Of a stretch of 64,000 nucleotides of DNA, positions 1 through 64,000 are shown piece after piece; positions within the stretch are counted from its first letter, which is position 1, and every line of letters begins with the position of its first letter. Source of the DNA: Scenedesmus sp. ARA3 (lineage: Eukaryota > Chlorophyta > Chlorophyceae > Sphaeropleales > Scenedesmaceae); contig RWJK01000256.1 of NCBI GenBank assembly GCA_004335835.1, forward strand, positions 84,661 to 148,660, in the 5' to 3' direction. The notes beneath the pieces were generated by a model. It ran no database searches and was not told the origin of the DNA. It saw nothing but the letters and a program-made list of their open reading frames with translations. The position numbers were made by a program, and so were the translations under genes.

Positions 1-247
1 GCTGCTGCTGTTCTGTGCTGATCTGTTGCACAGACAGCTCCCTAGTGAATTCCCGAGCAGCACCGTAGCTGGCACGCCTGCTTGCCTGCAAGCTGCTGCC
101 TGCGTCACTCAGCAGCAGCCCAGCAGAGCAGCTGCTGCCTGCAACGCTGCTGTTGCTGCCACCCCTGCTTCCAGGGCCACCACAGCCTCCGCCTCCACTG
201 CCAGCTGAGCTCAACAAATGCTCCGCTTGCTGCCCTGTACCTGCTAG

Positions 248-286
<39 letters not shown>

Positions 287-3200
287 AGACTGGAGGTGAG
301 TTGTCTGGCCTGCATTGTGAGTTGTGCCTGCAGCGCTGCTGTGCATGCTGGCGTGGTGTGCGCTGCTGCTGGTGGCTCCGCTGCCGCTGCTGCTGAAGAT
401 GTCGGGCAGCAGCGGAGGCAGCTGCAGCCCTAGCTGCTGCAGCTGCTGCTCATAAGCCTCCAGGTGCGGCCTACAGCACACAACATAAACATAACATAAG
501 ATGACAAACTTAAAAGCAGCGCAGCTATAGGGAATAGGGAAAGTCAAATAGGGAAAGTCGAATAGGGAAAGTCGGTGCAATATAGCGACGGAACATTATT
601 CCTGTTTGCTGTCGCTAACCAGTCCCTAAGTGATCCCTATACTGCGTTTAGGGACGGCTTAGGGACCATTTAGGGACAGGTTAGGGAAGCCAGTCTTAGT
701 GCAGTGCTACGTAAGCACTATTGCGAGGCTTGCAGAAACCAAGAGCATGTGCACAGTAAACGCATTGCCAGTACTGTCACATTACTGCTGTTGTTGAAAG
801 TCAGCGCCGGCTGCTGCCAGCACCAGCACAAGGCGCCCGGCAAACACCTGGACGAAGCGCACTCGTATCAACGCAAAAGACCACCCGGCTGCCTGCAGCA
901 GCTGCCAATACGGCCACGACTCCATGTGTCACACCCACCTGCCCCTTCCTTCTGCAACCCCGCACAACACACAAGCAAAGCACATGCCACACATCACGCA
1001 CAACATTGGACTCTATCCTACAAGACTAGTATTCTCAGATTCCCACCCACCTGAGCAGTGGATCCTGCAGCAGAATGTCACACTCATGCAAAACATTGGA
1101 CTGTATCCTCACTCTGCAGATTGGCAACCCACCTGAGCAGTGGATCCTGCAGCAGCTCCAAGCTGCTAGGCCTGCAGCAAGGGTCTTTTTGCATCAGCCT
1201 CTGATGCAAACCTCTTAGCCCAGCACTATACATGCCCGGCAGCTGCGGCGCCCTCGCCCGCCGGATCAATCGATAAATCACCGCGATGCGATCGGCGCTG
1301 AAAGCAGGTCGCAGCGCTGCCATTTGATACAACACGCAGCCGAGCGCCCAAATGTCGGCTTTTTGATTGTAGCCGGTTCCGCCGAGCTGCTCCGGGGCGA
1401 GGATGTTTGGTGTACCCACAAAGGATTGGGCCACGGCACTGCTGCGCTGGTGCTGCGCAGCGATGAAGGAGCCTGCGCCGCCGCTGCTGCTGCCGAAGAG
1501 TGAGGCGCCTGTGGCGCTGCCCGTCATGCTGTGTCCTGCATCCAGCACCTGTACAGGTGGGGCAGAGGTGATGGGAGCGGATGTTGAAATCAGCGCGCCA
1601 GTGTCAGTGTTGTGCTGCATATGCCGCTGGGTTTTACGACCGTTAGGACGCTAGCTGTGCAGCACTTTGCGCTCAGGCTGAGCTGGGCAGCAACGGCTGC
1701 TACATGTTCTTGTCATAGCTCCTGCTGCAGTGAATACAACAGACCTCACCGGCACATACTGCATGCTGTTACTATGGTGCTGGCTGCTGTCTTGTGCTGG
1801 CTGGTGCTGCATGACACCAGCTGCTGCACACACATGTTGCACGAGCGCTTCAAAAGGAGTGATGCTTCAAAAGTTGCTGCAGCAAGCCTGCACCAACTGC
1901 AGCGCACCTTGACCAGGCCAAAGTCCCCCAGCTTCAGCAATCCCTGGCTCGTCATGAAGATGTTATTTGCTTTCAAATCCCGGTGCATCAGGCCCCGCGA
2001 GTGGATGTACGCCAGCGCCGCAACCAGCTGCACAAAGTAGCGCAGCAGCAGCGGCTCCGGCAGATGCCTGCCTGCCTGGCCGGCCTGCTGCAGCCTGCTG
2101 TGCAGGTCACCGCTGTCTGCAAACTCCATCACAATGTTGAGTCTCGCGCCATCAGCAAAGCAGTCGTGATATCTGCATGAGAGGCATAGGAAAGATGGTG
2201 TTATGCAGCACACTGAGAGGCTGGTTGGTTGTACAGTGGGAGCTGCCTATGCAGCGAAGGGAGATGCAGCTGCTGCTGCGCCAGCCATGCAATGCGGCAG
2301 ACGCCGGCGGCTGCAGGAGCTGCCAGCAGCATCCTCCAGCATACTGAGCCGGTAGCGGTTCCACCAGGCAGCTGTAATTACAGGTGGGCACTGCTGCAGC
2401 TCAACCACAGCCGATCATACAATGCATTTCAACCAACCAATACAGCCGATTGTAATCGCAGCGCCTCACTGAATGATGTTGGGGTGCTGCAGGCTGGCCA
2501 GCACTGCCACCTCTCGCTTCTGCTGCTCCAGGATGGACCCCGCCTGCCCCACAGCAGCAGCAGCAGCAGGCGCCTCCAGCGCCTTGATGCACACCAGCTG
2601 GCCGGTGGGCAGGTGCTGCGCCTTGTGCACGCAGCCGAATGCGCCGCGCCCCAACTCCTCAAGCATGCGATACTCACCCTGCACAGTGCACAGGACGTAG
2701 CACAGCATGAAGGTTGCTGCCCCAAGTTTTGCAACTGCGCAGAACTTGCAGCAGCAGCAGTGACAGCTGTACTACCTCCAGCACGCTGTTCTTGCCCGTG
2801 GAGTCAAGCTCGCAGTTTTCAGCCAGACTGCTTGGGACTATAAGTGTGACTGCTGCTCATGCATGGCGATGCAGCTGGCTGGGCTGGTGATGCACGTGCA
2901 AATTGAAAGCAGCGCTGCTGGCAACAAACAGCAGAACGCACAGGCTGCAACTTGCATTGAATGCTGGCCGCAGCCGCACCTGCAGCGTCACTGCCGGCTT
3001 GACTGCTGGTGTCTGCATGGGGAACAGCCGCCGCAGCGACTGCAGCTGCTTGCGTGAGAAGTCGGGAGTGGCCTGCGCCCGGCTGCTGCCAGCAGCAGCA
3101 GCAGCAGCAGCAGCAGGCGCTGTGGCTGCCTGCACTCCTGGCAGCTGCTTGTGGGCAGCCTCCTGGCAGCAGCATTACACCACCAGGGTTGCCCAGTCAG

Positions 3201-3708
3201 TTGCTGTGATGAGTTGCGAGCAGCAGCTTGAGGCTAAGATACTACATGGCAGGCCACCGCAAGCACTGCATGATTGCGGGCACGGCACAATTGCCTGGAC
3301 CGTGCTGTGCTGCGTTACTTCTGCAACATCCTGCAAACAGCACTGCTGGCAGCAGGTTAAACTGCACTTGACACCTGCGCTGATGGGGATGCTGCAGCAG
3401 CTGCAGGGGCCCCGGCATCCTACATTAAACTTGCGCCCAACCCTTAGCACTGCCCTGCACCGGACCCTCGGCACTCCCTGCTGGCAGCAGCCTCACCTGC
3501 GCTGATAGGGATACTGCTGCTACTACAGGGGCTCCCGCACCCTACGATGTCAATTGCACCCTAACCCTCAGCACTACACTGCAGCAGCCTCACCTGCGCT
3601 GATGCAGCTGCAGGCGGCACCGCGCCCTCAATATGCACCACAAGATCTGTGCCATGCGGCGCCGCTGCTGACTCAGCACTCTCTCCACACATCAGCGCCT
3701 TGATCTGT

Positions 3709-3753
<45 letters not shown>

Positions 3754-3817
3754 TCTTGTTCTAGGGCAGCATTCTTGGCCAGCAGTGCAGCTAGCTCAGG
3801 GTCGTGTGCCGCCTCTG
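1..3817 (-). CDS. NEK-like Ser/Thr protein kinase (3' end beyond window; 5' end not resolved)
   Basis: Exons read on the minus strand: 3594-3817, 2980-3144, 2470-2678, 1908-2172, 1133-1548 and 1-470, joined in consistent phase. The kinase domain starts in 2470-2678 with EYRMLEELGRGAFGCVHKA (glycine loop) and CIKAL (VAIK-type lysine). The catalytic loop HRDLKANNIF and DFGLVK are in 1908-2172; GTPNILAPEQ and the lobe carrying ADIWALGCVLYQMAAL are in 1133-1548. HRDLK-x-NIF with GTPxxxAPE is typical of NIMA-related (NEK) kinases, which act in cilia and the cell cycle. About 40 low-complexity residues separate DFG from GTP, longer than usual. The last exon runs open to the window edge as an Ala/Ser/Gly-rich tail. 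The two upstream exons (poly-Gln, then Ala-rich) join in frame but have no recognisable domain, so their membership is inferred. No initiator Met was found. Kinase identity is firm; the NEK subfamily is likely. Confidence 0.8.
471..1132 (-). other. Intron of the NEK-like kinase gene with short AGGGA-type tandem repeats
   Basis: This is the intron between kinase exons 1133-1548 (donor GTGGGT) and 1-470 (acceptor CTGTAG). At 528-590 a 13-bp unit (aatagggaaagtc) is repeated three times, followed at 646-690 by a variant run of ttagggac units. At 995-1075 lies an approximately 85-bp copy of the donor boundary (see the repeat entry). I see no coding sequence here. Confidence 0.6.
1036..1162 (-). 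repeat. Exon-edge echo: kinase exon donor boundary duplicated into the intron
   Basis: The end of the kinase exon with its donor (1124-1162 on the plus strand, containing cacctgagcagtggatcctg) is repeated at 1040-1078. The upstream stretch 'acattggactSTATCCT' is also shared (about 1002-1018 and 1091-1107), so the unit is about 85 bp in tandem. The copy lies downstream of the true donor in transcription direction. Confidence 0.8.
3366..3610 (-). repeat. Exon-edge echoes of the kinase 5' exon donor (two copies)
   Basis: The donor of exon 3594-3817 (plus strand cctcacctgcgctgatg, 3589-3605) recurs at about 3493-3530 as cctcacctgcgctgatagg and at about 3370-3410 as cacctgcgctgatgggg. Each copy is followed by a similar GCAG-rich stretch and then a run of four or five purines. 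Both copies fall in the following intron. Confidence 0.65.
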
Positions 3818-4758
3818 CTGCAATGAAGCTCCGGTAAACTGCATTTGCACGAAGCAGTTCAGCGAGATGACGATTAAGTCATCAGTATGTAGTTGTAGCG
3901 TTTGGGGTGTGGGTTTGCCTCAATGCGGCCAAGGTGTGTGCTCTGCGAACATGCTGGCCCCTACGGCTGCCTGTGCTGCATGCTCTGCACTGCTTCCAAC
4001 GCTGGACAACATAGCGCAAGGTTTCACTCACTGAACGTCCAATGCAGAGTCGCTGGGGCAGCAGTGCATGAATGATGCGCAACATGCTACTGGAACTCAT
4101 CGGCAGTACATCAGCAGTACACCACCCAACCCACATGCATACTCGTCTCCTGCGTCGATACTGCATCTGGCTTCAGACCCGCTGCAACTTTGTTCAGCCA
4201 TATGCTTTATTATTATCTTTCTGAATCAATGTGCTTATGCTGCTGTTGGCCGCGTTGTGGCCAGCTTGGTCAGACTAAGTACTGTGGAGGTGCAGCGCAG
4301 TCTCATTGCAGCAACACAGAAGCGTGTAACGTTGTGAGGGGGTCAGTTGCCGTGAAGATTCATCTACTCTGTTTTTGAAGAGTCTAGACGCGAGAAGAGG
4401 CTCCCTGAGTCTGCCACAGCACGAAAAACAGGGAAGCAAGGAGGGGATGCAGAAGGGTTTGAAGGTCGTCGATCAGGACAGCCCCTTGAATTGAATTGTT
4501 TCCAAATACGTATAGTAGTCAAACATGTGCAGCGTCTTGTGCAAAGTCGCTGCGTCTCGCGAATGGAGGGCGCGTGGTCATGACCTGGCATGACACACGA
4601 AGGTTGACCACGCGTAGCACGTGCTTGGTTCTCGTCAGCTTTGCCACCTGAAAAAACCTTTATTTAAGCCCGATACAGCAGCTTTCAGGTGGAATTGCTT
4701 TTTGCGGGCTGCCACCTGTCACACGAGCCCGCCATCAGTTACAGCTCTGCACAGGGCT
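3818..4758. other. Intergenic region between REV3 3' end and the kinase 5' part
   Basis: No confident coding exon was found. The REV3 stop is at 4759-4761. A TTACA (TGTAA on the minus strand, the green-algal poly(A) motif) lies at 4739-4743, only about 16 bases past the stop, so it may or may not be the signal. The missing first exon(s) and promoter of the kinase gene should lie within this interval. Confidence 0.5.
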
Positions 4759-7700
4759 TCACAGCAGCTGCAAGCCCGCAGCTGCAACAGCAGACATGCC
4801 TCGCAGCTCAGCCACCACCTTGTGCCGCTCATAGTACACGCCACAATCCAGAGAGCCACACACCACGCCACCATGCCTCACATTCCAGCCACCCCCTCCG
4901 CCACAGCTCTGGCACAGCCTCACAAGATGCTGATGCTGCCGCTCTAGTCTTGCTGCTCTAGCTGCAAGCACCACAGCAGTCGACTGTGGATTTGCCCTGC
5001 ACCTCTCGCACAGCGGCTCTGCAGCACGCGTCAGCTCATCACAGACAGCACAATGCCTCGAGAGGTAGTACGCATCAATCGTGGCGCTGCTGCCTGGAGC
5101 AGCAGCAGCACCATGACCTGGCATCATGCTGCTGCTCAGCCCTGCTGCCCTGCTGCTGCTTGGACCAGCTGCTGCTGCTGCCGGTTCAAACCCAGCCAGC
5201 GCAGCAGCCATGCTAAAGCCAGCTCCTGCTGCTTCACCCGCCTGTCCTGCCGCTGCTGCTGCTGCACCTGCTGCTGCCGCTGCCCCGCCTGCCAGGCCAG
5301 CAGCAGTGGGCAGTCCTAGCGCGTGTGTGGGTCGCTTCTGTGGCAGCAGCCGCGTGGGCTTGCGCATGTGTGCAAACCAGGAGCGCACATCAGCGCCCAC
5401 CAGCGACAGCACACGCTCCAGCGCAGGAATGAGCTGCAGACGGTGCAATGTATGTAAGCGTACAAGCACAGTTAGGAGCAATACATACAAGAATATAAGC
5501 ACAATTGGCGCCCACCAGCGACAGCACGCGCTCTAGCGCAGGAGTAATCTGCAGACGGTGCATTGCAGATGCAGGCCAAAAAGTGCGGCACATAAGCACA
5601 GGTGGTGATGCGGTTCATAACTGCCGTCAGACGGTGCCACACACTCAACCGGAGCCTGTATGACAGGCCGACAGTGAATGAAGCCAAGAGCGCAAATTGC
5701 TTCGAAAGGATGCTTCCCAACGGCAGGTTGGCGTTGCTGCTGCTAGGGCTCATCTGGTGATGAAACAACACTGTTGGCAGCTACTTGTGCAGCACACTTG
5801 CAAGAAACGACAGAAAAAAACCCAAACAGCTGCAGCAGCAGCCAGCCCACCTGCTTTGTGATGTAGTAGTTGCCGTGCAGGCGCAGCGCCGCCCTGCTGC
5901 TGTCCTGCTGCACCAGCGCCTGGGGAGGCACCACCAGATCAATCAGCCTGCTGCCAGGCGCGCCTGCCACCACCTGCAGCACCAGCAATGCACCCACAAC
6001 CTCTGCTCAGCACGCAGGGCACGCGCTCGCCGTCGCGGGCTCAACATATGGTCTGAGACCAGCAATTGAGAAGAGAGACACCACAGAACAACAGCGCTGC
6101 TAGCAGATACACAATGAAAGTGTTGCTCACCACGTATGTGCACCCTAAACATGCTGATGCTATGACGATTAAGCGGGTCAGGCCTTTTTTGCGGTCTGGG
6201 GCGCCTACACGTGGTGTTGAGTTGATGATGCGTGTGCGTTTGGGTTGTTTGGCTGTACATGAAACGCACCAGCCGTTATGGTGGCAGGCGAGCTGATGGT
6301 AATGCAGCATGTCCGGCGTGTGGTGCAGGTGTGGAGTCATTGTCACATTTGCTTTTCAAACAGCGTTTGATTGTGCTGCGACGTCTGTGCAAAGAGATGA
6401 GATGTTCATTGAGATTAGGGCTTTGTCTGGTTGCGCTGCAAAATTGCGTAACTTGTTGTCTATTACAGATGCTGAGGTGAAGGTGAAGCGGTTTGTGTCG
6501 GATGATGCTTGGGGTTCTGTTAGGTTACTGGTGTCTAGGTTCATTCCTGATTTTCTTGAACAGGCTTGGGGTGTGCGTAATGCTTGCAAACATGATGGTG
6601 TAGTGCTCCCTTCTGTTGCCGCTCCATTGGGGCGCGGGGGCGATGGCGTTGATGCTATGGCTTGATGAGTAACATGATGATGATGCTCACAACGTAGCGC
6701 CCGCTCCACGCGTGCGTCTGCCGCCATACCACAGAGATGCATACTCAAAACACAGCAACACAATAATAAGATATCACCTCTTCCCTGCACGGCTGTCATC
6801 TCACCACGTATGGCACGCGCTCGCCGTAGCGCGGCTCTGCCCTAGGGTCTGCTGCCATGGCCTTGGCCGCCACGATGGCAGCAGGCGGCAGGCTGGACGC
6901 GGTCGGCGCATAGCTGCCCAGCCGCACCTCCTTGCAAAACACAAAGTCCTGCGGTTGGATCCAAAAAGACATGAAGCTGTGTCAATGTGTCAGTAATGTT
7001 GACGGCTGCTGGGGGAAGGGTGGAGGCGCTGGGGCGTAGCTGCCCAGCCGCACCTCCTTGCAAAACACAAAGTCCTGCGGTTTGAATCCACACGCTGCAG
7101 CAAAAATCCTGTTTCGGATGTGTCTAAAATGTTGACGGCGCTGGGGGCAGGCTGTAGAGCATAAATCCATACCTGCCCAGCCGTACCTCCTTGCAGAACA
7201 CAAGTACTTGTGGACTAGTCCTGCAAGCAGTTTGGTGCACCGTTGCGCTTGATTCAATGATCAGTTCATGGTTACATGCGAACTGTCAGCCGTGCCATAC
7301 ACACTCGGCCCTTGTAGATTCGTTGACAGTGGTCGTGAACGGTCCATACCTGCACTGACACCCTGTTGCTGAGGATCTTGGCCCACTGGCGCGTGCAGTA
7401 GCCCTTGACCGCGGACAGGTCGCGGCTGGTGAACAGCTCACGCAGGCACGCCTCCAGCATCTTGGACACAGCAGGGCAGCCGTCACGCCTGCGCAGTCAA
7501 AGACGAATCCGCAATGACTGCTCTTCAGCAACACCAGCACAGGACATCAGCAGGCAATCGATCATGGCAAACACTGAGACTGGGAGAAGTTCACGTTGAC
7601 AGAAACAGGACATAAGTTCACCTCGGCAGCAGCAGCTGCAGCAGCCACAGCGTCACCTGACTGTCTCGATGCCCTTAGCGTCAAACACCGGCACCGCCTG

Positions 7701-8273
7701 CTCCGCTGACTCGTACGCAAAGCCCACGTAGCGCTTCTTGGTCTGCAGCAGGCAGGGGTGGTACACCTTCTCCAGCTTTAGGGTGACGGGGCGCGGGTTG
7801 GACGCGGTCACGGCAGCGGCGATCTCAGCGCTGCAGATGGAAGGCAGCACAGCGCAGTGGCACATGTGTTTTGCAGCATCGAGTGGCGCAGTGTGGGCTG
7901 TGTGTCAGCGGCATCGGAGCGGCAAGTGCAGCATGTCAATGTCTTGATACTGAGCGTGTAGAGTTGCTTGGCTCACATGTGCTGCATGCACCTCGCAGAC
8001 CATGCAGCAAGCCTGCATAGACCATGCAGCAAGCCTGCATAGACCGCCTCTGGGTGCCACAACAGCTGCCACATCAGCCGCCACATCGTTCGCCACTGTG
8101 CAGCAGCAGCAGCAGCAGCCTCACCCGATCCTGTGCGCCTCCGCCCTGCTCCTGCCCGGCAGTGCCACGAAGAGGCTGTCGGTGTCTCCATACACCACAC
8201 GCGCACGCCACCCGGGGTGCTCCTCAACCAGCCTGATGGCATTCTCCAATGTGGTGCGGCCAGACTGGCACGG

Positions 8274-8308
<35 letters not shown>

Positions 8309-11300
8309 TTACTTATACTGCATGGCGAGTGGCTGCTAAAGCTTGGCAGGGAAGGAGCAGCAGTCAGCCTGGCCTGCAACAGCATGTGCGGCAGCTGACG
8401 TACACTTGTGGAAAGCGCAATGTGACGGACCGCAAAGCACAGTGCCACTCATCCGACGTAACAAACCCGTTCCAACAGCCCCAGCCGCACGACAAACCCA
8501 GCTTCAGCCCACACGAACGATCACGATGGCGTCATCCATCAGCCAGCCGGCACAACAAGCACAGCACCGCATATATGCGCAACCATACACGCCACACGCA
8601 AGGCTACAGTTCACAGCCGCCGCACATGCACCGCCACGATGGCGTCGACTGGCAACCGGTTGCACACCAGGCACAGCACCGCACACACAACGACAAACAA
8701 CATCCCAGAGCAAAGTGTGCAGGCCCCCACGCACCGCCACGATAGCATCTGCAAGCTCCGCAAGTGGCATGCGGCCTGAGAAGGAGGCGGAGGTGTAGCC
8801 GTAGCTCACGTTGGCGATCATCTTCAGCCCAAACTGGCGCGCGTTGAGGCAGCGCTGCAGCACCTGCACCGGCAGCAGCGCAGGACAGGCAAAGCCATTG
8901 GCAAGTTGGCAGGGCGGCAACAGCCCCGGCGGCGCTGGAACTTGTTGGCAGGCTTATGTCCTGCATCAGGTGTAAGCTGACGCGGTCCCCGACCATAGTC
9001 AAAACAACAGCAACAAACCGTAGTCAACCCCACCTTGTCGGCTTTGCAGCGCTTCATGGCCGCTTTGACCATCACCCGCGTGGCAAGGATCTCATGCAGC
9101 AGCCGCGGCAGCACGCCCGGCCGCACCCCCGGCGGCAGAAACGCCACGCCATTCGGCGCTATGATCAAACCTTCTGGGTCCGCTGCTGCTCCCGGCAGCA
9201 ACGCATCTGCTGGAGGCGCATAGCTGCTCACTCCTAGCCTCACACCGGTCCCTGCTGGATGCTGCTGCTGCGCAGCATGTGGCAATCCCTCCCCTGCACC
9301 ACCGCCGCTGCTCATCTGCGATGCATTTGGTGTGAGGTCTGCAGCCGCATTTGCAGCTGCCACGCGTGCGGCGGCGGCTGCGGCGGCTGCAGCAGCAGCA
9401 GCAGCAGCAGCAGCGTGCGCCGGGCGGCCCACGCATGTCGAGTAGCAGAGGTTGTAGGCGATGACTAGGGAGGGGTAGAGGCTCTGGAAGTCGAGCACCA
9501 CCACTGGGTGGACGTACAGCCGGCTTTCTGGCTCCATGACTAAGGGGAGGGCCTCAGTGGCGGGCTGCGAGCCCACCTGCAGGAAACACACATGTGATGT
9601 TTTTAGTCATCTTCATCACGAGTATGTCTGTACGAACACAACAAGGCATTGGAAGGGTGGTCCAGCACCACCACTGGGTGGACGTACAGCCGGCTCTCTG
9701 GCTCCATTACTAGGGGCAGCGCCTCTGTGGCGGGCTGCGAGCCCACCTGCGGGAAGATGTGACAAGGTATCATTGATTAGGATTTAGCATCTTGGTTTCA
9801 AAAGGCATAAATGGCAGATGCAGCAGAAGCACGGGACGCATACCCGCGAGTTCAATGGTCTCCCAGCTGAGCCGCACCTGCTCCTTGCTGGGTGAAAGCG
9901 CCAGGTAGTTCTGGCTGTGAGCCAGCCGCAGCAGCATGCTCTCCACACGGTACTGGCTGCCCCTGCACGCCAGCAGCAGCAGCAGCAGCAGCAGTATCAG
10001 CAGCAAAAAATGCAGCGCAATGAGCACCACGCAGCCAGCTGGCTTGAGCACAACAGGGACCATGCACTGTATCACAAAGCTGAACAGTAGACCCAACTGC
10101 GCACGTTTTTCTTTGGGTGTGCAGCGCTCGCTGGTTGGAGCTAGAAAACACCTAGAACTAGACCTGTCCAGTAGTTCTGCACTTGCTCGTTTCAAAGTCC
10201 TAGGTTGCACCCACCACCACCGCACATCCACTTCTCCTGATTGGCAGCCGTCCTGGCCCCTTATGCCACAGCACCTGCTCAGTATACTGAAGAAGCCCAT
10301 AGGTGCGCACCAGCACTCCAACACATTGTATGCTTACATGCAATCAGCAGCCGCACCTGTTGAGCACGCTGAAGAAGTCAATGCCGAAGGTGCGTGCCAG
10401 CTCAGCGGTGCGCCCGGGCAGGTCCAGCGCCTCAAGCAGCTCCAGCACCAGCGCCGCACGAGCAGCAACACGAGACAGGCAGCGCCAACGGCCGCCTGCA
10501 CAGCAGCAGCAGCAGCAGATGATGACAAAAGCATATAAGGCATGCCATGGCAGACATCAGGCATCCAGCAGCTGCAGCACCAGCGCGGCGCGCGCAGCAA
10601 CACGAGACCGGCAGCGCCAGCGGCCACCTGCGGCACAACAGAAAGGCATGCAGCGCAAGACGCCAGATACCAGGCGATCAGTGAATCCAGCACCAGCCTG
10701 GCTCGCGCAGCAACATGAGATGGCCAGCGCCAGCGGCCGCCTGCAAACATGCAGCAGCGGCTTAGGCAATATTTGCGTAAGGCATGCGGTGCGGCCGGGC
10801 AGCTCCAGCGCCTCCAGCAGATCTAGCACCAGCCCGGCCCGCGCAGCAACGCGAGACAGGCAGTGCCAACGGCCACCTGCGGCACAACAGAAAGGCATGA
10901 AGCGCAAGACGCCAGATACCAGGCGATCAGTGAATCAAGCGCCAGCCCCGCACGCGCAGCCGCACGAGACAGGCAGCGCCAGCGGCCACCTGCGCAGCAG
11001 CAGTAGATAATGATGAAAAAAACATATAAGGCATGCTATGGCAGACATCGGGCCTCAAGCAGCTGCAGCACCAGCGCGGCCCGCGCAGCGACACGAGACA
11101 GGCAGCGCCAGCGGCCACCTGCAGCATACAAGGCATGCAGCACAAAGTGGCGTGAATCAGCTCCAGCACCAGGCCCCCCCGCGCGGCAACACGAGACAGG
11201 CAGCACCAGCAGCCGCCTGTGCAGCAGCAGCAGCAGCAGCAGCAGCTGAATCAAGGTTCGCAAGAGGCATGTATTGCAGGCATCAGGCCTCAAGCAGCTG

Positions 11301-14300
11301 CAGCACCAGCGCGGCACGACCAGCAACACACATGATTGAAGCATATCAAGCTGTTTGCGAGCCCCGCTGTCGCGGCCGCACCTGCATGGCCCCCGTTGAA
11401 CCAGCCGGCCATGGTTGCCTGTCCCACGGCCGGCACGCGCCGCCGCAGCACCGCCGCCACGCAGCCCTCCAGGCTGTAGTGCTGCAGCTTCAGCTCGCCC
11501 GCCATCAGCCTGCAAAAGTAAACAAATCAGCAGGCAGTGCAGCTGTGAGTGTGTGATACAGCTACAGCGGTGACGCTTTCAAGCATGGTGTAGTGCTGCA
11601 GCTTCAGCTCGCCAGCCATCAGCCTGCAACACCAGCAAACAGCGCAAGGCGCAAACAACAAACGGGTGATGCAGGCAGTGCATGTGTGATGCAGCTAGGG
11701 CTCAGTGACACCTTGCAAGGCCTACCAGGAAGTGCACAAGGCCCCCTCAGCTGCTGCTGCTGCTGCCGCTGCTGCTGCTGCTGCTGCTGCGTCGTCTCAC
11801 CTCCATGCGTTGAGCATGATGCGCCCTGTGGCGTGCAGGCCGCTGCTGGTGGCCCTGCCCCAGGCATCATCACTGCCCTCACGCAGGCCTGGCAGCTGCA
11901 GGCAATGCAGCAACATATAAGGATACATGCGGCGTGTTGGTAGCTGCCAAAACATGGGTCAAAGAGCATTGACTGCCCAAGGCGTCACTGCTGCCCTCAT
12001 GCAGGCCGGGCAGCTGCAAACAACACGGCACAACAGCAAGACACGCATGATGTGCTCCTAGTTGACACAACATGGGTCGTGAAGCATCAGCTGCGGCGTC
12101 ATCACTGCCCTCACGCAGGCGAGGCAGCTGCAGGCAGCAATGCAGGAGTACAACAAGGTGCATTGGTATGCAGGGTGCGGTGCCCATAGCATAGGTAACA
12201 AAGCGCCAGCTGTGGAAGCATTTCCCACTGAAGTGCAACTTGCGCATGGTGGGGCAGGGGCTCACATGTATAAGCTGCCTCCAGGCGGGCTGTTCTCCAC
12301 CCACAACATCTTACAACTTAAATACAACCCTTGTCTGGCGGCTGCCGGCCTGTTTTGTTGCGCCCCCTCACCTCTGGTGTACGTGACGCCGCCCTCAGCA
12401 GGTTGAAGCCCATCTGTGCTCCCCTGTCAGCCAGGTACCCCAGGCTGGCCTGCTGCAGGTCCCAGCCCACCAGGGCATCAGGGTCTAGGGTTTGAATGAT
12501 GGCACAAAACCCCTGCAGCAGCGCCTGCTCGCTGGCGTAGTAGTGCAGCTGCACTGGCGCCAGCCGCTGCTGCTGCTGGTCTTGTTGGGAGTGTGCCGCC
12601 CCTGCTGCTGCTGCTGGGGGCAGCATATGTGGGATGGATCCGTTCAGGCTGAGTGTTCTCAACAGGCCGTCCCAATCTCTGTCAGGTGGGCAGCTGGCAA
12701 CAGGAGCATCAATGATTGGCAGTGAAGGCAGCTTCAGCAGCTGCCGCGCAGCAGCGCTGGCTGCTGCTTCGGTGTCTGCTGCGCCTGTGCGCGTGAGCGA
12801 TGGTGCTGCTGCCACTGCTGCGTTTGTGGTGAGGGTCGGGCGGCCTGCTGCTGCTGCAGGCGGTGCTGCTGCTGCTGCTGCTGCTGTAGCGGCAGCTGTG
12901 GCGGCGGCTGTAGCTGCTGCTGCTACTGCTGCTGGATGCTTGTCGTCCCAAATGAGGTACCTAACTACCTTGCTGCTGCTGCTGCTCTTGCTGCTGTTGC
13001 TGCCGGGTGGTGGCGGTGTTATCATGACCAATGCCACCACCCGCACAGAATCGTACCTGCATGGACGGGGCAGTAACATGTCACACGCGGTAGACATCAA
13101 ATTTGCAAGTTGGCCAGGCAGGTACACAGCACGGCTGGTATCATTCATACTGCCATCTGACAGCTCACTAGCACCCAGGCAACCCAGTTGACACTGGCAC
13201 AAGACGGTATCAGAGTAACAATAAACAATGAAAGCTCACCCACAGCAGTGTTGTCACTAACAAAGTAACAATTGTCATAACAAATCACCTGGGATCAGGC
13301 AGCAGACTGCCCCTGGAGTCTGCATGCACCTCCACAGCCACAATGCTCAGCTCAGGCCGCTGAACCGCCTCGGGCCCTAAACCTCCCTGAACCCTGCGCT
13401 TGAACCCCAGCTGACTGGGCGGGGTTCTGCCGGCTGCGGTTTTGCCGCCTGGGGTTTTGCCGTCGGCTGAACCGCCTGGTGCTGCTGGCGGTGTGATGTG
13501 TTCGCTGGGGCCTGGGAGGCGCAGTGATGCTGCTGTAGCAGTACCTACAGCAGGGCTCGGCGGGGCAGCAGCAGCACCTAAGGCCTGCCGGCCTGCTGCA
13601 TCTGCTGCTGCTGCTGGCGCTAGTGGTGTGTCAGCTGCTAGGGTGTCGTCTGCTGCACCTTGCGCTGCCGCGGCCGCTGCTGCTGCTGCTGCTGCCGCAT
13701 CCGCAGGTGTGAGTGCCGGTGTGGCTTGCTGCACTGCTGCCCGCCTGCGCCTCCTGCTGCTGCTGCCGCCAGGCCTGCCAGCTGTACTGAAGAAAAAGCT
13801 GCGCTCATCATACTTGGGCGACGCAGGCGCCTCATAATCATCATCTTCATCTTCGCCATCACCCAGCTCAGACTCTGATCTGCTAGGCGCTGCCTCACCT
13901 GCTGCTGTTACTGCAGTTGGGCCGCCGCCTGCCTTATCACTACTGCCACCTGCTGCTGCTGCTGCTGCTGCTGCTGGTGTTGCTTTTCCCTCGTCGGCGG
14001 CTTGCTGGGAGGGCAGCGACAGCAGCAGATTTGGGGTGGCCAGCAATGCCAGGTCACCATCAGCATCAGCCTCTCTGGCAGCAGCAGCAGCAGCAGCAGT
14101 GCGGCCAGCTGCGCCGATAGGTGTAGCAGCAGCCAGCGCTGCTAATCCGCCGACAGCTGAGCCCGCTAACCTGCTGCCAGCTGCTTTTGCAGCAGCAGGC
14201 ATCACAGGAATGAGCCTTCCTGTGTTTGCATGCATCACAAAGTCAGGACCACTGGCACCATGCTTGCTGCTTGTCGCTGCTGCTGCTGCTGCTGCCCCCG

Positions 14301-15785
14301 CTGCCTCACCTCCCGCTGCTACTGCTGCCGCTGCCCTGCCGTAGGGTTTGACTATACCCTTGCCCCAAACTCTGCTGACCCCTCGCCTTGAACCCTGCTT
14401 TGCTGACTCAGCAGCCAGCCAGGTTTCTGTCTGAGCCCTAGACGGGGGTTTAACCGGCAGCCGCAGCAGCAGCACACCCCGGTAGCGCTGCGGCAGTGCA
14501 GCAGCCGCTTGCAATGCGCTGTCAAGCTGCTGCTGCAGTGTGGAGAGCCGCTGCTGCTTCAGGAGCTGCTGTGAAGGTGTCAGCCCCTGTTCTGCGACGC
14601 CAATGCCGGCTAACTGCTGCTGCTGCTGCTGCTGCTGCTTGCCCTGCTGCCGCATCACTGCACGCAGCCTGGCCAGGGCACTGCTGCCTGCACCAGCGGC
14701 AGCACCAGCCGCTGCTGCTGCTGCTGCTGAGTTGGTGGCTGCATCTGCAGTGATGTGTGCCGTGAACTCAGGCACATCGGCAGCAGAAGGAATCCTACAC
14801 AGGCAGCACAGTCAGCAGGCAGTACACGCAGCAGGCGGTAAGGAGGACGCAGCACAGCACGATCAGCAGGCAGCACAGTTCGCAGGCACAACACCCACCC
14901 ACACCTTTGCCAACAGCCTGCTAGAAGCTCCCGCCCAGCAAACACAGCAGGCTCACCACCCAAACCCGCCCACACAGCCCACCACAGCCCACACAGCCCA
15001 CCACAGCCCACCGCAGCCCACCGCAGCCCACCACAGCCCACACAGCCCACCACAGCTCACCGCAGCCCACCGCAGCCCACCACAGCCCACACANNNNNNN
15101 NNNNNNNNNNNNNNNNNNNNNNNNNNNNNNNNCACAGCCCACCACAGCCCACCACAGCCCAGCACAGCCCACCACAGCCCACCACAGCCCACCACAGCCC
15201 ACCTGAACTCCCGCCCAGCAAACACTGCGTGCTGGCCAGGCTTGTCGCCAGCCAGCCCCCAGTGCGGCTCACCCACTTCATCCACACCCACAACATCACC
15301 AACACCCCCCCACTCACCCGGCACACCCCGCACACTTAATACTGCTCACCTGAATTCCCTGCCGGCAAACACGGCGTGCTGGCCAGGCTTATCACCAGCC
15401 AGCCCCCAATGCGGCTCCTTATGAGCCACAGGCAGCAGCCCATGGCCCAGCGCCATGCCCTCAGCAGCAGCAGCGGGATGCGGCGGGCGCAGCAGCGGCC
15501 GCAGCAGCACCAAGCCCCTGCCGGCAGTGCCACCGGCAAGGTCAGTTAGGCGTGCTGGGCTGCGGCCAGCAGCAGCAGCAGCAGTGGCGGCAGTGATTGG
15601 TGAGCGCTGCTGCTGCTGCTGCTGCGCCTGCTGGGGGGTAACCCATGAGGCAGGGGTGCTGCCACCCTGCTGCTGCTGCTGCTGGCGGCTGTTGTCACTA
15701 GCAGCTGGGTTGTCATGGTTGTCTACCTCCATTGCACCGTCAGCAGATAACTGCTGCTGCTGCTGCAGTGGTGCTTGGTTGACTA

Positions 15786-15817
<32 letters not shown>

Positions 15818-15899
15818 CTGCTGGGTGCTGCTGCAGGGCCCAGAGGGCTGCAGGTGAGGTCAAAGCTCAACACGCGAGCGAGGCGGGGCTCCTCAGCTC

Positions 15900-15955
<56 letters not shown>

Positions 15956-16231
15956 GGCAGTGGTGTTGCTGCCACATGCTGCTGCTGTGCCAGCTGCACA
16001 GTTGTAGGTGGCGGCTCAGAGTCAGGCACCACGATGGCAGGACTCACCCCGCCCGCGCCTTCAGCAGCAGCAGCAGCATCAGGTGGGCTGACAGAACTCA
16101 GAGGCACAGCAGTTACAAAACCCTCAGGCACTGCTAAGCCCTGGTCTAAACCCTGGCCTGAGCCCTGGCCTGAAACCTGGCCTGCTGAGCTGGCACTCTG
16201 CTTTGACCTCGGCTGTGAGCTTTGTGAGCCG

Positions 16232-16276
<45 letters not shown>

Positions 16277-16406
16277 GCTGGGGCTGCCTTTGAGGTGTCG
16301 CTGCCTGAAGACAGCAGCAGCTGCAGCTGGGGGCCATCCCCTGGCTGCTGCTGGTCATGCTGCTGCAGCTGCTGCCACTGCTGCCATTGCTGCTGCTGCT
16401 GGCTTG

Positions 16407-16444
<38 letters not shown>

Positions 16445-16574
16445 TGTTGCTGAGGGTTGGAGCCCAACTGCTGCTGCTGCTGAGAGTTTGATGCGGACTG
16501 CTGTTTTGCCTGGCTGTCTGCTGGGCTATGAGTAAGGTCAATGGGTGAGTACAGCACAGGCAGAGTCGGGCTGG

Positions 16575-16620
<46 letters not shown>

Positions 16621-18078
16621 ACATCCGTTCTGCTGGCTGTGTTGCTGGTGCTGCTTGGTCAAGTGCTCCTGTCTGGTTTGAATGTTCAGCTGCTGGCCAT
16701 CAAGCTGCCCTTGCTGCCTGATGCTCTCTGGTACCAGATGCTGCTGCGGCTGCGACTGCTGCCCCTGACTCGGCTGCTGTTGGCTGCTTGATGGTCCTGC
16801 AACACTGTCCCTTGCTCCCAGCTGCTGCTGCTGCTGCTGGCTGCTCGACAGCGCTTCAACACCCTGCCTTGCCTGCTGCTGCGAGGGACGAAGTTGTGGG
16901 GGCGGCATGGCTGCTGCTGCTGCTGCTGCTGCTGGCATTGTGGCAGCGGCTGCGCTGCTGCGGTGGCTCCTAGCCCAAGCTATGAAGTCCAGCTCATCAC
17001 TGCTCTCACTGGGGCACATGCCCCCACCACCAGCAGCAGCAGCAGCTGCTGGTGCATGGCCAAGAGGGACACCCGCCAGTGCAGACCTTGTTGCAGCAGC
17101 AGCACCAGCAGCAGCACTACCTGCGCCCGTCATTGCAGCAAGGGACTGCTGCACCTCAGCAACTGGACTTGGTGTAGACAACAACTGCTGCGGTGCCTGC
17201 TGCTGCTGTTGTTGTGTGCCATGAGGAGTAGCAGCAGCAGCAGCATCCCTGTCATCATCACAGTCGCTGTCACCAGCGTCTCCGCCCTCACTACTGCTAC
17301 TGCTGCTATGCAGTATCCCCAGTATGTCCAGCACCTTTGCACTGAGAGGCACACTGGGGCTGCGGCTGTTGCGGACAGCAGCAGCAGCGGGCGTCACTGC
17401 TTCTGCAGCAGCAGCTGCTGCAGCAGCAGGACTGCCAGCAGCTGCTGCAGCAGCAGGACTGCCAGCAGCTGCTGCAGCAGCAGGACTGCCAGCACCTGCT
17501 GCGGCGGCTGCTGCTGCTGCAGGTGCGTGTGATGGGGTGATGCCTGCTGCAGGTGAGGCAACACCACTTGCAGCTGCTGCTGCTGCTGCTGCTGCTGCAA
17601 GCACTGCCACCTCTGCGGCTGCCGCTGCTGCTGCCTCTGCTTCGTCTGCTGCTGCTGTGGTTTCTTCTTCAGCAACATCACCTGCATGCTGCTGCTGCTG
17701 CAGCTGCTGCTGCTGACGTTTTCTGAAGAGGCCTGAGACCATCCGCAGCCCTGCACCAGGCCTGGCAGCAGCAGCAGCAGCAGCAGCTTGCTGCACCTGC
17801 TGCTGCTCAGCAGCATCCGCCACGTCGTTTTCCTGCGAGTCTTGCTGCCCCTGCTGAGTCAGCATCACTCCATCACCCTCGTCATCATCTTCATATGGCT
17901 GTGTAGGTGGAAGTTCATCCTCAACTTCATACTCATGTTCATGTTCACCATGTAGTTCATTCTCATAGTCACTGGGAGCTTCACTGATGGCGGCGTCATC
18001 AGCCCAGTCGTCATCTGTGTCATCCCCGGCGCCATCAACCTGAGGGATGACGCCCCCTCGCTTTCGCTTCAGCCTCTC

Positions 18079-18118
<40 letters not shown>

Positions 18119-20015
18119 TGCCGTGGGCTTGTGGGAAAGACAGGTGCCTGTTGCTGTTGCTGCTGCTGCTGCTGCCGCAGCATTTCATATGCACTGTGCA
18201 GATCCAGGCTGCCAACAGCAGTTGCTGCAGGAGCATTGGCGCCAGCTGCTGCAGCCGCTGCTGCTACTGCTGTTGCTGCTGCTGCTGCTGCTGCTGGCGC
18301 TGATCCCAGCTGCAGTGTGCTGGCAGGACTGTGGGCAGCTGCTGCTGCTACTGCTGCTGGTGGTGTGCCTCTGGGCTGTGGCTTGGAAGGTGTCAAGTAC
18401 AGAGCACGCACAGCACCGCCACTGCTGCCAGCAGCAGCAGCAGCAGCAGCAGCAGGTGGTGAGCCAATAACTAGCACTGCAGCCCTCGGAGATACCGTCA
18501 GCCTCCGCCTGCCAGCTCCTGATGCTGGCGAGCCTGCCACTGCTGCTGCTGCTGCTGCTGCTGGTGATAGCGAGAAGCACAGTGGCCGCCTGCTGGGTGT
18601 ACCATGCTGCGATGCCTGCTGCTGCTGCTGCTGCTGCTGCTGCGAGTCTGGTGTGTCATCCGGGTCCTCAATGGAGTCACCATCATCGTCAGCAGCAGCA
18701 GCAGCAGCTGCCAGGTCGACGCTGCTGCCAACATGCTGCATGCCTCCGGCCACACCAGCGGCAGCAGCAGCAGCAGCAGGGAGGCTGTCATGGCTCATCT
18801 GCTGCGCCTCGGCTTGCTGCAGCAGGGTGGTTCCTGCTGTGCCTGCTGCCTCTCCATCACGATGCTCCTGCACCGGCTGCGGCTGCAGCTGCTGCTCTTG
18901 CTGCCACGGCATGTGATCTGCTGCTGCTGGACCTGTACCATTTGCATCTGCCTGTTGTTGTTGCTGCTGCTGCGGACGCTGCTGCAGCTGCTGCTCCAAT
19001 TGCTCTAGCAGGTCCATGTAGGCTGCATACTCATCTTGGCTGCTGGCACCTGGCAACAGCAAGGGGCTGCTGCCCCCAGCAGCGGCAGCAGCAGCAGCAG
19101 CAGCAGTGCCATCTGTCTCATCCAGCTGCTGCTGCTGCTGCTGCTGCTCCACTTCCATGGGAACACCCTCATCATGCTCAGCAGCAGCATCAGAGTCATC
19201 CACAAACCCAGGGCTTGCAGCAGCAGCAGCAGAAGCAGCATCAGGGCTGCCATCATCTGTTTTAGGGCTGTCTGGGATGCTGCTGCTGCTGCTGTTGATT
19301 CTTTGCCGCTTGGATGCAGGCCTAGCATCATCGTCATCAACCTCGGCAGCAGCAGGCGCCTCCCCTGCAGCAAGCAGTCAGTGATTCAAGCAGTCGGCGA
19401 TGCGTAGCATGCTGCTGCTGCTGCCGCTCCTGCTGCTGCTGCTGGTGCCAGCACCTGAAGCACCAGCTGTTGTGTACAACAGCCAGCAAGCTTGCAAATA
19501 CATGACACTGGGACAGGACACATGACAACCTAGTCAAAGCAGTCAAAGCAGTCAAAGCAGTCAAGCATGACACGTCACTCTTGCTGGCCTCACCTTCCTG
19601 CTCTGCCAGCTCAGCAAGCTGCACCAGCAGGTCATCTTCTTCAGACACATCTTCACGCTGCTGCTCACTGGGAACTTCACTGCTGTCACCATCTTCACTG
19701 TGATCTTCACTACCATCACTGTCACCACCAGCAGCAGCAGCATCTGCAACTTCCAGGCCCTGGCTCTGCTGCCCTTGCTGCTGCAGCCATGCAGCGGCTC
19801 CACCAGGCAAACTGCCAAGCCACTGCTGCTGCTGCTGCTGCTCATCGCTGCCAGCGTCAGCAGCACTGCCGCCCTGCGATGCTGCTGCCACTGCTGCTGC
19901 TGCCGCCGCCAGTGCAGCAGAAGTCCTGCGCCGTAGCCTGCTGACAGATGTAGTGCCTGCTGCCCTGCCTTGTGTACCGCCTTGTGTCCCGCCTTGTGTA
20001 CTGCCAGGGGTACCG

Positions 20016-20049
<34 letters not shown>

Positions 20050-20543
20050 CACTTAGGCGGCTCATTCTCCTTCTGCTGCCGGGCTGCTGACTGTGCACCA
20101 GCTGACTCAGCAGAAGTGTGTCAACCAGTTGCTGATCATCATTACCACCTGCTGCTACTGCTGCTGCTGCTGCTGGGTCTGGCGCTAGCGGTGTTGCAGG
20201 CACGGCAAAGACTGGCACAGGCGTACGCAGAGGCGTAGCACCAGCAGCAGCACCGCCAGCAGCAGAGCACGGTGTAGCTGCTACAAAAGCAGCAGCAGCG
20301 GCAGGCGCTGGCAGTGGCGTCTCAGCCACCACTGTTGGCCGTTCACTGCGCAGGACACACGGCGTTCCTGCTGCATCAAAAGCACCACCACCAGCTGCTG
20401 CTGCTGCTGCCTGTGGGCCAGGTGTTGAGCTGGTGTTCAGCAGCCGTGGTTTTGTCCTGGCAGCTGGGTTGGCTGAGCCCAGGGTTTTGTTGGCCGGGTG
20501 ACTCGCTGCCAGCAGCTGCCCCAGCCTGCCTGATGCTGCAGGA

Positions 20544-20574
<31 letters not shown>

Positions 20575-20748
20575 GTGTGGCAGCATGTGTGGCAGCAGGT
20601 GTTGCGGTAACAGGTGTGCCTTGCGCAGGTGAGAAGCCACCTGCTGCTGCTGCTGCTGCTGCTGAGGGTGGGGGTGGGGGTGGTGTCAGCTGCTGGCTGG
20701 GTACAGGTGGTGTTGTGCCTGCAGGGCTGCCTGGCTGCTCAGACTGAC

Positions 20749-20783
<35 letters not shown>

Positions 20784-22585
20784 GTGTGTGCTGCAATAGC
20801 CGCAGCTGCTGCCTCCAGCTGTGCAGCATGCTGCCTGGCAATGGCCTGCAGGGGAGCAGCAGCACAGCACAGCATAGGCAGCCGGCTGTCAACGACCCAA
20901 ATGTGTGGACATAGGTGTTTGCCATGTGCAGGTGAATGCCAACGACAAGACAGCACCTACAGTTCAGGGCTTACCACCAGAACACAACAGCCACAGGCAC
21001 CAAACAACCCCGCCCACCCTGCACTCGTCCCACACAGCCTCCCAGTAACCCGATACGCGCACCACCACAAGGGCCCCCAACACCTGGATACACCCAGCAA
21101 TCCCGCGCCAACCTTCACAACTTCAGCACGGCCAAAAGCCGCCCCACTCACCCTGAACTCCTCCCGCACAGCTTCAACAGTAAGCCAGCAGGCACACCAC
21201 CACAACAGCCCTTGTCACCTGGATACACCCAGCAATCCCGCGCCAACCTTCACAACTTCAGCACGGCCAAAAGCCGCCCCACTCACCCTGAACTCCTCCC
21301 GCACAGCTTCAACAGCAGGGCACAGCGGCTGCGGGTGCCGCCTCGGCGAGGCAGGCGGCCGCGGGATGCTGGCACTGCCTAGCCTACTCCTTTCTTGCCG
21401 CCACATCGGCAGCAGGCTCGCTACTAGCTGCTGGTCTGGCGTGGCTAGTTCGAGTGGGATGTTGAGGGCATCGGCAGGGTTGAGGATGTCTTGGACTAGT
21501 GCGTCGACTTCAAGGGCGCAGGTGCTCTGGCGGGAAGGAATGGTCCTGGATGTGCAGGCGGCGGATTAAGAGTTGAGGATTTCTATTTGGCAACGATTTG
21601 GGACCACATCAAGCAAGGATGATATTTGCTGTTGGACAAGTGGGCGCGTGTAAAAGAGCACTGTTTGACAACGATACAGATCCATGGGAGCAACTCCATG
21701 CACTGCTCTGTGCACAAGCAGCCAAGAGCAGTGTGCAGCATCCTCAGCGCTGCTTGCAGCAAGTTGCTAACTAACTCTCACCTGCAGCCCTGCGCAGCAG
21801 CAAATGCATTCCAGTCCCATCCCTGGGGAATGCTGCTGCTGTCCCACACAGCTGCACTGCCTTCAGGTGCTTGGCTGCTGCCAAGCCCCAGCGACGCACC
21901 AGCAGCACTCGCCTGCTGCTGCTGCTGCTGCTGCTGAAGCTCATATGCAATGTGCACTGCGCTGTCAGCCCTCCAAGGGTCCCAACATCTGCTGCTGTTG
22001 TCAGCTGCTGCTGCAGGGGTCCTGGGGGTGTCTTGTGGGTCAAGCACATGCTGCTGCTGCTGCTGCTGCTGCTGGGGCGGGCCCTCCCTAAACAGCACCT
22101 GCTGCAGCTTGAGCCAGCCCATGCCCACCAAGTTGAAGTCAACCTGCAGCAGCGTGATTTATGACAAGCGGCGAGGATGAAGGAAAAGCACGTGTTTGGT
22201 GTGTCACGAGCGTCAAGGTGTACGGCAGCGCAGCACAGACTAGTGTTGCAGCGTCCTGGTGTCATATGCTGACGTGCATGACAGTCTGAAAACATGGTTG
22301 GGTGCAGGAAGCTAGCCCAGTCTGTGCTGCTGCCGGGTGGAGCCACAGCAAGTGAAAGTTATATTTGCCCCAAGTCGAGAGGACTGTTCCACATGCGGCA
22401 CACCTGCATGTCGCATGTTACTGACATAACAAAATATAACACACAAATAACACATGTAACAAATAACGGCGCACCTTGAGCTGCAGCAGGTAGGGTATGT
22501 GTGCCTCGTAGGGCTGGAAGCGCCGCCCCAGCACCGCACCGCTGCCCAGCAGCAGCGAGGCGCGGCCCACATCAGACGGGTTGAA

Positions 22586-22636
<51 letters not shown>

Positions 22637-23906
22637 TCACAGCAGGTCGCATTGTGGTAGGTGGGGCAGGGCCTTGCATTAACTGCCATTTGATGTGCAG
22701 TCAAGAGCGGAAAGGAATGAGGAAGTACACATGGCAGCACTCACAGCACCACTTTGATACAAAGGGGCGGCCACCCCAGATATTGTCAACGCACGGCCAT
22801 TGCAATAACACAATCCTCAAAAGCATACGTGGCGGCACTCACAGCACCACTTTGATGAACAGCGACTCCTCAGCATAGTAGCCATACACAGGCCGCGCCT
22901 TCACGAGCAGCAGGTCAGCAACATGTTGCTTGTTGCCCCGCTGCTGCTGCTGCTGCTGCCGGTCGTACGGGCCTGCACCTGGTGCTGCTGCTGCTGCTGC
23001 TGCCGCCATGCCTCCAGACATGTTCATTGCTGTGTTGATAGCGAGCGCCATGCGGCGCAAGTAATGGGCAGCTGCATGCAGCACAGTGCAGCCGTTGTGA
23101 GCACCAGACAGGACTTACATACATACACACACACACACACACTGATACCAGAACAATGTGCTTAGCTACCTGTCCTGCTGCTGCCAAGCAGCCTGTGCTG
23201 TTGCAGAGAATTGCATGCTGGAAGTGTGTGGTGCTGCGTTGCAGCAGCAGTGCAGCAATGCTTCCTGAGGGATTAGGATTTGGCCCACAGGCGAGCAATG
23301 CTGCTACTACTGCGTTGCAAATTGAGGATCCCGGCAGCTGCATCATGTGTGGTGATATGTGAAGCATAGCACACTACGTCAGCTGCTGCTGCTGCTGCTG
23401 CTGCTGCCGAAGGACAACTGCTGCTGCAGTGTATGCCAGCAACCAAACTGGGCACCAAATGAGGCGCAGCCAGCCACACGGTGCACACCTTCAGCCGGCT
23501 CAGATGGCAAATCATCAGCATATGGAACATAGAAGTAAGGGTATGCCTGCAGCAGCAGACACAACGCCCCTCAGCAACATGCAGGAATTGTGAAGAATGC
23601 GTGCCGCATGAAGTGCACGCTGAGCAGCAGCAGCAGCAGCAGTAGCACAGCATGCACACAGCAGCAGCAGCGCAAGCACGCTGGTACCTGGTGCAAGTGC
23701 AAGCAGACGCGTTGCCCGGCCGGTGTCGATCCGAACACGCGAATGACAGGCACGAGGTCCACTGCGGTTCCTTCAAGGCTGGAGAACGATACATCAAGCC
23801 CTTGGATTGGCGGGGCCAGGTAGTAATCAAGCGCCACGATCCGCAAATTGAATATCGGATTATTCGTAAGAGCTTCCGTGTCTTGCATCATTGCAGCAAG
23901 GAGCAC
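4759..23906 (-). CDS. REV3: DNA polymerase zeta catalytic subunit REV3, 22 exons
   Basis: This is a B-family translesion polymerase that extends from DNA lesions with Rev7. Exons, 5' to 3': 23688-23906, 23489-23546, 22843-23071, 22475-22586, 21782-22143, 21287-21545, 19594-20845, 15350-19364, 13289-14794, 12372-13056, 11801-11895, 11382-11509, 10357-10495, 9878-9962, 9034-9576, 8735-8863, 8125-8264, 7657-7830, 7350-7488, 6805-6948, 5851-5973, 4759-5433. They total 11,211 nt, so 3,736 aa. The N-terminus has IVALDYYLAPPI and VIRVFGSTPAGQ. The active site has DFQSLYPS (motif A, exon 15), NARQFGLKMIANVSYGYTSA (motif B, exon 16) and YGDTDSLF (motif C, exon 17), followed by KKRYVGF and NYYITKQ. The C-terminal Cys clusters CysA (CAVC, CERC) and CysB (CQSC, CGSLDC), which in the family bind Zn and an Fe-S cluster plus accessory subunits, are in exon 22. 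Exons 7-9 (about 2,250 aa) are Gln/Ala-rich linker, far longer than in plants. The start Met is the first of three near 23,890-23,906. Many exon edges are echoed in the introns. Confidence 0.93.
5503..5562 (-). repeat. Exon-edge echo of REV3 exon 22 acceptor
   Basis: The start of exon 22 with its acceptor (5391-5449) is repeated about 113 bp upstream. The copy reads TPALERVLSLVGA in frame after its own CTGCAG; three of the codon differences are synonymous, and the first two codons and the position after VGA differ. Confidence 0.85.
6111..6670 (+). pseudogene. Decayed LINE fragment (reverse-transcriptase 3' zinc-binding end) in a REV3 intron
   Basis: Plus-strand frames, interrupted by at least two frameshifts, read GVELMMRVRLGCLAVHE, then RTSRYGGRRADGNAACPACG with GVESLSHLLF, then DEMFIEIRALSG. 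The C-x2-C ... H arrangement after an 'RxRLGCLxVHxRTSRYGG' stretch is the zinc-binding end (zf-RVT type) of non-LTR retrotransposon polymerases. The fragment lies antisense within the intron between REV3 exons 20 and 21 and has no upstream RT domain, so it looks 5'-truncated and dead. A relative of the same sequence starts at about 63846. Confidence 0.7.
7028..7213 (-). repeat. Exon-edge echoes of REV3 exon 20 acceptor (two copies)
   Basis: The exon 20 start (6905-6963) reads DFVFCKEVRLGSYAP. The copy at 7031-7093 encodes the same 15 residues after an identical CCGCAG acceptor, with TAT/TAC, GCG/GCC and CCG/CCA changes. A shorter copy at 7170-7213 reads VFCKEVRLG with two synonymous changes and a lost acceptor. 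All three lie in tandem, about 125-140 bp apart. Confidence 0.88.
8505..8745 (-). repeat. Exon-edge echoes of REV3 exon 16 donor (two copies, about 114-bp unit)
   Basis: The end of exon 16 (ADAIVA|gtgcgt, 8728-8745) recurs at about 8627-8645 (DAIVA|gtgcat) and more weakly at about 8514-8532 (DDAIVI). The following intron stretch, rich in cagcaccgc and acacac, is shared as well. The copies are downstream of the real donor. Confidence 0.7.
9661..9755 (-). repeat. Exon-edge echo of REV3 exon 15 acceptor, 30 codons, synonymous differences only
   Basis: The first half of exon 15 (9494-9580), up to the D of motif A, is repeated upstream with its acceptor. Both encode VGSQPATEALPLVMEPESRL followed by YVHPVVVLD. 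The seven differences I see (ACT/ACA, GCC/GCG, CTC/CTG, TTA/CTA, GTC/GTA, GAA/GAG, CTC/CTG) are all synonymous. The intron DNA on either side does not match. Confidence 0.92.
10266..10312 (-). repeat. Exon-edge echo of REV3 exon 13 donor
   Basis: The end of exon 13 (TFGIDFFSVLNR then gtgcgg, 10357-10400) has a copy downstream reading 'RTYG-FFSILS' followed by CAGGTGCTG, with six bases missing. Exon 13 is therefore echoed on both sides. Confidence 0.7.
10553..11330 (-). repeat. Array of seven echoes of REV3 exon 13 acceptor half
   Basis: The start of exon 13 (10416-10500, GRWRCLSRVAARAALVLELL) is followed upstream by copies at about 10553-10633, 10683-10742, 10793-10872, 10930-10991, 11050-11121, 11158-11219 and 11287-11330, spaced about 105-140 bp. 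Most keep a CAG acceptor and the frame for W-R/H-C-x-SRVAARA. The copy at 10793-10872 keeps almost the whole segment up to LELPGRT with mainly synonymous or conservative changes. Stretches between copies also share sequence in pairs (for example 'cgccagataccaggcgatcagtgaatc'). Confidence 0.92.
11588..11630 (-). repeat. Exon-edge echo of REV3 exon 12 acceptor
   Basis: The copy encodes LMAGELKLQHY after a CAG acceptor, as does the exon start at 11470-11512. The changes I see in the coding part are GCG/GCT, and then TAC AGC versus TAC ACC at the end. It lies about 118 bp upstream of the exon. Confidence 0.88.
11974..12134 (-). repeat. Exon-edge echoes of REV3 exon 11 acceptor (two copies)
   Basis: Exon 11 starts LPGLREGSDDA at 11895. 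Copies at 11974-12016 (LPGLHEGSSDA) and 12092-12134 (LPRLREGSDDA) each follow their own GCAG acceptor. The spacing is about 118 bp. Confidence 0.85.
14921..15275 (-). repeat. Exon-edge echoes of REV3 exon 8 donor with a decamer minisatellite between
   Basis: Exon 8 ends EPHWGLAGDKPGQHAVFAGR-EFR at 15350. The copy at 15202-15275 encodes exactly the same 22 residues and then gtgggc; the eight codon differences are all synonymous. A shorter third copy, FAGRE plus flanks, is at 14921-14948. The interval between the two copies is filled by the decamer repeat at 14970-15203. Confidence 0.9.
14970..15203. repeat. Decamer minisatellite (cccaccacag / cccaccgcag) with a 39-base N gap
   Basis: About twenty copies of a 10-bp unit lie in the intron between REV3 exons 8 and 9. 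Bases 15094-15132 are N, so the array length is not known and the assembly did not resolve it. Confidence 0.95.
21055..21311 (-). repeat. Exon-edge echo of REV3 exon 6 donor, near identical tandem
   Basis: The unit at about 21190-21311 (end of exon 6, VEAVREEFR|gtgagt, plus about 80 intron bases) is repeated at about 21060-21181. From the coding end to 'ggatacaccc' the two are identical over roughly 95 bp. This is the youngest-looking echo in the window. Confidence 0.92.
22588..22637 (-). repeat. CTG run forming the 3' splice-site tract of REV3 exon 4
   Basis: About 15 CAG units on the plus strand (CTG in the transcript) end directly at CCAG|GTTCAACC, the acceptor of exon 4. Confidence 0.8.
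22725..22760 (-). repeat. Exon-edge echo of REV3 exon 3 donor
   Basis: The exon 3 end, reading ATCAAAGTGGTGCT|gtgagtgc (22835-22858), is repeated at about 22734-22757 with the donor intact. The surrounding 'ggcagcactcacagcaccac' is shared, about 101 bp apart. Confidence 0.8.
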
Positions 23907-24636
23907 TTATTGGCAGTGCAGTGGTCAGGAAAGCAGTACATGTCAAGGCATTGGAGCCTTATTGCAGTCGCACCCCATTAAACCAGTGCTATAGACAATT
24001 TAAACAACAAGCAGCTTGAGTAGCATGGCATCTCATGGTTCGCAACAGCGAAAAGACCGACAAAGCAAGCATGGGCTGAGCCATGTGGGTTACACGTCAT
24101 GACAGTCACTAACATCTGTCTTGTGCCTTGTTGTTGACAGTTGCGCCGCACAGCTTCTAATGCTTCGCACTCATCTCATCACAACTGCTGCGGACGCTCT
24201 CTTAATCCATGTTTCTCATTGCTGGCTGTGAACAGCCACAGCCTGTACACCCCATAGCAACAATGTTGTGTGAGACTGTGTCACACTGTGACAGGACTCG
24301 CTCCTCGCTGGTGCTGCCAGCAGCAGCACTCAAACAGCAGCACACACGCTACATACTGCCACACCACCTGCACACTTTGCTGTGTGCTGCCACATAAGCA
24401 TCACACCCTGCTTACATGCTGCACAAAAAGTGTGTCCTGCACATCTCTCAGTTCGGGATAGCACTGCTGCACACATGTCTCGCATCCTTGCCCCAGCCAG
24501 CGAGGCTACACGGACTACCATGTCGCTCCAGCCCTGCTCCATTTCAACCTCAAGCTGCACTTGCAACAGCCATCTATCCTCAAGCCCCGCACTCAGCCCA
24601 CGCCTATCCCACTCAACACATCCCTCACTGCTGCTG
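23907..24636. other. Intergenic region upstream of REV3
   Basis: This should hold the REV3 promoter and the 3' UTR of the membrane-protein gene. I see no coding exon and no strong TATA motif. The stretch 24300-24480 has repeated 'cacaccctgc / cacacgct' words but no clear unit. Confidence 0.5.
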
Positions 24637-27292
24637 TTACACTACGGGCGCGCGCCTGCTGCGCTGCTGCAGCCGCACACTGCGCCTTGGGCTACTCGGC
24701 ACCTCCCCACTGCCCTGCCGCTCAAACCCTGCCACCCCCAGTCCTGACACACTCGGCGACGCTGCATCCATCTCGTGCAGCTGCAGCCGTTCCTGCAAGC
24801 TGAAACCGCCATTTCCTGCAAGCCCCCTGCCGGTGTTTATCACCCTCAATCCACGATCCCCTGCATCCACTGCATCTGCTGTTGCATCAGCACCATCCGG
24901 CAAGACACTTGCCCAGCCTCGCCCTGCAGTAGCACCTAGAGCCACATCATCTTGCAGTGTAGCCGCCTTGCCTGCCCTGCGTGGTGTCTGCCGGGCTGCC
25001 TGCAGGGCCTTTGCAGGAGCCAGCAGGTCGCTGCACATTGAGCCTGGCTGGGTGTCTTCTGCTGTTGAAGGCAGCGACCAGCGGCCGAGGAGGGTTTTGC
25101 CGCCCAGCAGCTCCACTGCGATGAGCAGCAGCACCTGCAGCAGCAGCAGCAAAATGCGCGATGGCAAGGGTTTGGCGGCGGCTCAATTTCGACGCGTTGA
25201 GCAGCATGCTGGTGACAGGTGCTGCGAGTGTTGGTTGCAGTGCACAGGCAGCTGCTGAATAACGGTAATTATGTACATACGATGTTCAAGCGGTGCAGCA
25301 GTCCTGTATTTGCCAGGTTCTGCTGGTGACATCGCTGTGGCCTCTCCTTTTGCTGCTGCTGCTGCTGCTGCAGCGCACCTGCCCCAGTGAGAACATGCAC
25401 CAGATGCTGGCCCACTCGTAGCGCCGCGCCTCAGCGTCACCACCCAGGATGACCTCGCTGCAGCAGCAGCACACACGCACAGGCAGGCAGCACAGTCAGG
25501 GCTGTCAGCGGAGCTGCTGTCAGCAGTGTGTTGCATACATACATAGCTTTAACTCAGGTGCACTGCAGGATGTATGCTGTCGAGATTGGGGTGAGTGCTG
25601 CATGCGGCACCAGTGGACAGCGCCATAAGCACAGGTGGCTGTCAGGTACGTCATCAGTAAATCCTCATGTCACTCTCCTCATCACGGGGCCGGTCAGCAG
25701 CGCTATAAGGCCCAGCACTTGTTGTGGCAGCCCACCCACCGCCACTCCTACCACCAGCCCATTCACAGCAACCGTAACATTAAAGAATTCATGTCACTCA
25801 CGTCATGACAGGGCCTGTCAGCAGTGCCGCCAGCCCCAGCACCCGCTGCGGCAGGCCCCCCAGCGCAAGCGCCGGCACAAAGAAGAAGAAGCCATGGATG
25901 AATGCGGTGGGGATGTAGTAGGAGTTCGGCAGCTGCGGCACGCTCCAGCCAATGTGGAACTTGCCGGAGATGCTGCACAGCTGCAGCAGCAGCAGCAGTG
26001 CGGGGGAAGCAGGAGCAGCAGGAGAAGCGCGTCAGCAGCTGGGACTTATGTGACCACGCTTACATGCGGTTAAGCACCTTCCAGACTTGCCCAGCCAGCA
26101 GCATGCAAGCACATCCAACACATCGGCAGCATCTGCTTTCACTCATTCATATCTGTTGGGTCCTCATCTTCATCTGAAGTCCCAGCCCCCACCTGCTGCC
26201 CGCACAGCATCTCAGCGTTGTCTGCACAGCACGCAGCAGGCGCCGCCAGGTAGCCGGCAGCCTGGCTGCCCAGCACCCCACCCAGCAGACTTGTCACTGC
26301 AGCTGATAACCCCAGAAGCTGCAGCAGCGCCGGCAGGCCCTTCAGGATCAGTAGGCCTGAGGCTACACTGGCAAGCCGCCGCACGGTCCAGTGGAGGACT
26401 TGGTCAGCTTCCTTGCTGATGACTGGCTTGTTGAAAGCTGCCTGGGGCTGGCCTGCGGGCAGCAGAAATCGTGCGGCGTAGTTGAGTGCATTTGGCGGCT
26501 GGGTGCAGTGACACTGCTGCTGCTGCTGCTGCTGCTGGATGGTTTGGGCAACCGGCTGCTCATGCGCAGGAAGTGCACAACTGATTGCGGCCCACTTGTG
26601 TGATGGCTGCGCACTAACAGTTGAAATGTGCTGCAAAAGCCAAACATGAACAGCAGCCGAACTCCTCCTTAGCCCCCAAGCTAGTGCAGACCTCTGTGTG
26701 CAGCATGGCTAGCGTCACGCGTGCTGCTGCTGCTGCTGCTGCTGCCTCAGCATTCACAAGGTGCCGCTCACCCCACACGAACTCGTTGAACACGATGGGC
26801 TGCAGGCTGACATGGCAGTAGGCCAGCCACGTCAGCAGCTGGTTGACCTTGCTGTCACACTGGTCAACGACCATGTACTGCGCAAACTGCAGCACCTGCA
26901 GCAGCAGCACAGACGTACTCTGTGAAGACAGCAGCCTGGCATTGTGATGCAGGCACACTACGGCTAGGCAGTCACCACTGCTGCTCTGATAGAGGGAATG
27001 TCACTAACTGTCTGTTTGTGTTGGATGTGTGTAACAAAGCAGCTTGACAGGCTGCTACCGATGCAGCAGCACCGGGAAAGCTGTCGGGCCGTTGTACTGC
27101 CATGCCCAGCAGCACTCCCAGCTCATTCGGCTAGTGCCAATTGGCCGTTAGAAACACAGCTCTTACCTCCATCACCGTAAAGTATGCAGTGACTCCCACA
27201 TACTTCATAGAACGCCCTCGCCACAGCAGAATAGCGGTGGTTATAGCGCCCATAGCAGCGAAGCCCAGCGACACCGGCGCTGAAAAGCACAT
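24637..27292 (-). CDS. Multi-pass membrane protein resembling DUF5765, six exons
   Basis: Exons: 27167-27292, 26758-26895, 26193-26513, 25802-25980, 25379-25457, 24637-25134. They total 1,341 nt, giving 446 aa. The product starts MCFSAPVSLGFAAMGAITTA. It then reads FTVMEVLQFAQYMVVDQC, then YCHVSLQPIVFNEFVW, PNSYYIPTAFIHGFFFFVPA and WCMFSLGQVLLLIAVELLGG, all strongly hydrophobic. The start 'MCxS', the 'LMExLQ' block and the 'QP-F-N' block recall the DUF5765 family as I remember it; function is unknown. The last about 140 residues are a low-complexity cytosolic-looking tail. An upstream in-frame Met at 27322 is less likely because the family starts at MCxS. The stop codon (TAA) lies in TGTAA, the algal poly(A) motif. 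Family assignment is moderate; the gene model is good. Confidence 0.72.
25668..25742 (-). repeat. Exon-edge echo of the DUF5765-like gene exon 4 donor
   Basis: The end of exon 25802-25980 (GLPQRVLGLAALLTGPVMT, 25790-25865) is repeated about 124 bp downstream as a diverged copy (GLPQQVLGLIALLTGPVM-type, then gag instead of gtgag). It lies in the following intron. Confidence 0.75.
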
Positions 27293-28021
27293 ATTGCTGG
27301 TATGATTGGTGAAGATGAACAATCGTATTGGTTGACTTCCTGGTGTGCTATGCGTGAGTTGTCGAGTCTGTCTTGCAAGGCCGTTGCTGTCTGCAGGGCA
27401 GCTTATTGCTTAACTGCGGCTGATCAGCTCAACAAAATCTTATTACTCCAAAATCTCATTGATATGGCATGTAGGCGATCTCAGCGCTGTTGCTCAGTAG
27501 GGTTCGGGTCACGGCGGTTGCACGGTGTAACTGACACCTGAGGGGCACATGATGTGGCCCACATCATATGCCGCCCATGCAAACATGCGAACACAGAGTG
27601 CGTACCAGCTAAAGTCAGTGCAACTTGCAGCATCTGCGACAGTCCAACGTGTTGCTTTGCATACCGAAGCCACACACCTTGACATTGCACTTGCTGCTGC
27701 CTACATCCAGCCAGACCCTCACAACATGCTGCCAGTGCGCAGCACACCTGCAGCCATACGAGCATGCCCGCAGTCCACAAGCACCCAATCTTCAAATTAG
27801 TTCATAGCAGCAGCACAGCGCTATTCATGCAGCACGTTCTGCAACCACTGCTGGTGCATGCAGCCCCACACTTGTGGGGCAAGAACTTGTCCTGCAGTGC
27901 CTGCGTGCTGCAGCTGGCGCTGTAAGAAGCTAAGCCCAAGAAAACCCTGAACAGCAATCCAACTGTGCATGCCTCCGTTCTGCTCAGCATCTTCAATGTG
28001 CCACACGCAGCGCCTGAGCAT
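27293..28021. other. Intergenic region between eIF2A and the DUF5765-like gene
   Basis: 729 bp with no exon I can support. It contains the 3' end of eIF2A and the promoter of the membrane protein. Confidence 0.5.
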
Positions 28022-31000
28022 CTAGGCAGTGCCTCCCAGCTCCTCTATTTCTGCAATCACGGATGCCTCTGCCTCAATCTTCTGCAGCTGCTCCGGCTCC
28101 AGCGCAGACGGCCCTGCCAGTGTGTGCGGCGCATGGCAGACACACAACAGACAGCACACGCAGCACACACAGCAGGTTCTGTGTCAGCGCGCTGGTGCCA
28201 CCTGCAGCTTCTTTCCCAGTTTGAACGGATTCGAAAGCATACATTTTGCATGCCGCAGAGCATCGCATGCGCCCGGACTCCAGCTGATTGCAAATGTTGC
28301 AAGACATACTATTTAAAACCTTGCTCGTAACAGCTGCTGCTGCCCTTTCTAACTGCCACTCTCAGCATGCACTCAGTACACAGCGCCTTCCGTGCAGCTC
28401 ACCTTCCGTGTCCCGCCTCTCCTTGAGCTGCTGTATCTGCCGCAGCTTCTTCTGCAGCGCCCGCACTCGCTTCTGCGCAGCATCCGCGTCACCCCCAGCA
28501 GCAGCGGCGCCACTCACACTGGCACCCGCCAGCTGCTCCGTAACACCCGCAACGCCAGCAGCAGCACTACTGCTGCTGCCCTGCCCTGCTGCTGCTGCTG
28601 CTGGTTCGTCTTCCGCATCCTCGGCTCCATCTGCTGCTCCCTCACCACCCGCCTTGGCCTTTTTGTTAGCGCGTTTCTTCGCGTTTTTGCTGGCTGCCTT
28701 TGTGACAAACTCGGCGCCTGGCGGCATCGGCTTGCCAGTGCTCTGGCTGATGCGCCCGGGCTTGCTGCTGCTGTCGTAGGCGAGGCTAAATGTGGGGTCG
28801 CTGCCGCCGCTGTTGATGGCCGCTGCGCCTGCTTGCAGGTGCGACTGCAAGCTACGCATGCCCGGCGGCCTGCAGAAAGCAGCAGCAGCAGCAGCAGCAT
28901 GCAGGCAGCACGGCAGCAGCAGGTGAAGCAGAGCTCCCATCCAAAGTCATCATGCACACTGCGCACCACCACTTGCTGCAGCAGAGAGCACGCAAACACA
29001 GCACAAACTAAGACAAGCCTGCAAGCCAGCAACACACACTGCTGCCGACCAGCCGATCATCACCAACCCACCTATACGCTGCTGCTGGCTTGCTGGCCGC
29101 TGCGCTGCCGCCGCCTGCTGCTGCTGCTCCGCCGCCCTTGCCGCCTGCTGCCAGGCGCTCCGGGCTGGCTGGCCTGTCTTCATACGTTGTGCCTGGCGGG
29201 GGCGGCAGCCAGGCTGCCTCAAGCAGCGTCTCAAAGGGCCGCTCACACACCTTGTCGCCTGCAGCAGCAGCCAGGAAAACACATAATGCAGATTGCTCAC
29301 ATTTTGGTGGCAACAAGCCAGGGAAGGGCAGCACGGGTAAGTAAGTTTACTAGGATTTCAACCCCCGGAATGCAACGGCAGGGCGTCCTCCATACCAGTA
29401 CTCAACGGTCGCTTGGTGGACAAGGTCATACACCCAGCATTGCAGCTGCTTCGCGCACCCCGCAGTCAAGTACTTATGCGCACTTTACACTTCTTGCATC
29501 CCCGCAGCTGAATGCTTCACGCACCGACATATTTGAACACGCGCACGTTGTTGTCCACACGCAGCCACACATGTGCAGTGCAGACACGTGCAACCCAGCA
29601 ATACACAATGCAACCCTGGCCATTCACGCACCAACGTAGTTGAACACGCGCACGTTGTTGTCCACGCGCAGCCGCGGCGCAGTCGTGGCCGTCATGAAGT
29701 ACCGCCCGCAGGGCGACCAGGCCGCACTGACAGACGAGGCGCTGCGCGTGGCACCCATCTGCTTGCACACTCCCTTGGATAGCTTGTTGTAAAACACAAT
29801 GTCGCCTGGCGGTGGTGCAGCAGTTGTGAAAAGGCAGAAGTAACATGTTACTTTTCTGGCGGCTCTATAAGGGCGTGGAATGTTCTGCGGGCAGACAGAT
29901 GCGCTGCTGCACGTGCAATGTCAGCTGCCAGGTGCACAAGGCGGCGCACAACCATTCAGCAACTTCACCCACTGCTCTGCTCAACACACCCTCCTACAAA
30001 CAACCTGCACATCGCATGCAAGGGCTATGTTGGGATTTCCAGAGAATGCGTATTGATATCCGCAACGTTCTGCGGGCAGACGGATATGCTGCTGCACGTG
30101 CATTGGAGCACACCGCAGCCTCACGCATCCGCAGCAATTTGCTTTACACACGCATCCGCAGCAATTTGCAGCTTACCCTTAACATATCCCAGGCATAACT
30201 GGGCTTTGTAGCTGCTGCTGCGTCTAGGAGTGCAGACAAGCAGAAGCAGCAGCATCTACCCACCCATACTAGTTACATGCAGGCCAATCCTCTTCCCCCC
30301 ATCATCAGCACAAGCAGCAACAGCAACACCAGCAGCAAGAGCAGCATAAACGTCACCCATGCACCCACCTGGCAGGTTGCCAAAGCCTGCAATGGCCAGG
30401 AAGCGCCCGAAGGGGTTCCAGCGTGCCGTGCTGTAGGGCCCTGAGCCCAGGTCGTACACGGGCTTGCAGCGGTTGTCCAGCAGCATGACCTGCGGCACGG
30501 CAGCAGCAGCAGCAGCAGCAGCAAGCGTGCTTTGCCAAGGTGCATTAGAACAGCTGTTTGTCCACCCCCAGTTCGAGATGCAAGACAACTGTGGCACTTA
30601 GCGCTTGTGCAGAAGCTTCAAGAACACACATGCAGAGCGACCGGCAGCGTCAGCGCCTGCCAGCCCCACCGCCTCACCTTTGCCTGCACGAACCCCACCA
30701 CCACTAGGAGATATTCCCTCAAACGACCCTGTGTCACATCATGCACCAGCTGCTGCTGTTGCTGCTGCCGCTGCTGCGTGTGCCCCGCTGCCTCACCTTC
30801 GCCGGCATGAATCCCGCCACAACCACAAAGTAATCTCCCGCGGGGCTCCACTGCACATCATGCACAGGACCTTCTTTGGGCATGGCCACAGCACACGCCT
30901 CGTCAGCACGGGACATCTCTGCTGGCAGGTAGTGCAGTTTGGACTCCCCGTAGTAGCTCTGGTTGGTGGCGTCTGTCTCGCAGGTGGCCATGAAGAGTAC

Positions 31001-33845
31001 GGCGGTGCCAGGTGCATTCCACATCATGGACGCGCCTGCATGGATGAACAGAAGATGGCAAGCATTCAGTGATGTTGCTGTTGCAAAGGTAACCATGAAG
31101 AGTACGGCGGTGCCAGGTGCATTCCACATCATGGACGCGTCTGCAAAGCAGGGTGTGGAACAGCAGATGATGAGGATACGGACTGTGAAGAAATAGAGAG
31201 GGGAGAAGGCAGCAGGTGTGGTGATGCTGGTCCCGTAAGTGGCCATGAAGAGGACCGCAGTGCCAGGTGCATTCCACATCATGGACGCGCCTGCATGAGC
31301 GGGGAGAGAGTGAGGAAGCGGGGCCCCCTGCTGACGGTCAGCAAGCAGCAGGTGTGCTGGCGTCGCTTTTGCAGGTGGCCCTGCAGCAGCTCTTGCGGCT
31401 GATGGCCAACTGTTCAAGTCCCAAATCCTGCAGGCACATGCGGATCCAAACCCCAAACCCCAGCCATCTCACATGCACGGACCCAGAACCCGAACCCTAG
31501 CACACACCTGTGGCCCTGTAGAAGCTCTTGCGGCTGATTTTGACCGGCTGCATACATCCCAACCCTGCACGCACTTGCTGACCCAACCCCAAACAAAACC
31601 CTAGTCGCTACATGCACAGCCAAACCCCAAACCCCACACCCCCGCCGCACCTGTGGCCCTGTAGAAGCTCTTGCGGCTGATGGTGACCGGCTGCTCTCCG
31701 CTGCAGTCCACCACAGTGGCCACTGCAGGCTGGCCCTTGGCCTCAGCAATGAATGCAGCCAGCAGCTGCTTGCCGGGTGCGGGGCAGGGCTGGAAGCTGC
31801 TGGCGCCTTTGATGGGGATCTTCTTGGCGGCTGGTAAGGCAGGCAGCAGGGGAGGGTTTTGGCGAGTGTTGTGTTCTGTAACATGTTATGTAACGCGCAG
31901 TTGATTTGGTGTATTTGAGAGGCCTAAGCTGCCGGTTGTCACAAACAATGCGCAGCAGAGCAGCTAGCTGCTATGGTTCTGAGCGAGCATGACTGACGTT
32001 GGTGTGCTCGCTGCAGCCTGATATGCATATTCAGCTGCCGGGGTGCTGCTGCAGTGCTTGAGTTTGCAGGCTGGTGTGTGTTGCAGGCGTCGCGCCTGCG
32101 TCCTTACATTCGCTGCCCAGGGAGCACCCTGCAGCACTTGAAATGCACAAGCCAGCCACTCACTCTTGAAGCCGCTGGCCCTGCTGTACTGGTGCACGGT
32201 GTTGGTCACGCCGTGAAAGGCCGCCTCGTCGCCCGCGCCCCACTGCAGCAGCGGCCACGCCTCCTTGTTCACGCTCTTGGCACCAAGCTCCAACACCACT
32301 GACCCAGTAGCAGTGTCCCAGGCCTGCGTGCAGGGACAGCAAGCCATGCAGTGACACGTACATATGGCTCAGCAGATATGATAAAGAGTATCCCAGCGTG
32401 ACCTGAAAGATGTGCGTGTATGCACTGGTGGTGTCTGGCGCCCAGCTCATGCACAACTGCTGTGCACGCAGCACACATACACACGATTCCAAGGACTGGT
32501 CAATCTTAGCCGCAGGGATGTAGCCCTGGATGGCCTTCTGGCAGTAGGCCAGACCATGATTGAGACATAGAGAATGTGCAGCTGGCACTGGCCCAGCTGA
32601 CAGCTGCTGCTCAGCATCCTGCATGGTATGCTGTTGGTAACGGCTGCTGGACAGACATGCTACGAACCCCGCACCCATGCTTTCAATTACACCTGCTACT
32701 GCAGCTGCTGTAGCTATCGTATTGCTGTTGGTGTGCTGCTGCTGTGATGCAGGCACAGCTAGCGGGTGCCTTCAGCGCTGCTGCTCCTGCCGAGCGCTGC
32801 TGCTGCTCCCGCTTTGCCTGTGGCTTCGGCCCCTGCTGCTGCTGCTGCTGCCTGTAGCTTTTTCAGCCCCTGCTGCTGCTGGTGCTGCTGCTGCTGCTCC
32901 TGTTGCTGACACACCTTGATGTTCTTTGCCGGCTGCCCGTCCTCCTGCTTGCTGGGGCGCTGCGCCGTGGTGAGGAAGGCGCCTGTCTTGCTCCAGTCCA
33001 GCAGCACCACGCCAGGCACAGCCAGGCTCAGCAGCTGCAGCACAGCCGGCACAATGTGAGGGAGTCACCAAACATCGCATTTCATGCGTTATGTGTTATG
33101 TGACGGCTATACGTGATGCAATAAGTGCTGAGCCCAGCAGCACCACGCCAGGCACAGCCAGGCTCAGCAGCTGCAGCACAGCCAGCACCATGTGGCATGT
33201 GAGATGTCAAACGACATCGCACTTCATCAATATTTTGTGGCAGTTACAAGTACTGAGTGTGGTACCAGGATCAGAAAACGCCTGTGACAGACTTGCAGGA
33301 CATGTGCGGCTGGGAGTGGCTGGGGCACCCTGAGGCCTGCAGCTGGCTGGCGCTTGCTTCCTGAAGTGCTTGCAACACTGCTGTCATATTACACAATCCT
33401 GCAGAAAACTACAGTAACAGTAGCTGCTGCCACCGCACCTTTGCTCCATTGCTGAGGCTGATGATGTCCACGCCAGCATCAGTCACTGCTGCAAGCTTGG
33501 TGCCATCAGGCGAGGGCACAGCGCTCTTTGCTGGCAGGCTGTACACCACACAACACGACAGCAGCCACACACATCAGCAGAGAGAATCTGTACGTTTTGA
33601 AGAGCTGAGAACTGCGTGCTGCAAGCTGTGTAAACAGATCAGGGTCGTACCTGCTCACACCAGACTGTGCAGCAGACAGCTCAGGCAGGCCTGTCAGCAC
33701 GCTGGCCGTCTCCGACGTGCGAACTGCAAGACATTGGTGCAATCAAGTTATAGTTCATCATCATATGAGGTTACGTGCTTCAGTTGCTGTCGCTTCAAAC
33801 CAGCTGCAGCAGCAACGTACCCAACAGTTGCAGTGCGGCTGCCAT
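28022..33845 (-). CDS. EIF2A: Eukaryotic translation initiation factor 2A (eIF2A), 12 exons
   Basis: Exons: 33821-33845, 33651-33723, 33439-33538, 32915-33034, 32164-32323, 31651-31830, 30797-31035, 30369-30489, 29632-29805, 29072-29258, 28403-28869, 28022-28113. They total 1,938 nt, giving 645 aa, slightly longer than the animal protein (about 585). It is a WD-repeat beta-propeller factor that can deliver initiator tRNA independently of eIF2. Diagnostic blocks are MAAALQLLVRTSETASVL at the start, PVHDVQWSPAGDYFVVVAGF-MPAK, DLGSGPYSTARWNPFGRFLA then IAGFGNLPG, and SAAWSPCGRYFMTATTAPRL then RVDNNVRVFNYV. The basic helical end has KNAKKRANKKAK and RVRALQKKLRQIQQLKERRD. The first exon is only 25 nt; it is supported because MAAALQLLV + RTSE matches the conserved start and the phase. 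Several exon edges are echoed. Confidence 0.93.
29518..29577 (-). repeat. Exon-edge echo of eIF2A exon 9 donor
   Basis: The end of exon 9 (LRVDNNVRVFNYV then gtgcgtga, 29624-29675) is repeated about 103 bp downstream as LRVDNNVRVFKYV with gtgcgtga. Three of the four codon differences are synonymous. Confidence 0.88.
30665..30724 (-). repeat. Diverged exon-edge echo of eIF2A exon 7 donor
   Basis: The exon 7 end GDYFVVVAGFMPAK|gtgagg (30787-30840) has a downstream copy reading EYLLVVVGFVQAK|gtgagg. The frame and the donor are kept, but about half the residues differ conservatively, so this echo looks old. Confidence 0.7.
31085..31293 (-). repeat. Exon-edge echoes of eIF2A exon 7 acceptor (two copies)
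   Basis: The exon 7 start ASMMWNAPGTAVLFMAT (30980-31036) recurs at 31085-31145 (VLFMVT) and 31239-31293 (VLFMAT). Each copy has a TGCAG-type acceptor. The differences in the second are synonymous over the 17 residues. Confidence 0.92.
31374..31552 (-). repeat. Exon-edge echoes of eIF2A exon 6 donor (two copies)
   Basis: The exon 6 end VTISRKSFYRAT|g gtgcgg (31648-31695) recurs at 31503-31552 (ISRKSFYRAT|g gtgtgt) and, shorter and damaged, at 31374-31406. 'aaaccccaaacccc'-type words between copies are shared too. Confidence 0.85.
33110..33195 (-). repeat. Exon-edge echo of eIF2A exon 4 acceptor
   Basis: The exon 4 start LLSLAVPGVVLLDW (32995-33060) is repeated upstream with its CTGCAG acceptor and identical nucleotides through VVLLG, plus a partly shared upstream stretch containing 'acatcgca(t)ttcat'. 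It diverges abruptly before the LDWSKTG codons end. Confidence 0.88.
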
Positions 33846-34094
33846 AGCTGCCAGTTGTGTCTACAAATCACAAGCACAAGCATACTGACAATGAGCAGCA
33901 TGATTGACTTTTTGGTTGCAGTTGGTTGCGCCTGTCCTGACATGTGACATAGCATACGCGAAAAGGCGGGCGCCATATGTGACGGTGTGTGCTCATGTTC
34001 ATTAGCCAAGTGTTTTATAATCCTTAGCGACGTTTGCTGTTGATCGTTGCGCTCATCAGCCGCGCTAGTGACCCTGGTGTGTAACCACAGCATA
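33846..34094. promoter_or_regulatory. Short divergent promoter shared by eIF2A and adenylate kinase
   Basis: Only 249 bp separate the two start codons, which point away from each other. The GC content is lower than in the flanking genes, with a 'ttttataatcc' stretch at 34011-34022. Bidirectional control is inferred from the spacing, not from a recognised motif. Confidence 0.55.
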
Positions 34095-34695
34095 ATGCAG
34101 CAGCAGGCCAGCAGATCGTTGCTGCGCGCAGCGCACGCTTCGTTGAAAGCGACATGGCTCAGCAGTAGTGTTGCACCAGCTGCAGCTGCTGCCTACAGCA
34201 CCAGCAGCAGCAACCAGGGGCAGATCAAGTGGGTGTTCCTGGGGCCTCCTGGTGTGGGTAAGGGCACCTATGCTAGCCGTGTTGCAGCTGCCTTGGACGT
34301 CCCCCACATAGCAGCAGGAGACCTAGTCCGCGCTGAGATCAAAAGTGGCTCGACTTTGGGTCAGCAGGTACGGCGCTCAGCAGTGCAGTCTGTACAGCCA
34401 GATGTGACAGCTGACTGGCTAGGAGGAGCCAGCCGGTGCAGCAGCAGCAGCAGCAGCAGCAATTGCAGCCGCATGGAGCATCTCAGACACTGCAACAGCA
34501 CTGGGTACAAAAATTGTATGTGTGACCTCTGCAATCAGCTCAGCTGTGGCTGGTGCACTGCCATGCGCTGCCACCGTCCACTGCGTGCACGAACCAGCCT
34601 GCTGCTGCTGCTGCCGCCGCCTGCTGCTACTCGCAGATGCAGCAGATTGTGAGCAAGGGGCAGCTGCTGCCAGATGAGGTCATCATTGAGGTGAG

Positions 34696-34732
<37 letters not shown>

Positions 34733-36303
34733 CTGTCGGCTTGCAGCACAATGCAGCTGGCAGCGACAAGCTTGTATGCCAGTGGCCCAGTCCAGGCTTG
34801 CTGCCGCCAAGCACAGCTGCAACTGTGCAGCTGGGCAGGCTATTAACATGGAGTTTTCATAGTTTGTTAGCATGTGAAGCAGATGGAAGTAGTTGAACGA
34901 AGTGGGCGTCGAAGAGATATATCCCGCTAGGCTGTGCTGCAGTGGTGTATGGCGTAGGTCTGATGGCTGTGTGTTTGACCACCATGTGCTGTTGGTTGTG
35001 CTTGTGGTGGCTGCTGCAGGTGCTGCAGCAGCGGCTGCAGCAGGGCCGCGCTGCTGGGGAAGGAGGCTTCATCCTGGACGGCTTCCCAAGGTGATTTGAT
35101 GCGCAGATGTTATGTAACCATGTTACGTTTTATGTAACCATGTTACATAACAAGGCGAAGTGATGGACAAACACAATTCTTGGAACAACGCCGTTGGCGC
35201 ACAGCAGCAGCAGCAGCAGCAGCAGCACTTGATGCCGGCATCACATGCTGGCCTGGTAGCCATTTCACCACTTGCTTGCCTCCCTTTCACACACACTAAA
35301 TCACACCAAGCAGTTATCTCAGTAGTACCAACCAAACCACCACCAACCACCTTCTCCCCGGCCGTCGCACGCTTGCAGGACGACGCACCAGGCGCAGCAG
35401 CTGGCAGCCGTCACTCAGGTGCAGCTCGCGCTCAACCTCTCGCTGCGCCACGAGGTGCTCGTGCAGAAATGCTGCGGGCGCCGCATCTGCGGCCACTGCG
35501 GCAAGAACTACAACATCGCAGACATCTACCTGCCTGCTGACCCTGCTTCCGGCCAGCCTGAGATTGTTATGCCGCCGCTGAGCCCTCCCAAGGAGTGTGA
35601 GCCACATCTGGAGACGCGGGAAGATGACACAGAAGAGGTGGTGCTGCGGCGGCTGCAGGTGGGAAGTTCATGGCGGCACGGGCGGGAAGTTGGGTGTGAA
35701 GTTGACGCATTGCTTAGCGGCGCACAGTGAGGCTGCAGCGTGTACTCCAGTTTTGTGTTGTGGTAGTGCTGTTGCCGCATGTTTCTTTACCTAGCATTGT
35801 CGGGTTCTGCATCCTTTCTGTGTGCTTGTTGTAGTCAAGCGGCACAAGGGTGACACGAAGGTGGTGCTGCCGCGGCTGCAGCTGGGTATTGCAGGAAAGT
35901 TGCGAATTAATCGGCGGCTTGAGGTGGGGAACATGGGTGTGAAAATTGTGGAGTTTCTGGCTCCACGGCGTAGCCCATCACTGCAGCCTATCATCTGCTT
36001 GGCATCAACTTTACTTTGTTAACTCGCCTGTTCATGCTCCAGGGCCCTTGCAGTGTTGTTCCCGCTGCCGTTGCCAGACATGTCTCTTGTGTTGTTCCCC
36101 TTCATGCTATCTGCCTCATCCACTCATTCCCTGGTCTTGTTATTTCTGCCTTGCCTGGCTGCAGGTCTACAATGCAGCAGCAGCGCCAGTTGAGGACTTT
36201 TACCGCGCCTCAGGCCTGCTGCTGGACTTTGAGATCACCGGGGGCATCCCGCAGACATTGCCCCGGCTGATGGCCAGCCTGCAGCCCTACATTGATGCAG
36301 CAC

Positions 36304-36343
<40 letters not shown>

Positions 36344-36371
36344 GAAGGAGCAGGCTGCTGCCACAGCTTGA
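34095..36371 (+). CDS. Adenylate kinase, plant plastid type, five exons
   Basis: Exons: 34095-34367, 34637-34690, 35020-35090, 35379-35658, 36165-36371. They total 885 nt, giving 294 aa. The enzyme interconverts ATP + AMP and 2 ADP. The P-loop region is VFLGPPGVGKGTYASRVA, the AMP-site HIAAGDLVRAEI, then GFILDGFPRT. The lid is GRRICGHCGKNYNIADIY, followed by PPLSPPKECEPHLETREDDT and EDFYRASGLLLDFEITGGIP. The 'CGRRxCxxCGxNYN ... MPPLxPP ... R-x-DDTEEVV' layout matches the chloroplast adenylate kinases of plants. The first about 45 residues (Arg/Ser/Ala-rich, few acids) look like an organelle transit peptide; plastid versus mitochondrion is not decided. The C-terminus ends in a Ser run and EKEQAAATA. 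The last exon's end is repeated downstream. Confidence 0.92.
35846..35930 (+). repeat. Exon-edge echo of adenylate kinase exon 4 donor
   Basis: Exon 4 ends DDTEEVVLRRLQ|gtggga (35620-35660). About 225 bp downstream a copy reads GDTKVVLPRLQ, with the donor changed to 'ctgggt'. A further region shared with the intron follows ('cggcttgaggtggg / cgggcgggaagttggg'). Confidence 0.65.
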
Positions 36372-36562
36372 TGGCAGCAGCAGCTGATGGCCTGCCCGCA
36401 GCCCTACATCGGCAGCAGCAGCAGCAGCAGCAGCGGGAGGGAGCAGGCTGCTGCCACAGCTTGATGGCAGCAGCAGCTGATGGCCTGCCCGCAGCCCTAC
36501 GTCGGCAGCAGCAGCAGCAGCAGCGGGAGGGAGCAGGCTGCTGCCACAGCTTGAAGGGCGGC
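36366..36562 (+). repeat. Two tandem copies of the adenylate kinase terminal coding segment including its stop
   Basis: The end of exon 5, from 'tgatggccagcctgcagcccta' through the AGC run to 'caggctgctgccacagcttga' (36268-36371), is repeated at about 36372-36464 and 36465-36553. Each copy retains the stop-containing word gccacagcttga and an AGC run of six or seven units. They lie in the 3' UTR. Confidence 0.9.
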
Positions 36563-38952
36563 AGCAACAGCAGCAGCAGCCGCAGCGCTGGGCAACAACG
36601 CACCTGGCAGCTGTTGGGTGTGCATGTTGACGCACGTGCTTGTGCTTGTTTCTGCTGCATTGCTGCATGCGAGTGTGGTGTGTGGGTGCAAACACCCGTG
36701 TGTAACATTGTCTGGTGTGGAGGACTCCTTTTTTAAAACTTGAATCTGGTTCGTCGAAATCTGGTGTGTCTTATAATGATTGCCGAGCTTGAGGGAACGA
36801 GTTCTGGCCATAGCTCGAAGATTGGCATCTCTGGTGTGTCTTATACTTATGGCCGAGCTTGAAGCCACCACTTTCACAGGGTACCCTGCTGCGGTGATCA
36901 GGAAGGCTCTGCCTGACCACTCTGCAACAGTTTGTGAACCCCAGCCATCTACCGTTATTGGCCGCCAGCACATGTGCACAGCCAATGTGTACAAACACAG
37001 TTGCGAAAACAAACCCATCACACGCGCGGTTACATGCAACATAGTGCCGTGACACTGTTGTGGCACAACCATCGGAACGTGTTCTGTTACAACCATCACT
37101 GTGACGGCTGTGTTGCATGATGCAACCCCCAAGGGTGGACTAGTCAGTCTTGCCACGGGCACAGCATGCTGTGGTGCTGCTGTCTCGTCATGCATCTGCC
37201 ATTGACAGCAACCAAAGTTCCTGGTAAGGCTGTCACATGCCGCAAGGTGGCGACGTTGACCATGTGCGGTTCATGGCAGCGCAGTGGCAGCGCCAACCCT
37301 GCGGTCGCAACATCACAGCGCACGGCATGCGTTTGCAGGGCTGTGTCTCTTCACATGCACAAGACAATGCACTGTGCCGCATGGTGCGGCGTGCAAGGAT
37401 GATCAGGCGGTGAGCCCGTCCGTTGCGTCACTTATCCCGTCTGAGACGAGACACACATGTGTAGTAGTGCCATAGTATGCACCGCATGGTCTAAAGAGCA
37501 GTATCGACTAGTCAAAAGCGACATGTGTTCATTGCTGCAACTCAGCCAAGAGCAACACAGCACAGCTGATCACCAATCTGCTAAGAGACAGTAGCTCCTG
37601 TGTCAGCCAGCAACTCTACGCAGCTTGTCCAGTCAAGCTGTCATGCAAGCAGTACTCTATACATACAACGCAAGGCCAGAGCGGGGGCTGTACCCAGGTG
37701 ATCGATCATAGTGATATCACTATCGCAGCTGCTGCCACTGTACCATCACTGCCCTCCATAACATACAGGAGCACATGCGCACCCTGCACAACAGCGCGCC
37801 AACCACCATGGCAGGAGTTGGAAAGCCCAAAAAGCACATCCTAACCAACTGTACACTGCCATGGCGGCGGCCGCACGTAACCAACAAAACAGCAACTGCA
37901 AATGCATGTGAAATCCAAACATCACCATCGTACTACGTTAGTAACGGAACTGCAAACCGCATGTGGTGTGTTCTTCTCACAGAGCAGCAGCTCAGCCGAG
38001 GAACAAAAGGCCGAACCCAGCACCAACTGCGGCCTCAAAATAAAACTGCGGCCATCACCATCAGCCTTGTTTGGCACCTTCGCAGGCAGGCCTGTGACAA
38101 TATGTACATACATATAATATATATACATATTTGGTGGATTTGTAGTTGATGCAGTAAGAAGCAACACACATGTTTATTTTGATGGATCTGCAATTGATGC
38201 AGTAAACAACAACACACATACCCTACTCAGATTGGCAGCCAGGCCTGCTAGAGCCTAGAAAGGTTCAACACACACACCAGCACTGACCAGAATTCACCAC
38301 ACACAAAGCCATCATAACGCACCAAACCAGGATACGACACGCACCAACGCAGAGCCGTCCCTCAGCACCTGAACAGTCTTTACAACAGACGGCAAAAGGC
38401 ATTTCTGTCATAGTGCAATGGGCCTGCAGGTTCTAACATTACGGAAGCCAGCCGCCAAGTGGAGTAGCTACCGGCACGGATAGAAAAGAACAGTGAGCAG
38501 CACTACCCCAAAACCTCAGCGCACACCCACAGCAAATGAAACCACTGCAAAGTTGCCTGCACTGCTGCAGCAGCGCATGCATGCCATTCCGAATTAGGAT
38601 AGAAAAGTACAGTGAGCAGCACTACCCCAATCGCAAGATATGCTGCCGTTTGCGCCACACCCGTGTTCTAGCCCACAAGGTACCCGCAAAGCATACTGCC
38701 AAGACATCGCTGCGCCAGTGACACTGCACCCCATTCTTCAGCTGTGAACCCCCTTTTGAATGTGATCCGTACATGCAATGCTGCACCTGAAATACTACCA
38801 GAGTCTCTGATTGCTGAGAGGGTGCTATCTCAACACACATGGCCGTCGCACAAGGTGTTGTTCATGCGTTGATCACACCACGAAAACCAAAAGTCCTACA
38901 ATACCGCGAGCTATGCATCCCCACACTCATGCCACGATGCATGCGCATGTAA
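36563..38952. other. Gene-poor region between adenylate kinase and the Hint-protein gene
   Basis: About 2.4 kb with no supportable exon. A pair of related stretches (tctggtgtgtcttata + 'ggccgagcttga') lies at 36757-36795 and 36828-36862. A 34-bp direct repeat (gatagaaaagWacagtgagcagcactacccc) lies at 38479-38512 and 38599-38632. A (TA/CA)-rich patch is at 38098-38132, and a pair 'gatgcagtaa(g/a)' + 'caacacacat' at about 38149-38220. Confidence 0.55.
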
Positions 38953-39310
38953 CTATGCAGCTGCAGCTACAGCTGTGGCAGCTTGTGCTGCGGCACGCAC
39001 AGCAGTAGCCAGCCCACCACTCGGGCCTTGTCTCGCCTGCATAACCCTAAAGATCGCTTCATCAAACAGCGCAAGAGGACTTTTGCCCAATGCGCGGTAC
39101 ACAGCCCGCAGCGGCGCCTGAAGCGCGTGGTGCGCCTGAGCCAGCAGGTGCTGTGCTGGCATGACATGTTTGCGGGGCAGCAGCTGCAGCAGCTGCGCCT
39201 CACCCGGCCAAGCAGTGTGTGTGGATGCCGCAAAGCCCTCAACCACGATTGAGCCTGACAGGGTCCAGGGGCTGTACATGCCCTGCTCGATGCTGGCAGT
39301 CACCTGCAAC

Positions 39311-39346
<36 letters not shown>

Positions 39347-41123
39347 TATATCTGGTGAGACAAAAGCAGGGGACTGTGTGGAAGTATGCAAAAGAGATTG
39401 ACAGGGCAAACACCGCGTCAGGGGCTCACTGCAAGTGCTGCTGGTGCTCGCAATATGAGGGGCAGTGAATAAAGCGCTGTTGCCGGCAGACTGCTGCAAC
39501 ATGTCGCAGGTAGCGATACAAGGCGTGGAGGCACATGCAACCCCCCTCCAACACAAGCACGAACCCTACACCTGCCCACTACAGGGCACATGTGCCAGCA
39601 GCTGCAAGCACGCGCCGGCAGCTTGAAGTGCTGTTCAGGTTTCAGCAGTAGCTAGCCAACACGCTTTGGAAAACGCCCCACCTCATCAACGCGTGCCAGC
39701 ACAGCTTGTTGGCCCTGCAGCAGCCACACCAAATCACCAGCAGCCACCTCGCGCGCATGCTTGAGGCACTGCTGCTGCTGTCCCACACCACAGGCAGTCG
39801 GCACGTAGTGCATGGGTGACAGTGTCAGCGCCTTGCTGCTGCCTGCCGCCCCAACAGGCGAGGCACGAATGTTCAGGTAGGTTGCTGCTGCACCTGCGTC
39901 CCTGTGGGGTGTAAGATAGACACTGTCAAACACTGCCTTGCCTGTTGACACATCAACCGCCAGCACCTTGTCACCAACCGCCAGCTGCGCAACAGGCTTG
40001 GGTCCCGCAGGCGTAAAACACGCGCCACAGCAGGGAAGCATGTGCCGTCGTTGGGCAGAATCTGGAACGCTGTGTCTTTGCGGTTCAGCAGCGCCTTATT
40101 AACTGCGCAGGTGATGGTTACCGGCGTGCCAGAGTAGTTGCTGGCTGCTGGCTTGTTGTCCCTGTCGAATTGCCACTGGATGCTGGGCACGTCAAAGGGT
40201 GGGGCATCTGTGCAGTTCTGAGGTGATGTGGGGTCACCTGTGGGCACACATGTCTGGCCGTAGGTGTAGTTGAAGCCAGTTTTGCCGTACAGCATGTATG
40301 TGCAGCGGACCTTGTCCTTGATGCTGGTGAGGTTTGCAGGAAGCCGGTAGACTGCGCCGACATCGTCGAGGGTTTTTGAAGGCGAGTAGGCATATTTGAG
40401 GAGGTTGGTGATCTGGGCTGGCTTGTAAGCGGTGTGCGCCTTTGTGAACTTGCAGGTGAAGCCGTTGGCAGTGACGGCGGACGCAAGAGGCGACACTGCA
40501 ATGATGGCACCTGCAGCAGGAGGCAACAAACGCACGGTTGCATTAGTATCAGTTTGATGATGCACGCGGGAGGGGTTAGACGCATGTACAGCCAATGAAA
40601 GAGCTAGCGAAACAGGTTTGAGGCGCCACGTTGTATGCAACAGAAAGCTGACCGCCATGGACCGCATAGATGCTAACAAATGCGCACGGCAGCGGCAGCA
40701 TGCACCTGTGCAGCACGCATGTGTATGTGGTGCAGGATGCTGGGTCAAACAAAGTGCCCTCTGATATGCAGTGAGTGCCGGCTGCATTTACTGGCACTCA
40801 CCAGGCTGGTAGCGCTCAGTAGGTGTGCCAGGCGGGGCTGTTGGATCCTGCTCTATTGCCTGGGTGATTATACTCATCAGGAAGCAGCCCATGCCTGGCA
40901 CAAAGCCCACTGTGTAGAAGTCCAAGCTGTCTTTCACAGGGCTGGGACCAGCAGCCTGTGCAATGCCCACAGCACCAGCCACTCTGCCAATGGCCTCTTT
41001 CTTGACCTCCTGTGCCACACAGCTGGCCACCTTGCTGTAGAAGCTGCCCTGGGCAGCAGCAGCAGCAGCAGCAGCGGCAGAGGCTGCCGCGAGCGCCACG
41101 AGCAGTAGGCCACTGGACCTCAT
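38953..41123 (-). CDS. Secreted protein with C-terminal Hint (hedgehog/intein) domain; one-base frameshift
   Basis: Exons: 40802-41123, 39682-40510, 38953-39303. The N-terminus [20 protein letters not shown] is a signal peptide. A Cys-containing extracellular region follows (TCAVNKALLNRKDTAFQILP), then the Hint start GTCFP, where Cys is the expected self-processing nucleophile. Next come KPVAQLAVGDKVLAVDVSTG, LTLSPMHYVPT and the final Hint strand YSPWTLSGSIVVEGFAASTH. Hint domains cleave themselves from the upstream part, as in hedgehog proteins; green algae have secreted versions. Exon 2 is one base short of phase: GTCFPAVARV and the following FTPAGPKPVA are in different frames, across a run of four T's near 40010. 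This may be a sequencing error or a genuine loss. Upstream function is unknown. Confidence 0.8.
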
Positions 41124-42447
41124 GGCGTCTGTGTTGGATGTTCAGGGCTGTCAAACCTGCAGGAAATGTACCCATGATTGCACCAGGTCGCACAGCAACA
41201 TCAACAGCCAGAAGCCAGATCAGGTTGCAGGACTTGATGGTTCGAACATCATCCAGTAGCAGTGCTAGCCGCAGCCTGAAGTCTTTGAAAAAGGGAAAAG
41301 CTCATTTGCATTGAGTTATGCTCTCATCAGGAGCACGCTAGCAGCTAAGCGATGCACTAGCGCTGCATCGTAGCTGTAGCGCCAAAGGCACCAGTCCTTG
41401 CAGTACAGATCGGCCGACGCAAGTGCCATGCAACGCATTATAAAGTTCCAAAAACTGGATTTACATGAGCCTACTGCCTGTAGCCAGAGCATTGCGCTTC
41501 ACCTGAGTCGACAGGAAGATCCTCGCCTTACTGACACGGAAATGCAGGTGCCACAAGCAGGCTGCGGTGTGCTGTAAGATGCACAGGCTGAGCTGCGGTG
41601 CGCAACATTAAGCTTTCTTGGTGGCCCGATTCTTGGCGGGTTGGCCTTTAGTCACTCGCTCAATGTACAATCACTCACGTGCTCACGTGAAGGGGTTCCA
41701 TAACTCCTTGCCATTGTATCGCAGCGGTGGTAGTTTAGATCAATTGACAGGTGATGCAGCCCACATCATGCAGGGTGACTCAGCACATGTCACTATAAGA
41801 AATATGCAGTGTACACATGTGCAGCTGCCACAACTATCACCTCAGATACACTCTGTACTTCAATCAATGATTTGTGACCCTTGTTGTGGCTGGCACGTGC
41901 TCGCCAGACATAAAGGCGGAAAAGGGAACTGCTGACTTCCTGCGCATGTGGCGTCATCATCAGCAGCAAGGCCAGGCAGAGGTGCAGGCCCCGTGGCTGG
42001 CCCAGCAGAGTCAGCAGTGCCGGATTTCAGCATGTGGTGCATGTGTCGAAGTAGATTAGGCAGCACTAGATGCCTTTGGCAAGGCAAATCAAACAAAAAC
42101 AAGCACGCCTGCTGTGTCACCTTTTCGCAAGGGTTCAAGGACGTTTGATTTGACAGCTGGTGGTTACTTCCAGCAAAGCCGCCTGGCCTGCTGTAAGTGA
42201 TAAACCGCACATCAAATAACATTAATTATAAGATCGGTGGCAGCAAAAGGTCGTGCAGCCTTTTCGGCTTTAACTTGACTGAAGGCACCGAACACAGGCG
42301 CGGCCTTGACTGCTGTCCGGCTTCGCTTATTTGATTCGTCACATCTTTATACTTCGAAAGGATGCTTGGCTCTTGAAATCGCGCAGCCGTCGCTGAGGAG
42401 CGCCAGAACTGTGTACAACAGCAGGTGCAGCAGCAACTTGCTTGAGG
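41124..42447. other. Divergent intergenic region between Hint gene and GBP gene
   Basis: About 1.3 kb with no coding exon that I can support. The composition is less GC-rich than the genes. Promoters for both directions must lie here; no motif is clear. Confidence 0.5.
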
Positions 42448-45400
42448 ATGGAATACCCTGCTGGAGCACCTGTCCCCCTGCAGCTTATATCAATAGATAG
42501 TGCAACCGGACGCGTGAGCTGCGGAGAAGAGGCACTAGCCTGCTTGCGGTCCATAAAGACCCCAATAGGGGTGGTTTCTGTCTGTGGCAGGGCCAGGACA
42601 GGCAAAAGCTACATCCTTAACCAGCTGCTGGGCCAGAGCACAGGCTTCCAGCTTGCTCACAGCCACAGGCCATGCACCAAGGGCCTGTGGATATGGTCAA
42701 AGCCCTTCAGACGCGTGGGGCCGGACGGCAATGAGTACCATCTGGTGGGCTGCAGCAGCAGACGTGTGCACATGACGCTGTTGTAACAGCAGCAGTTGCA
42801 GCAGATGGGACCAGCAGGGCAGGATCAGCAAGTTTACCACAGCAGGGTGAATAAGGTTCAAACTCAAACAGCAGTTGCAGACAGCGCGATTTGCTGCTCG
42901 CAGTACATAGCGCATCTGTGCGTACACCGAGCACTGATGAAGTTGATAAACACCAACAGCTGGTGCACATCAGGTGGCGCAGTGCAGCAGCAGCCATGAC
43001 AAACAGCACTTGGTGTCATGTGGCGGCGCGCGGCAGTTGGGCAGCCTGGCGTACTATGCAGCAGCAGCGCTGACACTCACGTTCATGCTGCTTCGCCTGA
43101 CCACAGCCATTTGCGTGTACTGCCTGTCGTAGGTATTGCTGGATTCCGAGGGGATTGATGCCTATGACCAGGTGGGATGCAGTCTGCAGCCGTGGAACCG
43201 CAGTAGTGGAACAGCAGCAGCAGCCACCACGGGAGCAGCAATGCGGCAAGCGTCTACAGGGCATAGTACGATGCAGTGAAGCTGCAACAGCGCCGGGTTG
43301 CTGCTAGTAGTTGTATGGTATCTGCGATCCCAGACAGCAGTTGCTGCGTAAAATCAATCATCAACTGGTAGCTTACGCTGCTGCTGCTGATGCTGCTGAT
43401 GCTGCTGCAGAGGGCCCAGGATGGCGTGCAGCTGCTGTCACTGGCTGTGCTGCTGTCCAGCATGTTTGTGTTCAATCAAATGGGGCCCATAGATGAGGCA
43501 GCACTGGACAGGCTCAGCCTGGTGACGCAGATCACAAAGCACATACGCGTGAGGGCAGGCGGAGCAGCAGCAGGTGAGATTGCGCTATGGCAGTAGGCTG
43601 GCGCAGCAGCAGCACCACCGCCACATGCACACTGCTGCAATGCTGCGTGCAAAACAACTGCAGTGCTCGTGACTGCAGGCAGCAGAACAGCAGCAGGCAG
43701 TTATGTGTGCAGCACTGTAGTAGTTGGCAGGCAGCCTCACCAGCGCACTTGCATGCTGCAGCTGGACTCCACTCAGCATGCCGTGATGTGCTCTGCATGG
43801 TTTGTGTTATTCTGCCGCTGCTGCTGCAGAGGATGCCAGTGAGCTATCCACATTCACGCCCTCCTTCCTGTGGCTGCTGAGAGACTTCTACCTGGACCTG
43901 GAGGACGAGGGGCGCAAGGTGCGCAGCAGCGGCAGCAGCAGCAGCTCCTACGATGCCAACAGATTACATACGCAGCAGCGGCAGCAGCAGCAGCTCTGTT
44001 GCAGCAAACCACATGCGCAGCTGGAGTTACAAAACAATAAGCTCGAGTTGCTCGTGTCATCAAGCCTGCAGGATGCCAGCAGCTGCGAGTGGTGCAAGAC
44101 CACCCATGCGTCTGGTCGTGTACAAGTGCCGTTGATGTGTTGGAGGCTGTTGCTGCTGCTGCTGCTGCTGCTGCAGGTGTCGCCGCGGGAGTACCTGGAG
44201 ACAGCACTGTCACCATCAGCAGGAGCAGGCGCAGCAGTAGAGGCAAAGAACCAGGTGAGGCTGGTGCAGACGGCAGAACTGTCTGTTGCTGTGTCAGCTG
44301 CGCCTGAACTCAGCCATAACAGCCAGGCCAAGCCCAGCATAACTTAATGCAACGACGGTTCTTGAGCTACGAGGTGTGCTTTGTTGCTTGCTCACTAGCC
44401 ACTTCTGCAGTAATCCCACTCGTCAAAGCCCAATCTGCATCATCACAGTGCTGCTGCTGTTGCCTTCTGTTGCTTTGCACCCCGCCTCACTCGCCGCCAG
44501 ATCCGCGGCTCCATCAAGGCGCTGTTCCCCGACCGCGACTGCTTCACGCTGGTGCGCCCCATGCACGACGAGCGCGCCCTCAACCGGCTCAACACGCTGC
44601 AGCAGGAGCAGCTGCGGCCAGAGTTCCAGGAGGTGCGGATGCACAGCCTGCAGCTAGCAGCAGCAGGGGGCTGCTGTGGTGTTTAGCACAGTGCTGCAGC
44701 TGCTGTAGACAGTTGTAGCGCCAGTCACAGATGATGCAGACAGGAGCAGCAGCTGCGGCCAGAGTTCCAGGAGGTGCGTGGGCAGCATGTGAGGTGCAGC
44801 CGCGCCAGCCTGCGGCGCTTTGGGCAGTGCTGCAGCTGCTGCAGACGGTTGTAGCGCCGGTCACAGATGATGCAGACAGCAGCAGCTGCGGCCGGAGTTC
44901 CAGGAGGTGGGCGGGCAGCATGCGGGTGCAGCAGCAGGGGCTGCTGTGGTGCTTTCAACAGTGGTGCAGCAGGAGCAGCTGCGGGCAGAGTTCCAGGAGG
45001 TGCAGGTTCCACTTGAGGTGCAAGCGCTCGCCCGCGCCGTTTAGGGCAGCGCTGAGTGGGCACAGTCTGGAGGTAGCAGCAGCAGGAGGCTGCCGTGCGT
45101 TGGGCAGTGCTGCAGCTGCTGTGGACGTATGTAGCGCCAGCCGCAGATGTTGCAGACAGTTGATATATAGGTGTAGCCGTTGCTCTGCTGACAGCTTTGA
45201 GCGCTGATTGCTTGCAGCTGACAGCAACTCGCTGTGTTCATGCATGTGTGCTCTCTTTCTGGCTGCAGGGCGTGTCCAAGCTAACGCGGCTGCTGCTGGC
45301 GCGCGCGCAGCCGAAGCGCATCGGTTTTGTGCCTGTCTCAGGCGTGATGCTGGCTGGGCTGGCTGAGGCGTACTCAGCGGCGATAAACGAGGGCGCTGTG

Positions 45401-47261
45401 CCGACCATAGCTACAGCATGGCAGGTGCGGGCACACAGCAGCTGTTTTGATTGGGTAGTACTGCTGTGCGAAGGTAGCACAGGGCAAGTCTTGCACATGG
45501 TGCAGCGTTCTGCAGCTGCCGTATGCCGTGCTTCGCATGCAGTGTGCTGCAGTGTTGCAACAAATCTTGCTCCTTGCAACAAGTTTGGCTGTGGCCAGGG
45601 ATCAGTGCAGCAGAGCTTGCTTGCTGCTTGCTGCTCAGCAACCTGGCGGCGCAAACCCATCATTTTGGATGGGACACTGTGTTATCGGTGCCGTTGCGTC
45701 TGCGGCCTGCCGCAGGGCGTTGCTGAGGCGGAGTGCCGGCGAGCAGCAGCAGCTGCCGAGGATGCATACCGGCTGGAGTTCAATGTGGAGGGCACGCCAG
45801 CAGAGCCGGAGGCGTTGCTGGAGGAGCACCTGGTGAGCATTTGGCAAGCCACAGCTCAGCCCTGCTGGCTCTGAGCCACAAGCTGCAGTGCCATTGCGTG
45901 CGGCTGGTGTGCGCTCTGCTTGCGTGGCATTCGTGGTAGTGCTACCCGCAGTAGGGAAAGCCAAACTCGACTGACAGCGCCAACGCTGCATCCTTGCACT
46001 GTCTGTGTACTTGTTGCTGCAGCGCTGCATGGCTGCCGCCAAGGCTGTGTTCAAGTCCATAGCAGTGGCAGAGCCGCGCGTGCGTGGCGAGGCCAAGGCA
46101 GGCCTCATAGCAGCGCTGCAGCACCGCTATGAACTCACACGGGAGGCTGTGCTGGCGCGCGCAGCAGCGGGGGTGGACCAGGCGCTGCTCAGCGCTGCAC
46201 AGCAGATAAGCACGGTGCGTGTGCAGGCCCTGCGCAGTGTGGCATTACTGCTGCTTGTGTGTGTTACCAGCAGTTTGGCAGCAGTGAGGACGCACTGTTT
46301 GGGGTGGCGCCTGTCGAACTAGCTGTGAAGCCTGCTTCACCCTGCCGCCATTCCGGCTTATGAGGATGCCACAGTCCATGCCCTTACCTTGCCGCACTGC
46401 CTGACGCAGATGTGTGCTGCATGCCACTGGTATGCAACTGTAACTTTGCAGGCTGCGCGGCTGCACAAGACATGGGCCGAGGTGCAGGGCCAGGTGTCGA
46501 CAGCCATAGCAGCATACGACGCAGCCACTGCGGGCCCCACCAAGTGGCCCCGGTTGACGGTGTTCCTGCAGCAGCAGTACGGGCACATGGTGGCGGACTT
46601 TGTGCAGAAGTGCGAGGCAGATGCGGAGAAAAAGGTGCGCTGTTGTTGCACACAATGTGTTGCGGCAGGACGTGCTGTGAGCCTGTTGTGCCAGCGAGTT
46701 TGGTCCAGCTGCTTTGGAGCAGTTTGAACTGCTGACAATGATGCTGCCATCCTCAAGGTGTAGGTTTTGTGGGGTTTTGCAAGTGGGCTTTCAGAAGTGT
46801 GTGTGATGGATGCTCGGCTGTACTGCCTGTGGTGCTGTGCAGATTAGCGAGGCGCACACAGCAGCGCGGGAGGCGGAGTGGAAGCTCAGTGCGGCAGAGA
46901 ACAAGGCAAACAAGGTGCGCCTGCTGCCTGCACCAGCTCGCAGTCGCGCTGAGCCGTGCATGCATAGCAGAGACTAGCCTTGTTCAACTACAGCAAGCGC
47001 CACGACTTGCATCACAGATGGGTGACAGGAGCGCGGCAGCACGACTACCACAGCATTCTAAAGCTAAGGCCAATGCTGCATGCACACATCTGCACTGTTG
47101 TGTTACAGGCGGAGATCCGCGTGCGCGACTTGGTGTCGGCCGAAGAGGCGCTGAAGCTGCAGCTCAGCGCGGAGCGGCAGCGCCACAGCAGCAGCAGCCG
47201 CAGCTCAAGCGGCGGCGGCTGGCTGGCCTGCTTCAGGCCAAGTGAAGGAGGCGGCTTCTAG
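42448..47261 (+). CDS. Guanylate-binding protein (GBP/RHD3-like large GTPase), 12 exons
   Basis: Exons: 42448-42744, 43133-43171, 43411-43573, 43830-43918, 44177-44254, 44501-44632, 45269-45424, 45716-45832, 46023-46214, 46452-46634, 46843-46914, 47109-47261. They total 1,671 nt, giving 556 aa. G1 is VCGRARTGKSYILNQLLG. It is followed by RPCTKGLWIWSKP (switch I region), G3 VLLDSEGIDAYDQ, SSMFVFNQMGPID, and the GBP-type G4 'RD' in FLWLLRDFYLDLEDEG. The second half, from KLTRLLLARA and GAVPTIATAW on, is the GBP helical stalk; the C-terminus is a heptad-like helix (AREAEWKLSAAENKANK) ending LACFRPSEGGGF. Animal GBPs act in innate defence; plant and algal relatives are poorly known. The ATG at 42448 opens just before the conserved domain. 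The donor of exon 6 is echoed three times. Confidence 0.92.
44738..45010 (+). repeat. Exon-edge echoes of GBP exon 6 donor (three copies)
   Basis: Exon 6 ends EQLRPEFQE|gtgcgg at 44632. Downstream in the same intron are QQLRPEFQE|gtgcgt (44741-44780), QQLRPEFQE|gtgggc (44878-44910) and EQLRAEFQE|gtgcag (44966-45003). The gaps between them also share 'gcagtgctgcagctgctg' and 'gtagcgccRgtcacagatgatgcagac'. The period is about 90-140 bp. Confidence 0.92.
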
Positions 47262-48209
47262 TGGTTGTTTATTTACTTCAAGATCTGATTATTGGTATAG
47301 CAGCAGGTGATGTTCTGCTGGAAGGTGACTAGCTCGTAGCAGGCATGCTGATTGTCACGTGAGTGCCGGCTGGTGCAGTGTGCTGCAATTGATTGGCGGC
47401 TATCTGCGCGGTTATGTTGCAGTTGGCGAGCAGCGCTACAGGTCAGGGGCATCCTGTTGCGAATGGCTGGCATAGGCCACGCCTGGCTGTGGCTGTGCTT
47501 AGTAGTAAGAAGTGCCAAGCACCAAGCCAGCAGCTGGTGCGAGACCATGGATATGTAGTCAAGCAGCATGCACCGCTTGGTATTTATATCGGCTGGCGTG
47601 GCTTTTTGACAGAGGCAGGTGCCGCGTATCAAGCACAGCTGTTGCTGCTGGCAAGTGGGTGGTTTGGCGGGTTGTAGCCCTCTGTTCGGTGTGTTTCAGG
47701 GGTGTGGCTATGTTGGTGTGTATATACACACACATATATGTGCGGGTGTGCGGGTGCCTGTTGGCGGTCATCCCATTGCTGGGCTGACCAACCCATTTGC
47801 AACCTGCCCAAGTAAATTGGGTGGAGCTTGCTCCTTGCAGAAGCTGGTGATCACTAAGTTATTGCGACAATTGATTGATGGTCTGTGTTATTGTCAGTGG
47901 GTGGTTGGTGTGGCCCTTGCAACACTGGCAAACCCTAGCTTAAGAAGGCAACTACAACCATATTTCTCAATGGCGGCAGCCTTGAGGGTGATTTTTCGTC
48001 GTGATACGACTTGTTTCATGATGTCGGCTCACCTGGTCTGCCTTCTGTTGTGCCGGCCCGGGACCTTACCGGCTGTTTCTGTCAGTCCCGTCCGAATAGT
48101 GTAACATCGATGTATGTTGCGTGTTTTGTGCTGGGGCCGCATAATTGATACCTCGCGATCCAAGTACGGCTGTCTTTTGCATTATGCAACTTCTGCCCTT
48201 TCCCCCAGA
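47262..48209. other. Intergenic region between GBP and aspartyl protease genes
   Basis: About 950 bp without an exon I can support. A short alternating purine-pyrimidine patch (gtgtatatacacacacatatatgtg) lies at 47716-47740. Confidence 0.55.
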
Positions 48210-48393
48210 ATGCTCTGCCAGTGTAAGCAGTGCCTGAAAGTCAGCATAGTGCTGGTCTTATTTGCAGCCGCAGTTGCAGACAACGTACTGCGCATACCAC
48301 TCTCATATCAAAAAGACGACTATCTGGTGAGCATCTGCTACGGCAGGCCCATTGATACTTGCTTCCAGCAGCACAAAGCAGCTGCTGCCAGTA

Positions 48394-48459
<66 letters not shown>

Positions 48460-49146
48460 TTGACTTCTTCTACGTACCCACACAGGACACTCAGGCATGT
48501 TATGTACTTCCTGTTAAATATATCTGCAGTACTATGTCACACTTGGGATCGGCACGCCAGCGCAGCCGTTCCTCCTGGTGGTGGACACAGGCAGCGCCAA
48601 CCTGTGGGTGCCATCCAGCAGCTGCAGCAGCCTGGACTGCACGCAGCGAGCACAGTACAACCCTGCTGCATCCAGAACAAGCAAGGTGTGTGGGAATGCT
48701 TGGCAGCCTGCGCCGACAGTCTTGACCTAGTGGCACATGCACAAATCAGTGAACAACAGTTGGTAGTATTGTGTGGCGACATGGTCCTAGTTGCTGCTTG
48801 CTTGCTTCCAGGGTGGCCAACAGCAACATATCTGTCATCGCCAGAATTAGCCTGAATAAAAACCCTTGTCTGTCATTGCCAAAACCAGCATAACGCAAAG
48901 TCTTGAGGCACAGCAAACAAAGCTGTTTTGCAGGGCACTGCGGGCATACATTGTGCGCTGTGACTTGGTATGCCAGCATGCACTTGGCGGCCTGGTGCTC
49001 TCATCAGCTGGCACTATCTAACGTTCTCCTGCCTGCTACTCGGTAATATACCTGCAGGTGCTAGGCAAGGCAGTGCCGATCCGCTACGGCAGCGGCGGCT
49101 CGGTGCTAGCAGTGCTAGTGGACGATGCAGTCACACTGCCGGCATC

Positions 49147-49180
<34 letters not shown>

Positions 49181-52021
49181 TTTGCCGGAGGTGCTCGCTT
49201 CATGCAGACGTTTGGCATGGCAACTCAGATACAGCAGCCCAACGCATCATCAGATGCAACCCAGCCCTGGGACGGCATCATGGTGAGTCTGTGCAATGCA
49301 AAACTTGCTGCTTGGTGCCTGTAGTAACGGCTGCACTTGGACCTGCACTTCCCAGCACGCTCTCAGTGCAGCTCCTGGGCAGCCCATTCGTGTGCTACAC
49401 CGTCAGGTCACATCTAGCCGCAGACAACTCTCTGGCCTACAGCAGCCCGCCTTGTCAGATCAGATGGTGCCACGTCATGACCAGCAGCTAGCATGGCCCA
49501 TCCCTCGCACTACAACTATCTACTGCGCTGCTTGTGTATCACCTGTGTCAACCTGCCCCGCAGGGCATGGCCCTGCCTGCGCTGGCAGCAGGCAGTGTGC
49601 AGCTGCCTGTGCTGTCCATGCTGCAGCAGGGGTTGATTGACGCGCCCGTGTTTGGGCTGTACACAGTGCCCGATGCATCGGCAGCTGGGGCGGGCGGGGA
49701 GCTTACGATTGGCGGCTGGGCAGCAGACAGAGTGCAGGGGAACTTGACGTGGTGAGGAGCAGCTTAATGATGTCATTTTGAGTATTTACATTTCTTTTGC
49801 TACCGTTGATGGTGTGTTGAGGCCTCACAAGGGTGGCCTGACACATGCTTCCTCCATACATAACGCAGAGCTGTGCACCCTGCAGGATCGATGTAGTAAA
49901 GCCGGCCGCCCCCACCCTCAACGGCTACTGGGCAGTGCCTATTCAGGCAATACAGCTGGACTGGCCGAGTGGCAGCGGCAGCAGCAGCGGCAGTGGCGCG
50001 GCAGCAGGCAGGAGCAGTGTGCCTGCTGGCGCGTGCAGCAGCAGCGTGGACTGTGTGGGTCTACTAGACAGCGGCACGGCGCTGATCTACGGCTCCATTG
50101 AGCAGGTGAGATGTGAGGCAAAGTGGTGGTGTGCTGGGCGCAATGCGGTGTGCTTGTGCAAGCATTAAGATGCAGCAGCAGTGTGGCATGTGTGGGTCTA
50201 CTGGTGAGTAGCACAACGCTGATCTATGGCTCGATGGAGCAGGTGCGCTGTGGTGCAAGCAGGAACTCATTTTGCGCTGGTCGGAATGTGTTATGCTGTT
50301 GCTTGCTGTTTAATTGAAGGTGTTTGCAGCTTGCAGGCAGTGTGTTGTACCACTAGATGCGTGCTGTGCAGCAGCAGATGGTAGGTGGCCTGGCTCCAAG
50401 CTGCACTGCAAGTGCTAGGTGCTGCAAGTACAGGCAGTGTGGAGCTCAACTGACGTTTCCTGCACCACACAGTGAGACAGCAGCTCTGTCATCAAAATGG
50501 GTGCCCTCACATTTTGGCATGCCAGCTGTGCTTGAACTGCATGTAACACGCGGCGCTTGCTGCTCGTGTTTGGCAGGTAGCAGCAGTTAACGCTGCTCTG
50601 GGAGGCTCCCCCTCGCTGCAGCAGCTGCCCTTCAGCTGCAGCGAGGTGGTGGCAGAGGTGCTGGCAGCCACTGCTGCTGCGCTCAGCAGCACCACACCAG
50701 AGGAGGCAGCGAATGCGGTGCGTGTTTGGTGGGGCGCTGAGATGCATGTGCAGCTGCTGCGCTGCTGATGCATGTAACAGTATGACTGTCGTCAAAAACA
50801 TTGTGCCGTTCAGCACATCATGCACGACTGTTGGTCGACTGGCACAGGTGCGTTGTGATAGCTGAGACATCCCAACTCGCAAGTAACTGCAAGCTTACAT
50901 GCACATTCCAATGCAGCGGAACGCTGCTACTCCAAACACACAAGTCTAGCCCTGCCCAAACCATTCTTTCATCTCTGCTTGCCGCTGCTGTGTGCAGGTG
51001 TGCAGTGACCTGTATGGCGATGACGCGTCATCGCTGCAAGCCACGCTGTGCAGCGCTGTGCAGCTGCAGCTGGCAGCGCTGTCACTGGGCCCGCCCACAC
51101 AGGCCACACTCAGCCAGGCCCAGCAGCAGGTATGATGGTTGCAGGCACGAGTAGCAACTGTAGTTAGTGATACTTGCAGGAACAAGTTAGGCCTATCAGG
51201 GTTTGTGCCTGTAACATTCAAAGGCTGCAGCAGCCAACAGCAAACATACTGAGGCAGGCAGGCCTGCACGGCTATGTCACTGTGGTTTGAGAGCGTGCGC
51301 TCAGATCCCCGCCAAGCCTTACATGTTGCTGCTGCTGTCGTGCTGCTGCAGGGTGTCGCGCTGTGTGAGCAGCTGCCGTACACAGTCAACGCGAGCCTCA
51401 GCTGCGGGCAGGTGCAGGAGCTGCCAGGCATCAGCTTCAGGCTGGGGGGCCGCAACTTCAGCATACAGCCGGCAGCCTATGCGTACCAGGTGAGCTGTTG
51501 GATATGTGTTGCAACAGCAGGTCGCGGTGTGTTTTGTATGCTGCGCATGCTGCGTCACAGCACTGCTGCAGGCTGGTTACAAAAAGAAGCCTAGTACCCA
51601 ACAGCACTTATGCCGTAAGTGGGGTGCGCGTGCTTCCCTGCACCTGCGCTGCTCCATTTGCAACTGGCATATGGCATGTGCTTTTTTTCCCTACGACCCC
51701 ACTCAGCCCAAACCCCGGCACCAAATAGCCCGAGTGAGGTTTTTTTGTTGTTGTGACCAGGGGGGGGCGGAATCCTACTGGCTCGCCACACACAGCACAA
51801 TTGAGCAAACCCAATGGCATGTGCTCCTTGACCGTTAGCCCTGCTGATCCACACAACACAACCTCCACTGCCGCCTGCTGCTTGCACCTGCATGACATGC
51901 GCAGAGCCCCAAAGACCTGAAATGTTACAGTGGCCTTATTGCCATGGGCAGCCTTCCTGCAGGCACATGGCTGCTGGGCGATGCTTTCCTGCGGAACTAC
52001 TACACTGTTTATGACTATGGC

Positions 52022-52059
<38 letters not shown>

Positions 52060-52267
52060 TGGTGCCACTGGCAGCCAGCCAGCCAGGCCACGCGTGGGCC
52101 TGGGCCAGTTGACTGCTGCAGAGCAGGCAGCAGCTGCAGCTGTGTTTGACCAAGCGCTGGCAAGCAAGAGCAGCAGTGGAGTGGGCTTCGCTGCCAGCAG
52201 CAACGTTGAGCTGAGGCTGTGGATGATTATCATGGCAGCAGTGCTGAGCTTTTGGCTGCATGGTTGA
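48210..52267 (+). CDS. Pepsin-type aspartyl protease with C-terminal hydrophobic anchor, nine exons
   Basis: Exons: 48210-48326, 48530-48685, 49058-49282, 49564-49751, 49886-50105, 50577-50717, 50998-51129, 51352-51489, 51905-52267. They total 1,680 nt, giving 559 aa. A signal peptide ([16 protein letters not shown]) precedes [14 protein letters not shown]. The first catalytic Asp is in [14 protein letters not shown] and the second in [14 protein letters not shown]. The family's flap region follows in exon 3 (IRYGSGGSV). The C-lobe ends with [18 protein letters not shown]. Between the second Asp and that block is a 130-residue insert with spaced cysteines ([36 protein letters not shown]). It recalls the saposin-like insert of plant aspartic proteases, though I am not sure. 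A Ser/Ala-rich linker leads to [17 protein letters not shown] at the very end, a GPI-signal or membrane anchor. Confidence 0.92.
48394..48457 (+). repeat. CTG run of about 21 units in protease intron 1
   Basis: An uninterrupted CTG tract, sense strand, 70-130 bases before the acceptor at 48529. It is among the longest pure triplet runs in the window and is noncoding. Confidence 0.9.
50168..50248 (+). repeat. Exon-edge echo of protease exon 5 donor, catalytic Asp lost
   Basis: The exon 5 end [22 protein letters not shown]|gtgaga (50038-50111) is repeated about 135 bp downstream as [22 protein letters not shown]|gtgcgc. The catalytic Asp codon and the following Ser-Gly are changed (V-S-S), while the donor is intact. 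Confidence 0.92.
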
Positions 52268-52286
52268 GCTGCTGAATGCTTCGTCT

Positions 52287-52575
52287 GGGGGGGGCGGTTT
52301 ATTTGAGACTGAGACACCGAGTAATATGAAGGGGGGGTAAGCGACAAGCGAGCTCGATTTTCATGTGCTCCAGGGGGGATAAGCGGGAAGCAAAGTGGTC
52401 ACTGCCAGTCAGCACACTGAACAGGTGGGGAAAGGCTACCAGGGGAGGGAGGGGGGGGGAGGTAAGCGGCAAGCGACTTTGATCAGCATATAGGCAAGAG
52501 CTTGACCCCCGGTGAGCGGCTGAACCCCTCCAAAGATTAACTGGGTGTCTCAGTCTCAAATAAACCGCCCCTTGG
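52287..52575. mobile_element. MITE-like element with perfect 28-bp terminal inverted repeats
   Basis: The 28 bases at 52291-52318, beginning ggggcggtttatttgaga, recur exactly inverted at 52544-52571. The 281-bp span encodes nothing. It carries three internal related words (taagcgacaagcgag at 52336, ataagcgggaagcaaa at 52379 and taagcggcaagcgact at 52464). The element starts 24 bp after the protease stop codon, so it is probably in the 3' UTR. No target-site duplication is clear because the outer edge is a G run. Confidence 0.8.
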
Positions 52576-52832
52576 GAGTGTGCAATGACCAGAACCCGAC
52601 AGGTCACTGTCACTGTCCGGCCCGGTCGCTCATGCTTGTAGCCGTTGATGAGCACTGCACAACCGTGTACGTTAAACTTTGACGTGCAACAGCTATTCAG
52701 CGACCTCGCCTTGCATCAGCAGCCTCCGTGACATTCGAGTGCCAGCACGCTAGGCCGTGCCAAGTTCACTGCAGCTCGAAGAAGACTTTTTGCAAGTAAC
52801 ATACACCGTGCAGTACGTCAGTCAGAGCAAAC

Positions 52833-53838
52833 ATGCCACAGAAGCCGCTGAAGGTCTCGAAGACCATCAAGAAGGCGCCAGCTGCCAACAGACATGGCAA
52901 GGTGCCCAAGATGAAAAAAGGCACGTACATAGCTACTTCTCGTGCTTGATATGCTACCGAGCCTCCTGTGATTCTGCTACCAGCATGTGCAGCGCCATCT
53001 TTCCTGCTGCTGCTCCTGCTGCTGCTGCTCCTGCTGACCTGCTGCCACTGTTGCTGCTGAAACTATGCACAGGAGCCTTTGACATCAAGCCCAAGAAGGC
53101 AAAGCTGGTACAAAAGTACAACGACGAGAAGGCAAGCAGGGATAGGCTGGGCAGCGCAGCCGTGCAGCTACGCTTTGCAGCTGACAGCCGCACTGCCTCA
53201 GCTCGGAACTACATGCACCTGTCATGTGGTGGGGCCCGTGCACTTGGTTGTGGTCTTACATGATCAAGCTCATAACTGTGTTTGTTCGTTGAGTTACAGC
53301 GTATGTGTATGTCACGCCACGCAGGACCTTACAACCATGATCAACGCAAAGAATGAGTCAAATGCAGCCGGCAAGGCGCAGCAGAATGGCGGCCAGCTAG
53401 CAGTGGTGAGTGCCACAGCAGCAGGGCAGCCGTGTTTCATCGCCTTTGTACTGCCAATACCACTGCACCACTGCACCACTGCACCACTGCACCACTGCAC
53501 CACTGCACCACTTTTACTTGTCAGTTCATCTTGAAGCAGCGCCGCGGGCAACATAACTCGTCATGTGCGCCTCGCGCGCTGCACCAGCAGCAGCACTTGC
53601 AAAGTGGCCAACTTGTGACTCTACACATGTGTGCATTTGGTGGGGGTACTTCTTACTGTTTGAGGACCCCCTTCTGCACGTTCAGCTGCTCTAGGTGTAA
53701 GCTGTGCTCCGCATGGTCTGCTGCTGTGCTGCTGTGCTGCCGTGCTGCCGTCCTGCTGTGCAGGTGAAAGCTCCCGTGCTGCAGCCAGCAGACCAGAAGC
53801 AGAAAGCAAAGCAGGCCAAGGCAGCAGCCCCCAGCTGA
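52833..53838 (+). CDS. Small basic UPF0390-like protein, four exons, two with GC donors
   Basis: Exons: 52833-52920, 53073-53131, 53325-53405, 53764-53838. They total 303 nt, giving 100 aa. The product starts MPQKPLKVSKTIKKAPAANR and continues FDIKPKKAKLVQKYNDEK, NAKNESNAAGKAQQNGGQ and a Lys/Ala-rich end. The 'KxxxIxPKKAxxVQ' core and the size agree with the UPF0390 family (animal C19orf53 homologue), small nucleolar-looking proteins of unknown function. Introns 1 and 2 start with GC rather than GT (AAAAAG|gcacgt, GAGAAG|gcaagc); intron 3 is GT-AG. The phases agree only with these donors. Intron 3 holds a decamer repeat. Confidence 0.82.
53458..53513 (+). repeat. Decamer repeat (ccactgcacc) in UPF0390-like intron 3
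   Basis: Five to six tandem copies of the 10-bp unit cactgcacca lie within the intron 53406-53763. Confidence 0.9.
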
Positions 53839-53839
53839 T

Positions 53840-53871
<32 letters not shown>

Positions 53872-54095
53872 TAATGAGCTTGGCAGCAACTGCATCACCC
53901 AACAGGATTGTGGAGTGTATAGCAGCAGCCCTTTACAGCAGGTGCCTGCTGTGCTCACCGCCACGGGCGCTGCGCCAGCTTGGGAGCGGGTCAGCCAGCC
54001 ATCTGTATGCCAAGCAGTGTGCAGCATACAAGCCTGAGGATGGGCGCGCCTCAGCAGCAGCAGCAGGACCAACAGCAGCAGCAGCAGCAGCGCGG

Positions 54096-54126
<31 letters not shown>

Positions 54127-55654
54127 GCATGCGCGGCATCACGGGAAGCAGCTTCCAGGGCAGCTCAGTTGACTGTTCAGCAAACTGTTCAGCAGTGAGC
54201 GCAGTGGGCTCGTGGAGCAAGGCATCGTGTTATCCAAACTGGTGCTGTCTCAGCCCTGGCATGCTCAGCTTGCAGGAGCCAGTGAACTACAAGTCCCAAG
54301 TTCTGTGTACTTTCTGGCTGTCCGTAGCATTACGGCACAGCAGCAGGGATTTCACGGTCAGCGTTAGATTGCAGCGGCGCGTTTGCTTTCACCAATCGCA
54401 CGCGTTTGGCTCGCGTATGCCCACTGGGTTTGGGCGGGACAAGCACTTGGGCAGCAGCAGGCATAGGGCAGTGCAAAACGCCGCGGTTCCATGTGTGGGC
54501 AAGCAGGGGTGGGACACAAATGTCTGTGCGCGTGTCCTCTCTTGTCGCTTGAATATCTTCAGCCTAGCTTTTGAGGTTATGTTGCCTTTGCGCAAATGGC
54601 TTGTGGATGCACTGACATGCACCACAAGATAAAGTTTGCTTGGCAAGGCAGGTCAACAGTTGCATGGTTTCTGGCTGTGGCCGTCTGTGCGAGGCGCTGA
54701 ATCAACGAGCTGTTTCTTTGGTTTATTAATCGGATAAGCGTTTAACACGCCTATGACGCTGTAAGCGTGAGCGATTCGTTCAATATCGCTGATACGTTAA
54801 TCAGGTTTAGTGGTTTTGGCACCGTCGCTTCGTGCATAGCGAACTGCGCCGAAGGTGCAACCTCTTGACGAAGAGGTGTAGCTTATTGTTGTGGCTGTGA
54901 GTGCGTCAAGCGCCTCAGAGGTGCTGTGCCTCACAACTTCCTGGTTCGCTTATCCGAAGGTGCTGCTGGTGCTGCTCCATCGGATGCACAACCACCTGAC
55001 AGTCATTGATCCGACAACGATGCAAGTTTAAGCTGGATCCGAACCAAGTAAGCCCAGCTCCAGTTCACATCGCTGCCAAGTAAGAAGTTTGTGCGCTGAC
55101 CGCTTGTTTGACGACGCTCCCGAGGTGAGTGTGGTGCTGCTAAGCACCACTAAGCAGTCCGAGGCGACTTTATTTGTGTTTCTTAGGCAATGTACGGGGA
55201 TTATGTCGCCCCGTAGGCCATGGATGCGCACAGCGACGCTCGCAGTAGCAGCTGCAGCCAGGCGCTGATCTGTCAAGCGCATACAGCACACGCATGCAGG
55301 CTTCGCAGCAGCTAGTGCACGGACGTATTGTCGAAGCTCGATTAAATTGTTCTGGCTGCTCGTGCTGCGTTGTGAATTTCCATGCAACAACGGCTGGTCA
55401 GCCAGCTTTCCTGCAGGAAGCCTACTCATACCTTCTTCCTCTCTTTATATATCATGTGCACTCACACCTGATGGTTATGAACCTGCCTGCAGCTTTTTGC
55501 AAGGAACATTCAAGCTCTGGCAAGCCACAGCCGGTCCTGCAGCCCTCTCTGTGACAACCACCAGCAGCAGCACCAGCCTTGTGTCAACCACCAGGCAAGC
55601 GTGTACAAGAGCCCTAGCATCAACTCAACTCCGTACAACTCCAACAGATCCGCT
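53839..55654. other. Intergenic region upstream of the AP2 gene
   Basis: About 1.8 kb. CAG runs are dense at 53840-53870 and 54054-54125. From about 54700 to 55030 the sequence is less GC-rich, with a 10-bp inverted pair cggataagcg (54732) / cgcttatccg (54948). An open frame just upstream of the AP2 start (from about 55560) continues in frame with it, so the coding start could lie further 5'. Confidence 0.5.
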
Positions 55655-56208
55655 ATGATCTCTGACCTCCTGGGAGACCCACCTCCCCTCACCATCCCAA
55701 CAACAGCAGCTGCAGGAAACAACCCAGCTGCTACAGCAGCAGGACTCGTGCAAGCTGGTGCCCTGCCCCTCAGCAGCATCCCTGCACAGCCACTCCCCAG
55801 AGGGCCCCTGGACCTGGCCTGTGACCTAAACCCCAGGGCCAACCCACTACTGCCAGGCAATACAACTGCCCTGCTGGGCACAGCACCTGCGGCAGCAGCA
55901 GCAGCACCAGCAGCTGGCGTGCACGGGCTTGCAGGCCTGACTGCCGTGCAGCAGCAGCAGCTGCTGCCGCAAGCCGGCAATTTCAGCAGCAGCTTGCACC
56001 ATTCCCTGGTGACTAGCAGCCTGTCAGCTGAAGGCCGCAGCAGCTTCCCTCGACACCAGCAGTCTGTTATAACGGCTGGCAGTAGCATGTTGGGCCAGCC
56101 AGGTCAGCATGGCGGCTACAGCCTGGCCAGTAGCATCAGCCTGCCTGGGTCAGGCTACAGTGAGTTCCTGTCAGCAGTGCGCCCCACTGCGCTGCAGCTT
56201 CAGCAGGC

Positions 56209-56252
<44 letters not shown>

Positions 56253-56352
56253 TGGCAATGGCGCAGCTGCAGCTGCAGCGGCCTGGGTCTCCGGTACTGG
56301 GCGGTGGGTGGCAGATGATGGTCGACAGAATGCCAGCACCCGGCCTCAGCCT

Positions 56353-56387
<35 letters not shown>

Positions 56388-56638
56388 GGTATGCAGCTGT
56401 CAACCCTGCGCTGCTGACCAGGGGTGTGACAACACCAGGTCCAATGTTTGGCCAGGGACATGGACAGGTGCCGATGTTCACTGGCCAGCTCGCAGCACAG
56501 CAGCAGCAGCAGCAGCAGCAGTTTGCCGGCCCCCACAGTAACATGTTCCCGGCAGCCACAGCAACCATGCATGGCGGCGGTGCAGGGAACACATGGTTGC
56601 TCCAGCAGCAGCAGCAGCAGCACCAGCAGCAGCAACAA

Positions 56639-56672
<34 letters not shown>

Positions 56673-56745
56673 TCATGATGATGCAGCTCAACGACCCAGC
56701 ATACGGTATGAACCTGGCGCCTGCTGCTACACCCAGCAGCCACCT

Positions 56746-56776
<31 letters not shown>

Positions 56777-57947
56777 CTGGCACAGCTACAGCAGCAGACG
56801 CCACGAGCAGCACCATCTCATCAAGAAGCCGCAGCCGCTGCCGCAGCCGCTGCCGCCACTGCTGCTGGCGATGGCCCCTTCATTTCACTGTCTGAGCTGG
56901 CGGGCACGCCCCAGGAGGGGCTGTATGCGGTCAGCAAGGCGCGTGCTGAGGCTGCAGTGCCGCTGGAGGCTGGCGAGCCTGACAGCAAGAGGTGCGGCAG
57001 CAGCACTGCATGGCCAGTGCTGAATTTGCGTGTGTACACGTGCCCAGCATAATGGTCTAAGTGTACAGCGCATCAAACTGTCACTGCGGCCCAAGCCATC
57101 GTTCAATTCAGCACTCGACACGTGCCCATCATGACATTGCTGACATGAAACTTGGCATGAAGGTGGAATAGCGTCCCTTGCATGCCATGCCTCTCTCTCC
57201 CCTCTGCTGCAGCCAGCGGGGGCCGCACTGCCACTCACCGCACTGTCAACCCAACTGAAGCATACTATTTCGCCTGTCTTGCTGTGCGCTGCCCCGCAGG
57301 GACCGTGCCGCCCCTGCGCGGCGTGCCCTGGCTCAGAAGGTCGCCAAGACCAACCTCACTGCCTGCGTGCCTGCTGGCGTGTCATGTTTGCAGGGACCGT
57401 GCTGCCACTGCATGCCGCCTGCAGAGCTGCCAACCGATGCACTCGATACCAAGCTGACGTAGCCTTCATCTGCCTCTCTGCTGGCCTGCTGTACGTTGCC
57501 GTGCTGTGCTGCTTCATTTGTTTTTTGCCCCGCAGGGACCGCGCCGCCACTGCGCGCCGTGCGCTTGCTCAGAAGGGCGCCAAGCCCACCTCAGCGTACA
57601 GGGGCGTGACGCACCACGTGCGCACGGGCCGCTGGGAGGCACACATCTGGCTGGACGGCAAGCAGGTGGGTGGGTGTGTGGGGGGGGGGGCTGCTGCTGC
57701 TGCTGCTGCTGCTGCTCATTATGCGGCAGTATGCATGGCCTGAGGTTGGGGGAGGGCCTGTCGATGGTTTATGTGCCTGTCTGTTTGCCTGTTTGTGATA
57801 GCTGTGGGCAGTATTTGTGGGCTCGGCTAGCCAGCGCGCTGGAGGTTGCTTTGAATTATGCTTGAAGTGTACCTGCCATTGACGTTTGTTGCAGTGCCTT
57901 GTTACAATCCCGCACGATGCCATGTCTAACTGAAATCAGTTGTCCTT

Positions 57948-57995
<48 letters not shown>

Positions 57996-60827
57996 AGGTG
58001 TACCTGGGTGGCTTTGACAGCGAGCCTGAGGCAGCCATGGCCTATGACCTGGCAGGTGAGACGCACGACCTGCCCTGCCGCTGAAGTGTTAAACGGATGA
58101 GCTGCTTCACAAACTGCACCTATCTTTACATGGTAACACCAGCCTTGCTGCTACTACTGCTTGCCTGCAAGTTCCACCACTACATCTGGTGATTTGGGTT
58201 GCTGACTCGCTCGCTGTTGCCGTGCTGCCTTGCTGGCTGCAGCCATCAAGTTCCGCGGCAGCAACGCGCAGACCAACTTCAGCCAGAGCAACTACGCCGC
58301 AGAGCTGCTGGCAGCACACCAGGTGCGGCTGGCTCCGCCTTGCATGCATCCGGGATCACCAGCTTGTTGCGGGGCAGGGCTTCAAATGTGACCTGCGGCA
58401 GATACATACATATATGTTATATAACATACATGCAGGCCAAGGATGTGATGCACACCTCCAATGTCCAGTCCCTTCTGTTGTTTAGCATTGCAGCAACACG
58501 GCTTGCTGCGTGTTGATGCCTGACTTGTGACGGTTCTGTTGCTGCCGCCGCCGCCGCTGCTGCGTCTGCCGTGCAGGTGCGTGGTGACGACCTGGTGGCC
58601 TGCCTGCGCCGTCAGAGCCGCGGGCCCGCCTCCACCAGCAGCACCTTCAGGGGGGTCACCAAGCACGCCAAGGGCAGGTGAGGCAGCGCTGCTGGCGGTG
58701 CTGCTCCTGCTGCTGCTGCCGCTGCTAGCGCAATCCATGCGCGGTGTGTGTGGAGTAATATCTACGGCCTTGCAACCATTGTCAACGATCATGCCTTGCT
58801 GCCTAGCAACATCAGCGTCTGTGTGCCGGCTTGTTTGGTCTGCGTTGAGCGACACATGACGTGCCGCTGTCACGCTGACATGCCGCTGTCACGCTGACAT
58901 GCCGCTGTCACGGCCCATTCCCCGTCCGCAGGTGGGAGGCGCGCATCGGCCGCGGCGCTGGCGGGCGCCCCGCGGCAGGCGGGCGCAAGTACACCTACCT
59001 GGGGCTGTACGACACGGAGATCGAGGCGGCCATGGCGTACGACCGGGCCGCGGTGAAGCTGAAGGGCCTGGCCGCGATTACGAACTTCGACCTGAGCATG
59101 TACCTGGACGAGCTGAACCCAGGTGCGGGCTTGTGATGTGTGCTTTTGTGGCGAGGCTGCTGGTTTGGGGGGCTGCAATGTAGGCTGGGTGGCAGCTCAG
59201 CTCGCACCATGGTTGGTACTGTTGTGCGGTGTTATCTATTTGTTGTTCTGCCTCATGCCCGGCCGCCTGGCATAGGTTGAAGGTGGGCAGCCCGTCAGTG
59301 GCACTACCATCAGTACTTGACTGCGCGGCTAACCAGCAACTGCGTGTAGTAGTACATGCGTTACTTATTCAGTGTTGCGTGCACTTTCCCGCCCTGATTG
59401 CTACTGCAGAGGAGCTGCAGCAGTACATCAACTCAGGCAACTGCCCACCACAGGCCATGGAAGCAGCAGCCATGGCCGCTGCCGCCGCTGCCGGCAACGC
59501 GACACCGTCAGCAGCAGCAGACGCAGCACCATCAGCTAGCTACGGCAGCGCAGGAGCAGCAGCAGCAGCAGATGCTGATGCGGCACAGGGTGTAACTAGC
59601 CGCGGCAGGCCCCGGCGGCGCGCTGCCGCTGCTGCTGCTGCCGCATGGGCTGGCGCAGATGCTGCTGCTGCTGCCGACGGCAGCAGGGATGCAGCAGCTA
59701 CCTCGAATGATACCTCGGAGATGGATCAGGATGATCAGACAATGGAGGATGCAGCAGCCGGGCGCGGCAGGCGCCGTGTCTCAAGGTCTGGCGCCGCCAA
59801 AGCTGCTGCTGCTGCTGCTGCTAATGCAGCTCAGCTGCTGGCATCTGTGACACCTCAGCCCGGCAACATCATGACAGGCAGCAACCGGCATGTGCAGCAT
59901 ACGAGGTTGGGTGCTCAGAGGATGAGCCATGGATTGCCAGTGGGCGATGCCATGAGTGCTGCGGCGGCGGCGGCAGCAGCAGCAACAAGGGCAGCAGCAG
60001 CAGCAGAGGCTGCAATGATGATGGATGTTGATGCAGAGCTGCGGCAGGAGCAGCAGCAGTACCAGCTGCAGCTGCTGGACCAGCAGCAGCGCCAGCAGCA
60101 ACAGCAGCTCATGCAGCAGCAGCACCAGCAGCGGCAGCAGCTGCTGCGGCAGCAGCAGGCTCGCACAGCTGCTGCGCGAGGCAGCCCTCGGGTGATCACC
60201 TCATCTCCAGGCGGTGCCGCACTGCCAGTGCCTGGCCTGTCGGGTGACGCGCTGCGGCGCACACACACTGCACCACCCATGGGTGGTCAGCTGCTGGCTG
60301 ACCTCACTATGAACTTCGCAGCAGCAAGAGATCAGGCCGGGGTTCACGACTTCCTAGTGCCAGATGACAATGCACATGAAGTTGCACCGTACGGCGCTGC
60401 TGCTGCTGCTGCAGCAGCGGGGCGGCGCCCTGGGCAGCTGCTGCTGGGCAGTCAGGAGCGGCTGCAGCAGCTGCAGCAGCAGCAGCAGCAGCTGGCAGGG
60501 TGGGGGGATGCGGCAGATGCTGAGCTGTTCTCAGCGCAGCTGGCAGCTCGCCAGGGGCTCAGAGTGGAGACTGGCATGGGCCACAGGGCAGCAGCTGACA
60601 CTACAGCAGCAGCCAGTGAATTGCATGGTTCACCGCGGCTGCTAGGAAGTGCTTCCAAGCTAGCCAACCCCCTTGCAGCAGCGGCTGCTGGCGGCGCTGC
60701 AAGCAGCCTGGTTGTTGACTGCTTCAGCTTTTCAGACGATGAAGATGAGGACTCTACAACCTCGGACGAGCAGGACGCTCAAGCTGCAGGCGGCAGCAGG
60801 GACGCTTCGGCAGCACCCAATGCGCCA

Positions 60828-60864
<37 letters not shown>

Positions 60865-61244
60865 CAGCAGATGGCATGTTAGGTGGGCGTGGTCTGGCGG
60901 AGTGGGTGGAGAAGGAGCTGCAGGGCCCGAGGTTTGAGGGCCATGTCGGCAGCGGTTTAGCATCCCTGCTGCAGCAGAACCCTGCTGCAGGTGGCAGCCA
61001 TCTCAGCAGGAGCGTCTCTGAGAGTGCAGCACTGCATGCAGCAGCAGCAGCAGGGTTGCGCACGGCACCACCAGCTGGTGCGTCTACTGCTGCAGCACCA
61101 GCAGCAGGGCAGCTGCCGGCGTCTGCTGCCAGTGCACCTGCAGCAGTGGCTGCTGCAGCGGCAGGGTTCAGGGCAAGCCTGAGGGTTCATGCACCGCCAG
61201 CACTTGCACGTGAGCTGCTGCTGAGTCAGCAGGCTGCTGATGCA

Positions 61245-61275
<31 letters not shown>

Positions 61276-61728
61276 GGACAGGGAGTGTGCTAGCCAGCGC
61301 GCCAGGCAGTTATGTGAGTGATGGCGCAGAGTTTGGCCTGGCAGGGGGCCCTGTGAGGGTGGTGCCTGCTGTGGTGAGGCTGCTGAAGAGCACCAGCGCA
61401 CACCCAGGGAGGATGCAGGATGGTGGCGATGATGACTCCCAGATGGAAAGCAACACTGCAGCAGCAGCAGCAGCAGGTGGTGAAGATGGTGATGCAAGGA
61501 TGGAAGAGAGGGAAGGGGGTGCAGGTGGTGAGGTTGCAGCGGCTGCTGTAGACATGGTGTTTGGAGGTGCTGCTGCTGCAGAGGCAGAGGAGGAAGAGGC
61601 AGCAGCAGCAGCAGCAGCAGAGGGAGAGCCAGCAGGGCTGGCGGGGGAGGCGAGGACAGTAAGTGCTGCTGCTAACGACATGATGGCTGCAGCAGCAGCA
61701 GCAGCAACAGAGGGACCCACGGCTGACT

Positions 61729-61763
<35 letters not shown>

Positions 61764-61985
61764 CTGCCTGCTGGTTCTGGCGCTGGCGTGTTCAGGTTGG
61801 ACAGCCATGAAGCCAACAATGCAGATGCTGCTGTAGCAGAGCAGCAGCAGCAGCACGGCGATGCTGCTGCTGCTGCAGGGGGACCTGCACTGAAGAAGCG
61901 GAGGGTGGGGTCTGCGCCTGCGCTCATGGCTGCAGCTGCACGAGTGCTGCCCACTGCTGCTGCAGCTGTGCTGGGTGAGCAGTGA
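55655..61985 (+). CDS. Double-AP2-domain transcription factor (AP2/ANT type), seven exons
   Basis: Exons: 55655-56991, 57536-57665, 57998-58055, 58243-58322, 58577-58677, 58932-59122, 59410-61985. They total 4,473 nt, giving 1,490 aa. The first DNA-binding domain reads [39 protein letters not shown] and [18 protein letters not shown]. The second reads [38 protein letters not shown] and [16 protein letters not shown]. Two such domains joined by a short linker define the AP2 subfamily of plants (APETALA2/AINTEGUMENTA) and its algal relatives; it should be a nuclear sequence-specific regulator. The N-terminal 445 residues are Gln-rich with the start [13 protein letters not shown]. The 858-residue C-terminal exon is Ala/Gln-rich with acidic stretches ([20 protein letters not shown]), as in activation domains. 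An ATG at 55655 is the first in frame; an upstream exon cannot be excluded. The acceptor of exon 2 is echoed twice. Confidence 0.93.
57292..57432 (+). repeat. Exon-edge echoes of AP2 exon 2 acceptor (two copies)
   Basis: Exon 2 starts [19 protein letters not shown] after CCCCGCAG (57528-57593). The copy at 57292-57360 reads [18 protein letters not shown] with the same CCCCGCAG. A shorter one at 57388-57430 has 'GCAGGGACCGTGCTGCCACTGC' and then diverges. Four of seven codon changes in the longer copy are synonymous. Confidence 0.88.
57949..57997 (+). repeat. CTG run forming the 3' splice-site tract of AP2 exon 3
   Basis: About 14 CTG units run straight into the acceptor CTGCAG|GTGTACCTGGG, replacing a conventional pyrimidine tract. 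Confidence 0.88.
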
Positions 61986-62129
61986 TGACCTGTCACAGGT
62001 GGGGTGGCGTTGAAATAGATATAGCTATAGCTTTGGCTTGATGATTATGATGATGATGACAGGTGGGGTGGGTGGATGGTTGATGATTTGCAATGTGACG
62101 ATGTGAGGATGATGGCGATGATGTGGTGT

Positions 62130-63170
62130 GGGTGGACTTGGATGGTGGGATGCAAGGAAGGTCGGTCTGCAGAGGGTTGCAGCAGGGCTGGCGGCAGCGC
62201 TGCATTTCAGCGGCTAGCTTTGGGTGGTATGAGTGTCAGGGAGCAGCAGGGCTGGCGGCAACGCTGCATTTCAGCGGCTAGCGTTGGGTGGTGTGCGTGG
62301 CAGGAGCAGCAGGGCTGGCGGCAGCCTGCCGCGCTGAGCGCTGCAGGTCAGCGGCTAGCGTTGGGTGGTACAAGTATCAGGGAGCAGCAGGGCGCTGCGG
62401 TGTGCCTGTGCTGCTACTGTTTGGTGTGTGTTGCTGTAGGGAGGTTGCCAGCGCCTTGAGTGCTGCTGTTGCGCGTGGGTGCCTGAGTAGCAAGGGTGGT
62501 TGGACTTGGATGGTGGGATGCATAGAAGAGTAGGCTGATGAGGGTTGCAGCAGGGGCGTGCAGCAGCGCTGCACATCAGTGGAAATCTTTGGGTTGAGGG
62601 TGTGTGAGGAGCAGCAGGCCCTAGGGCACTGCGGTATGCCTATGCTGCAGCTGCTGTTTGGTGTGTGCTGCTTTGGGGGGGTTTCCAGCTGGTGCTGCAG
62701 CGCATTAAGTGGTGCTGTTGGATGTGGGTGTCAGGAGCAGCAAGGACACTGAGGTGTGTCTGTACTACGATTGGTGATGAGGCGTGTCTGTACTATGGTG
62801 TGTGTGGTGTGCAGCATGCGTTGTGCATGCAAGCGTGTCGGATTGGTAAGTTGGGTGGAGCCGATACCAGCACTGGGACTGTGACGATGCTCGACACAGA
62901 AGTGCACACCTGTTGTTGTATTGCACAGCCAGCTTGTGTGGTTGCTGCTTGTTGTTGGAGATGCGGATGCAGGAGCGACCTTGGCCATGCTGAGGGTTGA
63001 GGGGGCGAGACGGCTGCAAGCAGCTTGTCTGTGTTTGGATGTCTGGATGCGTGTACGCACCCTGCCATGCAGGGTCAGTGTGCAATTGTGGTGGGAGTGA
63101 CCTTGGCCATGCCAAGGGTGAAGGGGCCGAGACGGCTGCAAGCAGCCCGTTGTGTGTAAATGCTTGCAGC
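62130..63170. repeat. Minisatellite region downstream of the AP2 gene
   Basis: A unit of about 60-70 bp containing gcagcagggctggcggcarc + 'gcggctagcgttgggtggt' is repeated about four times at 62172-62395, with a decayed copy at about 62545-62610. The block 'ggacttggatggtgggatgca' occurs at 62133 and 62500. A 60-bp stretch (gaccttggccatgc ... gagacggctgcaagcagc) is directly repeated at 62975-63029 and 63099-63146. No ORF with coding character spans these. Confidence 0.85.
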
Positions 63171-63845
63171 CTGCCGCGCAGGGGCAGCATGCATGGTTGG
63201 GTGAACGTTGGTGCTGAGGACTGTGAAGATGTATGAAACATGGGTGTGTTGCAAAACCTGGGGTTTGATTGCAGGGCAGGTTGGTGTTGTAAAGCAAACA
63301 GGGATGTAGTGGCGGCATGCAGCCCTCTTTGATGCTTGTAGGGTTTAGGGTTTAGGTTTTGTTCTAAACCTTAACTCTAAACCCACCAGACCCTAAACCC
63401 ACCAGAGGGTGTGCTGCAGGAGCCTTTTGGCTGCCACGATCCAGACAGCCATCCCTGTTATGTAGGAGCATTTGTGTTGTGTGTTTGCCTGTGCCTGTTC
63501 GTATCTGCAGGCTGGTTGGGCAGTCAGAACCACCTGCAGCCTCCACTATGCCCTCCCAACTGCTGCATTTGTGTTTTGCGTGCGCAGCGCATCAATCGCT
63601 GCTGTGTCGGCCTTGTCCGTGTGTTTTGCATCGCATCTACTGTACGCTCCCACCAACTGCGTGCGGAAAACTTCATCAGGTGAACCAGCACGTTTAGTAT
63701 GGCTGCAGAGCCTCTGGTCTCCCCCAGTGTCGCAGTACCCATGCATCTGTGTGTGGTTGCATTTTTCTGCCAGATGACTTGCGTAGTACCATGCGTCACT
63801 TGGGTTGCAGATTGATTATTAAAGGCGGCACTTTTTCTGTCCCGC
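63171..63845. other. Noncoding tail region with interstitial telomere-like motif
   Basis: I find no convincing gene. At 63339-63402 about three TTTAGGG-type units on the plus strand are followed by CTAAACC/CCCTAAACCC units in the opposite orientation. The rest is unclassified; 63590-63700 could be decayed LINE sequence because LINE-like coding begins right after. Confidence 0.55.
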
Positions 63846-64000
63846 AGACGTGTCGGGGAGCTCCAGAGCCCTGATACACTGCCTGACAGGGCAAATGACA
63901 GCACTCAGCAGTGCCAATATTACAAGGCTCGGGAACCTGGTATCGAGCTCCTGATGCGAGTTCGTCTGCGCTGCTTGTGTGTGCATGCACGTACAAGCAA
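63846..64000 (+). mobile_element. LINE-like reverse-transcriptase end, runs off the window
   Basis: The open frame reads GIELLMRVRLRCLCVHARTS near the window edge. It matches the start of the zinc-binding end of the decayed element at 6111 (GVELMMRVRLGCLAVHE then RTSRYGG). Upstream residues (DRANDSTQQCQYYKAREP) fit the spacer of that type of element. It is incomplete here. Confidence 0.5.

Follow-up and report, generated by a model that had tools for sequence, protein, structure and literature searches.

The closest known kind of event to the intronic spare copies of exon edges, each with its donor or acceptor, that we term echoes is the internal tandem duplication of gene segments, which takes place within genes, takes in splice sites and need not alter the protein (available text of PMC4974935 and PMC3443670). 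The creation of introns by tandem genomic duplication is credited there to Rogers (1989) and to Gao and Lynch (2009). In the AGGT model an exonic AGGT segment becomes a new intron, whereas here an existing intron gains spare edges, and for that model the available text mentions neither the density nor the narrow range of unit sizes found here (PMC4974935, PMC3443670). In potato RdRp an intron was gained through duplication of an intron-exon structure, the copied unit crossing, as here, an existing intron-exon boundary; that is, however, one case with a new intron, against 30 edge echoes in 147 kb with the copy lying within an old intron (available text of PMC4974935). Novel introns also arose through tandem duplication in Drosophila, where exonic sequence was duplicated and one copy intronised, but these are single events at novel intron positions, in contrast to the arrays of edge copies in introns seen here (available text of PMC2891723). 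Duplications across a junction have been proposed as a raw source of new introns and splice sites, with few proven recent cases (available text of PMC4974935). Among the matches listed, judged by their titles and the beginnings of their abstracts, no paper dealt with exon-edge copies in introns as a genome-wide pattern. Minisatellite arrays evolve in concert, and are head-to-tail, with higher-order periods and patchy identity. The echoes share these three features; unlike minisatellites, however, their units hold functional splice edges and their exon-derived parts decay slowly.

The window, the whole stretch of 64,000 nt, was analyzed together with stretches sampled from other contigs, so that 146.9 kb in 11 sequences were scanned. 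One gap lies in the window and one in L009, among the window and the 18 loci listed. Exons were called with our own gene HMM, which requires introns to reach a minimum length and uses no RNA evidence; some echoes were themselves called as exons, a residual source of error. The first-pass annotation had described exon ends duplicated, with their splice junction, into the adjoining intron, and such echoes are real in REV3 (several exons), the kinase region, eIF2A, the adenylate-kinase region, GBP and others. The copies in the window are:

984..1155, minus strand: kinase region, donor-like exon end in two copies (offset 91); left flank homologous, p 0.002
5393..5565, minus strand: REV3 exon start 5393-5433; together with its acceptor the copy covers 5393-5450, and the echo, at offset 115, covers 5508-5565; zf-C4pol in the same ORF
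6874..7203, minus strand: REV3 exon start with acceptor and two echoes, period ∼127-133
9490..9585, minus strand: functional REV3 exon start with acceptor (exon 9300-9576); DNA_pol_B in ORF 8827-9606
9660..9755, minus strand: REV3 echo made up of the acceptor and 87 coding bases, lying 170 bp upstream of the functional copy
10357..11329, minus strand: REV3 exon start 10357-10495 with its array of acceptor/exon-start copies, higher-order period ∼245
11475..11629, minus strand: REV3 exon start 11475-11515, matched at 40/41 bases by the echo 11589-11629; intron flanks 48/71 alike
11855..12145, minus strand: REV3 exon start and two echoes
21008..21315, minus strand: exon end with donor (HMM exon 21287-21526), period 134-135
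25665..25866, minus strand: exon end 25789-25866, echoed at 25665-25742 with the donor GT altered to GA
29516..29673, minus strand: eIF2A exon end 29623-29673, donor included, echoed at 29516-29566
30975..31297, minus strand: eIF2A exon start 30975-31042, echoed at 31087-31145 and at 31230-31297; the three copies recur in protein P0130 from another contig
31375..31694, minus strand: exon end in the eIF2A region, echoed twice with a period of ∼135
35636..35886, plus strand: adenylate-kinase region, exon end 35636-35658; the echo measures 28 bp and has its donor GT altered to CT
44598..45159, plus strand: GBP exon end with donor, arrayed with two or three more copies, period ∼136
50052..50258, plus strand: protease-like exon end and echo; no Pfam match
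57290..57593, plus strand: acceptor plus 58-59 coding bases, twice, in a putative AP2 gene (label of the first-pass annotation), offset 236

Pfam or homologues back the identities of the kinase, REV3, GBP, Hint and eIF2A genes; that of adenylate kinase is weakly backed, its ADK_lid match being below the cut-off. Exons 25804-25959 and 49950-50105, taken as a DUF5765-like gene and the protease, matched no family in the Pfam search. We take the gene at 50052..50258 to be protease-like from its DSGT motif, in place of which the echo has VSST. Neither kinase-region copy lies within a called exon of at least 60 bp. At 21008..21315, 100 bp are identical, of which ∼70 bp are intron by the HMM exon. 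We read the REV3 array at 10357-11329 as the functional start, six complete copies and one that is incomplete.

In the 146.9 kb, 44 clusters of local direct repeats were found, with offsets mainly of 95-150 bp. Within 400 bp, 70 pairs were direct and 1 inverted over all scanned sequence, and 46 of the 48 window pairs closer than 4 kb were direct; local tandem duplication predicts such direct and adjacent copies, rather than inverted or dispersed ones. The offsets peak at 100-150 bp, which bears out the spacing of about 100-140 bp noted earlier, and again at ∼225-275 bp, near twice that value, with none below 64 bp; Tandem Repeats Finder also detected arrays of shorter period (3 to 49 bp). Both strands and unrelated genes are affected, as first noticed in the window, and echoes occur on several contigs: seven of the 11 scanned sequences carry local repeats, and none were found in L002, L005, L010 and L017 in the same scan. 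Pairs with a CAG/CTG-type content >35% were excluded before counting (the cut-off was 40% for the window pairs closer than 4 kb, and 50% for the comparison of core identity), as were offsets <50 or >400 bp from the list set against called exons. A link with CAG/CTG runs was rejected, only 5 of the 44 clusters lying near one against a random mean of 10.8. The density of duplications is seemingly very high, by our judgement rather than by comparison with the genome of another eukaryote. A perfect head-to-tail copy, as expected of young events, was seen in one case, L003 2255-2631 (2255-2444/2442-2631), a 187-bp tandem duplication with 100% identity and a 3-bp overlap at the joint, outside called exons; the remaining cores at 96-100% identity have diverged spacers.

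An exon edge lies inside a copy in 30 of the 44 clusters (random placement gave a mean of 17 and a maximum of 26 in 400 trials), 13 overlap no called exon of at least 60 bp, and one overlaps an exon without its edge; hence the junction is not always the duplicated item, contrary to what had been proposed. None of the 44 clusters in 146.9 kb was exon-internal, and copies inside exons are therefore not as frequent as those at junctions. Without selection, units of 140-100 bp should give 6.9-14.2 exon-internal clusters for every 30 edge echoes; under a second null, with the actual spans placed randomly, 1.7 would be expected, from which zero does not differ significantly (P 0.18). At 33 exon edges (14 acceptors and 19 donors) the echo is on the intron side, its coding part being 14-87 bases plus the adjoining donor or acceptor, and at seven it is not, most of these being, in our reading, exons that the HMM placed on an echo or on a copy within an array. 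Three of the 33 were excluded from later tests: 9669 and L008 1698, each the second edge of a pair already counted (at 9576 and L008 1849, respectively), and 21083, whose exon was judged false. The resulting set (n = 30) was used for the tests of splice dinucleotides, of codon positions against intron, of offsets modulo 3, of the exon-internal expectation and of indels; a fourth echo (21287) was also excluded for the GC/AT asymmetry, the neutral-expectation model and the 29-pair bootstrap. Functional alternative splice edges would be expected to stay in frame or to be spliced; offsets modulo 3 (0/1/2) were 9/9/12 of 30 and give no sign of echo translation. The 30 clusters correspond to roughly one edge-spanning duplication per 5 kb, and such a genome would be a natural laboratory for how splice sites get duplicated, silenced and recycled.

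The rule given by the first-pass annotation, that exon starts are copied upstream and exon ends downstream, fits any tolerated edge-spanning tandem duplication, since function stays with the copy that is still attached to the remaining exon; as far as shown, the junction is no special duplication target. Our best reading, which we hold to be probable, is ordinary short tandem duplication, dense here, with later exchange with the functional edge. The genome would often duplicate short local units of ∼95-150 bp in tandem, and in a gene-dense stretch a unit of such size would frequently cover an exon edge. Duplications within an exon would presumably be purged by selection, and edge-spanning ones would be tolerated, since the copy attached to the remaining exon still works and the surplus edge sits in the intron; exon-start copies would thus land upstream and exon-end copies downstream, and some pairs would expand to arrays of up to eight. 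The exon-derived part would remain visible longer because one of the two sequences is under selection, and at some loci gene conversion, or contraction and re-expansion, seems to refresh it. The duplication mechanism itself is one that we infer. On this best reading, geometry, selection against in-exon duplications and slower decay of exon copies account for most of the pattern, and the edge excess over random may be attributed to selection and to easier detection.

Homology to the intron past the splice site was detected at p<0.05 in 17 of the 33 edge echoes (16/30 without the three excluded), so that in about half of them the whole unit was probably duplicated. Intron growth by tandem duplication had rightly been listed among the candidate causes by the first-pass annotation. 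In a set of 18 hand-picked young and striking pairs, 9 had p<0.05 on at least one flank. The other 16 of the 33, among them 9490/9660, 29516/29623 and 25665/25789, gave no intron homology at p<0.05, as would be expected if a repair process, or a spliceosomal or RNA intermediate, copied the boundary into the intron without the adjoining intron. The excess of edge-containing clusters (30 against a random mean of 17) would also suit such junction-targeted copying, which we nevertheless consider unlikely. The intron included in 17 echoes, the likeness of the intron flanks at L016 (51/75) and the 13 clusters off called exons speak against it, and equally against the earlier proposal of a process acting on exon-intron boundaries as such. 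Also against it are the plain 187-bp tandem duplication outside called exons, the higher-order period in the REV3 array, and the direct orientation of 70 of the 71 pairs within 400 bp, which insertion of a copied RNA would not demand.

The exchange invoked in our best reading seems to be indicated by L016, where a 59-bp core is 100% identical and the intron flanks are 51/75 alike, and by eIF2A, where the core is 52/53 identical and flank homology is undetectable. Pure coding constraint was rejected for L016 and the inner eIF2A echo, which show full or almost full identity despite diverged or unrecognisable intron flanks. Differences in the exon part fall at codon positions 1/2/3 in the numbers 22/33/105 (29 pairs; 30/37/117 with nothing excluded), a third-position share of 0.656 (bootstrap 95% 0.594-0.712), whereas a neutral echo predicts at most 0.455. 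In the 11 alignments with exon and intron parts, positions 1 and 2 differ at 17/308 sites and the intron at 320/1643; for a neutral echo the former should be about half the intron rate, and simple neutral decay therefore does not fit. Neutral decay with base-specific mutability was also rejected, as it fails to account for the third-position excess. By codon position, the exon-part differences at 25665..25866 are 2/3/12, and all seven codons changed by the seven exon-part differences between the echo 9660..9755 and the functional exon start are synonymous. Third-position changes are asymmetric (exon GC to echo AT 49, the reverse 25). Indels number 10 per 1413 exon-part columns versus 49 per 1985 intron-part columns, and 8 of 30 echoes have one in the exon part; the splice dinucleotide is intact in 26 of 29. 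Introns decay faster than the spare edges, whose third-position bias is as if they were still coding; our best reading leaves this unexplained, and exchange alone fails to predict the third-position excess. The same genome would let one ask why an intronic copy should evolve in a coding-like manner.

The protein P0130, from an independently assembled contig, is identical to the window at 178 of 181 residues, intron reading included, and has the triple eIF2A echo. The three differing residues place that strain very close, and the presence of the triple echo means that the eIF2A echo is no artefact of this assembly: the joining of haplotypes, against which the first-pass annotation had cautioned, predicts absence from independent assemblies and is contradicted at this one locus. 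Among 148 proteins, only P0130 and the query had a pair of 14-residue stretches that agreed at 11/14 or more and lay at least 20 apart, so that no echo was found by this measure in the predicted proteins of other relatives. Residues of the eIF2A echoes are shared with the exon next to them, but not with the relatives P0131 and P0132. A search of the assembly for the eIF2A region gave no second copy among the 40 of 60 candidates scored, the other matches there being pieces of 26-83 bases that we read as repeat-type; the REV3 exon was found only at its own locus and echo, besides weaker polymerase matches. Related copies at many unlinked places, as predicted for introner-like or transposable elements, were thus not found for these two genes.

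Third-position excess together with some decay could also arise from a diverged allele or lineage, if unequal exchange between diverged homologues had put a formerly coding edge into the intron, part of the divergence having accrued while both copies were coding. We find this improbable, given how close the P0130 strain is (3/181), that no second REV3 exon or eIF2A region was found in the assembly, that the eIF2A echoes resemble their own exon rather than P0131 or P0132, and that coding lineages of equal composition would predict symmetry in place of 49 versus 25. It is similarly doubtful that recombination with the live edge keeps intronic copies coding-like, each being able to turn back into the exon through contraction or conversion and selection then acting on non-coding spares at a distance; if true, the spares would be a reservoir both repairing and threatening the exon edge.

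Indirect purifying selection, by which an echo can replace the functional edge through contraction or conversion and echoes with harmful changes are removed at that rate, would account for the third-position share, which is near the 0.664 expected if both copies are constrained at omega 0.2, and for the scarcity of exon-part indels and the preserved splice dinucleotides. Neutral decay, however, would probably also leave roughly 26 of 29 dinucleotides intact, the changes private to single echoes of the REV3 array are near neutral (4/6/7 by codon position), exon-part indels do occur in 8 of 30 echoes, and some echoes have lost residues that we take to be conserved; we regard this explanation as quite improbable.

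Although conserved exon parts with diverged introns have the look of homologous haplotypes, and offsets of 100-150 bp are close to common short-read lengths, the tandem joining of divergent haplotypes or strains by the assembler is highly improbable in view of the few gaps, the three pieces searched in the assembly with no second haplotype found, the 0 of 44 exon-internal joins, the decayed echoes, the single intron with up to seven extra copies, and the triple eIF2A echo in an independently assembled contig.

The window belongs to contig C159 of an 87.27-Mb assembly of 1567 contigs, has a GC content of 0.58 and carries abundant CAG/CTG runs throughout. Named homologues of its proteins were mostly green-algal (Astrephomene, Haematococcus, Trebouxia, Helicosporidium), with land plants and others ranking lower, which points to a green alga as the source. 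The window was analyzed with 82.9 kb of further sequence chosen by place, including the 30 kb immediately upstream on the same contig, and exons of at least 60 bp were called with our own HMM (241 exons, 39.7 of 146.9 kb).

When the window was compared with itself, 46 of the 48 non-simple repeat pairs lying <4 kb apart were direct, and 8 further pairs were found at wider spacing (>4 kb). Throughout the scanned sequence, pairs within 400 bp were direct in 70 cases and inverted in 1; local direct pairs were present in 7 of 11 scanned sequences and absent from 4. In the list of local pairs, offsets had a main peak at 100-150 bp and a minor one at 225-275 bp, with none <64 bp; arrays of shorter period, detected by Tandem Repeats Finder, occur as well. 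The copies inspected consist of coding bases plus the adjoining acceptor or donor, which bears out the exon-edge echoes described in the first-pass annotation. One REV3 intron carries six complete acceptor-plus-exon-start copies and one partial copy ahead of the functional edge.

Local direct repeats formed 44 clusters, of which 30 had an exon edge inside the copy, 13 overlapped no exon and 1 overlapped an exon without its edge. Random placement of the same spans gave means of 17.0, 19.5 and 5.9, respectively, and the edge class reached at most 26 in 400 trials. Hence, exon edges are enriched ∼1.8-fold, but are not exclusively hit. Exon-internal copies, whose frequency relative to junction copies bears on the earlier reading, accounted for 0/44 clusters against 30/44. 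With random placement of the actual spans as the null, 1.7 would be expected and their absence is not significant (P 0.18); with 100-140 bp units and no selection as the null, the expectation is 6.9-14.2 for every 30 edge echoes. A link to CAG/CTG runs was rejected, since 5 of 44 clusters lay near a run where 10.8 were expected.

Copying confined to the junction should leave the two copies with unrelated intron sequence past the splice site. This sequence was related (p<0.05) in 17/33 echoes, and some of the youngest cores show this directly: in sampled stretch L016, intron flanks beside 59 identical bases were alike at 51/75 positions, and those of the 11475/11589 pair at 48/71. Furthermore, L003:2255-2631, in another sampled stretch, is a plain and perfect (100%) tandem duplication of 187 bp, whose two copies overlap by 3 bp where they meet. 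About half of the echoes thus appear to be ordinary duplications of the entire unit, and the earlier suggestion that the junction itself is always the duplicated item is too strong. Echoes lacking intron homology may be older events, because two introns that are both free to change would be expected to drift apart sooner than an unconstrained copy and an exon kept under selection. At 9490/9660, 29516/29623 and 25665/25789, flank homology was absent in both tests. The L003 duplication adjoins a GATCTGGTGCT-type repeat.

Differences between exon and echo at codon positions 1, 2 and 3 numbered 22/33/105 (29 exon-edge pairs). The third-position share of 0.656 (0.594-0.712 by bootstrap over pairs) compares with ≤0.455 predicted for a neutral echo from mutability measured on non-coding pairs (P 2.4e-7, sites taken as independent). 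Pure third-position changes were synonymous in 82 cases and nonsynonymous in 8, against 14.7 nonsynonymous expected at random. In the 11 alignments holding both parts, differences numbered 17/308 at positions 1+2, 24/153 at position 3 and 320/1643 in the intron, and indels pointed the same way. Changes private to a single echo were intermediate (12/17/26, third share 0.47, 12 loci; 4/6/7 in the REV3 array), and exon-private changes were few (1/0/3); this test is not clean, since the outermost echo also collects exon changes predating later duplications. The third-position excess would be accounted for if the copies had once been coding in a diverged allele, or by indirect selection via recombination. 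Exchange with the live edge accounts for near-identity beside diverged introns, but not for the excess.

No sign of use was apparent in the echo sequences. Offsets modulo 3 (0/1/2) were 9/9/12 for 30 echoes, so reading frame is not kept across the set. The splice dinucleotide was intact in 26/29 echoes, about what modest decay would leave, and 8/30 carried an indel within their exon-derived portion. The DSGT motif is missing from the protease-like echo, and the NAP (Pfam) echo no longer has all of a conserved stretch.

At eIF2A, one open frame (window 30737-31468, minus strand) spans all three exon-start copies, whose offsets, 105 and 150, are multiples of 3; a retained intron would thus be translatable. 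A search with this frame identified P0130, a protein from a separate 1,033-base contig, which is identical at 178/181 residues and holds all three copies plus the intervening intron. This argues, at eIF2A, against haplotypes joined in tandem, the main artefact named previously. No second, allelic copy of the REV3 exon or eIF2A region was found among the assembly matches listed. The relatives' proteins P0131 and P0132 matched at 88% and 84% over aligned stretches; in their own frame, no eIF2A copy was present in the 40-odd residues upstream, whereas the inner echo of the window sits 35 codons upstream. Unless these relatives carry it in a different frame, the echo is probably specific to the lineage of the window.

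The intron-gain literature has established that tandem duplication occurs within genes and can extend across intron-exon boundaries (PMC4974935, PMC3443670, PMC2891723; Gao and Lynch 2009, on the same theme, as cited in PMC4974935 and PMC3443670). Compared with the cases described there, the duplications here appear denser and their units fall within a narrow size range; edge copies are also retained as arrays inside old introns, and the copies show coding-like divergence.

Other features of the window were:
62172-62745, array combining periods of 64 bp and 127 bp and containing no called exon ≥60 bp
36266-36604, 93-bp tandem array adjoining a CAG run where the adenylate-kinase region ends
15094-15132, the window's only gap (39 N), within a 10-bp tandem array (GCCCACCACA)
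15204-15268 and 15351-15415, two similar coding-like copies after the gap
39655-40095, minus strand, Hint module (Pfam PF01079) belonging to a predicted gene
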